A DNA stretch of 64,000 nt from Viola odorata (taxonomy: Eukaryota; Streptophyta; Magnoliopsida; Malpighiales; Violaceae): the NCBI GenBank assembly GCA_963691705.1, contig OY829537.1:67043352-67107351 (forward strand), read 5' to 3'. This document shows, in pieces, positions 1-64,000 of this stretch. The position numbers and the translations under genes are program-made. Numbering within the stretch: position 1 is the stretch's first letter; every line of letters begins with the position of its first letter. The notes beneath the pieces are model-generated. The model was not told where the DNA came from. It ran no database searches and saw only the letters and a list, made by a program, of their open reading frames with translations.

Positions 1-850
1 TTTAGTAAATTTGGTCAAACTAAAACCTATATAATTACTCCTTCACAAATGTTATTAAATCCATTTATTAGTATTATTCTTTTATTCATTTTTTCTCGTC
101 TCTAAAATAATTACTTAATGATTAATTTTAATTTTCAAACTAGCCTCGCAGCACCGCAACCAAATTTTCTAGATATAAATATATAGTTGTTGATACCCGA
201 ATTTTGACGCCATTTTTATTTAATTTTAGCATTTCTGTTATTCAGCTAATTTACAGTCATTTTCAGTTGATTTAATGTCGCTAGCATTTTTAGGTGTTTC
301 GTTGCATTTTTGCATCATCGTTAGCATCGTCAGCTTTCGAAATCGCATTTTTAATTTTTCGGCATGTATTTTCATTATTGTTATCATTAATATTTTTAGC
401 CTTAAAAATCACATTTTTGACTATCCGGCAGTCGTTTGCTAGTTTTTTCTTCGTTTTAGGTCATCACATGAATTTTAGGATTTTTTATATTTTAGCGCAT
501 TTTTAGTATTTTTATTCGAGCTTTTATTGGACCCGAGTAAGTTTGCTCGGACAATAGCTCGACTTTAAAATGTTTTCCATCAACTAGTTGCTAGCTTTTT
601 TTCTGCTCGCAACGGTCTACAGCGTTTCGTGCAATTTTCGGCGTAACGTCTTTATTTTTCCGTTCAAACGTTTCACGTTTTTTAACGCGAAAATAAACAC
701 GTTAAACGAAAAATTCTCGTCAGTCGCTGTATACAGTTAAACCCGTCATATTTTTCTCTACGCTCGGATACCTTCGGCTCGAAAATTCAAAACGTTTGCC
801 CGCGAGACTCGGCTCGAGGCCATTTAAATGAGACTTAAAGGCCTTTGATC

Positions 851-900
851 TCAACCGTTGATCTGGTCAACCAAAGAAAGTCAACCAGATCAACGGTTGA
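851..900. repeat. Perfect 17-bp inverted repeat in the solo LTR
   Basis: TCAACCGTTGATCTGGT (851-867) is the exact reverse complement of 884-900, with a 16-base loop. It lies about 190 bp upstream of the LTR TATA-like box, so it could be a U3 regulatory palindrome. The function is unknown. Confidence 0.8.
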
Positions 901-1085
901 CAATTTAATGTGCATAATGCACATGCACAGTGCCAGGGACGTGCAGCGAAGCAAGTCTTCGCCCGAGCCACCTGCTCCCGTAGCTCCTGTCCCTCCGCCA
1001 TCATCACGGCTAGCCCCTAGCTCCGCCACCTCGACGTCCGGCCACCACGCGCAGCTCCCCCCGTCCAAGCGCCACGCGTTTTTGG

Positions 1086-1094
1086 CTATAAATA
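1086..1094 (+). promoter_or_regulatory. TATA-like box of the solo LTR
   Basis: CTATAAATA follows a GC-rich stretch and lies about 0.9 kb into the LTR. It is the likely U3/R core promoter. Transcription is not shown. Confidence 0.45.
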
Positions 1095-1997
1095 GCCACG
1101 GCTTCCCTTCGTTCAAACGGTCCGAAAATTTTGCAAAAAAACCTCACTGCCCATCTCCATTCTCTAGCTCGGTTCACGCACCCTCACTTCTGGCCGTCGT
1201 CCGCACGCAGCAGCAGCAACACTGTAAGTTTTCTTTCTCTCTCACTTACGGTTTCTCTCTCTAATTTCCGTTCTTGCCTTAGATGATCATTCAATCATTC
1301 AAATGTGTTCTAATTGCTTGAGTGTTGAGTTAATTTCGTTATACTAGCATCAATTAAATTGTTTAAACGCTTTAAGTATTTATTTGCTATTTAAACGGAT
1401 TAATACGCATTAATGTTGCCGATGCAATTGTCACCGTTTTGGTTGTTGTTTTCCTACTGTGATCATTTGTTTATACTGCTGGAAGGGAGACGAGTAAGTT
1501 GGGCCGAGAACCAGGCGAATCGGACGCCTGGTTCGTTACCTCCGTCGACGGCAGTGGCGCCGGCGACGTGAGGTTGAAGATGACTTGATCTTGGGCCATG
1601 CGGCCCTTCGTGCAAAATATGAGAAAGGTGATGGGCAAGCCCATCACCATTTTAATTAACCCCTTTGGGCCAGGAACTGTTCCTGACCCATTTATTCAAG
1701 TTTTAAGTAGGGCCCAGCCCATTTATATCTTTTCCGAGTCTTCGTTTCGCTAGTTTTTTTACGTAAAATGTTCACATGCCTCGTATGATCATTATTTGTG
1801 ATATGTGCTATTTTTCCTATATTTTTATGCATAAATTGTTAGTTCACTTTTTTTGTAAAATATTTCGTATGCTTATTTTTGAATCAAGTTGGTTCTTAAA
1901 TTGTTTTTATACGTGAATTGCTCATCGTGATATTTATTGTCATGTTATCTAACCTCAGTCAGTTATATCTAACCGTTTAATTTCAGTCATTTAATAT

Positions 1998-2450
1998 ACC
2001 GCCTATATGGTCGGTCGCTTTTTAATTTTCGTAAATATTCAACTGCTTTAATTTTTCGCAAAACTGCTGGAAATCCTTCCGCAAATTATCAACTGTTTAC
2101 TTTTCCGCACTTTAAATTTCAGCAATTTAAATTCAATACCGCCTACATGGTCGGTCGCACTTATCAACTGTTTACTTTTCTGCACTTTAATTTTCCGCAC
2201 TTTACTTTTCCGCACTTTAAATTTCAGCAATTTAAATTCAATACCGCCTACATGGTCGGTCGCACTTATCAACTGTTTACTTTTCCGCACTTTAAATTTC
2301 AGCAATTTAAATTCAATACCGCCTACATGGTCGGTCGCACTTATCAACTGTTTACTTTTCCGCACTTTATTTTTCCGCACTTTAAATTTCAGCAATTTAC
2401 TTTCAGCAATTTAAATTCAATACCGCCTACATGGTCGGTCGCATTTTAAT
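1998..2450. repeat. Minisatellite with ACCGCCTACATGGTCGGTCGC core
   Basis: Five copies of the core begin near 1998, 2138, 2243, 2318 and 2422. They are separated by repeated TTTACTTTTCCGCACTTT and AATTTCAGCAATTTAAA segments. Spacing varies (about 75, 105 and 140 bp) because the inner CGCACTTT unit is itself duplicated. The block lies inside the solo LTR. Confidence 0.85.
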
Positions 2451-2689
2451 TCTCGTAAATATTCAACTGCTTTAATTTTTTTGCAAACTGCTGGAAATTC
2501 TTCCGCAATCTATCAACTGTTTATTTTCTGCAAATATCAACTGTTTATTTTCTGCAAATATCCAACTGCTCATTCTCTACATTATCAACCTGTTTTATTT
2601 TCTGCCAATCACCAAACTTTTTATTCCTTGTAAATCGCCCCTAGCATTTAATTTTTCTGCACTTATCAAGACAACATTTCATTTTTGTA

Positions 2690-3215
2690 TGAGTAAAATC
2701 GATCCTTTTTTCGCGTGCAATCAACCCAGCATTTAAATTCTCGCATGCTTAAAATCAATCATTTTTCGCATGCAATCAACCTAGCACTTAAATTCTCGTA
2801 TGCGTAAAATCCATCATTTTTCGCATGCAAATCAAAACAGCATTTCATTTTCGTATGCGTAAAATCCATCATTTTTCGCATGCAATCAACCCAGCATTTA
2901 AATTCTCGTATGCGTAAAAATCAATCATTTTTCGCATGCAATCAACCTAGCATTTAAATTCTCGTATGCGTAAAATCAATCATTTTTCGCATGCCATCAA
3001 CACAGCATTTAAATTCTCGTGTGCTTAAAATCAATCATTTTTCGCACGCAATCAACTCAGTATCTCATTTTCCTATGCGTAAAATTCATCATTTCTCGCA
3101 TGCAATCAATTGTCGTCATTTATTTTCATGCACTCATCAAGCTCAGCATTTAATTCTCGTATGCGTACAATCCATCATTTTACGTGTACAATCAATTGTC
3201 ATTTAAAATTTTCAT
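2690..3215. repeat. Tandem repeat, about 60-bp unit, in the solo LTR
   Basis: Roughly nine diverged units read AATTCTCGTATGCGTAAAAT, then CAATCATTTTTCGCATGCAA, then TCAACCTAGCATTT. The unit contains the palindromic word GCATGC. It is a different unit from the 1998-2450 block, so the LTR expanded by two independent tandem amplifications. Confidence 0.85.
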
Positions 3216-4011
3216 TGCTCAGTTATTTCTCAAGCTATCACTAACACTCTCGTTTTGTAGGTTAATTTCAAGCTTCGCTCGAAAGTACGCCTCACAAGTC
3301 CTTTTTATTTATTCGATGCTTTTCGCAAATATCAACTGCATGCATGATATATAGAACTGCTAGAATTAAAATCAACCCACATGAACAACGTGTTTAAAGA
3401 GATGCTTAAAATGCCATGTTCATATGATTTTAAATTCTCGCTTGTATTGACTGCATGTACATGGGGACTTTCGATCCCACTTCAGTTTTTCACTTTAAAA
3501 TCAATCATTTAAATTGGTACTCTGTTAGCAATCCATGTTAGGATCACGTAGTAATTAAGTTAATCATGCATGGCCCGATGATGAAATAAGAGGGCGCTCA
3601 TTCAGTCTTACGGAAAATTCAGTCCCATCACGATCATAAAAAAAGACTAAAGTGGCGATTCCTCTGAGGGCCCCTTTTTCAAAACGCATTTTTCAAACAC
3701 CTTTTTAAACACCTCTCTCATCAACCGGTAACCATTTTCGGATGTGTCTCGGGTGCCTAACACCTTCCCGAGACCATAATACGACCCCGAACCTTTGTCT
3801 GGGATCCAGACCCCTTTTTTTGTGCCTTTAGTTTTTTTACTTATTATATTTCCTATGCCATGACGATTAGGGTTCCCTAAGCCTAGCAACCAAATTAGGG
3901 TGGCGACTTCATTGCATGCTGCTAGGCATCCCTTTTACGCCGAGCATCTGAAGGTCTCAAATTTTGTTGCACGCTCGCGAATTTTTTTAATTTCCGAGGC
4001 GCGACAATAGT

Positions 4012-4489
4012 TAATATGTAAAAGAAAAAAAATCAATACCATTTGTCGTAGTAAAATTATTTAAAAGAGATTTTTTAAATATTTTGCTAAAATCAAATGG
4101 TTTTTATATCCTCTTTGTTTATCCATCTATCTTTCAATGTACTTATGACAAAAATAGTCCAGGCGTTTAATAAATTATATACCTTTATCCTTCGTACTTT
4201 TGACTCCAAATTTTAGTTTTTTATGTTTTTTTATTTACAATGATTTGAACATTTAACATTTTTTTAGAAATAAATTACTGATCATTTAGGGTATCGTTGA
4301 ATTATTAGTTAAAATGAATGATTTAATCACTGAATTAGTGTTAGAAACTTTGATCATTAAATATCGAGGATCAAAGTTGGTGGTTGAAAGCGTGAAGGAC
4401 CCTAAATATTTTTCTCAATATTTTTAGACTTGCTGAATATGTTTTGCGGTAAATTACTTGCTATTTCAATGCTGCAAAAACCTTACACG
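4012..4489. other. AT-rich spacer, nothing recognised
   Basis: Low-complexity AT-rich sequence between the solo LTR and the RNase H remnant. I see no gene, RNA or repeat boundary here. Confidence 0.5.
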
Positions 4490-4686
4490 GGATGCAAGTT
4501 ATTCCCCAAATAAAACTGGTTGATGTAGAGCATGGAAGTTCCCGTTGGAAGGATGGGTCGCAATCAACTCAAGCGGTGTGTTTCGTCGTAACAGTCTTTG
4601 TTCGACAGTTGGGGGAATTTTACGAGACAGTCATGGCAAGTGGCTTGGTAGTTTCGTGGCGGTTCTCAATGCTTACAGTACTTTTA
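4490..4686 (+). pseudogene. RNase H-like (RVT_3 type) remnant, N-terminal part
   Basis: Frame 4545-4686 reads GWVAINSSGV, then GGILRDSHGKWLGSF, then NAYSTF. This matches the opening of the plant RNase H-like domain (PF13456, RVT_3) found in plant LINEs and free-standing RNase H-like genes, where the pattern is 'K.NTDGA...GGVLRD..G.WL.GF'. The frame stops making sense at 4687, exactly where a TIR element starts. It resumes after that element at 12438 (see the second part). The aspartate of the NTDG motif appears as N-S-S-G here. The source could be a LINE or a host RNase H-like gene; only the domain is visible. Confidence 0.6.
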
Positions 4687-5780
4687 GGATGCGTTTGATT
4701 GGCGAAATTTGGGAGGAAAGTGACTCGGGAATCTGAGATTCCGACCTTTATTATGTTTGGTTGCGACAAGGAATCACTCTCCCCCGGAATCCAACTTTCC
4801 ATGACCGCCTTGAATTTTCTAAAAATGGGGGAAAGTGACTCCATGGCTAGGGGCTGGGGGGAGAGTGATTCCCCCTCACAGGGAAAGTTAATTTTTTTGT
4901 TAAATAACATATTTGTCCAAAACTAATTATAAAAAATAATCTAATAAAGCGTCTTCTTCCTTCTCTATTTCTAAAACTTCATCTGTTGCTCATCGTCTTC
5001 TTCTCTATTCCTAAAACATTGTCAGCCAAATCTTAAGAAAAAGCCAGTACATCAGCTAAAGAGCGAGTACCGTTACCGAGACCCAGACCGCCCTAGCTAT
5101 AAGGTACGCTCTTGTTTGTTTTGTATACTTAATTTTGGGTTTTCTTTGGCCTACTTTTATTTGCCTACCTTCTGCAAATTGACGTTTCGTTTTCATGGGT
5201 AAGAATTGGATTTCTTTTTCTATGGTAGAAATTGACGTCTTTTTCTAAGGTATAGACTGAGACATTAATAATTATAATAATACATTTAGATTGACACCAT
5301 GCATGCCTCTTAGGCATGAGTAGAGTTATCACCAATCACCTTGTCTTTGTTGTAGAAGTTGTTGAGTGTTTACAATGGTCACTTCCCATCCCAGATCAAA
5401 TGTATCATGATTGTTAATAGTTATTAGTAACATACATGTTACTCTAAATTCTCATTTTCTGGTATCGAAGCACCATTCTATTTTTACACCATGGTTTTGC
5501 AGATTTAAAAAAATTGTTAAAAAGAATTATTAAAAGATGTCTGCTCAGGCTATTGTATTTAGAAAGGGATGTTCATTGAAAGCTATGTAATTTTAATTGC
5601 TATTGCTTGTTTCTTACTTGGCACATTTTTTGTTGTGATCAGTGTTGTTGTGCCTATTGCTTTGGGTAACAATTATTTTTTAGAATAAATATGCTAGCTC
5701 ACCCAGCTAAAAATTGATTAGAGAAATGTTGCTATATTAATTATATGCTTGCCTACTATATATTGTTGGGGGAGTTGATC

Positions 5781-5915
5781 ATGAAAGATAGTCACAAGCT
5801 TGATTTTTTCTTTGCGTTGCCAGAAAAATTCAAGAAAGGATATGTCGTCAAACAACTTAAAGAACTAAATGGTGGATATAGGCCAATATTTGATTTCGGT
5901 CCACAAGATGACTGA
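5781..5915 (+). CDS. Small ORF inside the Harbinger-like element, unrecognised
   Basis: A 44-codon ATG frame reads MKDSHKLDFFFALPEKF near its start and ends NGGYRPIFDFGPQDD. An AG acceptor-like site (TTGCCAG) lies within it, so it may be an exon of a captured or decayed gene rather than a free ORF. The 4930-5110 stretch upstream looks like a 5' UTR ending in a splice-donor-like AAGGTACGC. I do not recognise the product. Confidence 0.2.
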   Translation: MKDSHKLDFFFALPEKFKKGYVVKQLKELNGGYRPIFDFGPQDD

Positions 5916-6242
5916 TCAATTAGATGAAGTAGATCATATTATCGTACTTTAGATTTTAAAGACTTGTCTATTGTTGCAGTTATGTTTTTTTGCATTGCTA
6001 GAACAATATATGTCATACTTTGCTATAATTTTCAAGAACTCTAATACAAAGGTTATGACATTTGTCATGTTCTTTAACCTGCAAAAAACCATAGTCATAA
6101 AGCAAACTCATTTGATATTTTGATTGTTGAAAGATAGACAATTAAATAGAAAGAAAGTCTAATGTGTTTAGAGAAAACTATGTAGAAAAGAAAAATTAGA
6201 CACCTAACAAGATAACAAAAGACAGCTAACAAGATAACTAAT

Positions 6243-6810
6243 TGCGTGTCGAATGCATCAAATTTAGTTGTATAAAAATACGATTTTAGGGGTAGGAATA
6301 CAACTTATCACTTGTCTACAAGGAACTTGTAGATCGTGGTAAGAGGATCATCCATAGAGATCTTTCGGGAAATTGTAGCCTTGGCTCGACTTCCTTGTCA
6401 CTGGAGTTGAGTGGTTTTGTTCTGCAATTAAGATAATCAAAGCAATTAAAAGGAACAAGGTAAAAGCTAAATAAAGTAATAATCTTAGGCAGAAATGAAT
6501 CTTAGCTAAGATTGGTGGTTAAGATTGGCTGTGAACTGATATGGGGAAAACTCCTAGTAAGGGCGAATTCGTGAGCACAATCCTTGTTATTCGATCATCG
6601 ACCCTTAGATTTTCTCCTTCTCCCTTATAACGCTACTATAGATTGTGAGGTATTCATTTCCAATCCTACTTTCCTCCTCTTAAAATCACTCGGCGGGAAC
6701 TCCCTCTCCTAGTGATCCTAGCCAACGGACACCTTGCTGGTTAAAGGGTTTATCCAAATTGGATGCTGGCTTGAGTCGCATGCGCTTTCTCAATGGTGCA
6801 GGGAAAAACA
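6243..6810 (-). repeat. Truncated 3' LTR of the Athila-like element
   Basis: 6243-6810 matches 10735-11302 nearly base for base, starting TGCGTGTCGAATGCATCAAA. The match ends at GTGCAGGGAAA, where this copy switches into RT/RNase H coding sequence. About 0.57 kb of a roughly 1.4-kb LTR remains. Confidence 0.85.
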
Positions 6811-7671
6811 GAGATCACGTGTGGATCTCTTCCCTTTTTCTGCCCTAGAACTGCACCAACTAGCGTCACACATCAATTCGAATGGGAGGCTCCAATCTGG
6901 TGCTTGCATGATTGGAGTTGTTGTGAGCTTCTCCTTAATCTTGTCAAACGCTACTTGGCAAGCCTCATCAAATTTGAAATTTGATTCTTTTTGTAGCAGC
7001 TTGCACATCGGCTCCACAATTTTTGAAAAATCTTTGATAAACCTGCGGTAAAATCCTGCGTGGCCAAGAAAACTTCTAACCTCACGCACGCATGACGGGT
7101 AAGGCAGACTTTTAATAACATCAATCTTAGCCTGGTCAACTTCTATGCCTTTTTTAGAAACAATGTGGCCTAGGACAATACCTTGGTCTACCATAAAATG
7201 GCATTTTTCAAAGTTTAGCACTAGATTAGTGCTCACACATCTTTTCAAAATATTTTTCAAATTAGATAAGCATTGATCAAAATTATCACCATAAACGGTA
7301 AAGTCATCCATAAACACTTCAATGTTTTTTTCCACATATTCTAAAAAGATACTCACCGTACACCTTTGAAAGGTGGCCGGTGTATTACACAATCCGAATG
7401 GAATCCTCATATATGCAAAGGTTCCGAACGGACATGTAAATGTCATCTTCTCTTAGTCCTCTAGTGCCACTAGGATTTGATGGAACCCCAAATAACCATC
7501 CAAGAAACAGTAATGGGACTTACCAGTCAATCGGTCTACCATTTGATCAATTAATGGTAACGGAAAGTGGTCTTTCCTAGTGACTTGGTTAAGTTTGCGG
7601 TAGTCTATGCGGACCCTCCATCCATTCTGAATTCTTGTGGTCCTTTTGATTCCATCTTCTCCTTCGGTCAC
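6811..7671 (-). pseudogene. Athila-like reverse transcriptase, truncated
   Basis: Two overlapping minus-strand frames (7671-7453 and 7446-6811) give the RT palm and thumb: RIDYRKLNQVTRKDHFPLPL, then FGTFAYMRIPFGLCNTPATF, then FMDDFTVYGD with the catalytic DD, then SFLGHAGFYRRFIKDFSK. A frame break near 7450 falls between LEDQ-type and KTTFTCPF-type motifs. The C-terminal side ends a few residues into RNase H at the deletion junction. The enzyme would copy element RNA into DNA; this copy is dead. Confidence 0.85.
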
Positions 7672-7809
7672 AGTGATCCCCGTCTTCTTGGGTACAACCT
7701 ACACATGGGAAACCTATGAACTATCAGAGATCGAGTAAATAATTCCAACATCAAGCAACTTAATAATTTCTTTCTTGACAACTTCCATCATCAGAGGGTT
7801 TAGCCTCCT

Positions 7810-9371
7810 CTAGGGTTGTCGGACTATTTTCTTATCCTCTTCCACGTGTATCTTGTAGGTATAAATAGTCAAGGATATGCCCTTGATGTCTGCTAAGGTC
7901 CATCTGATAGCCTCCTTGTGTTCTTTTAACACGTCTGTCAATCTAGCTTCTTCCTCACTGGAAAGCTTGGCTGAGATTATTACTGGCAGGGTTTTGTCTT
8001 GACCTAGATAGGCATACATAAGATGTTCCGGCAACTCCTTAAGATCCAGCTTAGGTGCCTGCACAATAGATGGTAAAATTTTAGAATCAGACATATGCAA
8101 TAATTGACAAATTGATGCTTCCTTCAGTGGTTCAGTTTTGTTGAGATCTGTTACGATCTCTCTGAGATCATCTTGATTCCCTACTCGGTCTTCCAATTCT
8201 TCCAGTATCTTAGCTGAGATACTTCTACTTAAGACAAAATCAAGCGAATCAGTAGCACACAAATCTGTCATTTCTTCTTCAACAGGATCTAAAATGTCAA
8301 TAAAATTCACGTTGTGCATTTCATTTTGATATTTTAATCCTTCTTTCATGTTGAACTTGATCGTACTCCCACAAAATTCTAAAATGATACTACCTTCATA
8401 AACATCTATCTTTGCTCTCGCTGATCTAAGGAAAGGTCTCCCTAGGAGTACATCTGTTGTATAAGAAGGTAGGTCAGAATTCATCTCAACAATATAAAAA
8501 TCCACAAGGTATATAAAATTATTGACTTGGACGAGCATGTCCTCTACCACTCCCTTAGGATGAATTACGGTTCGGTCGGCCAATTGAATTACCACCTGTG
8601 TATCCTTCATTGCCCCCATTTGTAATGTCTCGTACTCACTCAGGGACATTACGTTGATTCCAGCTCCTAAGTCGCAAAGAGCCTTTTCCACCATTTTGTT
8701 CCCAATTTTCCAAGGGATGGTGAAGGTTCCTTGATCTCTGCATTTCTCCAGGAGCTTATCCTGCAGTACTGAAGAAACATTCTTTATAAGATTTACTCTT
8801 TCAATCCCTGCAAGTTTCCTTTTGTTAGTATAGAGTTCTTTCAAATTTTTTGCATAAGAGGGTACTTTAGAAATCAAATCTAGTATAGGAATATTCACTG
8901 CTACTTTGCCAAAAATGTTCATGAATTCCTTAGCCTCATCTAATTTCTTTTGCTTGGAAGACTTAGGAGGATAAGGCGGTGGAATCTCCACTATTTCTGG
9001 AGGTTTTGAACTTTGCTCATCAGTCTTGGCCACTGGTTTGGCCAAGATTGGTTGTTTTTCTTCTGTCTCGGCTGGAGTAGCAGTCTTAGTCTCGGTCTTA
9101 CCCAAGATTGGTTCTGCCTAAGATTCTGCCTGGATTTCTTCGTCATCCTCATCCTCATCTTCAAACATCTGGTTTTGTACCTCCTTATCTGACTTGGCAC
9201 CCTTTCTTTCAGGCAAAACCCAATCCTAAGATGAATAGCACTTATATTGTGCTTAGGGTTATTTTCAGTAGTGGAAGGTAATTTGCCACTTGACTCAAGT
9301 TGCTGCCTTTGTTGGGCGAGTTGACTGATTTGCTTCTGCATCTCAACAAGACTAGACTGGGTTGCTTGCAT
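7810..9371 (-). pseudogene. Athila-like gag tail and aspartic protease
   Basis: The long minus-strand frame 9105-7810 (431 codons) contains the retropepsin core ALCDLGAGINVMSLS, where D-L-G replaces the usual DTG/DSG as in Athila, and LLGRPFLRSARAKIDVYEG. Upstream, 9371-8991 in another frame has Gln-rich and charged sequence of the gag-protease linker, so a frameshift lies around 9050-9110. A stop near 7808 separates protease from RT. Confidence 0.8.
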
Positions 9372-9734
9372 GAATTTTTGTAGCGTATCCTCTATGGGAA
9401 CTCCAGTAATCTTAAGTGGTTGAGGTGCTGGTGGTAATTGTGGGACAGTGGCCTAGTTTGATTAAGGTGGTCTAGGTACAGAATGCTGAAAATTAATGGG
9501 AGATTGTTGTGGTGGCTGTTGAGGTTGTTGGCATTGTTGTTGCGAGTTTTGTTGCCTAGGCTGAGGCGGATCCTGTCTCCACCTTAGATTGGGATGTTGC
9601 CTCTAAAAATATTGGTTACTCTCATGGGGAAACTTAGGTTGTCCTTGATTGTAACCATACACAGCATTGACTGGAATTGGGGCTGGATCGTCCAACTGTT
9701 GCACCATGTAACAACTATGGGTTGGATGGTCTAG

Positions 9735-10655
9735 TTATTGACAAATCCTGCAGATTAGAACCATAGGATTAGCTGCTGCTATTGGGGCCTTTACTTGAGA
9801 TGTAGCACCTGTAGAAAGATTCATCAACATATTAGAAATCTCATTAAGCTTGTGTTCAACATTTAAAGCATTCAAAGAAGAAGGTGTAGAGTTTCTCTCG
9901 GATGAGGAATTATTTTGACAATTGTCGGCCATTGTTTGAAGAAGCAATTTGGCTCTTGTTGGTGTAAGATCTTGAAGCGCCCCTCCAGCGGCTGCATTCA
10001 CTCTCTCTTTATCCTTCATGCACATTCCATCATAGAAATATTGGACTAGGAGGTTGTCAGCCACATCATGTGTAGGGCAAATGTCTTGAAGGTCCCTAAA
10101 CCTCTGATGGTACTCGCTCAAGCTCTCGTTTCCTCTCTGCTGGACGGAAACTAAATTCTTCCTAGCTGCCCCTGCCTTAGTTGCGTTCCAATATTTGTTC
10201 AAAAAGGCAGCGGATATTTCTCCCCATGTTGTGATGGTGTTATGGGGCAAGCTATAGAATCAATTTTTCGCCGAATCTTCAAGAGACCAAGGAAATGCTT
10301 TTAGCTTGGCCCTCTCTATCGATACTCCCACTGATTTCAGAGTGTCACACTGGAGATGAAGGTTCCTCAAATGGATATACGAATTCTCGTTCGAATGGTC
10401 ATGGAACTTGGTAAGAGTGGCTATGATGTTTGTCTTGTTCCCTCATCGTCTGTTCTTGTTGGTTTTCCTCTATGTTTGGGATTGGGTTTTCAGCTGGGCC
10501 TGAGTCTTGGCCTAGACTGCTGCTGGAACTAGATTTTATTTGTGTCCCAAAAATTCACCGTCGAGTTTCCTCTTGGCTATCTTTCTGTTTTGTGCCTCAG
10601 TCCTCGTAAGTTCTGGATTCAAAGGTAGCAAATCTTCCTTTGAGGACCTATTCAT
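9735..10655 (-). pseudogene. Athila-like gag, broken by stops
   Basis: The likely start is the ATG at 10655-10653 (MNRSSKEDLLPLNPEL), just downstream of the 5' LTR. Stops follow around 10530-10440. The capsid-like core is open in 10250-9735: TITTWGEISAAFLNKYW, then RGNESLSEYHQRFRDL. This is the retrotransposon gag (PF03732-type) pattern. A CCHC-like region around 9720 is degenerate. Confidence 0.8.
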
Positions 10656-10734
10656 CAACTGCAAAAGATAAAAATAAAAATAAAACTACAAAAACACCGT
10701 CAAAAGATCCCTGACAACGACGCCAAAATTTGAT

Positions 10735-12200
10735 TGCGTGTCGAATGCATCAAATTTAGTTGTATAAAAATACGATTTTAGGGGTAGGAATACAACTTAT
10801 CACTCGTCCACAAGGAACTTGTAAATCGTGGTAAGAGGATTGTCCACAAAGATCTTTCGGGAAATTGTAGTCTTGGCTCGACTTCCTCGTCACTAGAGTT
10901 GAGTGGTTTTGTTCTACAATTAAGATAATCAAAGCAATTAAAAGGAACAAGGTAAAAGCTAAATAAAGAAATAATCTTAGGCATAAATGAATCTTAGCTA
11001 AGATTGGTGCTTAAGATTGGTTATGAACATATATGGGGAAAACTCCTAGTAAGGGCGAATTCTTGAGCACAATCCTTGTTATTCGATCATTGACCCTTAG
11101 ATTTTCTCCTTCTCCCTTATAACGCTGCTATAGATTGGGAGGTATTCCTTTCCAATCCTACTTTCCTCCTCTTAAAATCATTCGGCGGGAACTCCCTCTC
11201 CTAGTGATCCTAGCCAACGGACACCTTGCTGGTTAAAGGGTTTATCCAAATTGGCTGCTGGCTTGAGTTGCATGCGCTTTCTCAATGGTGCAGGGAAAGA
11301 CAAAGTCTAGGCCAAGCTACTCCCCGGTCGAAGCCCTAGATTGTCAGTCTGGTTAGGCCTATATCGATCCAAATCCACTAGCCTCAGTGAAGCTAGCTGC
11401 CTACTTAAGACACTCCGGTTTCGTCTCGTCCCCTTCGTGGCTGCCTATAAATCACTCAGCTAGCCCAAAGTTGATCAAATCTTAGCCTAGATGGGAACCG
11501 GTTTGTTCAACTAGAACTTGGATCAATTACAAACGAGAGGATATTAAGAACAGATTGGTCTCATGAATCACAGGTGCTCTCCCTCAACCCTTACCAAGAA
11601 TTGGAGGCTTAGCTACTAGACATATTAATGAAGAAAATAAATGAATAATTGATGAACATGAATTAAATTAAATCCGCGAAATTCAAAGTGAATTATCACA
11701 GAGCAAGTGTTTACAACCAGAACTGGGAAGAAGGAAGATCCCATAATCGACGGCCTTCCCTAACCTTTAACAAGGTTAGAGTCCCCTCCTCTCACGTTTC
11801 TTTCCAAATTCCAAACTTCAAAAATTACAAGATAAAGATAAATCCTAAAAATGTTCCAAATTCGAAAACGAAATAAAAATATATTGTTTGTTCAAAAGCG
11901 GAATCGGATCGAATCCGAGAGTCTTCCTAGGAGACACGTCTTCCTTGACTCCTAAGTGAGCACGCTTTCTTTGTCCAGCAGTTCCAGCAACAACGTTCCA
12001 AGACTCCTAGCTATACACGTCTTTAGATCGGCAGTCTTAGCCAAGACTGCGCCCAAGATTGCTAGTTTGTGCCAAAAGCTGACGTTTCCTCCATTTCCTT
12101 CAGCGCCCAAGATTTCCTACAAAAGAAGACAGATTGACGTGAAAGGCACAGTTTTCACCATAAACAAGGTGGTTTAAGATGGTAAAAGCGCATGAATTTA
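10735..12200 (-). repeat. 5' LTR of the Athila-like element
   Basis: This is the full-length partner of 6243-6810. On the minus strand it ends ...GACACGCA just before the leader word TTTTGGCGTCG. The U3 side extends to about 12180-12230, judged by where the sequence takes on the AT-rich character of the Harbinger-like right arm. The outer boundary is an estimate. Confidence 0.65.
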
Positions 12201-12437
12201 GATGTCAATCAATAAAAAAGACACAAATATAGAAAAGGATAAAGTAATCATTTTTTTTACTTTCCTTGAGGATTCTCAAGCACAAAACAAACACAATAAT
12301 GTTACTTTCCCTGGAATTTTAAATCTCAACAAAACACAAAAAACTAACATTCTCCTCAATCACTCTCTCGGGTATCACTTTCCCGGGAGAGTGATTCCAA
12401 GGGAAAAGTAGCATTCCGTGAACCAAACGCAACCTTA

Positions 12438-12690
12438 AAGTAGAGTTATGAGGTGTTTACTTGAGCCTATAGGAAGCCTTGGATGCGAGGTTGATAAATT
12501 GCTTCTCCAAATTGACAACAAGAGTGTAGTTTAGGTTATTACAACGACGTATTGTCTCATCCTCCTTACAAGTTGTTGGCATATGTGATTCGAAATCTAC
12601 TTCACCTCCCTCTGGATTGTCCACGTTGTTCACACCTATCGTGAGGCCTAATACTTGGTTTCATTTCGCTCCCTCTCGTGTGTTCTAGGA
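12438..12690 (+). pseudogene. RNase H-like remnant, C-terminal part
   Basis: Joined to 4686 without the TIR element, the frame runs ..NAYSTF | KVEL(stop)GVYLSL(stop)EALDA. Across a frame shift come LLLQIDNKSVV and later VVHTYREA. These are the ordered landmarks of the RVT_3 RNase H domain (ELW.L...L..A, then the 'E.D....V' strand, then the conserved VHTYREAN-type segment). Both stops sit where W or Q is expected. The gene was therefore already, or has since become, a pseudogene. Confidence 0.6.
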
Positions 12691-13144
12691 GATGGTACGA
12701 GTATTCTATTTCCAAGAATTATGCCGACATAATTGCCTAATTATTTCTTTTATTTTGATATTAAAATAAAAATAAAAAATTTCACACATAGAATTATTTT
12801 AATATTTTTAATCATGTAAGTTTTTTTTTTTTTTTGCTCAAGTTATGGCACTATCTTCTTTTTTCCCCCATCGAACTACTAGTTGTATTTTCCTGAGCTT
12901 AGCCAGAGTTCCGAAAGGTACACTACTACTACCCTCACAACAAGTGACAAATAGCAAAACGCAAAACAACAGTCATCACTCATCAGCTGCAGCTACACTC
13001 CACTCTCCGGTCTGTCTCTGCAAATTCAATCCCACTAACCCAGCAAACAGCCAGACAAAGACACCAAACATCCCACTCATCTTTCACTCCTCACTTTTTA
13101 TTCCCAAATCAAGCCCACTGGTGTACTATCATCACCAACCAGCT
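12691..13144. other. Upstream region and 5' UTR of the GH17 gene
   Basis: An AT-rich promoter-like stretch with a T-run (12820-12836) is followed by pyrimidine/CA-rich sequence with no in-frame stop from 12845 onward. The open frame upstream of 13145 does not resemble GH17 proteins, so I treat it as 5' UTR. No clear TATA box could be chosen. Confidence 0.5.
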
Positions 13145-14981
13145 ATGGAGTACACCAGATTCTACTGCTACGCTTCACTACTCCTGCCCATTTTAGGTAC
13201 TCACTTCTTCTCCAACATTCAGTCTTTATGGTTTCTTTCTAATTTGTTACTAACTTTTTTTCCATTGTTTTCTTTTCAATCAGGCACCGTGTTTCCATTA
13301 CTGGTATGCTCACTCGGTGTCAACTACGGCCAAATCGCAAACAATCTTCCCAGTCCAGACAATGTAATACCTCTAGTCAAGTCCCTCGGCGCCACCAAAG
13401 TAAAGCTCTACGATGCAGATCCGCGCGTCCTCCGTTCATTCGCCAACACCGGCGTTGAGTTCGTCGTCGGACTTGGAAACGAGTACTTAACCAAAATGCA
13501 AGATCCAGATAAAGCCCAATCTTGGGTCAAATCAAACGTTCAGGCTTTCCTCCCTGCAACCAAAATCACCTGCATCACCATCGGAAACGAAGTCCTTACC
13601 TTAAACGACACCTCCTTAACTCAAAGCCTCCTCCCGGCGATGCAAGCCGTCCACACCGCCCTTGTCAATCTGGGGTTAGACAAGCAAGTCACTGTAACCA
13701 CCGCACACTCTTTAGCCATTCTTGAAAACTCTTACCCGCCGTCCGCCGGATCGTTCCGGCGAGATCTGGTCGGATGCTTGACTCCATTGTTGAGCTTCCT
13801 GTGCAAAACCGGAGCCCCTTTGCTCATTAATGCGTACCCGTTCTTCGCGTACAAGGCGAATCCAAAGCAGATTTCCTTAGATTTTGTTCTGTTCCAGCCG
13901 AATCAAGGGATTGTAGATCCAGCCACAAATTTTCACTACGACAACATGTTATTTGCCCAGATCGATGCTGTGTATCATGCGATGTCGGCAGTGGGGTACA
14001 AGAACAACATTCCGGTCCATATATCGGAGACGGGATGGCCGTCGAAAGGAGATGCCGATGAGGTTGGGGCTACGCCGGAGAATGCGAAGAAATACAATGG
14101 GAATCTGATCAAAATAATGTGTCAAAAGAAAGGGACTCCGATGAATCCGAAAGCGGATCTGAACATCTACGTGTTTGCTCTTTTCAACGAGAACATGAAG
14201 CCCGGCCCGACATCGGAGAGGAATTATGGATTATTTAAACCAGACGGATCGCCGGCGTACTGGCTTGGAGTTACAGGGACTAACGCCGGTACTGGCGGGA
14301 ATAGAAGTAGCAGCAGTCCGGTTGGAGGTGGGTCTGGGACACCGACAACGCCTGCTGCACCAGCGTCGCCGGAGGGTTCTTCCATTGGTTCCTTGTCCAT
14401 TTCTGCTGCAACGGTCAGTTTTCCTTTTTCTTTTTCTTTTTTCTTCTGCTTTTTGATAATATTTTGTTTGTCGTTTTGCGGATACCTAACGTACGTTCTA
14501 ACCTGAGAAATACATCTTGTGTCGTCGTTTAGTTTGCCGTTAAGGTGATGAAGTGTTGTGTGGTCCACTTTGATTCCTTCATTAATTTTTATACTCTCAC
14601 TAATTAGAGTTTAGGCCCACTTTTCTTCTCTTTAGGTAATAGTGTTAAGGCCCAGTTAAAAAAGAATTAGAGTTTGCCAGTTTGGGGAAGAATTTAGATG
14701 GACTATGGCATAGATAATAAGACAAAACGCAGTCGGGAACTGGCACTTATCCCTTATAAACAAATGTTCATCGACGGATGTGAAATGCTTGTTTCTTATC
14801 CTGTATTTCTGCTAATATGAAACGATGAAGATTATGATTAATTGCCCTGTTTCAGGGAAGGAGCAATAATGGTGTGAGTGGGCAGGCACATGTTTTGTTG
14901 TTGGTGGTGTTGCTGTGGTGGAGCAGCTACTGTTGGTGGGGTAGCACTAGCAGTAGCATTAGAATGGGCTTTTCTTTTTGA
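13145..14981 (+). CDS. Glucan endo-1,3-beta-glucosidase, GH17, GPI-anchored type
   Basis: Three exons are inferred: 13145-13196, 13284-14413 and 14856-14981 (435 aa). The enzyme hydrolyses beta-1,3-glucans such as callose in the wall or at plasmodesmata. A hydrophobic signal peptide is split by an 87-nt intron (GTACTCAC..TTTCAATCAG). The mature part starts near LGVNYGQIANNLPSP. GH17 landmarks follow: YDADPRVL, TIGNEVLT (likely acid Glu120), and HISETGWPSKG (likely nucleophile Glu266). After the barrel comes a Ser/Gly/Pro linker with no X8/CBM43 domain. Exon 3 supplies a hydrophobic tail (HVLLLVVLLWW) that fits a GPI signal. Both introns were chosen by consensus and frame. Intron 1 has no in-frame stop, and intron 2 stays open for 31 codons. 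ATG 13145 is chosen because it places the signal peptide correctly. The gene looks intact. Confidence 0.88.
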
Positions 14982-15191
14982 GATTTTTGTTGCAAAGCAT
15001 TACTAGATGTCAAAGAATCTGTGGCTGTTGAGGAAAGAATAAGCGGCCGCTTGAGGGATGAGGGAAACTGAAAAGTGGAAAAGAGTTGCTAATTGGGTTT
15101 CTTTCTTTGCAACCACACTTCTTTCTTAATGCTAATCTTGTAGTTGTAGCATGCCATAGACTATTGTTATATTATCGTTAGATTACATTAT

Positions 15192-15318
15192 TACTCCTCT
15201 GGTCTTTTTTGTTTCTCTTTGCTACAATAACAAAAAGTAATTTAAAGACTAAAAAATTAAGTAATTACTACAGTAACAAAAATAATAAAAAGACAAGCAT
15301 TGAAGACCGAAGGGAGTA
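15192..15318. mobile_element. Stowaway-like MITE
   Basis: A TA-flanked element begins TACTCCTCTGGTCTT and ends AAGACCGAAGGGAGTA. The ends are inverted repeats of the CTCCCTCCGTC kind found in Stowaway (Tc1/mariner) MITEs. Length is about 127 bp, with no coding capacity. Confidence 0.6.
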
Positions 15319-15372
15319 TTAGATTAGATTAGATTTATTTTGCTCTGCCCACAAAGTTGCTGCCTTGCCTCG

Positions 15373-15423
15373 TACTCTCTTCATTTTTTTATTAAACGTG
15401 TTTTACAATGAAAAGAGGGAGTA
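15373..15423. mobile_element. Very short MITE-like hairpin
   Basis: TACTCTCTTCATTTTT ... AATGAAAAGAGGGAGTA forms inverted ends around about 20 bases. It resembles a strongly deleted relative of the neighbouring Stowaway-like MITE. Confidence 0.4.
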
Positions 15424-16583
15424 TAATTTATCAGTGGGCCACATGTTCGTCACTTGGGCTTTGCTTTCCAGGAACTGGCCCATCTAATTTATCAGTCATA
15501 GCTATTTATTATTGGTCTATTTAATTTTATATTGACATTTACGTTATCTAGATTCCAGTGATCGTGTAATGTGTGTATCATTTTCTTCCTTTATTTATCA
15601 ATTTCTTTTTAAGAAAAGTTTGCAAACATTATTGCTGTTGCGATTATTACTTTTACTGTGGGAGGGAAAAAAAAACTCTTAAACGTTGAAAATGTATGTA
15701 ATTTAAATGGAGTACCATTTTGCGGCAAGGAATAAAACTTTGCATACCGAAGACCAAGGGGCGACTCCCTCAATTCTTAATTTTCCATAATTGTTCTCAA
15801 AATCTCATTCTTCTTTTATTACTTTTTTATTTATTTATTTTTGACCCCTAATTTTATTTGCTCCCATGGACCTTTCACTACAACCACAGGTCACAGCATT
15901 CACTTAATCGAAATCCCTACACCCACTCATTATCAACATGTTTATCATCCACCACTCTTACGTGGTATCATATCATGTACTCATGGATATCTAAGGTTGG
16001 TATTTCGGTATTTTATACTTTTTCTTTGTGCAAGCCCTCGATGTGTTTTTTTGAATTTAAGTAGCATCATCCTTTCAATAAAAAGTAAATACTTCTTTTC
16101 TTTGCGGTAGGTAGTTTGCTCGGTCAAGCTCAAGGAGAGCTAGACCTCAACTCCTTACTCAAGACAAGGACTAACATTTTAGCTCATTAGCTCATAAGTC
16201 AGAACAAGGACTAATATATATACAAAATTATATAAATTTACAAACATTCTAAATGACCCAAAATCAACCTTGAAGCCACAAATATAACCGAATATCATCG
16301 ATAGATTAATTTGAGAATAACTCACCCTAACATATTATCTCTCGTGTCGTGTTGGTTCATGAGAGGAAGATTTTGAACAAGAATTTACCGCTCAAATCAG
16401 TAGGAAGTGGGAAAAGGAATAACAATTGAGGTGTATATAATAACACACCATGTACCTAGGAGCTCTTGACTTTTGTGTCATTACTAATTTATTATACGCA
16501 CCCTATACTGTTATTGACTTGCAGTTCTGACACCGAAATATTAGTTTTCACATAATTCATCTGCATAATTTGTAGCGATGCAT

Positions 16584-18327
16584 ATGGCTGTGCAAATACA
16601 GATCGTATCGAAATTATCATAATACCGTACCGAAATTTACTCTATTCAGTTGGTATTTTTATTAAATTTTTTACTATGCGGTATACCTAGGCGCGGATCC
16701 TCACAGGGACCAGGGGGCTGCGACCCCTCCCAAACTTTTCAATTATTTTATAATATAGGTACCAGATTCCTCATCCACCGTAACCTCCTCTTGACCGCTC
16801 GTGTCAATATCCCGTCCGTCGTCGCCGCTGAATCCTGCGAGATCCGTCTCCAGAACGGCGTCGTTGCACTCTAGTGCCTCACAAGTCTGTTGCTTTCTTT
16901 TCTTCAATCGTGTGATTTAATGTAAAGTTTAGGCCTTTGTGGTCATTCCAAACTGGGTTTAGTTGTTCCGTATTGAATTTTCTTTGTTTAGCTGTGGATT
17001 AAATTAATAGAAAGAAACGAGGTGTAGACTGCAGTTGTGAAAGTGATGTCTTTCCTTTTTGGTTTATGTAGTAATTAGGCGAGTGAAATGTATTCTTTGG
17101 TTGTGCAAGTGATGGATCTATTGTAAGTAGGAGGCTGCTACGTGTTTCTTTTGGCGAGTTGGTGTTGCCATTGATAGGGAATCCTTCATTATTCATTCTC
17201 CTATTAACCTTGCTCTGTTTTAGTGTTTGAAACTTATCTGTCAAATTAGAAGTCCCAATTTGTTAAACTTTGCTTTTGTTGTACTCATGTAGAAGCTGAT
17301 TTGAAAATGCTCTTATAAGTTATGACTGTATCTACGATGGTTACTTGGGATACATTGCAGGGAGTTAGGGTTAGATAATTATTTGTATGGAACTAGGGGT
17401 GTATGGTATGAGGTTTACATAATGATAAAATGGTGTCTGTTTGCCTGCGGGAATCACAGACTCTAGTTACTGGAATTTCTAGGTATTGAGATTAGGAACT
17501 TGACTTTATGTTATGAGGCAGTTGATTTAATGGAAGTAGTATTGAGAGACTGCATTGGAAATTTCTAAACTTTCTGCAATTGGAGCTGAGGATGAGAAAG
17601 ATCTGAAAATATGAGTGAATTTTGTAAGTAAGAAATGTGAGAAGATGAGTACTGCCACCACATTCTTCAGTTTGACACTGCTGAGTACATTGTATCAATA
17701 AGTTAGGAACAATGTCATTCTAAGTTTCATCATTTTTGCAGTATTTTGCAGTATCTTTCCTTTTAGTAAATGATGTTGCTTTCTCTTCACATGCGCTTAT
17801 TGTTGCTGTCCTTTTTAATGTAGAATGAACTCCTAGATTGTGATATAATTCAGTTGGTGAGTTGATGGGATGCCTTTGTTCAGATTTGTCCATGAAAATG
17901 GTTGTCGCCTTCATTTGCTTGTTGGTTATTATCTAGATTTTGCAGTCTAGCCCGATCATAATTGTGTTGCATTAGAGATCCCACTGAAACTAATGCTACC
18001 TCTTGTGATTTTATGTTTCCGCATCAGCATTACTGACGTGAACCTACACCCATTTTTCTTTGGTTGCATGTTTTTCATCACCAGCTCTGTTGGCTTAGAT
18101 ACCATGGATGGAGAATCAAATGTGCAAGGACAGCATCCTCACTACTTGAAGACCTGTTCAAAACCAAATATGGATTTGGGCAATATTGTTTACTTTTTAG
18201 GCCACACTGATAAAAGAAGAACTGACAGTAGGTGAAGGAAAAATGGTAATAGCCACTGAAAATATCATAAAACTATCTACTGATGGAATAGTTTGGAGCC
18301 CCGGATCTGCTGGATTTGACACACATG
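16584..18327. other. Left arm of the hAT-like element, unrecognised cargo
   Basis: 16750-16865 is GC-rich and exon-like (frame ...NIPSVVAAESCEIRLQNG). The part around 18120-18310 has open pieces (ASSLLEDLFKTKYGFGQY in one frame; ELTVGEGKMVIATENIIKL in another), suggesting captured exons. I cannot name a gene. Element A cuts the arm at 18328. Confidence 0.35.
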
Positions 18328-18816
18328 TGATAACTATAGACGTAACTTCAGGAGCATTTTCGTCCGTAGACCCAGCGTTAAGGCCAGAACACTGTAGCCC
18401 CTATCGGGCGTGCACCATCTAAATTATCGCCCCCCACACAACGAGGAACTCTGGGATGGTCGACATCAGCAGAGGGGGCCTTACTCGTTATCTAGCCACA
18501 CAAACGGCGTTATCCCATCCCAGGCAAGACATGACGTCACTTGAGGTACTTGGGCGTTATCTTCCCTAGATAATGCCCGCCCCTAGAGATAACACTCATA
18601 TTTTGCCTATAAATACCCCATCATTCAAGACAAAAGGTAAGCCTACGATCGCTAGTTGAACCACTGCCATTTGGAATAACCTTACTGACTTAATCATCGG
18701 AGTGTCTACGCCGGAGACCCCCTCCAGCGCTTTGCAGGTACACCAGACAGCAAGCACAGTGGTTTCGAGCGGCCATCTTCCTCACCTACCCTTCTCCAAA
18801 ACCCCGAATCTTATCT
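18328..18816 (+). repeat. 5' LTR of element A
   Basis: It starts TGATAACTATAGACG, which is repeated at 47332, and ends GAATCTTATCT just before AATTGGTGCTTTCATTGAG. In element B the matching end is GAATCTTATCA, so the terminal CA has decayed here. Length is about 489 bp. Confidence 0.85.
18607..18615 (+). promoter_or_regulatory. TATA box of element A LTR
   Basis: CTATAAATA within TTTTGCCTATAAATACCCC. The same box is found in the LTRs of B (minus strand, 26849-26858) and C (60249-60257), which supports it as the U3 core promoter. Confidence 0.65.
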
Positions 18817-18903
18817 AATTGGTGCTTTCATTGAGAGCTTTGGTTTTATTAAGTGAACATCCTTAATAAGCCAAGCTCTGTCTTTTCTGGAAACTAGAGG
18901 ATC

Positions 18904-20420
18904 ATGGCTTCTGATTCAGAATCTACACCTCCTCAATCCCATGGTGTTCTTTTCGCTCCTCACAGAGAACTTTTTCCTTCTACTTCTGTCGATATTTTTG
19001 CCATAGTATAGGGAACCCCTTCTGGGCAAACGGATTTTCTTTTTGGGCCAACGACGGGAATATCCTTCCCCCAGATGAGCATTCCACCTTCCCAAATGGC
19101 AGGATCTAGCTATTCCACCCCACCTCCAATGGGATCTGTAATGGATAGCACGAATAACCCTTTGGTCTTTATTAGCTTAGCGTGCCCAAGTAGACCAGTT
19201 GACCGCATTAGCTATCGGATCGGCTCCCAATATCTCAGGATCCGCTATTTCCCCGCATTTGATATTCTCTTTCACCCCATCTATTGTCACTGATCGGCCC
19301 TTATCACCTCAGCAACACGGAAGCACCCCGTTGACCTTACCCGCTACAACGACCCCCGTCAACTTTATACAACTCGTACATGGGCGAGTAGAACCCTCCG
19401 TACAGCACGTGCAAGAAATCTCCGTTTCCCAAGAGGAACGATGGCATGACGAGTATAGAGATCATTGGGATGACAGGCGAGAGGAAATGGCTAGGGACGT
19501 ATCCCCCAGACACAGCGAAAGATCGAGTAGCAGAAGATATCGAACCCATTCACCAAGGAGTCGTAGCCGATCCCCTAGGCGACATCACGCACCTGATCCT
19601 AGGGACCAGAGGCATCGTAGGGAAATTTCTCCTCCCCGTCGTCCTCGTGAAATCCTTGATGATACCGCAGGTCATCCGTTCAGCTATCGCATAAGGCATC
19701 ATAGAGTCAGTCGGCACGTGAAACTCCCCTCGGAGTCGTATGACGGCACCAAGGATCCTATCTCTCACCTTAACAAGGTGAAAGACTTCGTACAGTTCCA
19801 AACTCACAGCGATGCGGCCTTGTGCCAGATATTTGTCATGACACTATCAGGAGTCGCGCGCCTTTGGTTTGAAGGCCTCCCGGCCAGATCCATCGATAGT
19901 TTCTCGCAGCTAGAAGCTAAGTTTCGAAGCCGGTTTAGAACGACCGTTCCCATTAGGAAGTCCGCGGCAGCCTTGTTTGACATACACCGAGGGCCTCAGG
20001 AATCTCTGAAAGAGTTCCTTAGACGTTTCGATATAGAGATGTCATTAACACCAGGCGTCACCATTGATTTTGCTGTAGAAGCCTTAAAGTGAAACTGTTG
20101 CTATGGAAAATTACGGGACACATTAATGGTGGACCCTCCAGCGACTTTGGATACGTTATGGTTGAAGGCTTATAATTATGCAAGGATGGAAGAAGAAGAA
20201 AACAGGGATAACATCCAAAATATGCCACAAAAAGCGCCCCAAGCATCCAGCACCCTTACCGGCACGACCCTTGACGCCCGCGCAATTGACGATTACGCCC
20301 AGCGAAAAGATCACATCCCAAGAGCCTCGAACCGACAAAGAGGCAACTTTTCAAGGGGAAGACCCGGTAACTTCCCCACTCAGCGACAGGCAGACCCGCC
20401 CAAGGGCTGAGTTTATGACC
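18904..20420 (+). pseudogene. Element A gag, broken
   Basis: It starts ATGGCTTCTGATTCAG (MASDSESTPP), shared with element B at 40101. A stop interrupts it near 19010. The main open part is 19199-20092, with an Arg/Ser-rich region and the capsid core: VKLPSESYDGTKDPISHLNK, FVMTLSGVARLWFEGLPARS, KSAAALFDIHRGPQESLKEF. A TGA near 20090 replaces a sense codon (B reads KRNCRYGK there). Confidence 0.88.
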
Positions 20421-20482
20421 CTGATCTCCCTTCCCTCATACTTCCGAGGGCGGAAATTTTAGCAATCGTTCAACAACGAAAT

Positions 20483-21451
20483 ATGCCTATCCATTATCCA
20501 GCCCCTGTGAAACCCGGGGTAATAATGGGAGGGAGAGAAAATGCCTTTTGCAAATTCCATAAAGTGAACGGACACTCCACAGACGTATGCAGGGAGTTAA
20601 AGTTGGCAATAGAGCGTTTAGTGGAAGATGGATATCTTGGAGAATTCGCCACTAAGGCGAGAGAAGAAGCCAAGAATAACCTGACAAATAGGGCCCCAGA
20701 CAGCAGACAAGCGCCCCCTCACACCCCAGGAGATGATGCCACCCCTAGTGGGAGAGTCAAGGAAGCGTTACCAATTCATGATGAGGACATTCCCATCATT
20801 AACATCATAGCTGGGGGCACACCGTATTTGGATGAGTCTGTGCCGTTAACGACCATCACTAGAGAGAAGCGAAAATTTGAAAGCGCGTTAGTGAAAAATG
20901 AAGTGATAAGTGCTCTAGATCGAATGGTGTTATCCTTCTCTGAGGAAGACGAGAAGGGCGTCATTTTTCCACATAACGATGCGTTAGTGGTCACACCCGT
21001 TATTGGCAACCATGGAGTCAGAAGAACTCTTATCGATAACGGCAGCGCGGTAAATTTATTTTCATTGGAGGCTTACAACCTCATGAAACGTCCTGCCAGT
21101 GAGCTGACGCCTTGCAAAAAACCGATAATTGGGGTAGACGGAGTTACTATCCCAGTGACTAGAGTCACTTTGCTGCCTGTGTACTTCAGAGAGGACGCAT
21201 CTAAAAGATCAGAAGACTTGTTATTCTTGGTCGTAGACTTTACCTTGCCCTATAACGCCATACTTGGACGTCCGTTTCTCAATCATTTTGGTGCAGCGAT
21301 ATCTCAAAAGCACTTGAGGTTAAAGTATCCCTCGTGGGATGGAGTGGTCGCAGTTAAAGGCGATCAGAAGCTAGCGGCCGAGTGTTACCTGCTCATGACG
21401 CAGAAGAGTTGTGATAGGTATGTGTGCGTGACGGCGGATCCTTTCGAGTAG
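20483..21451 (+). pseudogene. Element A zinc knuckle and retropepsin
   Basis: A long clean frame starts with a CX2HX4HX4C knuckle (CKFHKVNGHSTDVC), shared with B and C. The aspartic protease follows: GVRRTLIDNGSAVNLFSL, with D-N-G at the active site, and YNAILGRPFLNHFGA. It processes the Gag-Pol polyprotein. It is open but bounded by stops on both sides. Confidence 0.88.
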
Positions 21452-21525
21452 AAAGACGAAAAATGTACCCAGCTAGTGGATAAGATGGTGCCGTCCCTGT
21501 TAATGGGGTCAGGGGGGCAAATTTC

Positions 21526-22350
21526 TTGGTTAGCGAGAAGCTAAGCCCTGAAGAAAACGCACAGTTAGCTCGATTACTAAACAAGTGTAAAGGAGAGTTC
21601 GCCTGGAAGCCCGCCGATATGCCCAGTATCTCACGTGAGATAGCGGAACATCGACTTAACGTTGATCCCAGCGTCAAAACTCCTAGACGCGGGTTTCATC
21701 CGAGAAGTGCAATATCCGACTTGGCTAGCTTACCCCGTTCTTGTTCCAAAGCCTAACGGAGAGTGGCGTATGTGCATTGACTTCACTGATTTAAATGACG
21801 CTTGTCCTAAGGATTGCTACCCGCTCCCTTGAATCGACCAGTTAGTCGACCAGATTATCGGGTATGCTTATTTGAGCTCTTTAGACGCCAACTCTGGATA
21901 CCATCAAATTCCCATGGCCGTGTAAGATGAAGAAAAGACCACCTTCATCACCCCGAAGGCCACTTACTGCTATACGACGATGCCGTTCGGGCTGAAAAAT
22001 GCTGGGGTAACTTTCCAGCGCATGGCAAACAAGGTGTTCGAGAAATAAATCGGGAAGAAAGTAGAGGCATACGTGGATGATTTACTAGTCAAGAGTTAAA
22101 GCTTTGAAGATCACCTAGCAGACTTGAAAGAGGTATTCGACGTGATGAGAGAGCACCAAATGAAATTGAACCCCCGTAAATGCATGTTTGCGTTTCAAAT
22201 GGGCAAGTTCTTGGGTTACATGGTTAGCTAGAAAGGCATCCATCCAAATCCCTCGAAGGTCAAAGTCATTCACGATATGATATCCCCCCGAACTGTCAAA
22301 GAAGTGCAAAAGCTCACAGGGCGCGTTATCGCATAGGACGGTTTATCTCT
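21526..22350 (+). pseudogene. Element A reverse transcriptase, broken
   Basis: RT motifs appear across several frames and stops: [63 protein letters not shown] with the catalytic DD (here AYVDD), and CMFAFQMGKFLGYMVS. In-frame stops occur around 21830, 21930, 22050, 22100 and 22230. The domain order equals that of B. Confidence 0.88.
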
Positions 22351-23350
22351 AAGCAAGGCGAGAGATGCCTACCCTTCTTCAAGGTTATACGCAAAAAGGC
22401 TCCTTTTGGCTGGATAGAAGAATGCGAAGAGGCGTTTACAGGCCTGAAAGCTTATCTTTCATCCGACCTGGTGTTGACGCGACCTGAGTCGGGGGATACT
22501 CTATACCTATACCTTGGTGTAGCTGATGAAGTGGTTAGTGTCGTCCTCGTACGAGACGACAACCACGTCCACCACCTAGTGTATTTTGTTAGCCATGTTT
22601 TGAAAGATGCAGAGCTGTGGTATGCTCGCATAGAAAAAATAGCGTTCGCACTGATACAGGCCAAGCGCAAAATGGACCGATATTTCCAAGCCCACCTCGT
22701 CATCGTGCTCACGGACCAACCCCTAAAAAGGATCTTCAGAAAACCTGAGTCCTCAGGAAGGATGCTGATTTGGGCCATTGAACTCAAGCAGTTTGGGCTA
22801 CAGTATAAAGCCCAACCATCCATAAAAGCCCAAGTCCTAGCAGATTTTATAGCTGAGTGCACGTTCACGCAGGATCCATTAACGGACTTACCCGAGGAAG
22901 AAAGAGATGACTTGGATCTCCCATTCCCTGAAACCTACACCGACTTGTGGGTTGTCCACGTGGATGGAGCCAAAAATCAAGAACTAGCTGGAGCCGGAAT
23001 CCTAACTAGGCATACAGATACGATACGCCATCAGGATCCTGCAGCTGTTATCCAATAACGCGGTAGAATATGAGGCACTGTTGACCGGGCTCAGAATAGG
23101 AAAAAATCTATCCATGAAAGCCATACATGACACCGGAGTAATGGGAGACTTGCGACTAAAGATATACGGCGACTCCAAGCTAGTGATAGACCAAGTCTTG
23201 GGCAACTCTCAAACTAGAGAACCCATCATGATTCAATATCTCTCTAAAGTAAAACATGAGTTGATGGAAATAAGAAAAAGGGGCATACAAGTCAGCATTG
23301 AGCACGTCCCTTGAGAGGATAATGCTGAAGCAGACAATCTCGCCAAAATT
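22350..23350 (+). pseudogene. Element A dual RNase H region
   Basis: The first RNase H (22471-22860: LYLYLGVADEVVSVVLVRDD, then MDRYFQAHLVIVLTDQPL) is followed by a second one that starts WVVHVDGAKN near 22945. The second continues with AVEYEALLTGLRIGKN-type sequence and LKIYGDSKLVIDQVLG. The presence of two RNase H domains is diagnostic of the Tat lineage. A frame break near 23000-23060 splits the second domain. Confidence 0.85.
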
Positions 23351-23383
23351 GCAGCCAGCCCGGAAGCATCCATACCCGCGGAT

Positions 23384-24690
23384 GTGTATTTTGAAGAAAT
23401 ATTTGTGCCTTCCTTCATGGAGGAACAAGTGTCGCTCTATATCGAAGAAATTGAATATGACTGGCGAATCCCTATGATAAAATACTTAAAGAACGATGAA
23501 TTGTCTGAAGATAACGCCGAAAAGAAAAAAGTGTTGAAACAGGCGGCACGATGTACATATTACGATGGGGAACTGGTTCGGAGATGTTTCTCTCATCCAA
23601 CGGCCAAGTGCATAACGGAACAAGAGGGCCTCCACACTTTACGAGAAATCCACGAAGGAATATGCGGTGTGCATGTGTCTGGCTGTACCCTGGCCATGCA
23701 AGTCTTTAGGTCAGGATTTTATTGGCCCACCATTCGCAGGGATTGCAATAACTTTGTACAAACCTGTTAGAAATGTCAGGAGTTCTCCAAAATTCCCCGA
23801 CGACCTACTAAGAAAATCTCCAAAATTGTGCCCCCCTGTACTTTTGCCAAATGGGGAATTGACATCCTGGGCCCGTTTCTGAAAGCAAGATCTCAGCTGA
23901 AATTTGTAGTCGTGGCAGTAGACTGCTTCACGAAATGGGCGAAAGCGAAAGCAGTGGCCAACATTACAACAGAAAATATATGGCGTTTTTTCAAACAACA
24001 AGTTATTATGCGATTTGGTGCCCCGTGTGCTAGTCAATGATAACGGGACACAATTCACAAGTCAATTCTTTAGAGATCAGTGCGCGGAATTTCAAATCGA
24101 ACAAAGATTCTCTTCCGTAGCTCACCCACAGACTAACGGTCAGGCGGAGGTAACCAATCAGAGTATTCTCAGTGGCATCAAGAAAAACTTAGAAGGATCC
24201 AAAAAGAAATGGGCAGACGAGTTACCGTATGTGATGTGAGCATACCGCATGACCGTTAAAACCAGTACAGGAGAAACAACCTTCGCCCTGGCTTTCTGCA
24301 CTGAGGTCGTCACACCGGTAGAAATCGATACTTTAAGCCTGCGAGTGGCGTACTTCAAGGAAGAAATAAATGAAGAGAGGTTACGAGAAAACCTCGATGC
24401 ACTACCAGAACTGCATGAAGAAACCCTTCTGAAAATGTTGTATTATAAAAGGAAAATGGCGCGTTATCACAATAGGCGCGTTAAAGAACGACTGTTAAAA
24501 GTAGGGGAGTTGGTACTCAGAGACAAATGAGCAGCTGGACAACGCATGCGGAAACTCAGTCCAAACTGGGATGGCTCATATCGCGTTACCCGCGTTACCG
24601 AAAAAGGAGCATACCATTTGGAAACACTTGACGGTACTCCCTTACCAAACTCTTGGAATATAGCTCGTTTGAAATTATACCATGCTAGAA
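23384..24690 (+). pseudogene. Element A integrase, broken
   Basis: The HHCC zinc domain (LREIHEGICGVHVSGCTLA, SGFYWPTIRRDCNNFVQTC) is followed by the DDE core. First Asp is in WGIDILGPFLKA, second Asp in VNDNGTQFTSQFF, and Glu in HPQTNGQAEVTNQS. The C-terminal part includes RMRKLSPNWDGSYRVTRV and NIARLKLYHARI. Stops or frame changes occur near 23768, 24038, 24237 and 24530. The core is present here but deleted in B. Confidence 0.88.
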
Positions 24691-24799
24691 TTTGACATAT
24701 CTCTGCACGTTTGGATAACGTTAGCAATAACATGTGTTAACACTCAAATTGGAAATATTCTTGTGCATTCTTGTGATTGATTACGTGCAGATAATGAAG

Positions 24800-25215
24800 G
24801 GTGCCAGGAGTGAAAATCCTATCCTTGTGACAATCGTGCTACATAGGCGGCTCACTAAGACGAGGCACGCCCTAGCACCGTCAGGAGTGAAAATCCTATC
24901 CTTGTGACAACCGCGCTAACATAGGCGGCTCACTAAGATGAGGCATGCCCCGACTCTCCTGGGAGTGAAAATCATATCCTTGTGACAACCGTGCTAACAT
25001 AGACGACTCACTAAGACGACGCACGCCCTAGGGAAGCAAAAAACTCCACCTTGGAAGTGAAAATCCTATCCTTGTGACGACCGCGCTAACACAGGCGTCT
25101 CACTAAGACGAGGCACGCTCCAAGGATGCGAGGTTTCAACGCTTGGAAGTGAAAATCCTATTCTTTTGATGGCCGCTCTTGATCAGACGGCTCACTAAGA
25201 CAAGGCACGCTCCAG
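24800..25215. repeat. Tandem repeat downstream of element A pol
   Basis: Five units of about 77-100 bp are built on GGAGTGAAAATCCTATCCTT, GTGACAACCGCGCTAACATA and GGCGGCTCACTAAGACGAGG. The same unit, on the opposite strand, lies at 34810-35190 in element B, so the array is an element feature. The spacers diverge between units. Confidence 0.9.
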
Positions 25216-26269
25216 GCCGAACGTGGAAATTCGAAATAAATCGTGGAATCCCAGCGAGTAACCGGATGACAAATACCTAGTAAAGTTGACTGGTTGAGAA
25301 AGCGATATGAGCAATACCAACAACACCCTAGTACATGCGGGTGAAGGCCCCTAGAGGCAACTAGTGTTTATCATTGCATGCTATTTTACTGACACAATAG
25401 AGCAACAATTGAGAATGTGTAGGAAAATCGCGGAAATGAAGAGACTAATGCCCGCGCAGGCGGTAATACCACACAGTCTATCATGATTCGCATGACGAGT
25501 GTACCATTAACGACAAATATTCTGCCACCCTGATGCAAGAAACACTGCCAGGAAGGGATACATCAACATCAATTTATATGACCTGCCGTTGATTCGAAAT
25601 ATCTACATCAACACAGTGCCGTTATGAAAACTCCCGATCCAAAAGTCATCTCGTCGATTGAATTATCTCTTCAAGGGAAAATGATAGCAATATCTGAGGT
25701 AGTAACGCCTCCAGAATGATACTCTCGATTTGAAGATGTATACGACGATAATGCCATGATATCTTCTCTTGTAAATACGGATTATATGCTTCGTATCGCG
25801 GGTAATATCCGTTATACAATTTATTTCTGAAGCTATCTCTTATCTGTTATCTGCTATATAGTAAGTAGCGTTACTCCATTCTGTTATAAAGCGCGCATGC
25901 CTAGTCATGTCGCGATATCTTGCAAAATACCCGTTATCACATGTATATGATCCTACTGATCACATGAAAATTCTATGGTGATACTATCTCTACTGGAATT
26001 CTATGGTTTTGCTGCGTTATGGCAGCCCTGCAGGCAATTGCTCAGGCCTCTTATTAACGTTATCATCTTAATATCGACATCATTATCTTATCGTGGGAGT
26101 TCGGAGAAAAAGAAACAGTGTAAAGAAGGTTAACCACAAAGGCAGATAGCAAGCAAAATACATATGATTGTTCACAAACCCGCGTAAGGGTTACAAAAGC
26201 AGAATCCCTCAGAAACAAGATAAAAAAAGGGGGCGATGCCCGAAATTCAGAAAAGGTGGCAAAAGAGGC
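25216..26269. other. Element A spacer between repeat array and antisense genes
   Basis: No gene is recognised. It is AT-rich with recurrent ATCTCTTATCTGTTATC-like words. On the minus strand, the part near 26100-26269 would be the 3' UTR of antisense gene 4. Confidence 0.4.
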
Positions 26270-26648
26270 CTATGGCGCTGCCGTCCCGCTGTCCCCCTGC
26301 CCCTCGCGATTCTGCGCCTTTGTATTGTAAAAATTGTCATTTTTAAGGACATCGGACTTCTCCAGAAAGACTTGAGTAAGGTCCTCATTGTGAAACGCCT
26401 CCTCCCCATAAAGCTGCACGAAGCAGTCGGACATGACGCCTGTGGTCGTCTCGCAATACCACTTGTATTTTTCCACCGACTCTTTCTCTAGTGCGGCCTT
26501 CTCCTCTCTCAGTGCCGCCTTCTCCTCCTCTAGTACAACATTCTTATTCTTCTCTGCCGCTAATTCAGCGTTAAGTGCAGTCATCCTAGCAGCTTCTCGC
26601 CCGTTAGCATCTTTCAACTCTTCCTTAACAATCGCCAGGGCTACCGCC
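26270..26648 (-). pseudogene. Antisense gene 4 of element A, C-terminal coiled coil
   Basis: The minus-strand frame reads AVALAIVKEELKDANG, then repeated E/K/A heptads (EEEKAALREEKAALEKE), then VEKYKWYCETTTGVMSD. It matches the end of gene 4 in element B (EEETIEKYMWYVENTAAI, near 33900-34000). It was cut from its upstream exons at 26649 by insertion of element B. The apparent start METIVTLIG at 26716 is B's LTR read in frame, not a real start. Confidence 0.8.
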
Positions 26649-27188
26649 TGATAAGATTCGAACTTTTGTGTGTCGGAAGGGGAGGTGGGGCCAATCAAAG
26701 TCACTATAGTTTCCACCGAATGTACCTACAAAGCGCCGAAGGGGGACTCCGGCGTAAACACTCCGATGCCTAAGTTAGTGAGGCGGTTCAAAATAGCAGA
26801 GGTTCCAGTTGCGATCTTAGGCTTACCTTGCGTTTTAAATGGTGGGGTATTTATAGGCCGTGTGAGGGCGTTATCTGGGAAAATAACACTTCCAGCGACA
26901 TCAAGGACGATATCTCCGAATGACGTCAGGGACGGTATCTCCAGGTGACGTCATGGGCGACAACTTCAAGTAACGTCATGGCTGTCCTGGGATGGGATAG
27001 CGCCGTGCGTGTAGGTGGATGACGCATGAGACCCCCCCCCTCCGCGCTGATGTCGACCATCCCAGGGCTCCTCGCTGGTTAAGGGGCGTCAACCTTCCTT
27101 GGCTAATCCCTGGCAGGCACGGTAGGGTTCCGGCCTTCGCAATGATACAAGGACGATAATACCCTTGAAGTATCCTTAATTGTTATCA
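26649..27188 (-). repeat. 3' LTR of element B (complete)
   Basis: On + it runs TGATAAGATTCGAAC ... CCTTAATTGTTATCA, 540 bp, with TG..CA ends. Its reverse complement aligns with the 5' LTR of A, including the ACTCCG..CTACGCCGGAGACCC segment and the TATA box. TAAGCCCAACTG next to it equals the sequence preceding A's 3' LTR (GGTTGGGCTTA, 47321-47331), confirming the LTR/internal boundary in both. Confidence 0.88.
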
Positions 27189-27324
27189 TAAGCCCAACTG
27201 AAAACGAGCCCGGGTGTTTACCAAGGGTTATCATTTCAGCTTCCGTTCAGATTGCGTGTCAACATGTGCGATATCGGGTGGCTCGGTCCTCGAGAAGCAC
27301 ATCTTTTATTGCCTTTTCTTGAGG

Positions 27325-27333
27325 CTTATAAAT
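27325..27333 (+). promoter_or_regulatory. TATA box of antisense gene 1 (B)
   Basis: CTTATAAAT lies about 60 bp before the ATG at 27393. The A copy has CTATAAAT at 47190-47183 (-), also 60-70 bp before its ATG, so the position is conserved. Confidence 0.6.
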
Positions 27334-27392
27334 TTGAATTTTCTTTGCACCAGTTACGCATCTTTTTAGCATTTCTTCTCCGTATTTGCATC

Positions 27393-27773
27393 ATGGACAA
27401 TCTTACCAAGAATTTTCTGATCTCCAAAACTCACCCTGAAGAACCTCAACGACGGTGACGTGGGCTTTCTGGAAAATATACTGATCAAGACATCTGAGGA
27501 CGTTCTGGAGCTTCAAGGAATGCTGACTCCCCTTCGGTCTAGGCTTGGTGTGGCTTCTTTGGAGGATTTCAATCCTTTAGAGTGTGTGTCCAAGTTGGCT
27601 GCTGCTGTCTCCCACATCGAGGTAGTGATCACTATGCTGCAACACAGGAAGGATCTGCTGAACTGCTGCTTGAAGGGCATGAGGATTTCTTCTGCCGGAT
27701 TGACCTCCGTGGCGGACGCTTTGAGGGAGGTCCCTACACTGTCAGAGGACGATGATGCTGGGTCCCAGGCTTG
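27393..27773 (+). pseudogene. Antisense gene 1 of element B, frameshifted
   Basis: It starts MDNLTKNFLISK, then a deletion of two bases (relative to A) after codon 14 shifts frame and stops at 27456-27458. The rest is open in 27460-27773: GFLENILIKTSEDVLELQGM, then FNPLECVSKLAAAVSHIEVV, then LKGMRISSAGL. The A copy (47122-46742) is 126 aa and uninterrupted. It is a small, probably helical protein of unknown function, and I do not recognise a named family. It is the first of four genes on the strand opposite to B's gag-pol. Confidence 0.7.
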
Positions 27774-28168
27774 ACTGTCGACCGTCGCCGTTCTACCTTT
27801 TCTTTTCTTTGTATAAATGTACGCCCAGGCCGTTAGGCCATAAATAAAATGTTTTTCTTTATGGGAGTCGCCGTTTCTTCTTGCCATGTGTCCGTTAAGA
27901 TTTCAATTGGTTGCCACATCAGCCCAACTGAAAACGAGTCCGTCCTCGGTTAGACTTTGGTAGTAGTTATCCTCGCGAACCGTTCTGTATTAATTTCACG
28001 CCGCCTTTTCAGTATCAATTGATTGGGCGGTTTTTTGGTGCTTATCGATCAGGGAGATCTTCCAATAGGCATGATCACAGGATTCAATTTTGCAATATAA
28101 CCCACTTTCGAAACGCACCAATTTTCTCAAAAATTGTGCGGGAAGATGGAAAAGCACCTCCTCCCCAG

Positions 28169-28176
28169 CTATTTAA
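28169..28176 (+). promoter_or_regulatory. TATA-like box of antisense gene 2 (B)
   Basis: CTATTTAA in CTATTTAATGGGATTTT, about 70 bp before the ATG at 28246. The A copy has the same CTATTTAATGGGA word on the minus strand (46291-46284). Confidence 0.5.
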
Positions 28177-28245
28177 TGGGATTTTCTCTCCCTTTTTCTA
28201 TTCATCTCTTTCCTCACGCTTTCTTGTTAGAATCATTTGCAGTTA

Positions 28246-28671
28246 ATGGCTGATTCCTATTCTTTAGACCTTACGGAACGCGACTCTCCTCCAACTCCTC
28301 CGACCTCTTCGGATTCTGATAATCCTCCTTCGCCCTCACGCTTGAAGAGGCGACTTCCTCGATGTAAAAGTCATAAGAGGTCAGGGAAAAGAACGACTTC
28401 GAAGACGGCCGACCCGTCTCCACTCGTTTATGCCTCACCTGTTCAGAATGGTGACGTTCTGTCTCCTCACGTCAGTCGCTCTATGGAGAGGGGTTCCATC
28501 AACGGTGTCGGTGCTGACATCGCGGCCACTGCTACCAAAGGGGAGCCAAGTTCACTAAAACTTTGTCAGACGAGGCACACCGAAGAACCCTTCCCGCCCA
28601 TTGCTGAAGAGTTTCCATCCTCGGATGAGGAATATTGGTACTAGCCTTCCTATTGGCCTGATGATGATTAA
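28246..28671 (+). pseudogene. Antisense gene 2 of element B
   Basis: It starts MADSYSLDLTERDSPPTPP, aligned to MDNSYSMDADERDASPTPQ in A. The protein has three parts: an acidic/Ser-Pro N-terminus, a very basic stretch (RLKRRLPRCKSHKRSGKR) that could be a nuclear or nucleic-acid-binding signal, and an acidic C-terminus (EEFPSSDEEYWY). A TAG at 28642-28644 falls just before the last conserved residues (PSYWPDDD, then TAA at 28669). The A version ends PSYWLGED, so the stop is a late truncation. Function unknown; no named family recognised. Confidence 0.65.
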
Positions 28672-28866
28672 TCTTACGTATCGTGCCTTTTTGTAGATGT
28701 CGTACGGCCTTGATGGAATAAAATTACGCTTTTCTCTTTCCTCCTTTCCTTAATCGTCTTTCCGCGTTAACTCCTTTCGCACTTGGTTAGTTATCGCTGA
28801 GAAGCAAGCTGCGGCTTGATGTGACCGTTTTGTCAGCTTCTAGTTAGTGGTTATTTTTCTTCGAGA

Positions 28867-28874
28867 ATATAAAT
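28867..28874 (+). promoter_or_regulatory. TATA box of antisense gene 3 (B)
   Basis: ATATAAAT in AATATAAATGCTTAG, about 270 bp upstream of the ATG at 29140. The A copy has GATATAAATGCTTGG at about 45571-45564 (-), about 310 bp before its ATG. Confidence 0.6.
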
Positions 28875-29139
28875 GCTTAGTCACTTTCTGTTTTGCACGT
28901 GTCTCGTTATCACAGACTGCTGGGCACTCAGGTCAACCTTTAAAAGGGAACCACTGTTCTCTTTTAACACTTTTGCTCGCGCTTTGAAATTATCTCTTAT
29001 CATTCTCTCTCTTTTGCTTCTTCCTCTATTCAAAGAAATTTTCTTCAATCGCTCATCGACATCGGCGGCCTATATACTGCCTTCTTGTTCCAGGTATTTT
29101 TGCCCCATTTTCCTCAGATTTTCTTCTTATTGGTTCATT

Positions 29140-31122
29140 ATGCGCATGACTAGAGACCCTAGGGGTCTTCAGATGCCCAATAGCTTTACCTGTGAAATGG
29201 TCTTGAAAGCCAAGTTAGAGGAGCATGGTATTTCCTTTCCTCCTGGTTTTTCCGTTAAGGTTCCTGAGGCGGGTCAACGGCTCCATAACCCCTTGCCCAG
29301 GAGTGACAGGATGGTCTACTTTAAGATGTTCCTTCATGGTTTTCGCTTTCCCATTCATGAGTCTGTAAAGAAATTGCTGCGTCAGTAAGATATCGACCCG
29401 GCTCAGATAACCCCTTCCTCTTGGTGCGGAATTTATGCTTTTCTTCGTGCTTGCGAACTGCAGGGTATACTTACTCCGTCTGTCAATTTATTCTGCAAAT
29501 TTTTTAGCTTCAAGTGTCGCAACTGTTTGGTCGATATCGCTCCGAGATGGAATGACGCATTCGCCCAGTCATTCTGGCAGAGGTTCAAGGGCTACGAGGG
29601 GACTGTAAAGGATTGGAAAAGTGGTTTCTTTATTGTTAGTTTTCCTTTCCGCCCTTGGCCTAGGGGCTTTAACCGCGGGCTTGTCGATTCAATTTGGGTA
29701 AACCCAGCAGTGTTGTCTAGGGAAGAGTTACATCAGGCCGTCACCTTGCTAGATATGAATTCCTCCTTCCGTATCCGAGAATTTGCCCTGTACCGGTTTT
29801 TGACGGAGTGTACTATAGGTGAGTTTCCTTTTTTTTTGTTATCATTACGACTTGCTCACTACTCTAACATGTCTTGGTGGTAGACGATACTGGAGACCGA
29901 TCGCCTGGCATGGATGCCGCTCCTTTAAACGTAACACCGCTTCAAATGCTACCGGCCTCTTCCCCACCCGATAGTTCCAGCCGTCAAGCCGCTTCGCCAA
30001 AAAAAGGAGGACTAAGACAGTTGCCGCGAGAGGGCGCGATATTCCCGCTCGGGCCTCTAGTTTTCTCAACAATTGGCTACCGGATCGAAGCAAGAGAATG
30101 ACCACGGGTCAACCCGAAATGAAGATAGTTGAGAGCGACAGCGAGGACATGGACCTCGAAGCTGGGTTTCTCCATGCTTCCACGGCGCAGCGGAAAAAAC
30201 TCAGAGTTGAGAAAACCACTCAAGCTGCTAGGATTTTTTCGAAGAAAGCCGATGAAGTCCCATTCACAAGCGTCGACCCTTCTACCGTGGTGACTACTTC
30301 TCGAGCGACAGAGGTTACTGAGGCGTCAGTGGTCATTCCCTCCGAGGTCGCTGAAAACCCATTGGTGCCTGACTCGGCTCCACCTATTGACGTTCCTGAC
30401 TCTCCCATTTCCTCTTATATTCCTGACGTTGTCGTGCCGCCTCCCAACTTGAGCATTCCTTCTGTTCCTCCACCAAGGAGCCCTCAACCATTACTCTTCA
30501 CATCCATTTCTGGCCTCGACAATTCCGTGGAAAGTTGCTCTCCTCCTTTTGTCGCCAACCTTTCTCCTTCGGACTCCCGAGTAGGAGTCTCTTCTTACCG
30601 CCTGGATCTGTCCACCTTTGGTACTCGCGGGCTTCGCGCTTTGGGGATATCGGACCCGCTATTGCGAGACCAGCCGGTAGGCTCTCTGGTGGGTGAGATA
30701 TTTGGCTCTCCCAAAGCCAAAGAGGAATTACTGCGTCTTCCCCCGATATCCAACGTGTGTGAGTTCTGAATAACGCTCTTGCCAGCTTTCGTGAAATGCA
30801 TTATTTTCTGGGCGCCCATGGTGACAAACTTCGAGGTTCCCCCGGCTTAAAAGAGCAGTTAGATGCCACCTTGGCCAAAGTGATGGAGTTGACTCAGCTT
30901 CAAAGTTGTACCCAGGCAGAGCTGGATGATTGTCGCGCCGAGCTTGCGAGGGAAAAATCAAAGGGGAAGGCCAAAGCAGAACTTTTAGAAGCGGAATTGG
31001 CGGTGGCTAAGGCTGAGTTGACGGTAGCTGACAAAAGAAACTCTTTTCTTCGTGAAGAGATATCGGCTCGGGATGCGGACTTGGCGAAGGTTTCTCCAAA
31101 GATGACTAAGGCGTTCCCATGA
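29140..31122 (+). pseudogene. Antisense gene 3 of element B: PF04195-like domain plus coiled coil
   Basis: Exon 1 (29140-29818) starts MRMTRDPRG and carries a domain seen in 'putative gypsy type transposon' proteins (PF04195 by resemblance): VYFKMFLHGFRFPIHESVKK, TPSSWCGIYAFLRACE, WNDAFAQSFWQRF. A conserved intron (29819-29883, GTGAGT..GGTAG) precedes exon 2. That exon has Pro/Ser-rich sequence, KKRRTKTVAARGR, an acidic patch (SDSEDMDLE), SLVGEIFGSPKAKEE and a final coiled coil (ELDDCRAELAREKSKGKAKA). Defects are a TAA at about 29387 where A has a sense codon, a frameshift near 29980 and another near 30755. The A copy has the same order and intron. It probably encodes an element accessory protein of unknown role. 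Confidence 0.75.
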
Positions 31123-31603
31123 TCAGATAGGGTTAGCACCAGAGAGGACTTCATTTCTTGTATTTCTCTTACTGGTCATTGGCTTGTTTCAGTTTGTAAT
31201 AATTGATGACGCTTGCCCCGTATTGTTGTTTGCAATTTTTCCTTGAACAAATAATCTTGATTCTGCTTTTCTGCGTTATCTTGTCAGCCACTAATTCGAT
31301 TATCGCCAAGTCGCGTTATCTCAGTCATCACGTCATCGCGCCATTGCGTCTATCTTGTTTCGAAAATCGATTCTTCTTTTCAGAGCATTTAATGCTCAGG
31401 ATTTCCTCATTAATGCAAATGAGGAGTCATGATGATCCAAGAGACACGTGTCAACTTGTAAGGGCGCCAAGGGTTAGCGTGCCCTAGGAATTTGTGAGAT
31501 CAAAGCGCCTTCTCACTTTTCAAGAATCGTATTCATTACCTACGCCTGTTCCTTGAGACGCCGTGACGACTGTTACAACAGTCATTTTACTTGACTTTTG
31601 CGA

Positions 31604-31611
31604 CTATAAAA
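31604..31611 (+). promoter_or_regulatory. TATA box of antisense gene 4 (B)
   Basis: CTATAAAA in GACTATAAAACCTAAC, about 175 bp before the ATG at 31784. The A copy has GGTTATAAAACCTGTC around 42484-42477 (-), about 165 bp before its ATG. Confidence 0.6.
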
Positions 31612-31783
31612 CCTAACACTTGTTTCTTTTTTCCACTTTTGTCATTTTACTCTTTCCATATTCTTTTGAGTCGGCTTCTGTTTCTCCTTTTCATCGTCTG
31701 GGTGCTCAGAGCTCCTCTCCTTAGAAAGGTATCTCTCGTTTGCCCTTACCGTCTTCTTCATCCTTTTAGCCTTTATTTCTGCT

Positions 31784-34131
31784 ATGACTAGGGCTCGTCG
31801 TTCTGGGTCTAAATCCCTTGACGAGGAAAAGATCGAGAACACCCTAGTAGCATTACTTCTTTAACCGCTCTTAATGAGCATCTAGCCGATCATCATGCCA
31901 CTATCCCGGAGGGCTATACGGTCTCCGTTGCCCCTGAATCATTACGCCTGAACAACATTTTGATCGGTAATCATAGGGTTCTATATGCCCAGATATTTCA
32001 TTACGGTTTCTGATTTCCTGTTGATTCCTTTGTGAAACAGTTGCTTACTACTCTTGATCTGAATCCCGTCCAGTTAACCCCAAACGCATATTGCTGTGTT
32101 TATGCTTTTCTGGAACTTTGCAAGTACAAAGGTATTAACTCTCCTTCCCTTCTGCTGCTTAAGTCTCTTTTCAAACTGTACAGTCGTCGGGGTGTGATAG
32201 CGATATCGACCCGTTATGACGATGACTCTCTTAAGAACTTCACCTGGAAGCTCCTTCATCTCGAGTCTTCCATTGAAGAGTGGAAAAAGGAATTTTTTGT
32301 TATTGAGATTCCTGATCAGCCAGACCCTTGGTGGTGATCTGGTTTTAAACAAGACGTCAAGGATAGTGCCTGGGGTCGGCGGGGGGTACTTTGCCAGCCC
32401 GAGCGAGGTTGGTTGGACAAACTACTTCAGCTGGAAATCAGCGTTCATACTCGCAACTTGGCATGTGGGATGGACATCCAACTTGCATCAGACGTGAGTG
32501 TTGCATTATTTTCTTCTTTATCGTAGTCTGTACTAACGCTAACGTTATCTCGTGATTATGGAGCGACCGATCCTGACCAGAAACCTGAGAGCGTTAAGAA
32601 ACGGCTTAGGAGGGCTCAACAAAGGAGGGAGAAAGAAGAAGCTATCGCTGCTGCTGCCGCCGTGGTTAACTCGACTGTACCACCTGTTGCTACCGCGAGT
32701 CTCGTCCAAGCGTCTTCTTCCCCGGTTGGTGAGGAATCCACTACTATCCCTCTCAGTGTTCCTGTCGTGTCTGTTGCCGCCTACCCTGCTCAGGCCTTTT
32801 CCTCTAGGGCTCCCTCGAAAGGAAAGAAAAAGAAAAGGACGAGAAGCGTTACCGCTCTCCCTCCATCTCCTGACGCAAAAGCTTCCTCCGAAGCGCCTGT
32901 TAACGATATCACTGCGGTAAACGCTTTTTTCCTAAATGTGTTATCCCACCCGCTGCCTTTTAATATAATTTTTGTGTTTTCTCTTATTTTCTTATCTCTC
33001 ACTACATTTTTCTTTGCAGGGCGTTACCACTGCTCCCGCTCACGCCTCCCCATCAAATATTATGAACTTGAACCACATACTGGCTCGTCCTACGAAGAAG
33101 GCGCGACCTGACGAGGGGGGCGCGAGCCCGCTGACGGGTTGCGTTGATACCGGGGGGAAGCCAACGTCACCACTGATTCCACGGTGGCTCCCGGGGATCG
33201 ATCTTCTGATTTTCTTGGGGGCCTTAGTGGTTCAATGCCCTTTGAATCCTCACTGCATTCTTTTGACACCTCCGCTCATCCCTTTTCCAGTGGTTTGGGC
33301 TTCAGCGAAGATTTGTCCGGTTTCTCTCCTCATGGTTCCTTCGGTCTTCAAGTGGGGACTTCTTCTCACCAACCTCTTTCTCCCTCTACCGTGGTTTTTA
33401 TTCCTTCTAGTGGTCCGATGCTTCGGCACTTTGGGGGAGGAGTGGTCGCACCTCACCTTATGGCCGATCTGAATTCGATGGGCGAATCTGGTCCTGTCAC
33501 TCTTCAGGTTGACTTAGCTAAACTACGCAGTTCCGGGTTTGCGGCTGTCGGGGGCGACAGTTCCGTCGAGGTTTCTTCCCTTTTGGCCGCTTATGCGTTA
33601 ACGTCCCCCGAAGAGCGGGAGGCCTTCCTTTCTCAACCCGTGGATGCACAGGTAAACTCGTTGCGCTCCAAGCTCTTTACTTGTTTCTCCAAGTTTCATT
33701 ATTAGGAGGAGCACATGTCGCATAAGGTCGCTACCCTTTCCGCCTCCCTAAACGGGCTCTCTAAGGAGAAAGAGAGGTTACTGAAGGAACGTCAGAAATT
33801 GCTGCTGACCTTGGCGATGGCATAGAAGGAACAGAGAGAGGCGCAAGAGCAGGCGTCCGCTGAGAAAACTAGGAATGCCACGCTGGAAGAGGAAAAGACA
33901 ACCTTGTTGGCAGAGAAAACGGCACTAGAGGAAGAGACAATCGAGAAATACATGTGGTATGTTGAGAACACTGCCGCTATCATGGCCACCTGCTTCTCAG
34001 AGATTCATGGGGAGGAGGTGTACCGTGGCGATGCCCTTTCTACCGCTTTCTTGGAGAAGTCCGTGCATCTCACCGACGAGGGCTTTCATCAGGCCAAGGC
34101 CGAGGGATACAAGAGTCGTGGACGTTTGTAG
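31784..34131 (+). pseudogene. Antisense gene 4 of element B: PF04195-like, multi-exon
   Basis: It starts MTRARRSGSKSLDEEKIEN. Exon 1 carries a second, diverged PF04195-like domain: LLTTLDLNPVQLTPNAYCCV, FLELCKYKGINSPSLLLLKS, LFKLYSRRGVIAIS. Intron 1 is about 32494-32563; intron 2 is 32917-33019 (GTAAAC..TTTGCAG); both have counterparts in A. Later exons hold basic KGKKKKRTRS, LMADLNSMGESGPVTLQVDL and a C-terminal coiled coil (33720-34131). Frameshifts occur near 31850 and 33150, and stops near 32010, 32336 and 33822. A stop after KFHY at about 33703 is also present in A, so it may lie in a short intron or mark the end of one ORF. Confidence 0.7.
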
Positions 34132-34805
34132 GGTTGGCCTACGCCGAGCGTTATCGCTCTGTTTTGCCGTTCAAGAGTCCTTCATTTTTGTCCTTGTCTC
34201 TTGATCCTTAAAGTTTTGGACTTTTGTTTTTGTAACCCTTCCGGGGCACTTATGAACAACCATATATTCGACTTCGTAATTTCGTTTGCTGGTAATTTTC
34301 TTTTCTTATCGAGTTGTGATGATGTGTGCGTCGGGAGATATCGCGGCATGACCTTTACATGCGCATTTCGACCATCACTCAGTAGATAACCTTCAAGGTA
34401 ACAAACTTGTAGAAAAGAGACGCGATTTCCACCGCTCTCAGCTTCCCGCAATATGTGGCGTATAATCGCATCGTCGCAGATGTTCTCGGCTGATGGCTTG
34501 GGATGGCTCGTAGATATATTCTGACATTCTCCTTGCCATGGGAATATTGCCATAATATACGCACCGTTTAAATCTCGTTTCCCCAGCCGCGTTAGCGAGA
34601 GAATCAATCTCCTCGTCGCATGAATAACATCTCTGCACATTTTCAGTTATAAGTCATCAGTAAAATGACATATACTAATAGACAATAGTTACCCGTGCAA
34701 GCCTTTCCGCTTCCGGCTCGAGTTGTTATTGCCGATGTCGCTCATATCGCTCTATCCACTAGCTATCTTCACCAGGGATTTCCCATCTGGTTACTTGCTG
34801 GGATT
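34132..34805. other. Element B spacer between gene block and repeat array
   Basis: 34132-34300 is likely the 3' UTR of antisense gene 4. The rest is the counterpart of 25216-26269 in A. The minus-strand ORFs here (34640-34182) are not shared by A and look spurious. Confidence 0.4.
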
Positions 34806-34809
34806 TCGT

Positions 34810-35190
34810 GATTCTTCACGTTTTCAACGGTCGGCCTGGAAAGTGCCTCATCTTAGTGAGCCGTCGGATCAGGACAGGCCGTCACAAGGCTAGGTTTTCC
34901 ACTTTCAGGCGTTGACCTCGCATCCTAGAATCGTGCCCTCACTTAGTGAGCCGTCTGTATTAGCCCGGTTATCACAAGGATAGGATTTTCACTTCCAGGA
35001 TGGAGTTACTATCTCTCTGGGGCATGCCTCTTCTTGGTGAGTCGTCTACACTAGACCGGTTATTACCAAGGATAGGACTTTTCACTCCCAGAGATGTCGG
35101 GACGCGCCTCGTCTTAGTGGGCCGTCTATGTTAGCCCGGTTTGCCACAAGGATAGGACTTTTCACTCCCGAGGGTGTCGGGATATGCCGC
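34810..35190. repeat. Tandem repeat downstream of element B pol
   Basis: About five units in reverse orientation relative to 24800-25215: GCCTCGTCTTAGTGAGCCGT, CTATGTTAGCCCGGTT, ACAAGGATAGGACTTTTCAC. It directly abuts the truncated integrase at about 35175-35190. Confidence 0.88.
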
Positions 35191-35356
35191 GATATCGAGG
35201 AATCTTAGAGAAGTCCTGACACTTTTGACAAGTCCGTACATAATTGTGGCAGTCTCTTCGAATGGTAGGCCAGTAAAATCCAGACCTAATGACTTGCGCG
35301 GCTAAGGTGTCACCTGATGCGTGCATACCACATATTCCTTCATGGATTTCTCGCAA
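35162..35356 (-). pseudogene. Element B integrase zinc domain, core deleted
   Basis: The minus-strand frame MREIHEGICGMHASGDTLAA ... SGFYWPTIRRDCHNYVRTCQ keeps the HHCC module (H, H, C, C visible), then runs straight into tandem repeat sequence (...KIPRYRGISRHPRE, stop). Compared with A, about 1 kb is missing, including all three DDE residues. Integration by this copy would need enzyme from elsewhere. Confidence 0.85.
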
Positions 35357-35452
35357 GGTGTGAAGGCCTTCTTGTTCTGTTATACACTTGGCCGCTGGGT
35401 GAGAGAAACATCTCCGGATCAGCTCTCCGTCGTAATACGTACACCTTGCTGC

Positions 35453-35965
35453 CTACTTTAGCACCTTCTTTCTCTCGGCGTTATCCACAGGTAGTTCCTC
35501 ATATTTCAAGTAGTTTATCACGGGGATTCGCCAGTCATTTTCGATCTCTTCCACGCAAAGCGACGTTTGGTATTCCATGAAGGAGGGAACCGATATCTCT
35601 CGGTAGTACACACCCTTGGGTATGGACGCATCTAGATTTACAGCGAGTTTGGCCAGGCTGTCAGCTTCAGCGTTATCCTCTAGGGGAATGTGCTCAAAGC
35701 TGACCTGCATACCGCTTTTCTTTATTTCTAATAATTCGCGTTTCACTTTAGCGAGGTATTGAACCATGATGGGCTCTCTAGCCTGAGAGTGTCCCAAGAC
35801 TTGGTCTATTATCAGTTTAGAATCTCCACAAATTTTTAATTGCAAGTCTCCCATCATTCCCGTATCCTGTATGGCCTTGGACGAAAAGTTTCTTCCTATT
35901 CTGAGACCAGCTAGCAGCGCCTCATATTCCGCCGCATCTGATGGCGTACCGTATCTGCATATCAT
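35453..35965 (-). pseudogene. Element B second RNase H (Tat-type) and linker
   Basis: The open minus-strand frame contains AAEYEALLAGLRIGRNFSSK, LKICGDSKLIIDQVLG and VSFEHIPLEDNAEADSLAK, the E-D-D style motifs of an RNase H fold. It is followed by the linker to integrase (EIENDWRIPVINYLK). It is separated from the preceding frame by a stop near 36003 just after HVDGAKN. Confidence 0.82.
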
Positions 35966-36002
35966 GTGGCCCGATCATGAAGATCCCGGCTCCCGCTAGT
36001 TC

Positions 36003-36962
36003 CTAGTTCTTGGCTCCATCCACGTGAATAACCCATAAGTCAGTGTAGGTTTCAGGGAATGGGAGGTCCATGTCTTTTCTTTCCTCTTCTGGCAGGTCCG
36101 TTAACGGGTCTTCTGTGAAGGTACACTCAGCTATGAAGTCTGCTAAGACCTGGGCTTTCACGGAGGGCCGGTTTTTGTACCGCAATCCGTATTGCTCGAG
36201 CTCGATGGCCCAAATCAACATCCTTCCTGAAGACTCAGGCTTTCGGAATATCCTTTTCAATGGTTGGTCAGTGAGTACGATAACGGGATGGGCTTGGAAG
36301 TACCTATCCATCTTCCACGTGGCCTGTACCAGTGCAAACTCTATTTTTTCAATGCGAGCATATCGCAGCTCGGCATCTTTCAAGATGTGACTCACAAAAT
36401 AGACAGGGTGATGCAGATGGTTGTCGTCTCTAACGAGGACGGCGCTAACCACTTCATCTGTAACGCCGAGGTATAAGTATAGAGTATCGCCCGGTTCGGG
36501 CCTTGTTAGCACCAAGTCGGACGATAAATAAGCTTTCAGGCCCATGAACGCCTCTTCGCATTCCGTTGTCCACCCGAAAGGAGATTTTTTACGTATGACT
36601 TTGAAAAAGGGCAGACATCTCTCGCCTTGCTTAGAGATAAATCGCCCCAAGGCAGTAATGCGCCCAGTCAACCTTTGCCCCTCCTTGACAGTTCGAGGAG
36701 GTATCATATCCTGGATGGCTTTGATCTTTATGGGGTTGGGATGGATGCCCTTCCGGCTAACCACGTAGCCCAAAAATTTTCCCATCTGAAACGCAAACAT
36801 GCATTTACGGGGATTCAACTTCATTTGATATTTCCTCATCACACGGAAGACTTCTTCCAAGTCATTCAAGTGGCCCTGGAAACTTCGGCTCTTAACCAGT
36901 ATATCGTCAACATACGCTTCCACGTTTCTTCCAATTTGCTTTTCAAAGACTTTGTTGGCCAT
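36003..36962 (-). pseudogene. Element B RT C-terminal half and first RNase H
   Basis: The 319-codon minus-strand frame starts [20 protein letters not shown] with the RT catalytic DD. It continues through the thumb (ALGRFISKQGERCLPFFKVI) and the first RNase H (LYLYLGVTDEVVSAVLVRDD, MDRYFQAHPVIVLTDQPL). A deletion of about 14 bp near 37120, relative to A, breaks the link to the upstream gag-protease-RT frame. Confidence 0.87.
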
Positions 36963-37059
36963 TCGTTGAAAGGTGGCTCATGTATTTTTCAGCCCAAACG
37001 ACATTGCCGTATAACAGTAAGTAGCTTTCGGGGTAATGAAAGCGGTTTTTTCTTCATCT

Positions 37060-40000
37060 TCAACGACCATAGGGATTTGATGGTATCCCGAATTGGCGTC
37101 TAGAGAGCTTAGATAGGCGTACCAGCTGATCAATTCGAGGAAGAGGGTAGCAATCTTTGGGACAGGCGTCGTTCAAGTCAGTAAAATCGGTGCACATACG
37201 CCAATCTTCGTTGGGCTTTGGGACAAGAACCGGGTTGGCTAGCCAGGTCGGGTATTGAACTTCTCGGATGAAGCTGGCGTCTAGGAGTTTGATCACCTCC
37301 TTCTCGACAGCTGACGCCTTCTCGGTAGAGAACGCGCGTCGCTTTTGCTGGATAGGCTTAGCGTTGGAGTCAACATTGAGTTGGTGTTCTGCCACCTCTC
37401 GAGAGATACCGGGCATGTCCGCGGGCCTCCACGCGAACTCTCCCTTACATTTGTGCAACAACCGAGCTAGCTGAATATTTTCCATAGGGCTAAGCTTTTC
37501 GCTAACTAGGAAGCTTGCTCCCTCGGTCCCGTTAACCGACACGGGTACCATCTTGTCTACTGGCTGAGTTCGTTTCTCATCATTTTGTTCGCATGGATCT
37601 ACCATTACACAGACGTACCTATCACAACTCTTCTGGGTCATGAGAAGGTAACACTCGGCCGCCAATTTCTGATTGCCTTTTATTGAGACTACTCCATCCC
37701 AATGTTTTTGCGATATCACTGCTCCGAAGCGGTTGAGGAAAGGTCTCCCCAGAATAGCGTTATAGGGTAGATTTAGGTCCACGACTAGGAATAACAGCTT
37801 CTCTGATCGCTTGGAGGTGTCCTCCCTGAAGTATGCAGGTAAGATGGTTACCCCGGTTACTGGGATCGGGACCCCGTCCACCCCAATAATCGGCTTCTGG
37901 CAGGGCGTCAACTCGCTATCGAGGCGTTTCATAAGATTATAAGCTTCCAATGAAAATAAGTTCACAGCGATTCCGTTGTCCACGAGGGTTCTTCTAATCC
38001 CATGATTAGCGATGACAGGTGTGACCACTAACGCGTCATTATGCGGATAGATGACGCCTTTTTCGTCCTCCTCAGAGAAAGACAGCACCATCCTATCCAA
38101 AGCACTTATCGCCTCGCTTTTCATTGTCGCACCCTCTCGCTTCCGCTTGTCTCCCGGTATTGGCACTAACTGCGTAGGCTCATCTAAGTAGGGGGTGCCT
38201 CCGACTATGATGTTGATTATAGGGACCTCGTCATCACCCACCATGAGTGTCTCTCTACCTCTTCCGACGGGGATATCGTTATCTCTTGGAATACGAGGGG
38301 GAGCTGGTCTATTATCAGCGGCTCTACCCGCAGGATTGTTCCTAGCTTCCTCTCTGGTCTTAGTGGCGAATTCTCCAAGATACCCTTCCTCTACTAGACG
38401 TTCTATCGATAGCTTCAATTCTCTGCACACTTCTGTAAAGTGTCCCTTAGCTTTGTGAAACTTGCAAAAAGCATTTTCTCTTCCCCCCATGATTACCCTA
38501 GGCTTAACGAGGGTGGGGTAACGAATGGGTAGGTTCCGCTGTTCCACAATCGCTAATATCTCTGCTCTTGGTAAAATAAGGGAAGGGAGGTCCGGGTCAT
38601 AAATTTGGCCTTTAGGAGGATCTCCTTGTCGTCGAGTAGGGCAATTGCTAGACTTCCCTTTGGAGGAATTGCCTCTTCGCCGGCTAGAGGCCTTAGGAAT
38701 GTGATCTTTTCGCTGTGCATATTCGTCAATAAAGCGATCTTCGGAAGTGGTGGTGGTAGGAGCGTTAAGGACTTGAGGTGCGTCTTGTAACACGTTTCGG
38801 GCTCTGTCCCTATTTTCTTCTTCTTCCATTCTTGCGTAATTGTGGGCTTTCAGCCTTAACGCATCTAAAGTCGCTGGGGGGTCTACCATTAACGCGTCTC
38901 TTAATTTCCCATAACGACAGTTCCGCTTCAAGGCTTCTATGGATAAATCCACGGTAACGCCAGGTGTCAATGACATTTCCAAGTCGAAACGACTAAGGAA
39001 ATCTCTCAACGATTCCAGAGGCTTTCGGTGAATATCAAATAAGGTTGCGGCAGATTTCCTGATGGGGACCACAGTGCTGAATCGACTTCGAAACTTAGAT
39101 TCCAACTGTGGGAAGCTATCAATAGATCTACCGGGAAGACCTTCAAACCAGAGGCGGGCAACCCCTGACAACGTCATGACAAATATTTGACACAAGGCTG
39201 CATCACTATGGGTCTGAAATTGTACGAAGTCCTTCACCTTGTTGAGATGAGAAATGGGATCTCTCGTACCATCATATGACTCTGTAGGAAGTTTCACATG
39301 CCGACCGACCCTATGACGCCTCACCTGATGACTAAACGGGTGTCCTGAAGTATCATCAAGAATTTCGCGCGTATGACGAGGGGGTGACACTCCCAGATGA
39401 CGCCTTCGATTACGCGGATCTGGAGTGTGATATCTCTGAGGGGACTGACTGCGATTCCTGGGTGAACGTGTTCGATGCCTTCTACTGCTGGACCTTTCAC
39501 TACGTTCAAGGGATACATTCCTATTCACTTTTTCTCGCTGACCGTCCCAACGGTCCCTATGCTCGTCGAGTCGCCTTTCTCCTTGGGGGATGGGAAATTG
39601 CGGCATATAAGACTCTACCTGTCCCTGGTCGAGTCGCATAAAGTTGATTGGAATATCCGCCGCAGGCATAGTTAACGGAACACTTCTGGGTTGTAAGGGC
39701 AATAGGGGTCGTTCAGCGACAATGGATGGTGCAAAAATAACCTGGGGTGGGATACTCGACCCGGAAGCCTCTGGCGCGATCCTCGCGGCCAGCTCAGTCA
39801 AGTAATCTAGGCGAGCATGAAGGGCAGATATTTCACCCGCGAGGGGGTTGTTTGTATCGCTAAGCGTGAGTCCCCTATAAGGAGAAGCATAAGAGCTGGA
39901 TCCCCCCGTCTAGGGCAAGGGAATGCTTATCTGGGAGGAAGGTGTTCCTCCTACTATCCTGAAGGAGAGATCTGAAGACTCTCCACTGATTTCTTGCATC

Positions 40001-40101
40001 ATAGTAGACTCATCAGTGGTGGCGAAAGGAAAAAGTCGTCTACGGATCGCAAAGGGAATGCTAGAAGATGGAGGCGGAGTAGACTCCGAGTCAGAAGCCA
40101 T
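37060..40101 (-). pseudogene. Element B gag-protease-RT polyprotein
   Basis: It starts MASDSESTPPPSSSIPFAIR at 40101, with one in-frame TAG at about 39912-39910. The frame is then open for 913 codons (39801-37060): capsid core (VKLPTESYDGTRDPISHLNK, VARLWFEGLPGRS), zinc knuckle CKFHKAKGHFTEVC, protease GIRRTLVDNGIAVNLFSL and YNAILGRPFLNRFGA, then the RT start MCTDFTDLNDACPKDCYPLP. The frame ends by a small deletion in RT. It is the least decayed Tat coding region in the window, which fits B being the younger insertion. Confidence 0.88.
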
Positions 40102-40189
40102 GGTTGGTTCGACTTTCCCAGGAAAAATGGAGCTTGGCTGTCAAGGATGCTCACTTAATCAACCAAAGCTCTCAACGAGAGCACCACTT

Positions 40190-40260
40190 TGATAAGATTC
40201 GAAGTTTTGGGAGTCGGAATGGGAGGTGGGGCCAATTAGAGTCACTGTAGTTTCCACCGA
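40190..40260 (-). repeat. Remnant of element B 5' LTR
   Basis: Only about 71 bp remain (TGATAAGATTCGAAG ... GTAGTTTCCACCGA), matching the first 71 bp of 26649-27188. Sequence of A's antisense gene 4 begins immediately after. A deletion removed the rest of the LTR together with any target duplication on this side. Confidence 0.82.
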
Positions 40261-42314
40261 TAACTTCTCCGCTTCCTCTCATTTCCTAGCGAGTTTGTCT
40301 GAAACCTGGTGATGGGCGTTATGCAGCTCGTTGGAGGAAGAAGTGAGGGAATAAACTTTCCTTGTCATGTGCCTGACCTAGTAATGGAAGTTGTGGAAAG
40401 TAGAAAATATATCAGAACGCACCGCATGCACTTGCTCCTCAGGAGTCTGAGAAAGAAATACTTCCTCTTCCTCATGGAGCGACAACACATAGGAGGCCAG
40501 CAAAGAAGAAGCCGCAGTAGAGCTATCACCCCCTACAGCTGCAAACCCAGTCTTAGGCAAGCTACCCAAGTCAATCTGATGAGTAACAGGCTCAGAATCG
40601 GATAGTGAACTCAAATCAGCCATAAGACGGGGAGCGACAACCTCCCCCTCAGAAGGTGGACACATTGGAGTATTCGAGGGAATAAAAAATAAAGTAGTTG
40701 GGGATGGAGGTTGACGAGAAGAAGTGCCCATGCCAAGCCCGAAGGAATCATGAGAGTGGTAGGCGGGAAAATCGGACTACGTTATGTCCCCAGTGAAGCC
40801 CATGACTTGGGAAATGGAAGGAGGAGGCGACGTGCCGAAGGAATTGGGCGAAACATGAAAGGGCCCGGAAATGCCCGCAGTCCTCAAAGGATCAGAAGCT
40901 TGACCCCCAGAAGGTGCATCAGAAACAAAGGTGACAACATCCCAATATCCCCCTCCTGATTGATAACGGGACCTGCCGATAAGCTTATGCCCTCCCCATT
41001 TTGTCGCGGTTTCTTGCGACGCTGCTGGAATACGTGGGACAAGTTCATGTTATCTTCTGGCGACAGGTGAGCAGAGGCAGCAGCAGTATCCTACAAAGAG
41101 AAATATTGAGAAAGATAAGAAAACGAAAGAGAAAGTTAGAAAATGTTAAAAAACGCAATACGCGAGATAACAAGGGCATGAAAGAAAGGCGTACAGTAGC
41201 GATATCGTTAACTGGCACCTCTGAAGAGATTACCATGCCAGAGGGAGGAGTAAGGGCAGCAACGCTTCTTCTCTTCTTCTTTTTCCTTCCGATGGGAACC
41301 TTGGAAGAAGATGCTTCGGTAGGAGTAACAGCGATAGACGCAGTCGGAATAGAAACGTGAACAACGAGAGATCCCTCGCCAATTCGAGAAGACGCCTGAA
41401 CAGAACTTATAGTCGCGGCAGATGGGAGAACAGGATTAAAGGCAGCAGCGGCAGCGGCAACTTCCTCCTTTTCTCTTTTCTTCTGAGCCCTTCTCTCCCG
41501 TCTTCTAACGCACTCGGGCTTCCAGCCGGGCGGAGGATCTGCATAATCGCGAGATAATGTTAGTGTTATTACCCCTCGAAATAACAAGGAAGATGACAAA
41601 ATACTCACTCTCAACACAAGCTCGAATATCGATCCTGTACGCCAGTTTGCGAGTATGAACGCTAAGGTTCAGCTCGAGCAATTTGTCTAACCAGCCTTGC
41701 TCAGGCGAAGGGAGAGGCCTCCGCCGACCCCAGGCCCCATCCCTGATATCGTGATTAAAACCGGCCCTCCACCAGGGGCTAGGCAGATTAATAATAAAGA
41801 ACTCATTTTTCCAATTATCAATCGAAGATTCAAGGTGCAAAAGCTTCCAGGTAAAAGGTTTTAGCGATTCATCATCATAACGTGGCGATATCACTATCAC
41901 ACCCCTACGACTATACAATTGAAAAAGCGATTGAAGCAGTAAAAGAGAAGGAGAGGTAATCTCTTTATATTTACAGAGTTCTATGAATGCGTAAATGCAA
42001 CAGTACGCATTAGGGGTCAACTGGACAGGATTTAAATCAATAGTGGTAAATAACTGTTCCACTAAAGGATGAAGAGGAAACTGGAAACCATAGCCGAACA
42101 TCTTGGCATACAAAAGCCTACGGTTGCCGGGCAATTCAATATTAAGGCATAGCGAATTGGGGGCAACTTCAACCGAACAACCCTCAAGAATGTGGGCATG
42201 GTGTTTAGTTAACTTCCGTTGAAGCACGGTCGGAGAAGTGATAGTGGTAACAATGTCTTCAATTTTTTCCTCCCCAACAGATTTGGGTTGAGGACAACGA
42301 CGAGTTCTAGCCAT
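40261..42314 (-). pseudogene. Antisense gene 4 of element A, N-terminal exons
   Basis: ATG at 42314: MARTRRCPQPKSVGEEKIED. The PF04195-like domain is uninterrupted in exon 1 (42314-41609): LFTTIDLNPVQLTPNAYCCI, LFQLYSRRGVIVISPRYDDE, WWRAGFNHDIRDGAWGRRRP. Intron 1 is 41608-41539 (GTGAGT..TTATGCAG). Exon 2 holds WKPECVRRRERRAQKK, Ala-rich sequence and GRKKKKRRS. Intron 2 is 41194-41091 (GTACGC..TTTGTAG), within a base of the length in B. Exon 3 continues toward LMADLSSLSDSEPVTH. A TAG after NFHY (about 40378) matches the B copy. Element B interrupts at 40260; the coiled-coil end is at 26648-26270. A TATA box lies near 42480. Confidence 0.78.
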
Positions 42315-42476
42315 GGCAAAAGTAAAAAGATAAAGAAAATGACAGAGGAGAACAAAAATACCTTTCTAAGAGAGAAACTCAGAGTGCCCAGACGGTGGAA
42401 AGAAAAAACGCAAGTCGGCTTGAGATGTTATGGAGAAAATAAAATAACAAAAGGAGGAAAAGAAGCATATGACAGG

Positions 42477-42484
42477 TTTTATAA
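42477..42484 (-). promoter_or_regulatory. TATA box of antisense gene 4 (A)
   Basis: On the minus strand GGTTATAAAACCTG, about 165 bp before the ATG at 42314, matching ACTATAAAACCTA in B. Confidence 0.6.
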
Positions 42485-43024
42485 CCCTAGCGGTTAATCA
42501 AAACGACTGTTGTAACGGTCGTTGCGTGGGACGCATCAGGAGGAAAAGACATGAGCAATGAGTACATTTTTAGAGAAGCGAGAAGACGCTTCGATTTTAC
42601 CATTCCCTAGGGGGCACCAACCCATAGTGCTTCTGCGAATTGACATGTGTGGTCTGGCCATCATTACTTTCTCTCTCGCATTAATGAGGGATTCTCAAGC
42701 ATTAAATGCTCTGAAAAAGTGGAATCGATTTTCTAACCAAGACAGGCGCAATAACGTGATGATCAAGATAACGCGATGCAGCGTTAATTCAGTCAGCAGT
42801 CGCCAAGATAACACAAAAGAAGAAGATAACGCAACAAAGATTAACTATTATTATTTAAAAGAAGTTTGGGCGTTATTATTACAAAGCGAAGGGCATCAAT
42901 GTTCAGATCGAGAAAGAAACAACAATTAACGGGGACGGGTGGAGCTCCCTGCGTCCTCCGTAGCATCCGAATCATCCGATAACGGGAGCGTCTCGGTATC
43001 GCCGTCATAGCCTACTTCTTCCTC

Positions 43025-45252
43025 CTATGAGGAAAGAAAACCTTCCTTGCTCCCGTCGATTTCACTTATTTTCGCAGAGGCATAATCGGCTATCTTAGGA
43101 GGATCGAAAGTCCTACTACGATAATAGTCCGCGAACCCGGCGGTAAAGGCCCACATAGATTTTTTCTTCCACCAACTTATCTTTGACGGAACCTTGGCTA
43201 AATTCACGCTACAGGCCAATATCTCTTCACGAAGAAGAGAGTTTTTCTTGTCAGCAGCCACCAACTCTGCCTCTAAGGCTTCAACTCTGGCTTTCCCCTT
43301 GGATTTTTCCCTAGCAATTTCAGCACGACAATCATCTAGCTCTGCCCGAGTACGATTCTGAAGTCGCGTCAATTTCCTCACTTTGGCCAAGGCATGGTCG
43401 AGCTGCTCCATCGAGCTAGATGAACCTTGAAGTTTGCTGCCGTAAGCCTTGAGAAAATAAGGCATTTTGCGGAAGCTGGCCAAAGAATCATTCAGAACGC
43501 GCGCGGGCTGAATATCGGGGGGAAGCTGTAGCAACCTCTCTTCATCTTCAGGCGAACCGAACATCTCACCCACTAAAATCGTCGTTGGTTGATCTCGCGA
43601 TAACGGGTCTGATACCCCTAGGGCACAAAGCCTGTCAATCCCAAAGTTTGACATATCCAACTGATAAGAAGGAGCCCCTTGAGGCCCTTGAGAAGAAAGA
43701 TTGGCTACGACAGAAGGAGTGGAAGTGCCGACAGAATTGCTAACACAAGAAACGGAAGTAAAGAACAACGGTTGAGGAACCCTCACCAGTGGATCAGGAA
43801 GTACGCTCGAGCTTGGAGCTGGCACCACCACATCAGGAATACAAGAAGAGATAGGAGAATGCGAGGCCTCAGTGGCAAGGGAAGAGCTTGTCGTCAACGG
43901 CGTTTCCGTTGATACCACAGAAACCTCGATAACGGGAGAGGGTCTCGTTATTGGGGGAACCTCAGTTGACTGCGAAAGAACGTTGGCAGCAGAGGAAGAG
44001 GGCATTAGTGGTAGAAAATCAACACTTATCAAAGGGAAATCTTTGGCGGTACCAGAAGAAGTGGCAATATCAGAGAAAACACGGGCCGTCAGTGGCGGCA
44101 AAGGAGGACGCATGGTAGTCTCAGTCACGTGATTTTCCTTCTTTTCCCTGAGTCTCTTTGGCTGAGCCTTAGAAATCTGACGAAGGCAAGACTCTGTGTC
44201 CATATCTTCACCCTCACCCGCACCTGCATATGAAAAAACCTCTGTCTTGACTGTTGGCGGACCTGAGCTAGACCTTATCTCCCGAACGGGGAACCAATTC
44301 TCCACAAAGCGAGAAGCGCGAGTAGAAACGCGCCCTCTTTGAAGGACCGCCCCCGAAGTTCTTTTCTTTAACTGGACGCTACAGTCAGGTGGAGCTCTGG
44401 AAAGTGTAGAAGGAGACGTCGATGGAGGAGGCACGGGTCTCAAACGAGCGCCATCCCCTTTGGACGATTGATTGATAACGCCTCCTGCAAAAAGTCACAT
44501 CAGTAAATGAAAAGGAAGAACGATAACGCTAGAATTTAAAGACTCACCTACGACACACTCAGATAAAGGCCTGTACAAGGCAAAGTTTCGAATCTGGAAA
44601 GGCGTCTCCATCTCTAACAAGGCGTCAACTTGAGCTAACTCCTTCCTAGACAAGACGACCGGTTTCACCCAGTCAGTATCGGTGATGCCCCGGTTAACGA
44701 CCCTACGCCATAAGTGGGAAGGCAACTCAACAACAAAGAAACTACCTTTCCAGTTATCAACGGTTTCTTCAAACTCCCAAAAATTTTGCCAGAAAGATTG
44801 GGCATATGCGTCATTCCATCTTGGAGTAACGCTCACTAAACCATTGCGACAAGTGAGGCTAAAGAATTTACGAAACAAATCAACAGAAGGGGCAAGAATA
44901 TTCTTCATTTCACAGGCGCGGATGAAAGCATAGATACCACACCATGATGAGGGCGTTATCTGCGCTGGGTTAATCTTACATTGACACAGTATATCCTCTA
45001 TCGAAGCATGAACAGGAAGGCGGAAACCATAAAGAAACATCTTAAAATACAACATCCTACGAGGTCCCCACAGGACATCGTAAGTCTCATATGCTTCTCT
45101 GGAAGTATGACGGTACAACCGCTGGGGAAAGAGATACCATGACTCTCTAACTCGAGCCGCAGAACGGTCTCACAAGTAAAAACACTTGCAGTATTCTCGA
45201 TCTCAGAATCTATAGGCTCCCGAGGGACAGTCTGAGATCTCGTGCGACCCAT
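43025..45252 (-). pseudogene. Antisense gene 3 of element A: PF04195-like plus coiled coil
   Basis: ATG at 45252: MGRTRSQTVPREPIDSEIEN, then CETVLRLELESHGISFPSGC. One frameshift near 45080 is needed to continue as RRMLYFKMFLYGFRLPVHAS, TPSSWCGIYAFIRACEMKNI and WNDAYAQSFWQNFWEFEETV. The intron 44547-44485 (GTGAGT..TTTGCAG) is at the same point as in B. Exon 2 (44484-43025) is fully open: Pro-rich, KKRTSGAVLQRGR, GEGEDMDTESCL, TILVGEMFGSPEDEERL, and the coiled coil ELDDCRAEIAREKSKGKARV. A TATA box lies at 45571-45564. The predicted spliced protein has about 715-720 residues; its function is unknown. Confidence 0.78.
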
Positions 45253-45563
45253 AATGAAGAGGTAGTAAAAAAGAAAACCAGAGGAAGGTGAAACAGGGTA
45301 CCTTAGAAAGCAGAACAGACGAATCACCTAAGTCGACGAGCAGTTGGGAAAATTTTCTTCAAGAAAAAAAAAAAAAGAGAGCAGAGAATAGAAGAGAATA
45401 GCAGGAAAAATTCGAAATGCGAGTAAAAGTTTGAGAAGAAAGAAGTTGTTTCCTTTTAAAGGCCAAACCTGACGAAGGTGACTAATTGGCCAAACAGAAC
45501 AAAACACACGTAAAACCGAAAATGACACATGGAAAGGTATCGGAAGAACATTTAAAGCCAAGC

Positions 45564-45571
45564 ATTTATAT
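45564..45571 (-). promoter_or_regulatory. TATA box of antisense gene 3 (A)
   Basis: On the minus strand GATATAAATGCTTGG, paired with AATATAAATGCTTAG in B. Confidence 0.6.
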
Positions 45572-45758
45572 CTTTAGAAGAAGAAGGCAGTTAACAACAA
45601 GAAGTTAAAAAGACGGTTGCGCGGAGCAGTAACCAACCGCTTGGCGTTAACTACCCAATGATTACAAAGTTAACGCAAGAACACAACAACGAAGGAAAGA
45701 AAATGGGGAACACTACTTTATTCATGAAAAATCCATACGACATGCATAACGGGCAAAG

Positions 45759-46217
45759 TCAGTCCTCGCCGAGCCAGTAGGAAGGCCAGTAGAAATCATC
45801 TTCATCCGAAGACGGCAGTTCTGCGTCAAGTAAAGGGAAGGGATCATCAGCCTTTTTCTCTTTGCCAAACCCTGACCGAGGGTTCTCTGAAGGTTTTTTC
45901 ATCTTCGAAGGAGTTGTGCACGAGTCCCCCTTGACGGCAGAAGCCGTAATTTCAGAACTAACGTCGCTAACTGGGATTTTTTCCATGAAACGACTGATGT
46001 GAGGAAATAGTTCATCACCCCTCCTTACCGGAGGAGTATAAGAATTCGAGCAAACATCGAGGGACCCAGAAGTTTCCTTTTTCGATCTCTTGCGACCCTT
46101 ACGTCGAGAGAGTCGCCTTTTTCGACTCGGCGAAGAAGGATAGTCAGAATCGGGAGAAGTTTGAGGAGTTGGTGAAGCGTCACGCTCGTCCGCATCCATG
46201 GAATATGAGTTGTCCAT
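45759..46217 (-). CDS. Antisense gene 2 of element A (152 aa, open)
   Basis: An uninterrupted minus-strand ORF, MDNSYSMDADERDASPTPQT. It has a basic central run (SRKRRLSRRKGRKRSKKE) that looks like a nuclear localisation or nucleic-acid-binding signal and an acidic, aromatic C-terminus (SSDEDDFYWPSYWLGED). It aligns end to end with the B copy at 28246-28671. A TATA-like CTATTTAATGGGA lies at 46291-46284. No named family is recognised. It is a retroelement accessory gene rather than a host gene. Confidence 0.65.
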   Translation of the reverse strand: MDNSYSMDADERDASPTPQTSPDSDYPSSPSRKRRLSRRKGRKRSKKETSGSLDVCSNSYTPPVRRGDELFPHISRFMEKIPVSDVSSEITASAVKGDSCTTPSKMKKPSENPRSGFGKEKKADDPFPLLDAELPSSDEDDFYWPSYWLGED

Positions 46218-46283
46218 GAAATTGCAAGCAATCTCAACAAAGAAACGAAATGAAGATGAACAGGAAAAAGAAAAAAAATCCCA

Positions 46284-46291
46284 TTAAATAG
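46284..46291 (-). promoter_or_regulatory. TATA-like box of antisense gene 2 (A)
   Basis: CTATTTAA on the minus strand inside the word CTATTTAATGGGA, shared with B, about 70 bp before the ATG. Confidence 0.5.
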
Positions 46292-46741
46292 TCGTGGCGA
46301 AAGAGCATTCCTACCTTTTCGCACACCCTCTGAAAATAATTAATACGCCTTGAAAAGAATGATCATAATCGCAAAATTGGATCCTGTGATCACGCCTGGA
46401 GGATATTCGCATTGATCAAGAGATGCTGAAAAAACCGCCCAATCAGTTGGCATTGAAAAGGCGACGCAAAATTAATGCAAGAAACGGTTCGCAACAACCT
46501 TTAATCACCATTTGGTGAATAAGGAAAATCAAGTATTGTGGGAATCCGATCAACGGCATGCCCGTTTTCGATTGGGCTAAGGTTAGTCCCAACTAACACG
46601 ACGATTACACACCACAGAGAGTAGAATGTCACAAGCAATATAACGGGAAGATATTTTATTTATGGCCTAAATGGCCTGAACATACGTCCGCATACATATA
46701 AAATACAAAAGATAAAGGAACACAAGGACGACTGCAAGCGG

Positions 46742-47122
46742 TCAGGCATTGGACTCGGCGTCATCATCTGGCACGGGAGGAATCTCCCTCAGAGCATCCA
46801 CCACCGCAGTCAGTTCGGAGGAAGAAACCCTCATGCCCTTTAAGCAGCACCCCAGCAGATCCTTCCTTTGCTGCAGCATAGTGATAACCACCTGGATGTG
46901 GGAGACAGCAACAACCAACTTCGATACACTCTCTAGAGGATTAAAATCCTCTAAGGAAGTCGCTCCTTGCCTGGACAGAAGAGGGGTCATCATCCCCTGA
47001 AGTTCCAGAATGTCCTTAGAAGTCTTAATCAGCATGGTCTCCAGAAAGCTGATGTCGGCTTCAGTGAGATTCTTTAGAGTATGGGCCTTGGAGATCAAGA
47101 AATTTCTGGTCAGTTCATCCAT
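46742..47122 (-). CDS. Antisense gene 1 of element A (126 aa, open)
   Basis: An uninterrupted minus-strand ORF, MDELTRNFLISKAHTLKNLT, then DISFLETMLIKTSKDILELQ, FNPLESVSKLVVAVSHIQVV and LLGCCLKGMRVSSSELTAVV, with an acidic end. It aligns with 27393-27773 in B, where a 2-bp deletion breaks it. It is predicted mostly helical, with no named domain recognised. It is the promoter-proximal gene of the block, only about 210 bp from A's 3' LTR, and has a TATA box at 47190-47183. Confidence 0.68.
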   Translation of the reverse strand: MDELTRNFLISKAHTLKNLTEADISFLETMLIKTSKDILELQGMMTPLLSRQGATSLEDFNPLESVSKLVVAVSHIQVVITMLQQRKDLLGCCLKGMRVSSSELTAVVDALREIPPVPDDDAESNA

Positions 47123-47182
47123 GGTGAAAATGTCAGAAGAAATGTGGAAAAAATGAGAAGAATTAGTGCAATGGAAAACTCA

Positions 47183-47190
47183 ATTTATAG
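47183..47190 (-). promoter_or_regulatory. TATA box of antisense gene 1 (A)
   Basis: CTATAAAT on the minus strand (GGGCCTATAAATTGAG), 60-70 bp before the ATG at 47122; conserved with CTTATAAAT in B. Confidence 0.6.
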
Positions 47191-47331
47191 GCCCAAGGGA
47201 ATGATAGTTTGAAAAGACACGCCTCTCGATAATCGCACCACCCCGTTACCTCGCGGAACATGGAACAGACAAGGTCGAAAATGGAGCGATAACCCTTGGT
47301 AAACACTCGGGCTCGTTTTCGGTTGGGCTTA

Positions 47332-47549
47332 TGATAACTATAGACGTAACTTCAGGGGCATTTTCATCCGTAGACCCAGCGTTAAGGCCGGAACACTGTA
47401 GCCCCTATCGGGCGTGCACCGTCGAGATTATCACCCCCCACACAACGAGGAAATCTAGGATGGTCGACATCAGCGGAGGGGGCCTCACTCGTTATCTAGC
47501 CACACAAATAGCGTTATCCCATCCCAGGCAAGACATGGCGTCACTTGAG
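47332..47549 (+). repeat. Truncated 3' LTR of element A
   Basis: It matches the first 218 bp of the 5' LTR (TGATAACTATAGACG ... CGTCACTTGAGGT), then breaks into unrelated AT-rich sequence. The TATA box and downstream half are lost, and no target duplication of ACATG (18323-18327) is found on this side. Confidence 0.88.
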
Positions 47550-48102
47550 GTAATTTGCTTCTCTTATCAATTAGATTAAGGTTTAGTGAAATTTGAAATC
47601 AATTTGGGAGTGTGTTATTGTTCATTTTATTTGCTATTAATGTTTTATATTGTTTTTTTCCCATATAGATTCCATATAATGGAAGCGATACCAAGCATGT
47701 TGTACTTGCATGTTGATAGAATAAGAGTTGCATAAGAAGATAAACACCACTCAATGATTGATAATGGGAGAAATACTCTTCCTGCCTTTCTTATCTTCTC
47801 ATTTTGGCCAAACTCTGATTAATTCATTGCGTCCTTTTGTATAAAAATTGCTTATTAATTCCCTTTGCAAATCAATCCCAGCATCTCAAACTCTATACCA
47901 TCTACTCATTTCTGCAAAAGATCCGAAATGAATTTCGGTATTACCTTAATACCATAATACCGTACCGAAATTATTTTGATAATATGATAACGGTATCGAT
48001 CAATAGAAACTATGGTACGGTATCAAATTTTTTAAGTTCAGTATACCAAATACCAAAAATTTTATACTGAAAAATTACGGTACCGACCGATAAACACCCC
48101 AC
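47550..48102. other. Right arm of the hAT-like element
   Basis: AT-rich sequence, ending in a subterminal region full of CGGTATTACC / GGTACGGTATC words (47930-48090) that mirrors 16590-16680. An exon-like acceptor (CCCATATAG, about 47669) precedes a short open stretch. No gene is recognised. Confidence 0.4.
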
Positions 48103-48532
48103 CGATGCATAAAAGAAAAGAAAATATCCAACACAAGAAAAAAAAATATATAAATAGATTCTTAATGATATTTTAAGTGGACGTTTGTAAAAGGTTTAAA
48201 GTGTGAACATTTGCAAAATGGTAACAAAGAAGTTGCTGCTCTAGTCTCAATCTTTCTGATTACGAGCCTAAAACCCAACACTCAATCTCATCCAAAAAAT
48301 TAATAAAATATTGACTTCAGTTCATACCCTGCCCGCCCACTTAAACACTAAAGGTTTCTTGCAAAATCTGTACCTTGCAGGGACGCTACGCGGCATATAA
48401 CTAATAATAGCAGACGCCACAACAACCAGGTGTCCTGTAAGAAATGTCAAGGATGGACCATGGTATGCCAGAATACACATACATCATCGTCCCTCTTAGA
48501 ATGCCTCAATCCCAGTTTTGTTCTCAGTTCAG

Positions 48533-55108
<6,576 letters not shown>

Positions 55109-56318
55109 ATCACCGTTGGAAGTCAAAGTCTATAGCAGAAGCAACACTTCCAATCATGCAATCGCCAATTTTCAGATCTCAAAATTCGAATTTCCAAATT
55201 TTCCTTATCCAGATAGAATTCTAAGAAATCTAATCCAACCCCCGAAGATCAGAGGAGGATTCAAATTATCCCGTAATGCAGAACAAGATAAGTATTTCGC
55301 AGTATGAAAATTAAATTACAAAAAAATAGGGAGAGAGAAGGGAGATTGAGGGGGAAGAAAACCCTAGATTTAAAAATAGAAGAAGAAGAGAGAACATAAG
55401 AGCGAGACGAGAGAAGGGAAGTGGAAGAGGTTACCGTGTTTTCAACGATCATGTACTTGTTGTTCTTGTCTTTTTTAATTAATTTGGAGTCGTCGCCACC
55501 ACCACGAACCGTTTTATAGGCTTCACACAAAAGCTCGCACAACCCATCCCTGCTGCTCCAACTAATACCAGTATTACTCTTTAAAATATTTTCTTCTGCA
55601 TTGTTAAGGTAAATTGTTTTTTTTTTAAAAATAGTTTTAAATTAGATTAAATGATAACAGCCTATGTTTGTGTAATTGTTCCGAATATATTTTATATTTT
55701 CAAGTGTGTAGGTCGCTATATTTGTCCAAAAACCTTAATTAGGTCCAATTACATTAACTAAATTAATTTTTAATTTCTTAATATTAATACCCAACCAACG
55801 CGACGTTACATGGGAGATCCATGCTTCTGAGTAGTCAGTCAATAGTGTTGCCGATTGGGTAGTAAAAGCCACTGGGATGAATTTTTGTAACCAATCCTCT
55901 TGATCCTCAAGAAAGACATTGTTGTTTCTGTTGTTTCTCAATTAAATAGATGATCTTTTGTCTAAAAAAAAGAAAAAAATCAACTTGACGTTACAAAAAA
56001 AATTATTTAGAAAATGAAACCCTAGATATGGCAAAAGAATAAAAAAATCTTAACAACATGACTAATATTTTCATGTCAGATTTCTATTAATTTACTCATG
56101 CTCTTTTTCCCCAAATTAATCGCTCCTTCGTCCCATTTTCAAAAATCCAATCTCAGCATCATCACCATCGACATTGGGAGATCATCTCTCATTTTTGTTC
56201 TTTCAATTTCTAACAACAAAATCCAATTTAATCTGAAAAGAAAACTACCGATTTTGTATGATCTAGTGGAATTGGAATTGCACCGAAACTAATTTATTTT
56301 AGATCTAAATTCAATTAT
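55109..56318. other. Upstream region of the UBP gene
   Basis: 55130-55440 looks like a first intron, with donor GGTAACCTC at about 55435 (-) and acceptor GCTATAG near 55130. 55440-55560 looks like a leader exon. Beyond that is AT-rich spacer with no gene recognised. Confidence 0.45.
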
Positions 56319-57102
56319 GGCTCCCTTTGGCGATGAGGTTCTACCCGGAGAAGTGTTGTATGAAAATTATTTTTAGAAAAAACAGTAGGTTGTTTGGTAA
56401 ATATTTGTTAAAAGTACATTGAGATAGCAAAAACAATTTATGATATTTCGTAAAAACTCCAGTTAAAACTATGGTTAAAATGTAAAATGACCATATATGA
56501 CACAATTTATTTCAAGCATTATTATTAATAATTTTAAGTATCTCTATAGATTATTTTAATCAATCCATTCATTTATACAATTAAAGTAACATATTTACAT
56601 ATTATTTTTATTATTGCTCAATATTTATTCTATTTTAAATTATAAATTATTTATTTCAGTAAAATAAAATAAATACTAATAAAAAAATTATTCATTTTAA
56701 TTAATTAACAAATAAAACTAAATAGATAATGAAAATAATACACAGTGTTTAATGGATATCAATAACGGTGTAACCATTAACCAAGTAATTTATCTCTCAC
56801 TTAGATCTTATTAGTCATTTAATCTCACTATTATTTTATTTCCTTAATATTAACTGTGACACATTTATTTATTTTGTTGGTGCTTCTATTTAAAAGGAAT
56901 AAACTCCAAATAAAGATTAAAATATGGTAAATTTAATATAGGGTTTGTTCGAAACAAAAGTGAAATGATTATTTTTTATACATGGTACAAGTTGTAATTT
57001 TGACATTTATACCTAATATTTTTGTCTACTTATAAAGCATACAGTTTCCCGTATTTTACCAAACTAATAGTTGTGGGAAAGAAGCAATTTCAAGTTCACT
57101 AA

Positions 57103-59807
57103 GTGCCTGTTTGGCATTCTGGTTTGGTACCAGGAAGTTGGTTTACCAAACCAGAAAGTCAAAATAGGTGTTTGGTAACACCTATTTTAAACCAACTTCT
57201 TCGGAAGTTGGTTTATAAAACCAAAGAAAACATTGGTTTGGCCACTTGATGAGAATGCTGCAGTTGCCCAAACCAATGGTTCAAGCAAAACACGGGAAGT
57301 TGTTTTGTGATTAAATGAATTTTTGGAAACCCAAAAATACCCCTCCTCATCCCAGCCCTCGTTCGCAAGATTTCATTCCAGCCCTAATTCTTCTTCTCTT
57401 CGCCTCACGCAGCCGCTCTTGAGTCCATCGTGGCCGATCTTCTTCTTCGAATCCGTTTCCGTAGCAGCCGTTGAAGTCTCCCAGCCTCACGCCGGACTTC
57501 TTCTTCCCTCGCCGATTCCCACTCCGACGGACGACTCTTGTCTGTCTCCTCTTTGCCTTGATTTCCTTGCCTTTATTCGCCTCAAACTTCTCATTCAAGG
57601 TAAATACGATTCAATCATTTGACGTTTATTATTAAATTCGTTTGGTTTCTCTGTCACTTTGCTGTATCAACTGAAATTCTGAGGTGATGCTTAGTATCTC
57701 ATTTCTTCTTAATTAAATTAATGGGCTCTCTTAAAAAATTCTCCTTTCTCCTCTCTTAAATTCTCCTCTCTTAGCTGTTCTACTGTAAAACCTACTTGTA
57801 GATTGCTTATAACCAGAAAAATTCCTGGTTTTTTGGGGTCCGTAAAGTGCCATCATAGTTTGACGACCTATTTACCAAGGAAGCGATCCTGTTTTGATCA
57901 TTATAGGCATTTTTCATCATACCCTTTTTGTTCTGGGTCATTTGGAGGTAAAGTCGATGATACCCGTAAGATTCTTCCCGTTCCTGGTATTTGTTATGGC
58001 CAATATAGGCTTTTATCAGTATGTTCTTATGGTAGTTTTGCAACACCGCAAAGGGTCAATAGGGAAGTTTGTGTTTTTGCTAGCCTTGCGTCAAGGTCGA
58101 AAGATTATTCAACATCTATTGAGACTAGAGTAAATGATACAAACTTTGAGAGAATTTATGTGCAAAATGGGATGGCTGTTAAGCCTTTGGTGGTCGAGAG
58201 GATTGACAAAGATGAGAATGTTCTATCGCATGAAGAGGCTAGAATAGAAGACACTGCTCATGATGATGTTGAAAAACATGGGGAAAGTTTGGAGGGGATT
58301 AGAGGAGCTGAGACTGTGACTCCCAGGAAGGAGGAGTCGGATATGGAAAAAGAGGCATGGAGGTTGCTAAAGGATGCTGTTGTGACCTATTGTGGGTCTC
58401 CTGTGGGGACTGTGGCTGCAAATGATCCAATGGATAACTTGCCATTGAATTATGATCAAGTATTTATTCGTGACAGTGGGTATTGAAATTAATCTAGATC
58501 AAATTTTAGGTTTATTATAAAGTTCAGTTGTCGTATTCCTTGTTTGAGTTCTTAATATGCATACTCCTTTAAACTGTGTATGTTGTTTAGCAACCGTATT
58601 CATTGCCTCCAATGCTTGGCGTATGCTGCTATGCTGGGAAATATTAGATGATATATGCTGGTACTCATAGATTTCTGTTTGTCAGAGTTGGGAGAAAACA
58701 GTGGACTGCTACAGTCCGGGGCAAGGCTTGATGCCTGCTAGTTTTAAAGTTAGAACTGTGGCTCTTGAGGACAATAAAACTGAATAAGTTCTTGATCTTG
58801 ATTTTGGTGAAGCAGCTATTGGCCGTGTTGCACCTGTCGATTCTGGTTAGTAGCCCTTTTGAATAGTTCAATGTTGAAAATTGTAGCAGGATCCTTTGGA
58901 ACTCTTATGTTTTGCTCTGTACTGGTATTGTGGCTCGTGTTCAACTTTGAAATGTTCAGCTCTTGCTTTTGTGCATGCTCTATTAGGAAGAAGTTGTTCT
59001 TCCGATGGTTACTCAATAGCATCTGAGTTCTTACTCTTGACTTCTTTGTCAGGGCTATGGTGGATCATATTATTGAGGGCATATGGGAAAATCACCGGTG
59101 ACTACACATTGCAAGAAAGGGTTGATGTTCAGACTGGCATAAAACTGATCCTAAACTTGTGTTTAACTCAGAATTTTGAATATGTAATTACCTTGAATGA
59201 GAATTTTGAATATGTAATTACCTTAATTCTCCTCTCTTAAATTAATGGGCTCTCATAGCTTAATGTTGAATATGTAATTATGATCTATATATGTAAAACT
59301 TTATCAATGTGAGCAAAAATTGTTAATACTGAGTTTTCACCTATGAAAGTATCCAAAAATTGAAGCATAATTTTTTATTATAAATAAAATGTTAATTATT
59401 TGTTTACCAAAATATATTGATTAAAAATATCTATATAGAGTTTAATTTTTTTTAATATAATGCTTTAAACCATGGTATTAATAACTTATATTTTTTATGG
59501 CATTAATAAGTTTAATTTATTTATGATATTAGATAAATATTAAATTATAAATAAATTGATTAAAAACATATAAAGATACTAAAAATATTAATTCTAACAC
59601 TTGAAATGAATTATGCCCTTTATGGTCATTTTACATTCCAACCATAGTTTTAAAACAGTTTTTACCAAACACCAAAAACAACTTCTGGTTTCCCCACACA
59701 ACTTTTAACAAACATTTACCAAACAGCAAACTCTGTTCTGAAAAAGTCAGAAATTGACTTTTTTCCACTCAACTTTTTTCCACCGAACCGGAACGCCAAA
59801 CAGGCCC
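57103..59807. mobile_element. Harbinger-like TIR element carrying an invertase gene fragment
   Basis: The left end GTGCCTGTTTGGCATTCTGG and the reverse complement of the right end, GGGCCTGTTTGGCGTTCCGG, match at about 17 of 20 positions. TAA flanks both sides (57100-57102 and 59808-59810), typical of PIF/Harbinger. Length is 2705 bp. The inside holds exons and introns of a neutral/alkaline invertase (57740-59161) and no transposase. This is the structure of a gene-capturing 'Pack'-type non-autonomous element. Confidence 0.72.
57740..59161 (+). pseudogene. Neutral/alkaline invertase (GH100) 5' gene fragment, captured
   Basis: Exon 1 (about 57740-58475) gives [17 protein letters not shown], transit-peptide-like sequence, then the GH100 start [20 protein letters not shown] and [11 protein letters not shown]. 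Exon 58686-58845 gives [20 protein letters not shown] with a TAA where relatives have Glu, then FGEAAIGRVAPVDSG. Exon 59053-about 59161 gives [20 protein letters not shown] and [17 protein letters not shown]. The exon between VFIRD and SWEKT (the VPSALAFLLKGE region) is missing, and everything after LNLCL is absent. Introns are kept, so capture was at DNA level. The functional enzyme splits sucrose in the cytosol or organelles; this fragment cannot. Confidence 0.85.
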
Positions 59808-60005
59808 TAAATACCAATTTTAACTTTTTGGTTTTCAAAACCAGCTTTTCACACTAGAACTTGGTTGTCAAAGGGGCACTATGAGTTTTACACACCAAAT
59901 CAGATGTACAATTTTATTTGTAGAATAATGAAAAGTAATTTATTCAAACATATATCTCCGCTTTTCCAACTCATATCAAATCTTAAATCAGCATAGAATT
60001 ACTTA

Positions 60006-60513
60006 TGATAATACAAACAAGGAACCTTAAGGGTATTTTCGATCTTTCATCACCAGAGAAGGGGTCCCGATATATGTAGTTCCCGGTATATATCACCGCT
60101 AGTAGCCAAGACTATTTATACAAGCTCCACCAGTTAAGTATACTACTTGTACGACATGCTAGGAAAACTATAGGGTAAAGGGATAGGTATCGGTAAATGG
60201 TTGACCAAGCCTAAATGGCACGTGTCTAAGGTGACCCACAGGGCGAGGCTATAAATACCCCCCATTACCCTTTCACATAGGGATACACACACACATACTA
60301 AAGCTTTGCTCGCACAACTACCCAAATACCTACCTCAACCCGATAGTTTTCCCTTACCACCTATTTTCATCATCATGCATACTGACTTGATCGTCGGAGC
60401 CTCTACGCCGGAGACCCACTCTGGCACTTTGCAGGTGGCGTAGGAGCAGCAAGACAGTCCACGTCAGCACGCCATATTACAGAGTTATCCCCACCCTAGA
60501 TCTAGGACTATCA
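60006..60513 (+). repeat. 5' LTR of element C
   Basis: TG..CA ends, about 508 bp. It contains the TATA box CTATAAATA (60249-60257) and the segment GTCGGAGCCTCTACGCCGGA, shared with A's LTR (ATCGGAGTGTCTACGCCGGA). Confidence 0.75.
60249..60257 (+). promoter_or_regulatory. TATA box of element C LTR
   Basis: CTATAAATA in GAGGCTATAAATACCCCCC, the same context as in LTRs of A and B. Confidence 0.65.
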
Positions 60514-60607
60514 TTTTTTATGCTTTCATTGAGAGTTTTGGATTGTTAAGTGAGTAAACCTTAATATCCAAGATCTCCATCTTTTTTCTTTGAGGTTTAT
60601 TCTTCGA

Positions 60608-62325
60608 ATGGCGTCCAACCAAGGTTTCTCGCCGATCTAACCCACCAGCGACTCCGTCATGCCCACTCGAAACATTCCAGTGATTCCAACTTTGGAGACA
60701 CTAGTAGGGGTAAGACCCGTTCCAGTTAATCGTCAGCTCACCTTTCCTGCCAGCCCAGAAATAAGCTTCCCAGCTACAACTCTACCCGGACTGAGTACGG
60801 CCAGCACAACGCCACCATCCACTGAGTCCGTTGCCATCCTACATCGGAGGATGGATGTTATCATGTCCATTCTCGCCAGCCTGATTCCTCAACCATTGGC
60901 TTATGTACCGACTTCACCCCTATTGTTTACTCAGCCTTTAGTCACTTCGCAGGCCATACTCCCACTCGTGCTCAATGAGCCGTCAGCTCCTCAAGTGGTT
61001 AATTTGGCCCCTGCAGGAAGTCAACATCTCCCGCATGAGAACTTGGAGCAACCTATTTTACCAGTACCCCCGGTTATAAATCCTCCAAGGATAGAGGAAG
61101 GATATTTGGACAATTTGAATGAGGTTAGCAACCGCGCAGTATGACACAGTGCAAGAAGATATGACAGTAGAAGTAGTAGGGACAGATCGCCAGCGGTACA
61201 CCAACTTGTGAGGGATCATCGATACTACGATCATGGAGGAAATCAACATGAGGAGGAGTTCGGATATTCCAGATCCATTTCACCCTATTATTAGAGAGAG
61301 CAGAACGATGATCCGAAGCACCTGTTAACCTATCGGGTATGAAGGTATCGGGTCAGCAGACGAATCAAGCTTCCGACAAAAGTTTATGACGGTACTAAGG
61401 ATCTCGTCACCCACCTGAATCGCATGAAGGATTATGTCAAGTTCCAAACACGGAGAGACTAGGCGTTGTGTCAAATTTTCATACTGACTCTGTCCGAAAT
61501 TGCCAGAACCTAGTTTGAAGGATTACCGTCTGGCTCTATAGATAACTTTGCACAGTTGGAGGAGAGGTTCCGGAGCAGATTTAGCACATCTATTCCTCTG
61601 AAGAAATCATCCGCACCTCTATTTGATATACGTCGGAAGCCAGGAAAATCCCTTAAGTGTTACTTGGATCAATTTAACATGGAGATGGCCATGACGCCGG
61701 ATGTCACCGTAGATTTCACAGTAGAAGCGTTGAAGAGAAATTGTGGTTATGATAAATTAGAAGAAATATTGCTAGAAGATCCTTCACAAACCTTGGATCT
61801 TTTGCGGATCAAGGCTCACAACTATGCCAAAATGGAATAGGCTGATTACCAATGGAGAACTCAAAAAGAATACGTGCCGCGAAAACTAATAGAGAGGAGA
61901 TCAGAGCCTCGGAAGGGTAAGCAAACGGATTTTAAATCCACACCGCTGCTGATACCTCGGACAAAAATTTTGGCGATAAAAAATTGCTAATCTGATATCC
62001 TCCCCACAAACCAGGCGCGTTTATGGGTGCGCGCAAGGATTTATTTTGCCATTTTCATGAGGCACGAGGTCACGGAATGAAAGAATGTAAGATGTTGAAA
62101 ACAACCACTGAACGGTTGATTAAGGAAGGATATTTAGGCGAGTACGCAGTTAAGGCCAGAGCGCGGGCTCCCGATAACCGATTGAATATCAAACGGGAAG
62201 ACAACATGAAAGTTATGCCTTCCGGGTCCCTTATGGTAGAGATTCGAAGGGATAAAGGCAAGGAAACATTTATGGCATCCACGAATGAATTCCTGATGAT
62301 CAACTTAATAGCAGGAGGGACTTAG
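60608..62325 (+). pseudogene. Element C gag, broken
   Basis: It starts MASNQGFSPI, then a stop. Open pieces follow: 60659-61144 (Pro-rich N-terminus), 61380-61840 (capsid core with MEERFRSRFSTSIPLKKSSA, DIRRKPGKSLKCYLDQFNME, DKLEEILLEDPSQTLD), and 62023-62325 with the knuckle CHFHEARGHGMKECK. Stops replace sense codons near 61460, 61512 and 61840. Confidence 0.82.
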
Positions 62326-62347
62326 TACATCGAGGGACCCTCTACCA

Positions 62348-63028
62348 ATGGAAAGAGAAAACGGGATGAACCCTTGCAAGAGGAAGTTAGGTTTGGTTTG
62401 CTTGACCATATCCTTTTCAGAAGAGAATGAGCAGGGGGTGGTATATCCCCATAATGATGCGTTAGTATTGACGGCAATAATCGGCAATCATGGAGTAAGG
62501 AGGACTCTGGTAGACAATGGCAATGTCGTCAACTTATTGTCCCTTAATGCATACAAATTGATGAAACGTCAAGAGTCGGAGTTGGTCTCATGTCAGAAGC
62601 CAATTATCAAAGTAAATGGTGTGCCTATTCTGATAGTAGGAGTCGTATCTTTACCGGTACTTTTCCTGGAGGATAGTTCCAAGAGAACAGAGCAGCAATT
62701 GTTCATGGTAGTGGATTTGAATCTACCGTACAATGTAATCTTGGGACGACCTTTTCTGAATAATTTTGGAGCCATTATCTCGCAACGACACTTGAAACTG
62801 AAGTATCCCTCTTGGGATGGTGTTGTCACAATCAAAGGCGATCAAAATCTAGTAACGGAATGCTATCTTGTCATGACTGACGGAAATTGTGATCGATATG
62901 TCTACGTAGCCACTGACACCTTAGAGCAGAAAGATGAAAGGCGCACTCAACCATTAGAGAAAATGGTTCCAGTTTTGGTAGAAGGAGTTGCAACCAGAAG
63001 ATTTTTGGTGAGTGAGAAACTCAGTTAA
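62348..63028 (+). pseudogene. Element C retropepsin
   Basis: An open frame with FSEENEQGVVYPHNDALVLT, GVRRTLVDNGNVVNLLSLNA (active-site D-N-G as in A and B) and YNVILGRPFLNNFGA. It ends in SEKLS and a stop just before RT. Confidence 0.85.
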
Positions 63029-63049
63029 TAGTAGTGCAAGCAGTTGACT

Positions 63050-64000
63050 CAGTTACTGAACAAATATAAAGGAGAATTTGCTTGGGTACCGTCTGATATG
63101 CCTGGTATCCGTAGGGAAGTAGTCGAACACTGACTCAATGTCAATTCGGAAGCCAAGCCAATCTAGCAGAAGCGTCGGGCCTTTTCGAAGGAGAAGGCGG
63201 ATGCAATCGAAAAAGAAGTGGCCAAGCTCTTAAAGGTAAACTTCATCTGAGAAGTGCAATATCCGTCATGGCTAGCAAATCCGGTAGTGGTCCCCAAGCC
63301 TAATGGAGAGTGGAGGATGTGCATTGACTTCACATACCTTAATGAAGCATGTCCAAAGGATTGCTAACTACTGCCCCGGATAAAGCAGTTGGTTTATTAG
63401 ACGACGGGATACGAATACCTGAGTTCGCTTGATGCAAATTCAGGATATCATCAAATATCCATGGTACTGGAAGATGAGGAGAAGACGACTTTCATCACTC
63501 CGAAAGCCACATAATTCTGTCAGGCTATGCCATTAGGATTGAAGAACGCTGGAGCCATATTTCAGAGAACTGCCAACAAGATTTTTGAGGCTCAAATTGG
63601 CAGAAATTTGGAAGTGTATGTGGATGACATGTTGGTGAAAAGCAAGAGCTTAGAGTGTCATCTAGGGGATTTGGAGGAAGTGTTTGGAGTCATGCGGCTG
63701 TATGGCATGAAAGTCAATCCCAAGAAATGCATGTTTGCGTTTCATATGGGAAAAATTCTTAGATATATTGTCAGTTGAAGGGGAATTCAGCCCAACCCCA
63801 ACCCTACTAAGCTGAAGGCAATTCATGACATGATTTCACTGAGAAATGTCAAAGAAGTGCAGAGACTTACTGGCAAAATTATTGCTTTGAGCCGTTTCAT
63901 TTCCATACAAGGCGAGCATTGCCTTCCCTTTTTTAAGCTAATCTGGAAGAAAGCTCTGTTTGGATGGAAAGATGATTGTGAAGAAGCTTTTGTTAAGTTG
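63050..64000 (+). pseudogene. Element C reverse transcriptase, broken, runs off the window
   Basis: RT landmarks: MCIDFTYLNEACPKDC, LSSLDANSGYHQISMVLEDE, PLGLKNAGAIFQRTANKIFE, LEVYVDDMLVKSK with the catalytic DD, and CMFAFHMGKILRYIVS. Stops occur near 63130, 63163, 63250, 63365, 63400, 63511 and 63776. RNase H would follow beyond 64000. Confidence 0.82.

Follow-up and report, generated by a model that had tools for sequence, protein, structure and literature searches.

A four-gene antisense block with two TRP28 genes in Retand/Tat-type retrotransposons of Viola odorata and a family-specific DNA word that its proteins may recognise

Results

Two nested elements with antisense gene blocks

The window, a stretch of 64,000 nucleotides from Viola odorata (contig OY829537.1), contains two nested LTR retrotransposons, A and B, each carrying four genes antisense to its own gag-pol in the order g1, g2, g3, g4. 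An earlier sequence-only reading had proposed this arrangement, and both blocks are indeed present. Its descriptions of the products were also borne out: g1 encodes a helical protein of 126 aa, g2 a protein of about 150 aa that is basic and then acidic, and g3 and g4 combine a TRP28 module with coiled-coil stretches. The extent it gave for the block of element A, 47122 down to 26270, does delimit one block, but not an unbroken one, because element B is inserted in g4 of A. The features are as follows.

18328-47555, gag-pol on plus: element A, Retand/Tat-type LTR retrotransposon
18328..18816, plus: A 5' LTR, right end approximate
19181..24700, plus: A gag-pol, decayed, end approximate; gag, RNase H and integrase zinc finger in separate pieces
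26270..26648, minus: A g4 distal end, coiled coil, severed from the rest of g4 by element B
26649-40260, minus: element B, 13.6 kb, nested in A g4 (self-BLAST)
about 26649-27187, minus: B 3' LTR
26897..26978, no strand: 25-base tandem repeat in the B 3' LTR; the consensus unit is the B word CGATATC joined to a GACGTCA site
27393..27774, plus: B g1, frameshifted
28246..28668, plus: B g2, one internal stop
29140..31124, plus: B g3, TRP28 module, stop and frameshift; intron about 29819-29883
31784..34131, plus: B g4, with stops; TRP28-like module, KR-rich exon 2, coiled coil
39909-35453, minus: B gag-pol pieces
40190-40260, minus: B 5' LTR, a 71-base remnant only
40261..41090, minus: proximal part of A g4 exon 3, containing stops; intron 2 at about 41194-41091
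41195..42314, minus: A g4 exons 1-2, TRP28 module and KR-rich exon 2; intron 1 about 41608-41540
43025..45252, minus: A g3; exon 1 to about 44548, intron about 44547-44485, exon 2 44484-43025
45759..46217, minus: A g2, open frame of about 152 aa; preceded at 73 nt by a TATTTAA box and followed by AATAAA
46742..47122, minus: A g1, open frame of 126 aa; TATAAAT 67 nt 5' of the ATG, AATAAA 81 nt 3' of the stop
47332..47555, plus: A 3' LTR, truncated; 93.3% identity with the 5' LTR over 224 bases

Ty3/gypsy domains were found in separate pieces: A yielded gag (PF03732) and Integrase_H2C2, B yielded RVT_1 and RVT_3 (PF13456), and both yielded RT_RNaseH. The RVT_3 match in B represents a second RNase H-like domain, a mark of Tat elements (available part of PMC6317226). 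The elements also have the Retand feature of a long region between pol and the 3' LTR with an antisense TRP28 ORF, the antisense block spanning about 7 kb. The name Retand/Tat used here is based on this antisense TRP28 region and the domain content.

In the self-BLAST pieces, the antisense blocks of A and B are 66-71% identical at the DNA level. Both copies are decayed, with frameshifts and/or stops in g3 and g4 of A and in all four genes of B; g1 and g2 of A are open frames. The g2 product of A has a Ser/Pro-rich N-terminus followed by a basic NLS-like run and an acidic-aromatic C-terminus. In g3 of A, the frameshifted exon 1 encodes the TRP28 module and exon 2 a Ser/Pro-rich region and the coiled coil. 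The short introns of g3 and g4 have splice sites that are conserved in other copies.

A TATA-like box lies upstream of each of the four genes, at similar distances in A and B, and the boxes of g1 and g4 recur in three further copies. An AATAAA-type signal follows g1 to g3, and within 220 bases of B g4 no poly(A)-like signal was found. These are short signals read without a chance control, but they fit separate antisense transcription units. The block had been described as an operon-like cassette under separate promoters. We retain the promoters, one promoter-like box per gene, and drop the operon because of these boxes and the poly(A)-like signals at g1-g3.

The TRP28 module

A module of about 230 aa around Pfam PF04195 (TRP28) is common to g3 and g4. 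PF04195 had been put forward for a search of all four translations; in the window copies it matched A g3 (2.9e-12), A g4 (2.3e-6) and B g3 (3.1e-4, below its cut-off), the three g3 and g4 copies scanned, and neither g1 nor g2. All 23 modules of the g3, g4 and single-TRP28 types match PF04195, and the Pfam scan of the module returned nothing else above noise.

The structure model of the module is confident (pLDDT 86, pTM 0.85). Its fold search gave no match in solved structures, by VIA-align, or in viral models, so the fold lends no support to DNA binding by TRP28; an absent match does not prove a new fold. A PDB sequence search with the TRP28 profile gave one match (E 0.45), which we took as noise. 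The g1 model is weak, with four helices and pLDDT 67. Searching a large protein collection with g1 and with the TRP28 alignment returned no homologues; since PF04195 proteins are known from plants, this collection is presumably poor in plant proteins, and the empty search is silent on rarity.

Other copies and selection

The sequence-only reading held that the block is conserved and useful to the element, and it named three findings that would tell against this: other copies lacking the block, dN/dS near 1 on internal branches, and captured host genes private to this nested pair. With the block recurring in other copies and pairwise exon dN/dS far below 1, none of the three was observed. Among 150 PF04195 places listed, 20 loci were read at 10 kb. 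Thirteen of the 14 loci of the four-gene type (C, with subgroups C1 and C2) had g1, g3 and g4 in identical order and strand, the exception being L014 with g3 only. The remaining six were of the single-TRP28 type (D), and g1 was not found in them. A reverse transcriptase lay beyond g4 on the opposite strand in all four continuations (L029-L032). Because the block recurs in this way, we dropped the reading of host genes captured only by A and B.

Pairwise dN/dS (NG86) was about 0.08-0.3 in most exon comparisons. Medians were 0.09 for g1 between C1 and C2 (32 pairs), 0.08 for g3 exon 1 between C1 and C2 (40 pairs) and 0.13 within D (55 pairs), and the A-B ratios were 0.20 for g1 and 0.23 each for g4 exon 2 and exon 3; these ratios come from stop-free pieces that span 60% or more of the query, a selection that leans towards low values. 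The comparison leaves out g2, which is too diverged, the row A_g4e1, a mixture of g3 and g4 matches, and several A-C, B-C and C-D pairs with saturated dS. The antisense proteins are kept by selection, and the block as a conserved accessory region useful to the element is supported by these sequence comparisons.

A family-specific TANCG word

Each subfamily has its own TANCG word: TAACG in A, TAACG and TATCG in B, TATCG in C and TACCG in D. LTR promoters, intergenic DNA and pol are rich in these words, at sites that are mostly non-homologous between elements; of 28 TAACG in the accessory region of A, five are kept in B and six fall in gaps. Against 100 dinucleotide shuffles, CGTTATC occurred 22 times in the two parts of A (1.4 expected), and B had 18 CGATATC (1.6 expected) and 10 CGTTATC (1.0 expected). 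TATCGC reached 12-31 in six C sets (2.3-4.4 expected) and ACCGGTA 5-22 in eight of ten D loci (0.3-0.6 expected), the other two being L038 with 2 and L040 with 1. When all 5-mers were ranked by a second-order Markov model, the family word came first or second in 10 of 11 element sets. By the same ranking TAACG stood at 440 and 483 of 512 in the two host flanks, where dinucleotide shuffles showed no excess of either TAACG or TATCG. TACCG did show some excess in the right host flank, with 24 against 9.0 (z 4.6) and a Markov rank of 10 of 512 (z 2.9).

The word excess survived a 40-base spacing filter. Under synonymous-codon shuffles it also persisted in pol, where TAACG occurred 13 times in A (6.5 expected) and 19 times in B (7.3 expected), and TATCGC 9, 5, 5 and 6 times in four C copies (2.7, 0.9, 1.7 and 1.1 expected); the longer CGTTATC was not significant in A pol (3 against 1.3, p 0.106). 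Among the C exon rows, L021 had an excess of TATCGC (6 against 1.2), and L012 and L024 had none of TATCG or TATCGC; four D exon-1 rows were too short for a verdict, and a joint row of accessory exons of A (g1, g3 exon 1 and further pieces) was discarded for wrong frames, with 58 stops. TAACG is evenly split between strands in gag-pol of A (12/12), and CGTTATC is one-stranded at all three sites in the A 5' LTR and at eight of nine in the A accessory region.

The word is dense in the D tandem repeats and in LTR U3. In U3 of the A 5' LTR, CGTTATC stands at 18486, 18508 and 18555, upstream of the CCTATAAATACCCC box. Six of seven LTRs with an exact box have at least four own-class words in the 250 bases upstream of it, beside TGACGTCA sites. 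The B LTR is weaker, with two TAACG and one TATCG.

Word and TRP28 clade go together in 27 of the 30 loci fetched: with z of at least 3, the best TANCG class was TATCG in 15 of 17 C loci (one tie) and TACCG in 12 of 13 D loci. Deviating values were seen at L040 (TACCG z 2.2), L034 (TATCG z 2.9), L011 (TAACG 3.6, TATCG 3.2) and L033 (both 3.2); outside the repeat array of L042, TACCCGC leads and TACCG ranks 106. With only about four independent lineages between the motif classes, this correlation could be plain co-inheritance.

Discussion

Antisense TRP28 ORFs have already been described as characteristic of the Retand lineage, which is abundant in some plant genomes; among clusters of recently active Retand elements 97% have them and two Helianthus clusters lack them, according to the available part of PMC11963269. 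That study gives an ORF-level view (minimum ORF length 600 bp), with 104 antisense ORFs and 63 clusters. Our elements share with those described there the long region between pol and the 3' LTR, the antisense PF04195 ORF and the tandem repeats in that region. They differ in having four genes, two TRP28 paralogues, conserved introns and a dispersed cis motif; the main text of PMC11963269 does not contain the word intron, and its available part mentions no per-gene promoters, paired TRP28 genes or family-specific word from its own data. A single antisense TRP28 ORF was known for Retand; the block described here builds on it with four genes, two of them TRP28 genes, and with introns. The family-specific TANCG word of each subfamily is new.

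In HTLV, the single gene HBZ lies antisense at the 3' end of the retroelement, is driven from the 3' LTR and has a nuclear regulatory role. No relation is known between HBZ and the proteins of the TRP28 block; the two systems are alike in having antisense genes at the 3' end and differ in number, one against up to four. HBZ is also mentioned in the available part of PMC11963269. Maize Grande (gene23) and rice RIRE2 likewise carry an antisense accessory gene between pol and the 3' LTR, and the Grande gene is reported to have its own promoter and a nuclear product (review PMC7264820, in the part available). One gene is described in each, and we liken it to g1-g4 by description, not by sequence.

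We propose, with a probability of slightly under one half, that the TRP28 proteins recognise their own element by its sequence and activate or de-silence it, by analogy with VANC. We read the block as the accessory region of Retand/Tat-type Ty3/gypsy elements, enlarged to four separate, partly spliced antisense genes. Judging from the anatomy, their antisense orientation may keep promoters, terminators and introns invisible to the genomic RNA, which would be reverse-transcribed neither cut nor spliced. The g3 and g4 proteins, or the one protein in D, would then recognise the double-stranded TANCG word with its flanks, which occurs throughout the element and is densely packed in the LTR promoter near GACGTCA sites. 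Binding would tag the element as self and raise transcription, most likely by countering DNA methylation. The g2 protein, which has a basic run and an acidic-aromatic tail, may be a co-activator, and g1 may be a helical partner. A subfamily code, in which the variable base (A, T or C) and the flanks define the subfamily, the word has spread into all of the element, its coding DNA included, and silencing is lifted from own kin only, is a somewhat more tentative proposal. Of the functions guessed earlier, RNA handling and nuclear import gained no evidence. A dispersed, family-specific word suggests that DNA is what is recognised, and the third guess, silencing suppression, thereby survives as chromatin anti-silencing.

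The VANC proteins of VANDAL elements offer the model for this reading (PMC5735166 and PMC10398659, in the parts available). There, too, the transposon encodes the protein, a short family-specific motif is multiplied in tandem repeats, and motif and protein diverge together. In our elements, a protein under selection likewise accompanies a short motif over-represented in its own family. However, VANDALs are DNA transposons, not LTR elements, and VANC sites are non-coding, with published motifs lacking CpG, whereas TANCG, dense in LTRs and in the D tandem repeats, contains a CpG and is in excess in coding DNA also. The comparison concerns how the proteins may work and claims no homology.

The same word could be bound by TRP28 as an ordinary auto-regulatory transcription factor, acting on LTR and antisense promoters by activation or feedback repression and leaving DNA methylation unaffected. 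The clustering of own-class words ahead of the LTR box and the TATA-like boxes of the antisense genes would suit such a factor, but it would have no need of words across whole elements including pol, and we regard it as unlikely, though worth serious attention. We are more doubtful still that a host factor, or the integrase or gag machinery, reads the word and that the antisense proteins act elsewhere, for example in nuclear import or in choosing integration sites. Words containing CpG could be read by host proteins, binding of the word by TRP28 is itself a proposal, and the Grande antisense protein is reported to be nuclear (PMC7264820, in part), yet a shared host factor leaves different words per subfamily in one genome unexplained.

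A functionless origin of the enrichment, as a by-product of mutation or composition, appears very improbable. Base composition does differ among elements, related copies are not independent, and TACCG has its excess in the right host flank; against this, the enrichment withstood dinucleotide shuffles, the Markov model and the spacing filter, codon shuffles of pol from A, B and four C copies did not remove the excess of the family core, the leading word differs between subfamilies within one genome, and the host flanks lack TAACG or TATCG excess. Antisense transcription of such regions has been reported and RNA roles proposed (PMC7264820, in the part available), but a region acting only as antisense RNA in dsRNA regulation, its proteins irrelevant, is scarcely credible given the low dN/dS and conserved splice sites.

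If self-recognition by TRP28 is correct, plant LTR retrotransposons would have evolved, apart from VANDAL, a self/non-self DNA discrimination by which they un-silence only themselves, and the modules would form a natural set of DNA-binding domains with altered specificities. The TANCG code would account for both the antisense TRP28 genes and the adjoining tandem arrays, and would be, as far as the literature searched goes, the first anti-silencing code of this kind in LTR retrotransposons. The motif provides a concrete and cheap prediction of TRP28 targets, subfamily by subfamily. In sunflower Retand elements, CG methylation is locally reduced and CHG methylation stays high, according to the available part of PMC12844716.

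The antisense block and its introns

An antisense TRP28 (Pfam PF04195) gene as such is already known, and the four-gene, intron-bearing form of the antisense TRP28 block is a new variant. The subfamily-specific DNA word that accompanies the block is the part worth following. In the window, two nested Retand/Tat-type LTR retrotransposons, A and B, each carry four genes antisense to their own gag-pol, arranged as g1 (126 aa), g2 (~150 aa), g3, g4; the block described by the sequence-only reading is real.

Element A: 5' LTR start 18328; truncated 3' LTR 47332-47555 (LTR comparison)
Element B: 26649-40260, opposite orientation to A, inserted in the last gene (g4) of A

The LTRs of A are 93.3% identical over the 224 bases compared, indicating that A is not a recent copy, and 71 bases of the B 5' LTR are left. 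With both copies decayed, what the window preserves are fossils of the block.

TATA-like boxes found by pattern match are similarly spaced in A and B ahead of all four genes (g1 -67/-66, g2 -73/-76, g3 -208/-202, g4 -169/-178, the B distances for g3 and g4 being computed from starts one base off), and the same pattern recurred in further copies before g1 (3/3), g4 (3/3), g2 (1/2) and g3 (1/3). AATAAA or AATAAT, a short poly(A)-like pattern, follows g1, g2 and g3 in both elements; none was found within 220 bases after B g4. The g3 intron (~63 nt in A) begins with GTGAGT in 18 of the 19 loci listed and GTAAGT in one, and ends with GCAG or ACAG in 17 of 19, the acceptor being TAG in B and changed in L017. 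Exon 2 of g4 was located in 12 loci, and intron 1 (68-70 nt) has a GTGAGT donor in every one of them; the acceptor is GCAG in 11, B being changed.

Other copies and selection

A PF04195 profile search of the plant's own 699 Mb genome gave 11413 candidate places, and all 150 that were scored matched. Thirty of the 150, picked by hand, were fetched, 20 with 10 kb and 10 with 5 kb. The 20 loci at 10 kb comprised 14 of type C, with four genes and 57-61% identity to A across g3 exon 1, and six of the single-TRP28 type D. Other copies do carry the block: g1, g3 and g4 occur in order on one strand in 13 of the 14 C loci (L014 has g3 alone), and g1 was matched in 0 of the 6 D loci at 10 kb. Of 16 C loci inspected, 10 have a full-length g2-kind ORF (134-152 aa, with similar start and end) in the interval separating g1 from g3; it is short in L016 and falls outside the two longest ORFs in the other five. 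RT was on the strand opposite to the block in all four continuations fetched. L015 has two g1 copies on the same strand, 2.6 kb apart (6365-9359), perhaps two adjacent element ends.

The sequence-only reading had supposed that the cassette served the element, and the dN/dS medians (NG86, own script, stop-free pieces alone) bear this out, being below 1. Between C subgroups the values were 0.09 for g1 (32 pairs) and 0.08 for g3 exon 1 (40 pairs; among D loci 0.13, 55 pairs); g3 exon 2 gave 0.22 (3 pairs), g4 exon 2 0.20 (6 pairs) and the g4 end 0.17 (10 pairs). The comparison of A with B, one pair each, gave 0.20 for g1 and 0.23 for both g4 exon 2 and exon 3. The higher values, for g4 exon 2 between A and C (0.33, 7 pairs) and within subgroup C1 (0.44, 15 pairs) and for g3 exon 2 within C1 (0.26, 3 pairs), match what post-insertion decay of copies would produce. 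The antisense proteins were useful during the active period of their families.

Exon 1 encodes one homologous module in g3, g4 and the D gene, ~230 residues long and with 20 invariant columns in the alignment; PF04195 spans residues 63-128 of the first member. AlphaFold predicted a confident mixed alpha/beta fold (pLDDT 86, pTM 0.85), and the model had zero matches among solved structures or viral models. The fast-evolving g2 has a basic run followed by an acidic-aromatic end, like a small activator (A g2 46217-45759 and C copies); such tails are capable of transcription activation.

A word for each subfamily

A recurrence of GTTATC/GATAAC was first spotted by reading the sequence. The window has 34 CGTTATC (4.6 expected), 32 of them inside 18328-47555. 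Against 100 dinucleotide shuffles, A has 22 CGTTATC (1.4 expected) and B 18 CGATATC (1.6) and 10 CGTTATC (1.0). TATCGC numbers 23, 21, 31 and 23 in C sets including pol (~4 expected) and 15 and 12 in L023 and L013 (2.3), and ACCGGTA numbers 12, 11, 12, 22, 5, 7, 16 and 14 in eight D loci (0.3-0.6), with just 2 in L038 and 1 in L040. The four words number 1, 0, 0, 1 in the left host flank and 1, 1, 4, 2 in the right one (47600-64000), where an unexplained excess of TACCG (24 versus 9.0, z 4.6) perhaps reflects D-type remnants.

When all 512 five-mers were ranked against a second-order Markov expectation, TAACG came top in A, and in B the two top places went to TAACG and then TATCG. TATCG headed two of three C elements and was runner-up in the third, and TACCG headed four D sets and was runner-up in a fifth; the exception was L042 minus its array, led by other words (TACCCGC). 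By locus, the top TANCG class (z at least 3) was TATCG in 15 of 17 C loci, including a tie with TAACG in L033; L011, led by TAACG, and L034, at z 2.9, depart from this. Among the 13 D loci it was TACCG in 12, the exception being L040 (z 2.2). With homologous duplicates removed, the common frame is G-A-TAACG-C/G in A, G-N-TAACG-C and G-A-TATCG-C in B, TATCG-C in C and TACCG-G-T-A in D. The comparison of words across subfamilies as a whole covers only some four lineages, and related copies are not independent. L042 also has a dense TACCCG/ACCCGC array in both orientations at 4371-4893, holding 24 of its 25 ACCCGC sites, which gives this D-type copy yet another variant of the word.

The word is densest in LTRs and arrays. 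In the 250 bases ahead of the exact LTR box CCTATAAATACCCC, each of the five C LTRs found has 5-7 TATCG and the A LTR has 4 TAACG; full TGACGTCA sites number roughly one or two in each of these LTRs (the raw script count doubles every full site). B is weaker, with 2 TAACG, 1 TATCG and 1 TACCG. LTR repeats combine the subfamily word with GACGTCA in a 24-base unit in L016 and a 25-base unit in B. Arrays lying past the TRP28 gene in D loci (L022, 116 bases x 14; L025, 114 x 5; L027, 116 x 5.1; L042, 101 x 5.7) carry TACCG two or three times in each unit. Tandem arrays are known to be frequent in this element region (PMC11963269); the open-licence PMC papers searched yielded no report of arrays multiplying a family word.

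What the word might be

Coding constraint does not account for the word, since its core is commoner in pol than in synonymous-codon shuffles: in C, TATCGC 9 versus 2.7, 5 versus 0.9, 5 versus 1.7 and 6 versus 1.1; TAACG, 13 versus 6.5 in A and 19 versus 7.3 in B. The full CGTTATC in A pol was non-significant (3 versus 1.3, p 0.106). An RNA signal is unlikely because TAACG lies on both strands of gag-pol in A (12 + 12) and B (12 + 7); CGTTATC favours one strand in 8 of 9 sites in the A antisense gene region and in 3 of 3 A 5' LTR sites. Most copies of the word do not descend from fixed sites: among 28 TAACG sites in the A antisense gene region, five are TAACG in B, six fall in gaps and 17 differ, three of these being another TANCG. 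The 5 of 22 ungapped sites kept is about twice the 10% for all CG-containing 5-mers, so part of the sites are old, and the majority turn over with their density maintained. A mutational habit common to the genome does not account for the word either, as the leading word differs between A, C and D.

The nearest worked-out parallel to TRP28 and its word is VANC/VANDAL, in which element-encoded proteins bind a short motif that is specific to the family and amplified in tandem repeats, and remove methylation from their own family (PMC5735166, PMC10398659). In sunflower Retand, CG methylation is locally reduced and CHG methylation high (PMC12844716), a pattern compatible with, and no proof of, an anti-silencing effect of TRP28. 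This parallel and the sunflower pattern lead us to read TRP28 proteins as candidate self-recognition factors. That they would recognise their own element via the word and activate it through anti-silencing is a reading by analogy to which we give a probability of about 0.48; that they would act instead as plain auto-regulators of LTR and antisense promoters, with no effect on DNA methylation, seems less likely to us.

Other features

A nearly unchanged ~45-base block, including agcccaac and gaaaacgagcccg, marks the 3' LTR inner edge across A (47280-47340), B (27180-27240) and C (L021, 1630-1690; L023, 2050-2110) and is partly repeated behind g1 (~46560-46590, 27915-27945); it is perhaps a plus-strand priming or regulatory site. 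Host gene fragments, presumably ubiquitin-specific protease-like and neutral/alkaline invertase-like as judged by eye, lie at 49172-52142 and 57722-58486. Tandem repeats of ~55 bases and related repeats occupy 1996-3106, and a 300-base direct repeat (6241-6540 and 10733-11032; 94% identical, 4.5 kb apart) probably represents the LTRs of another element.
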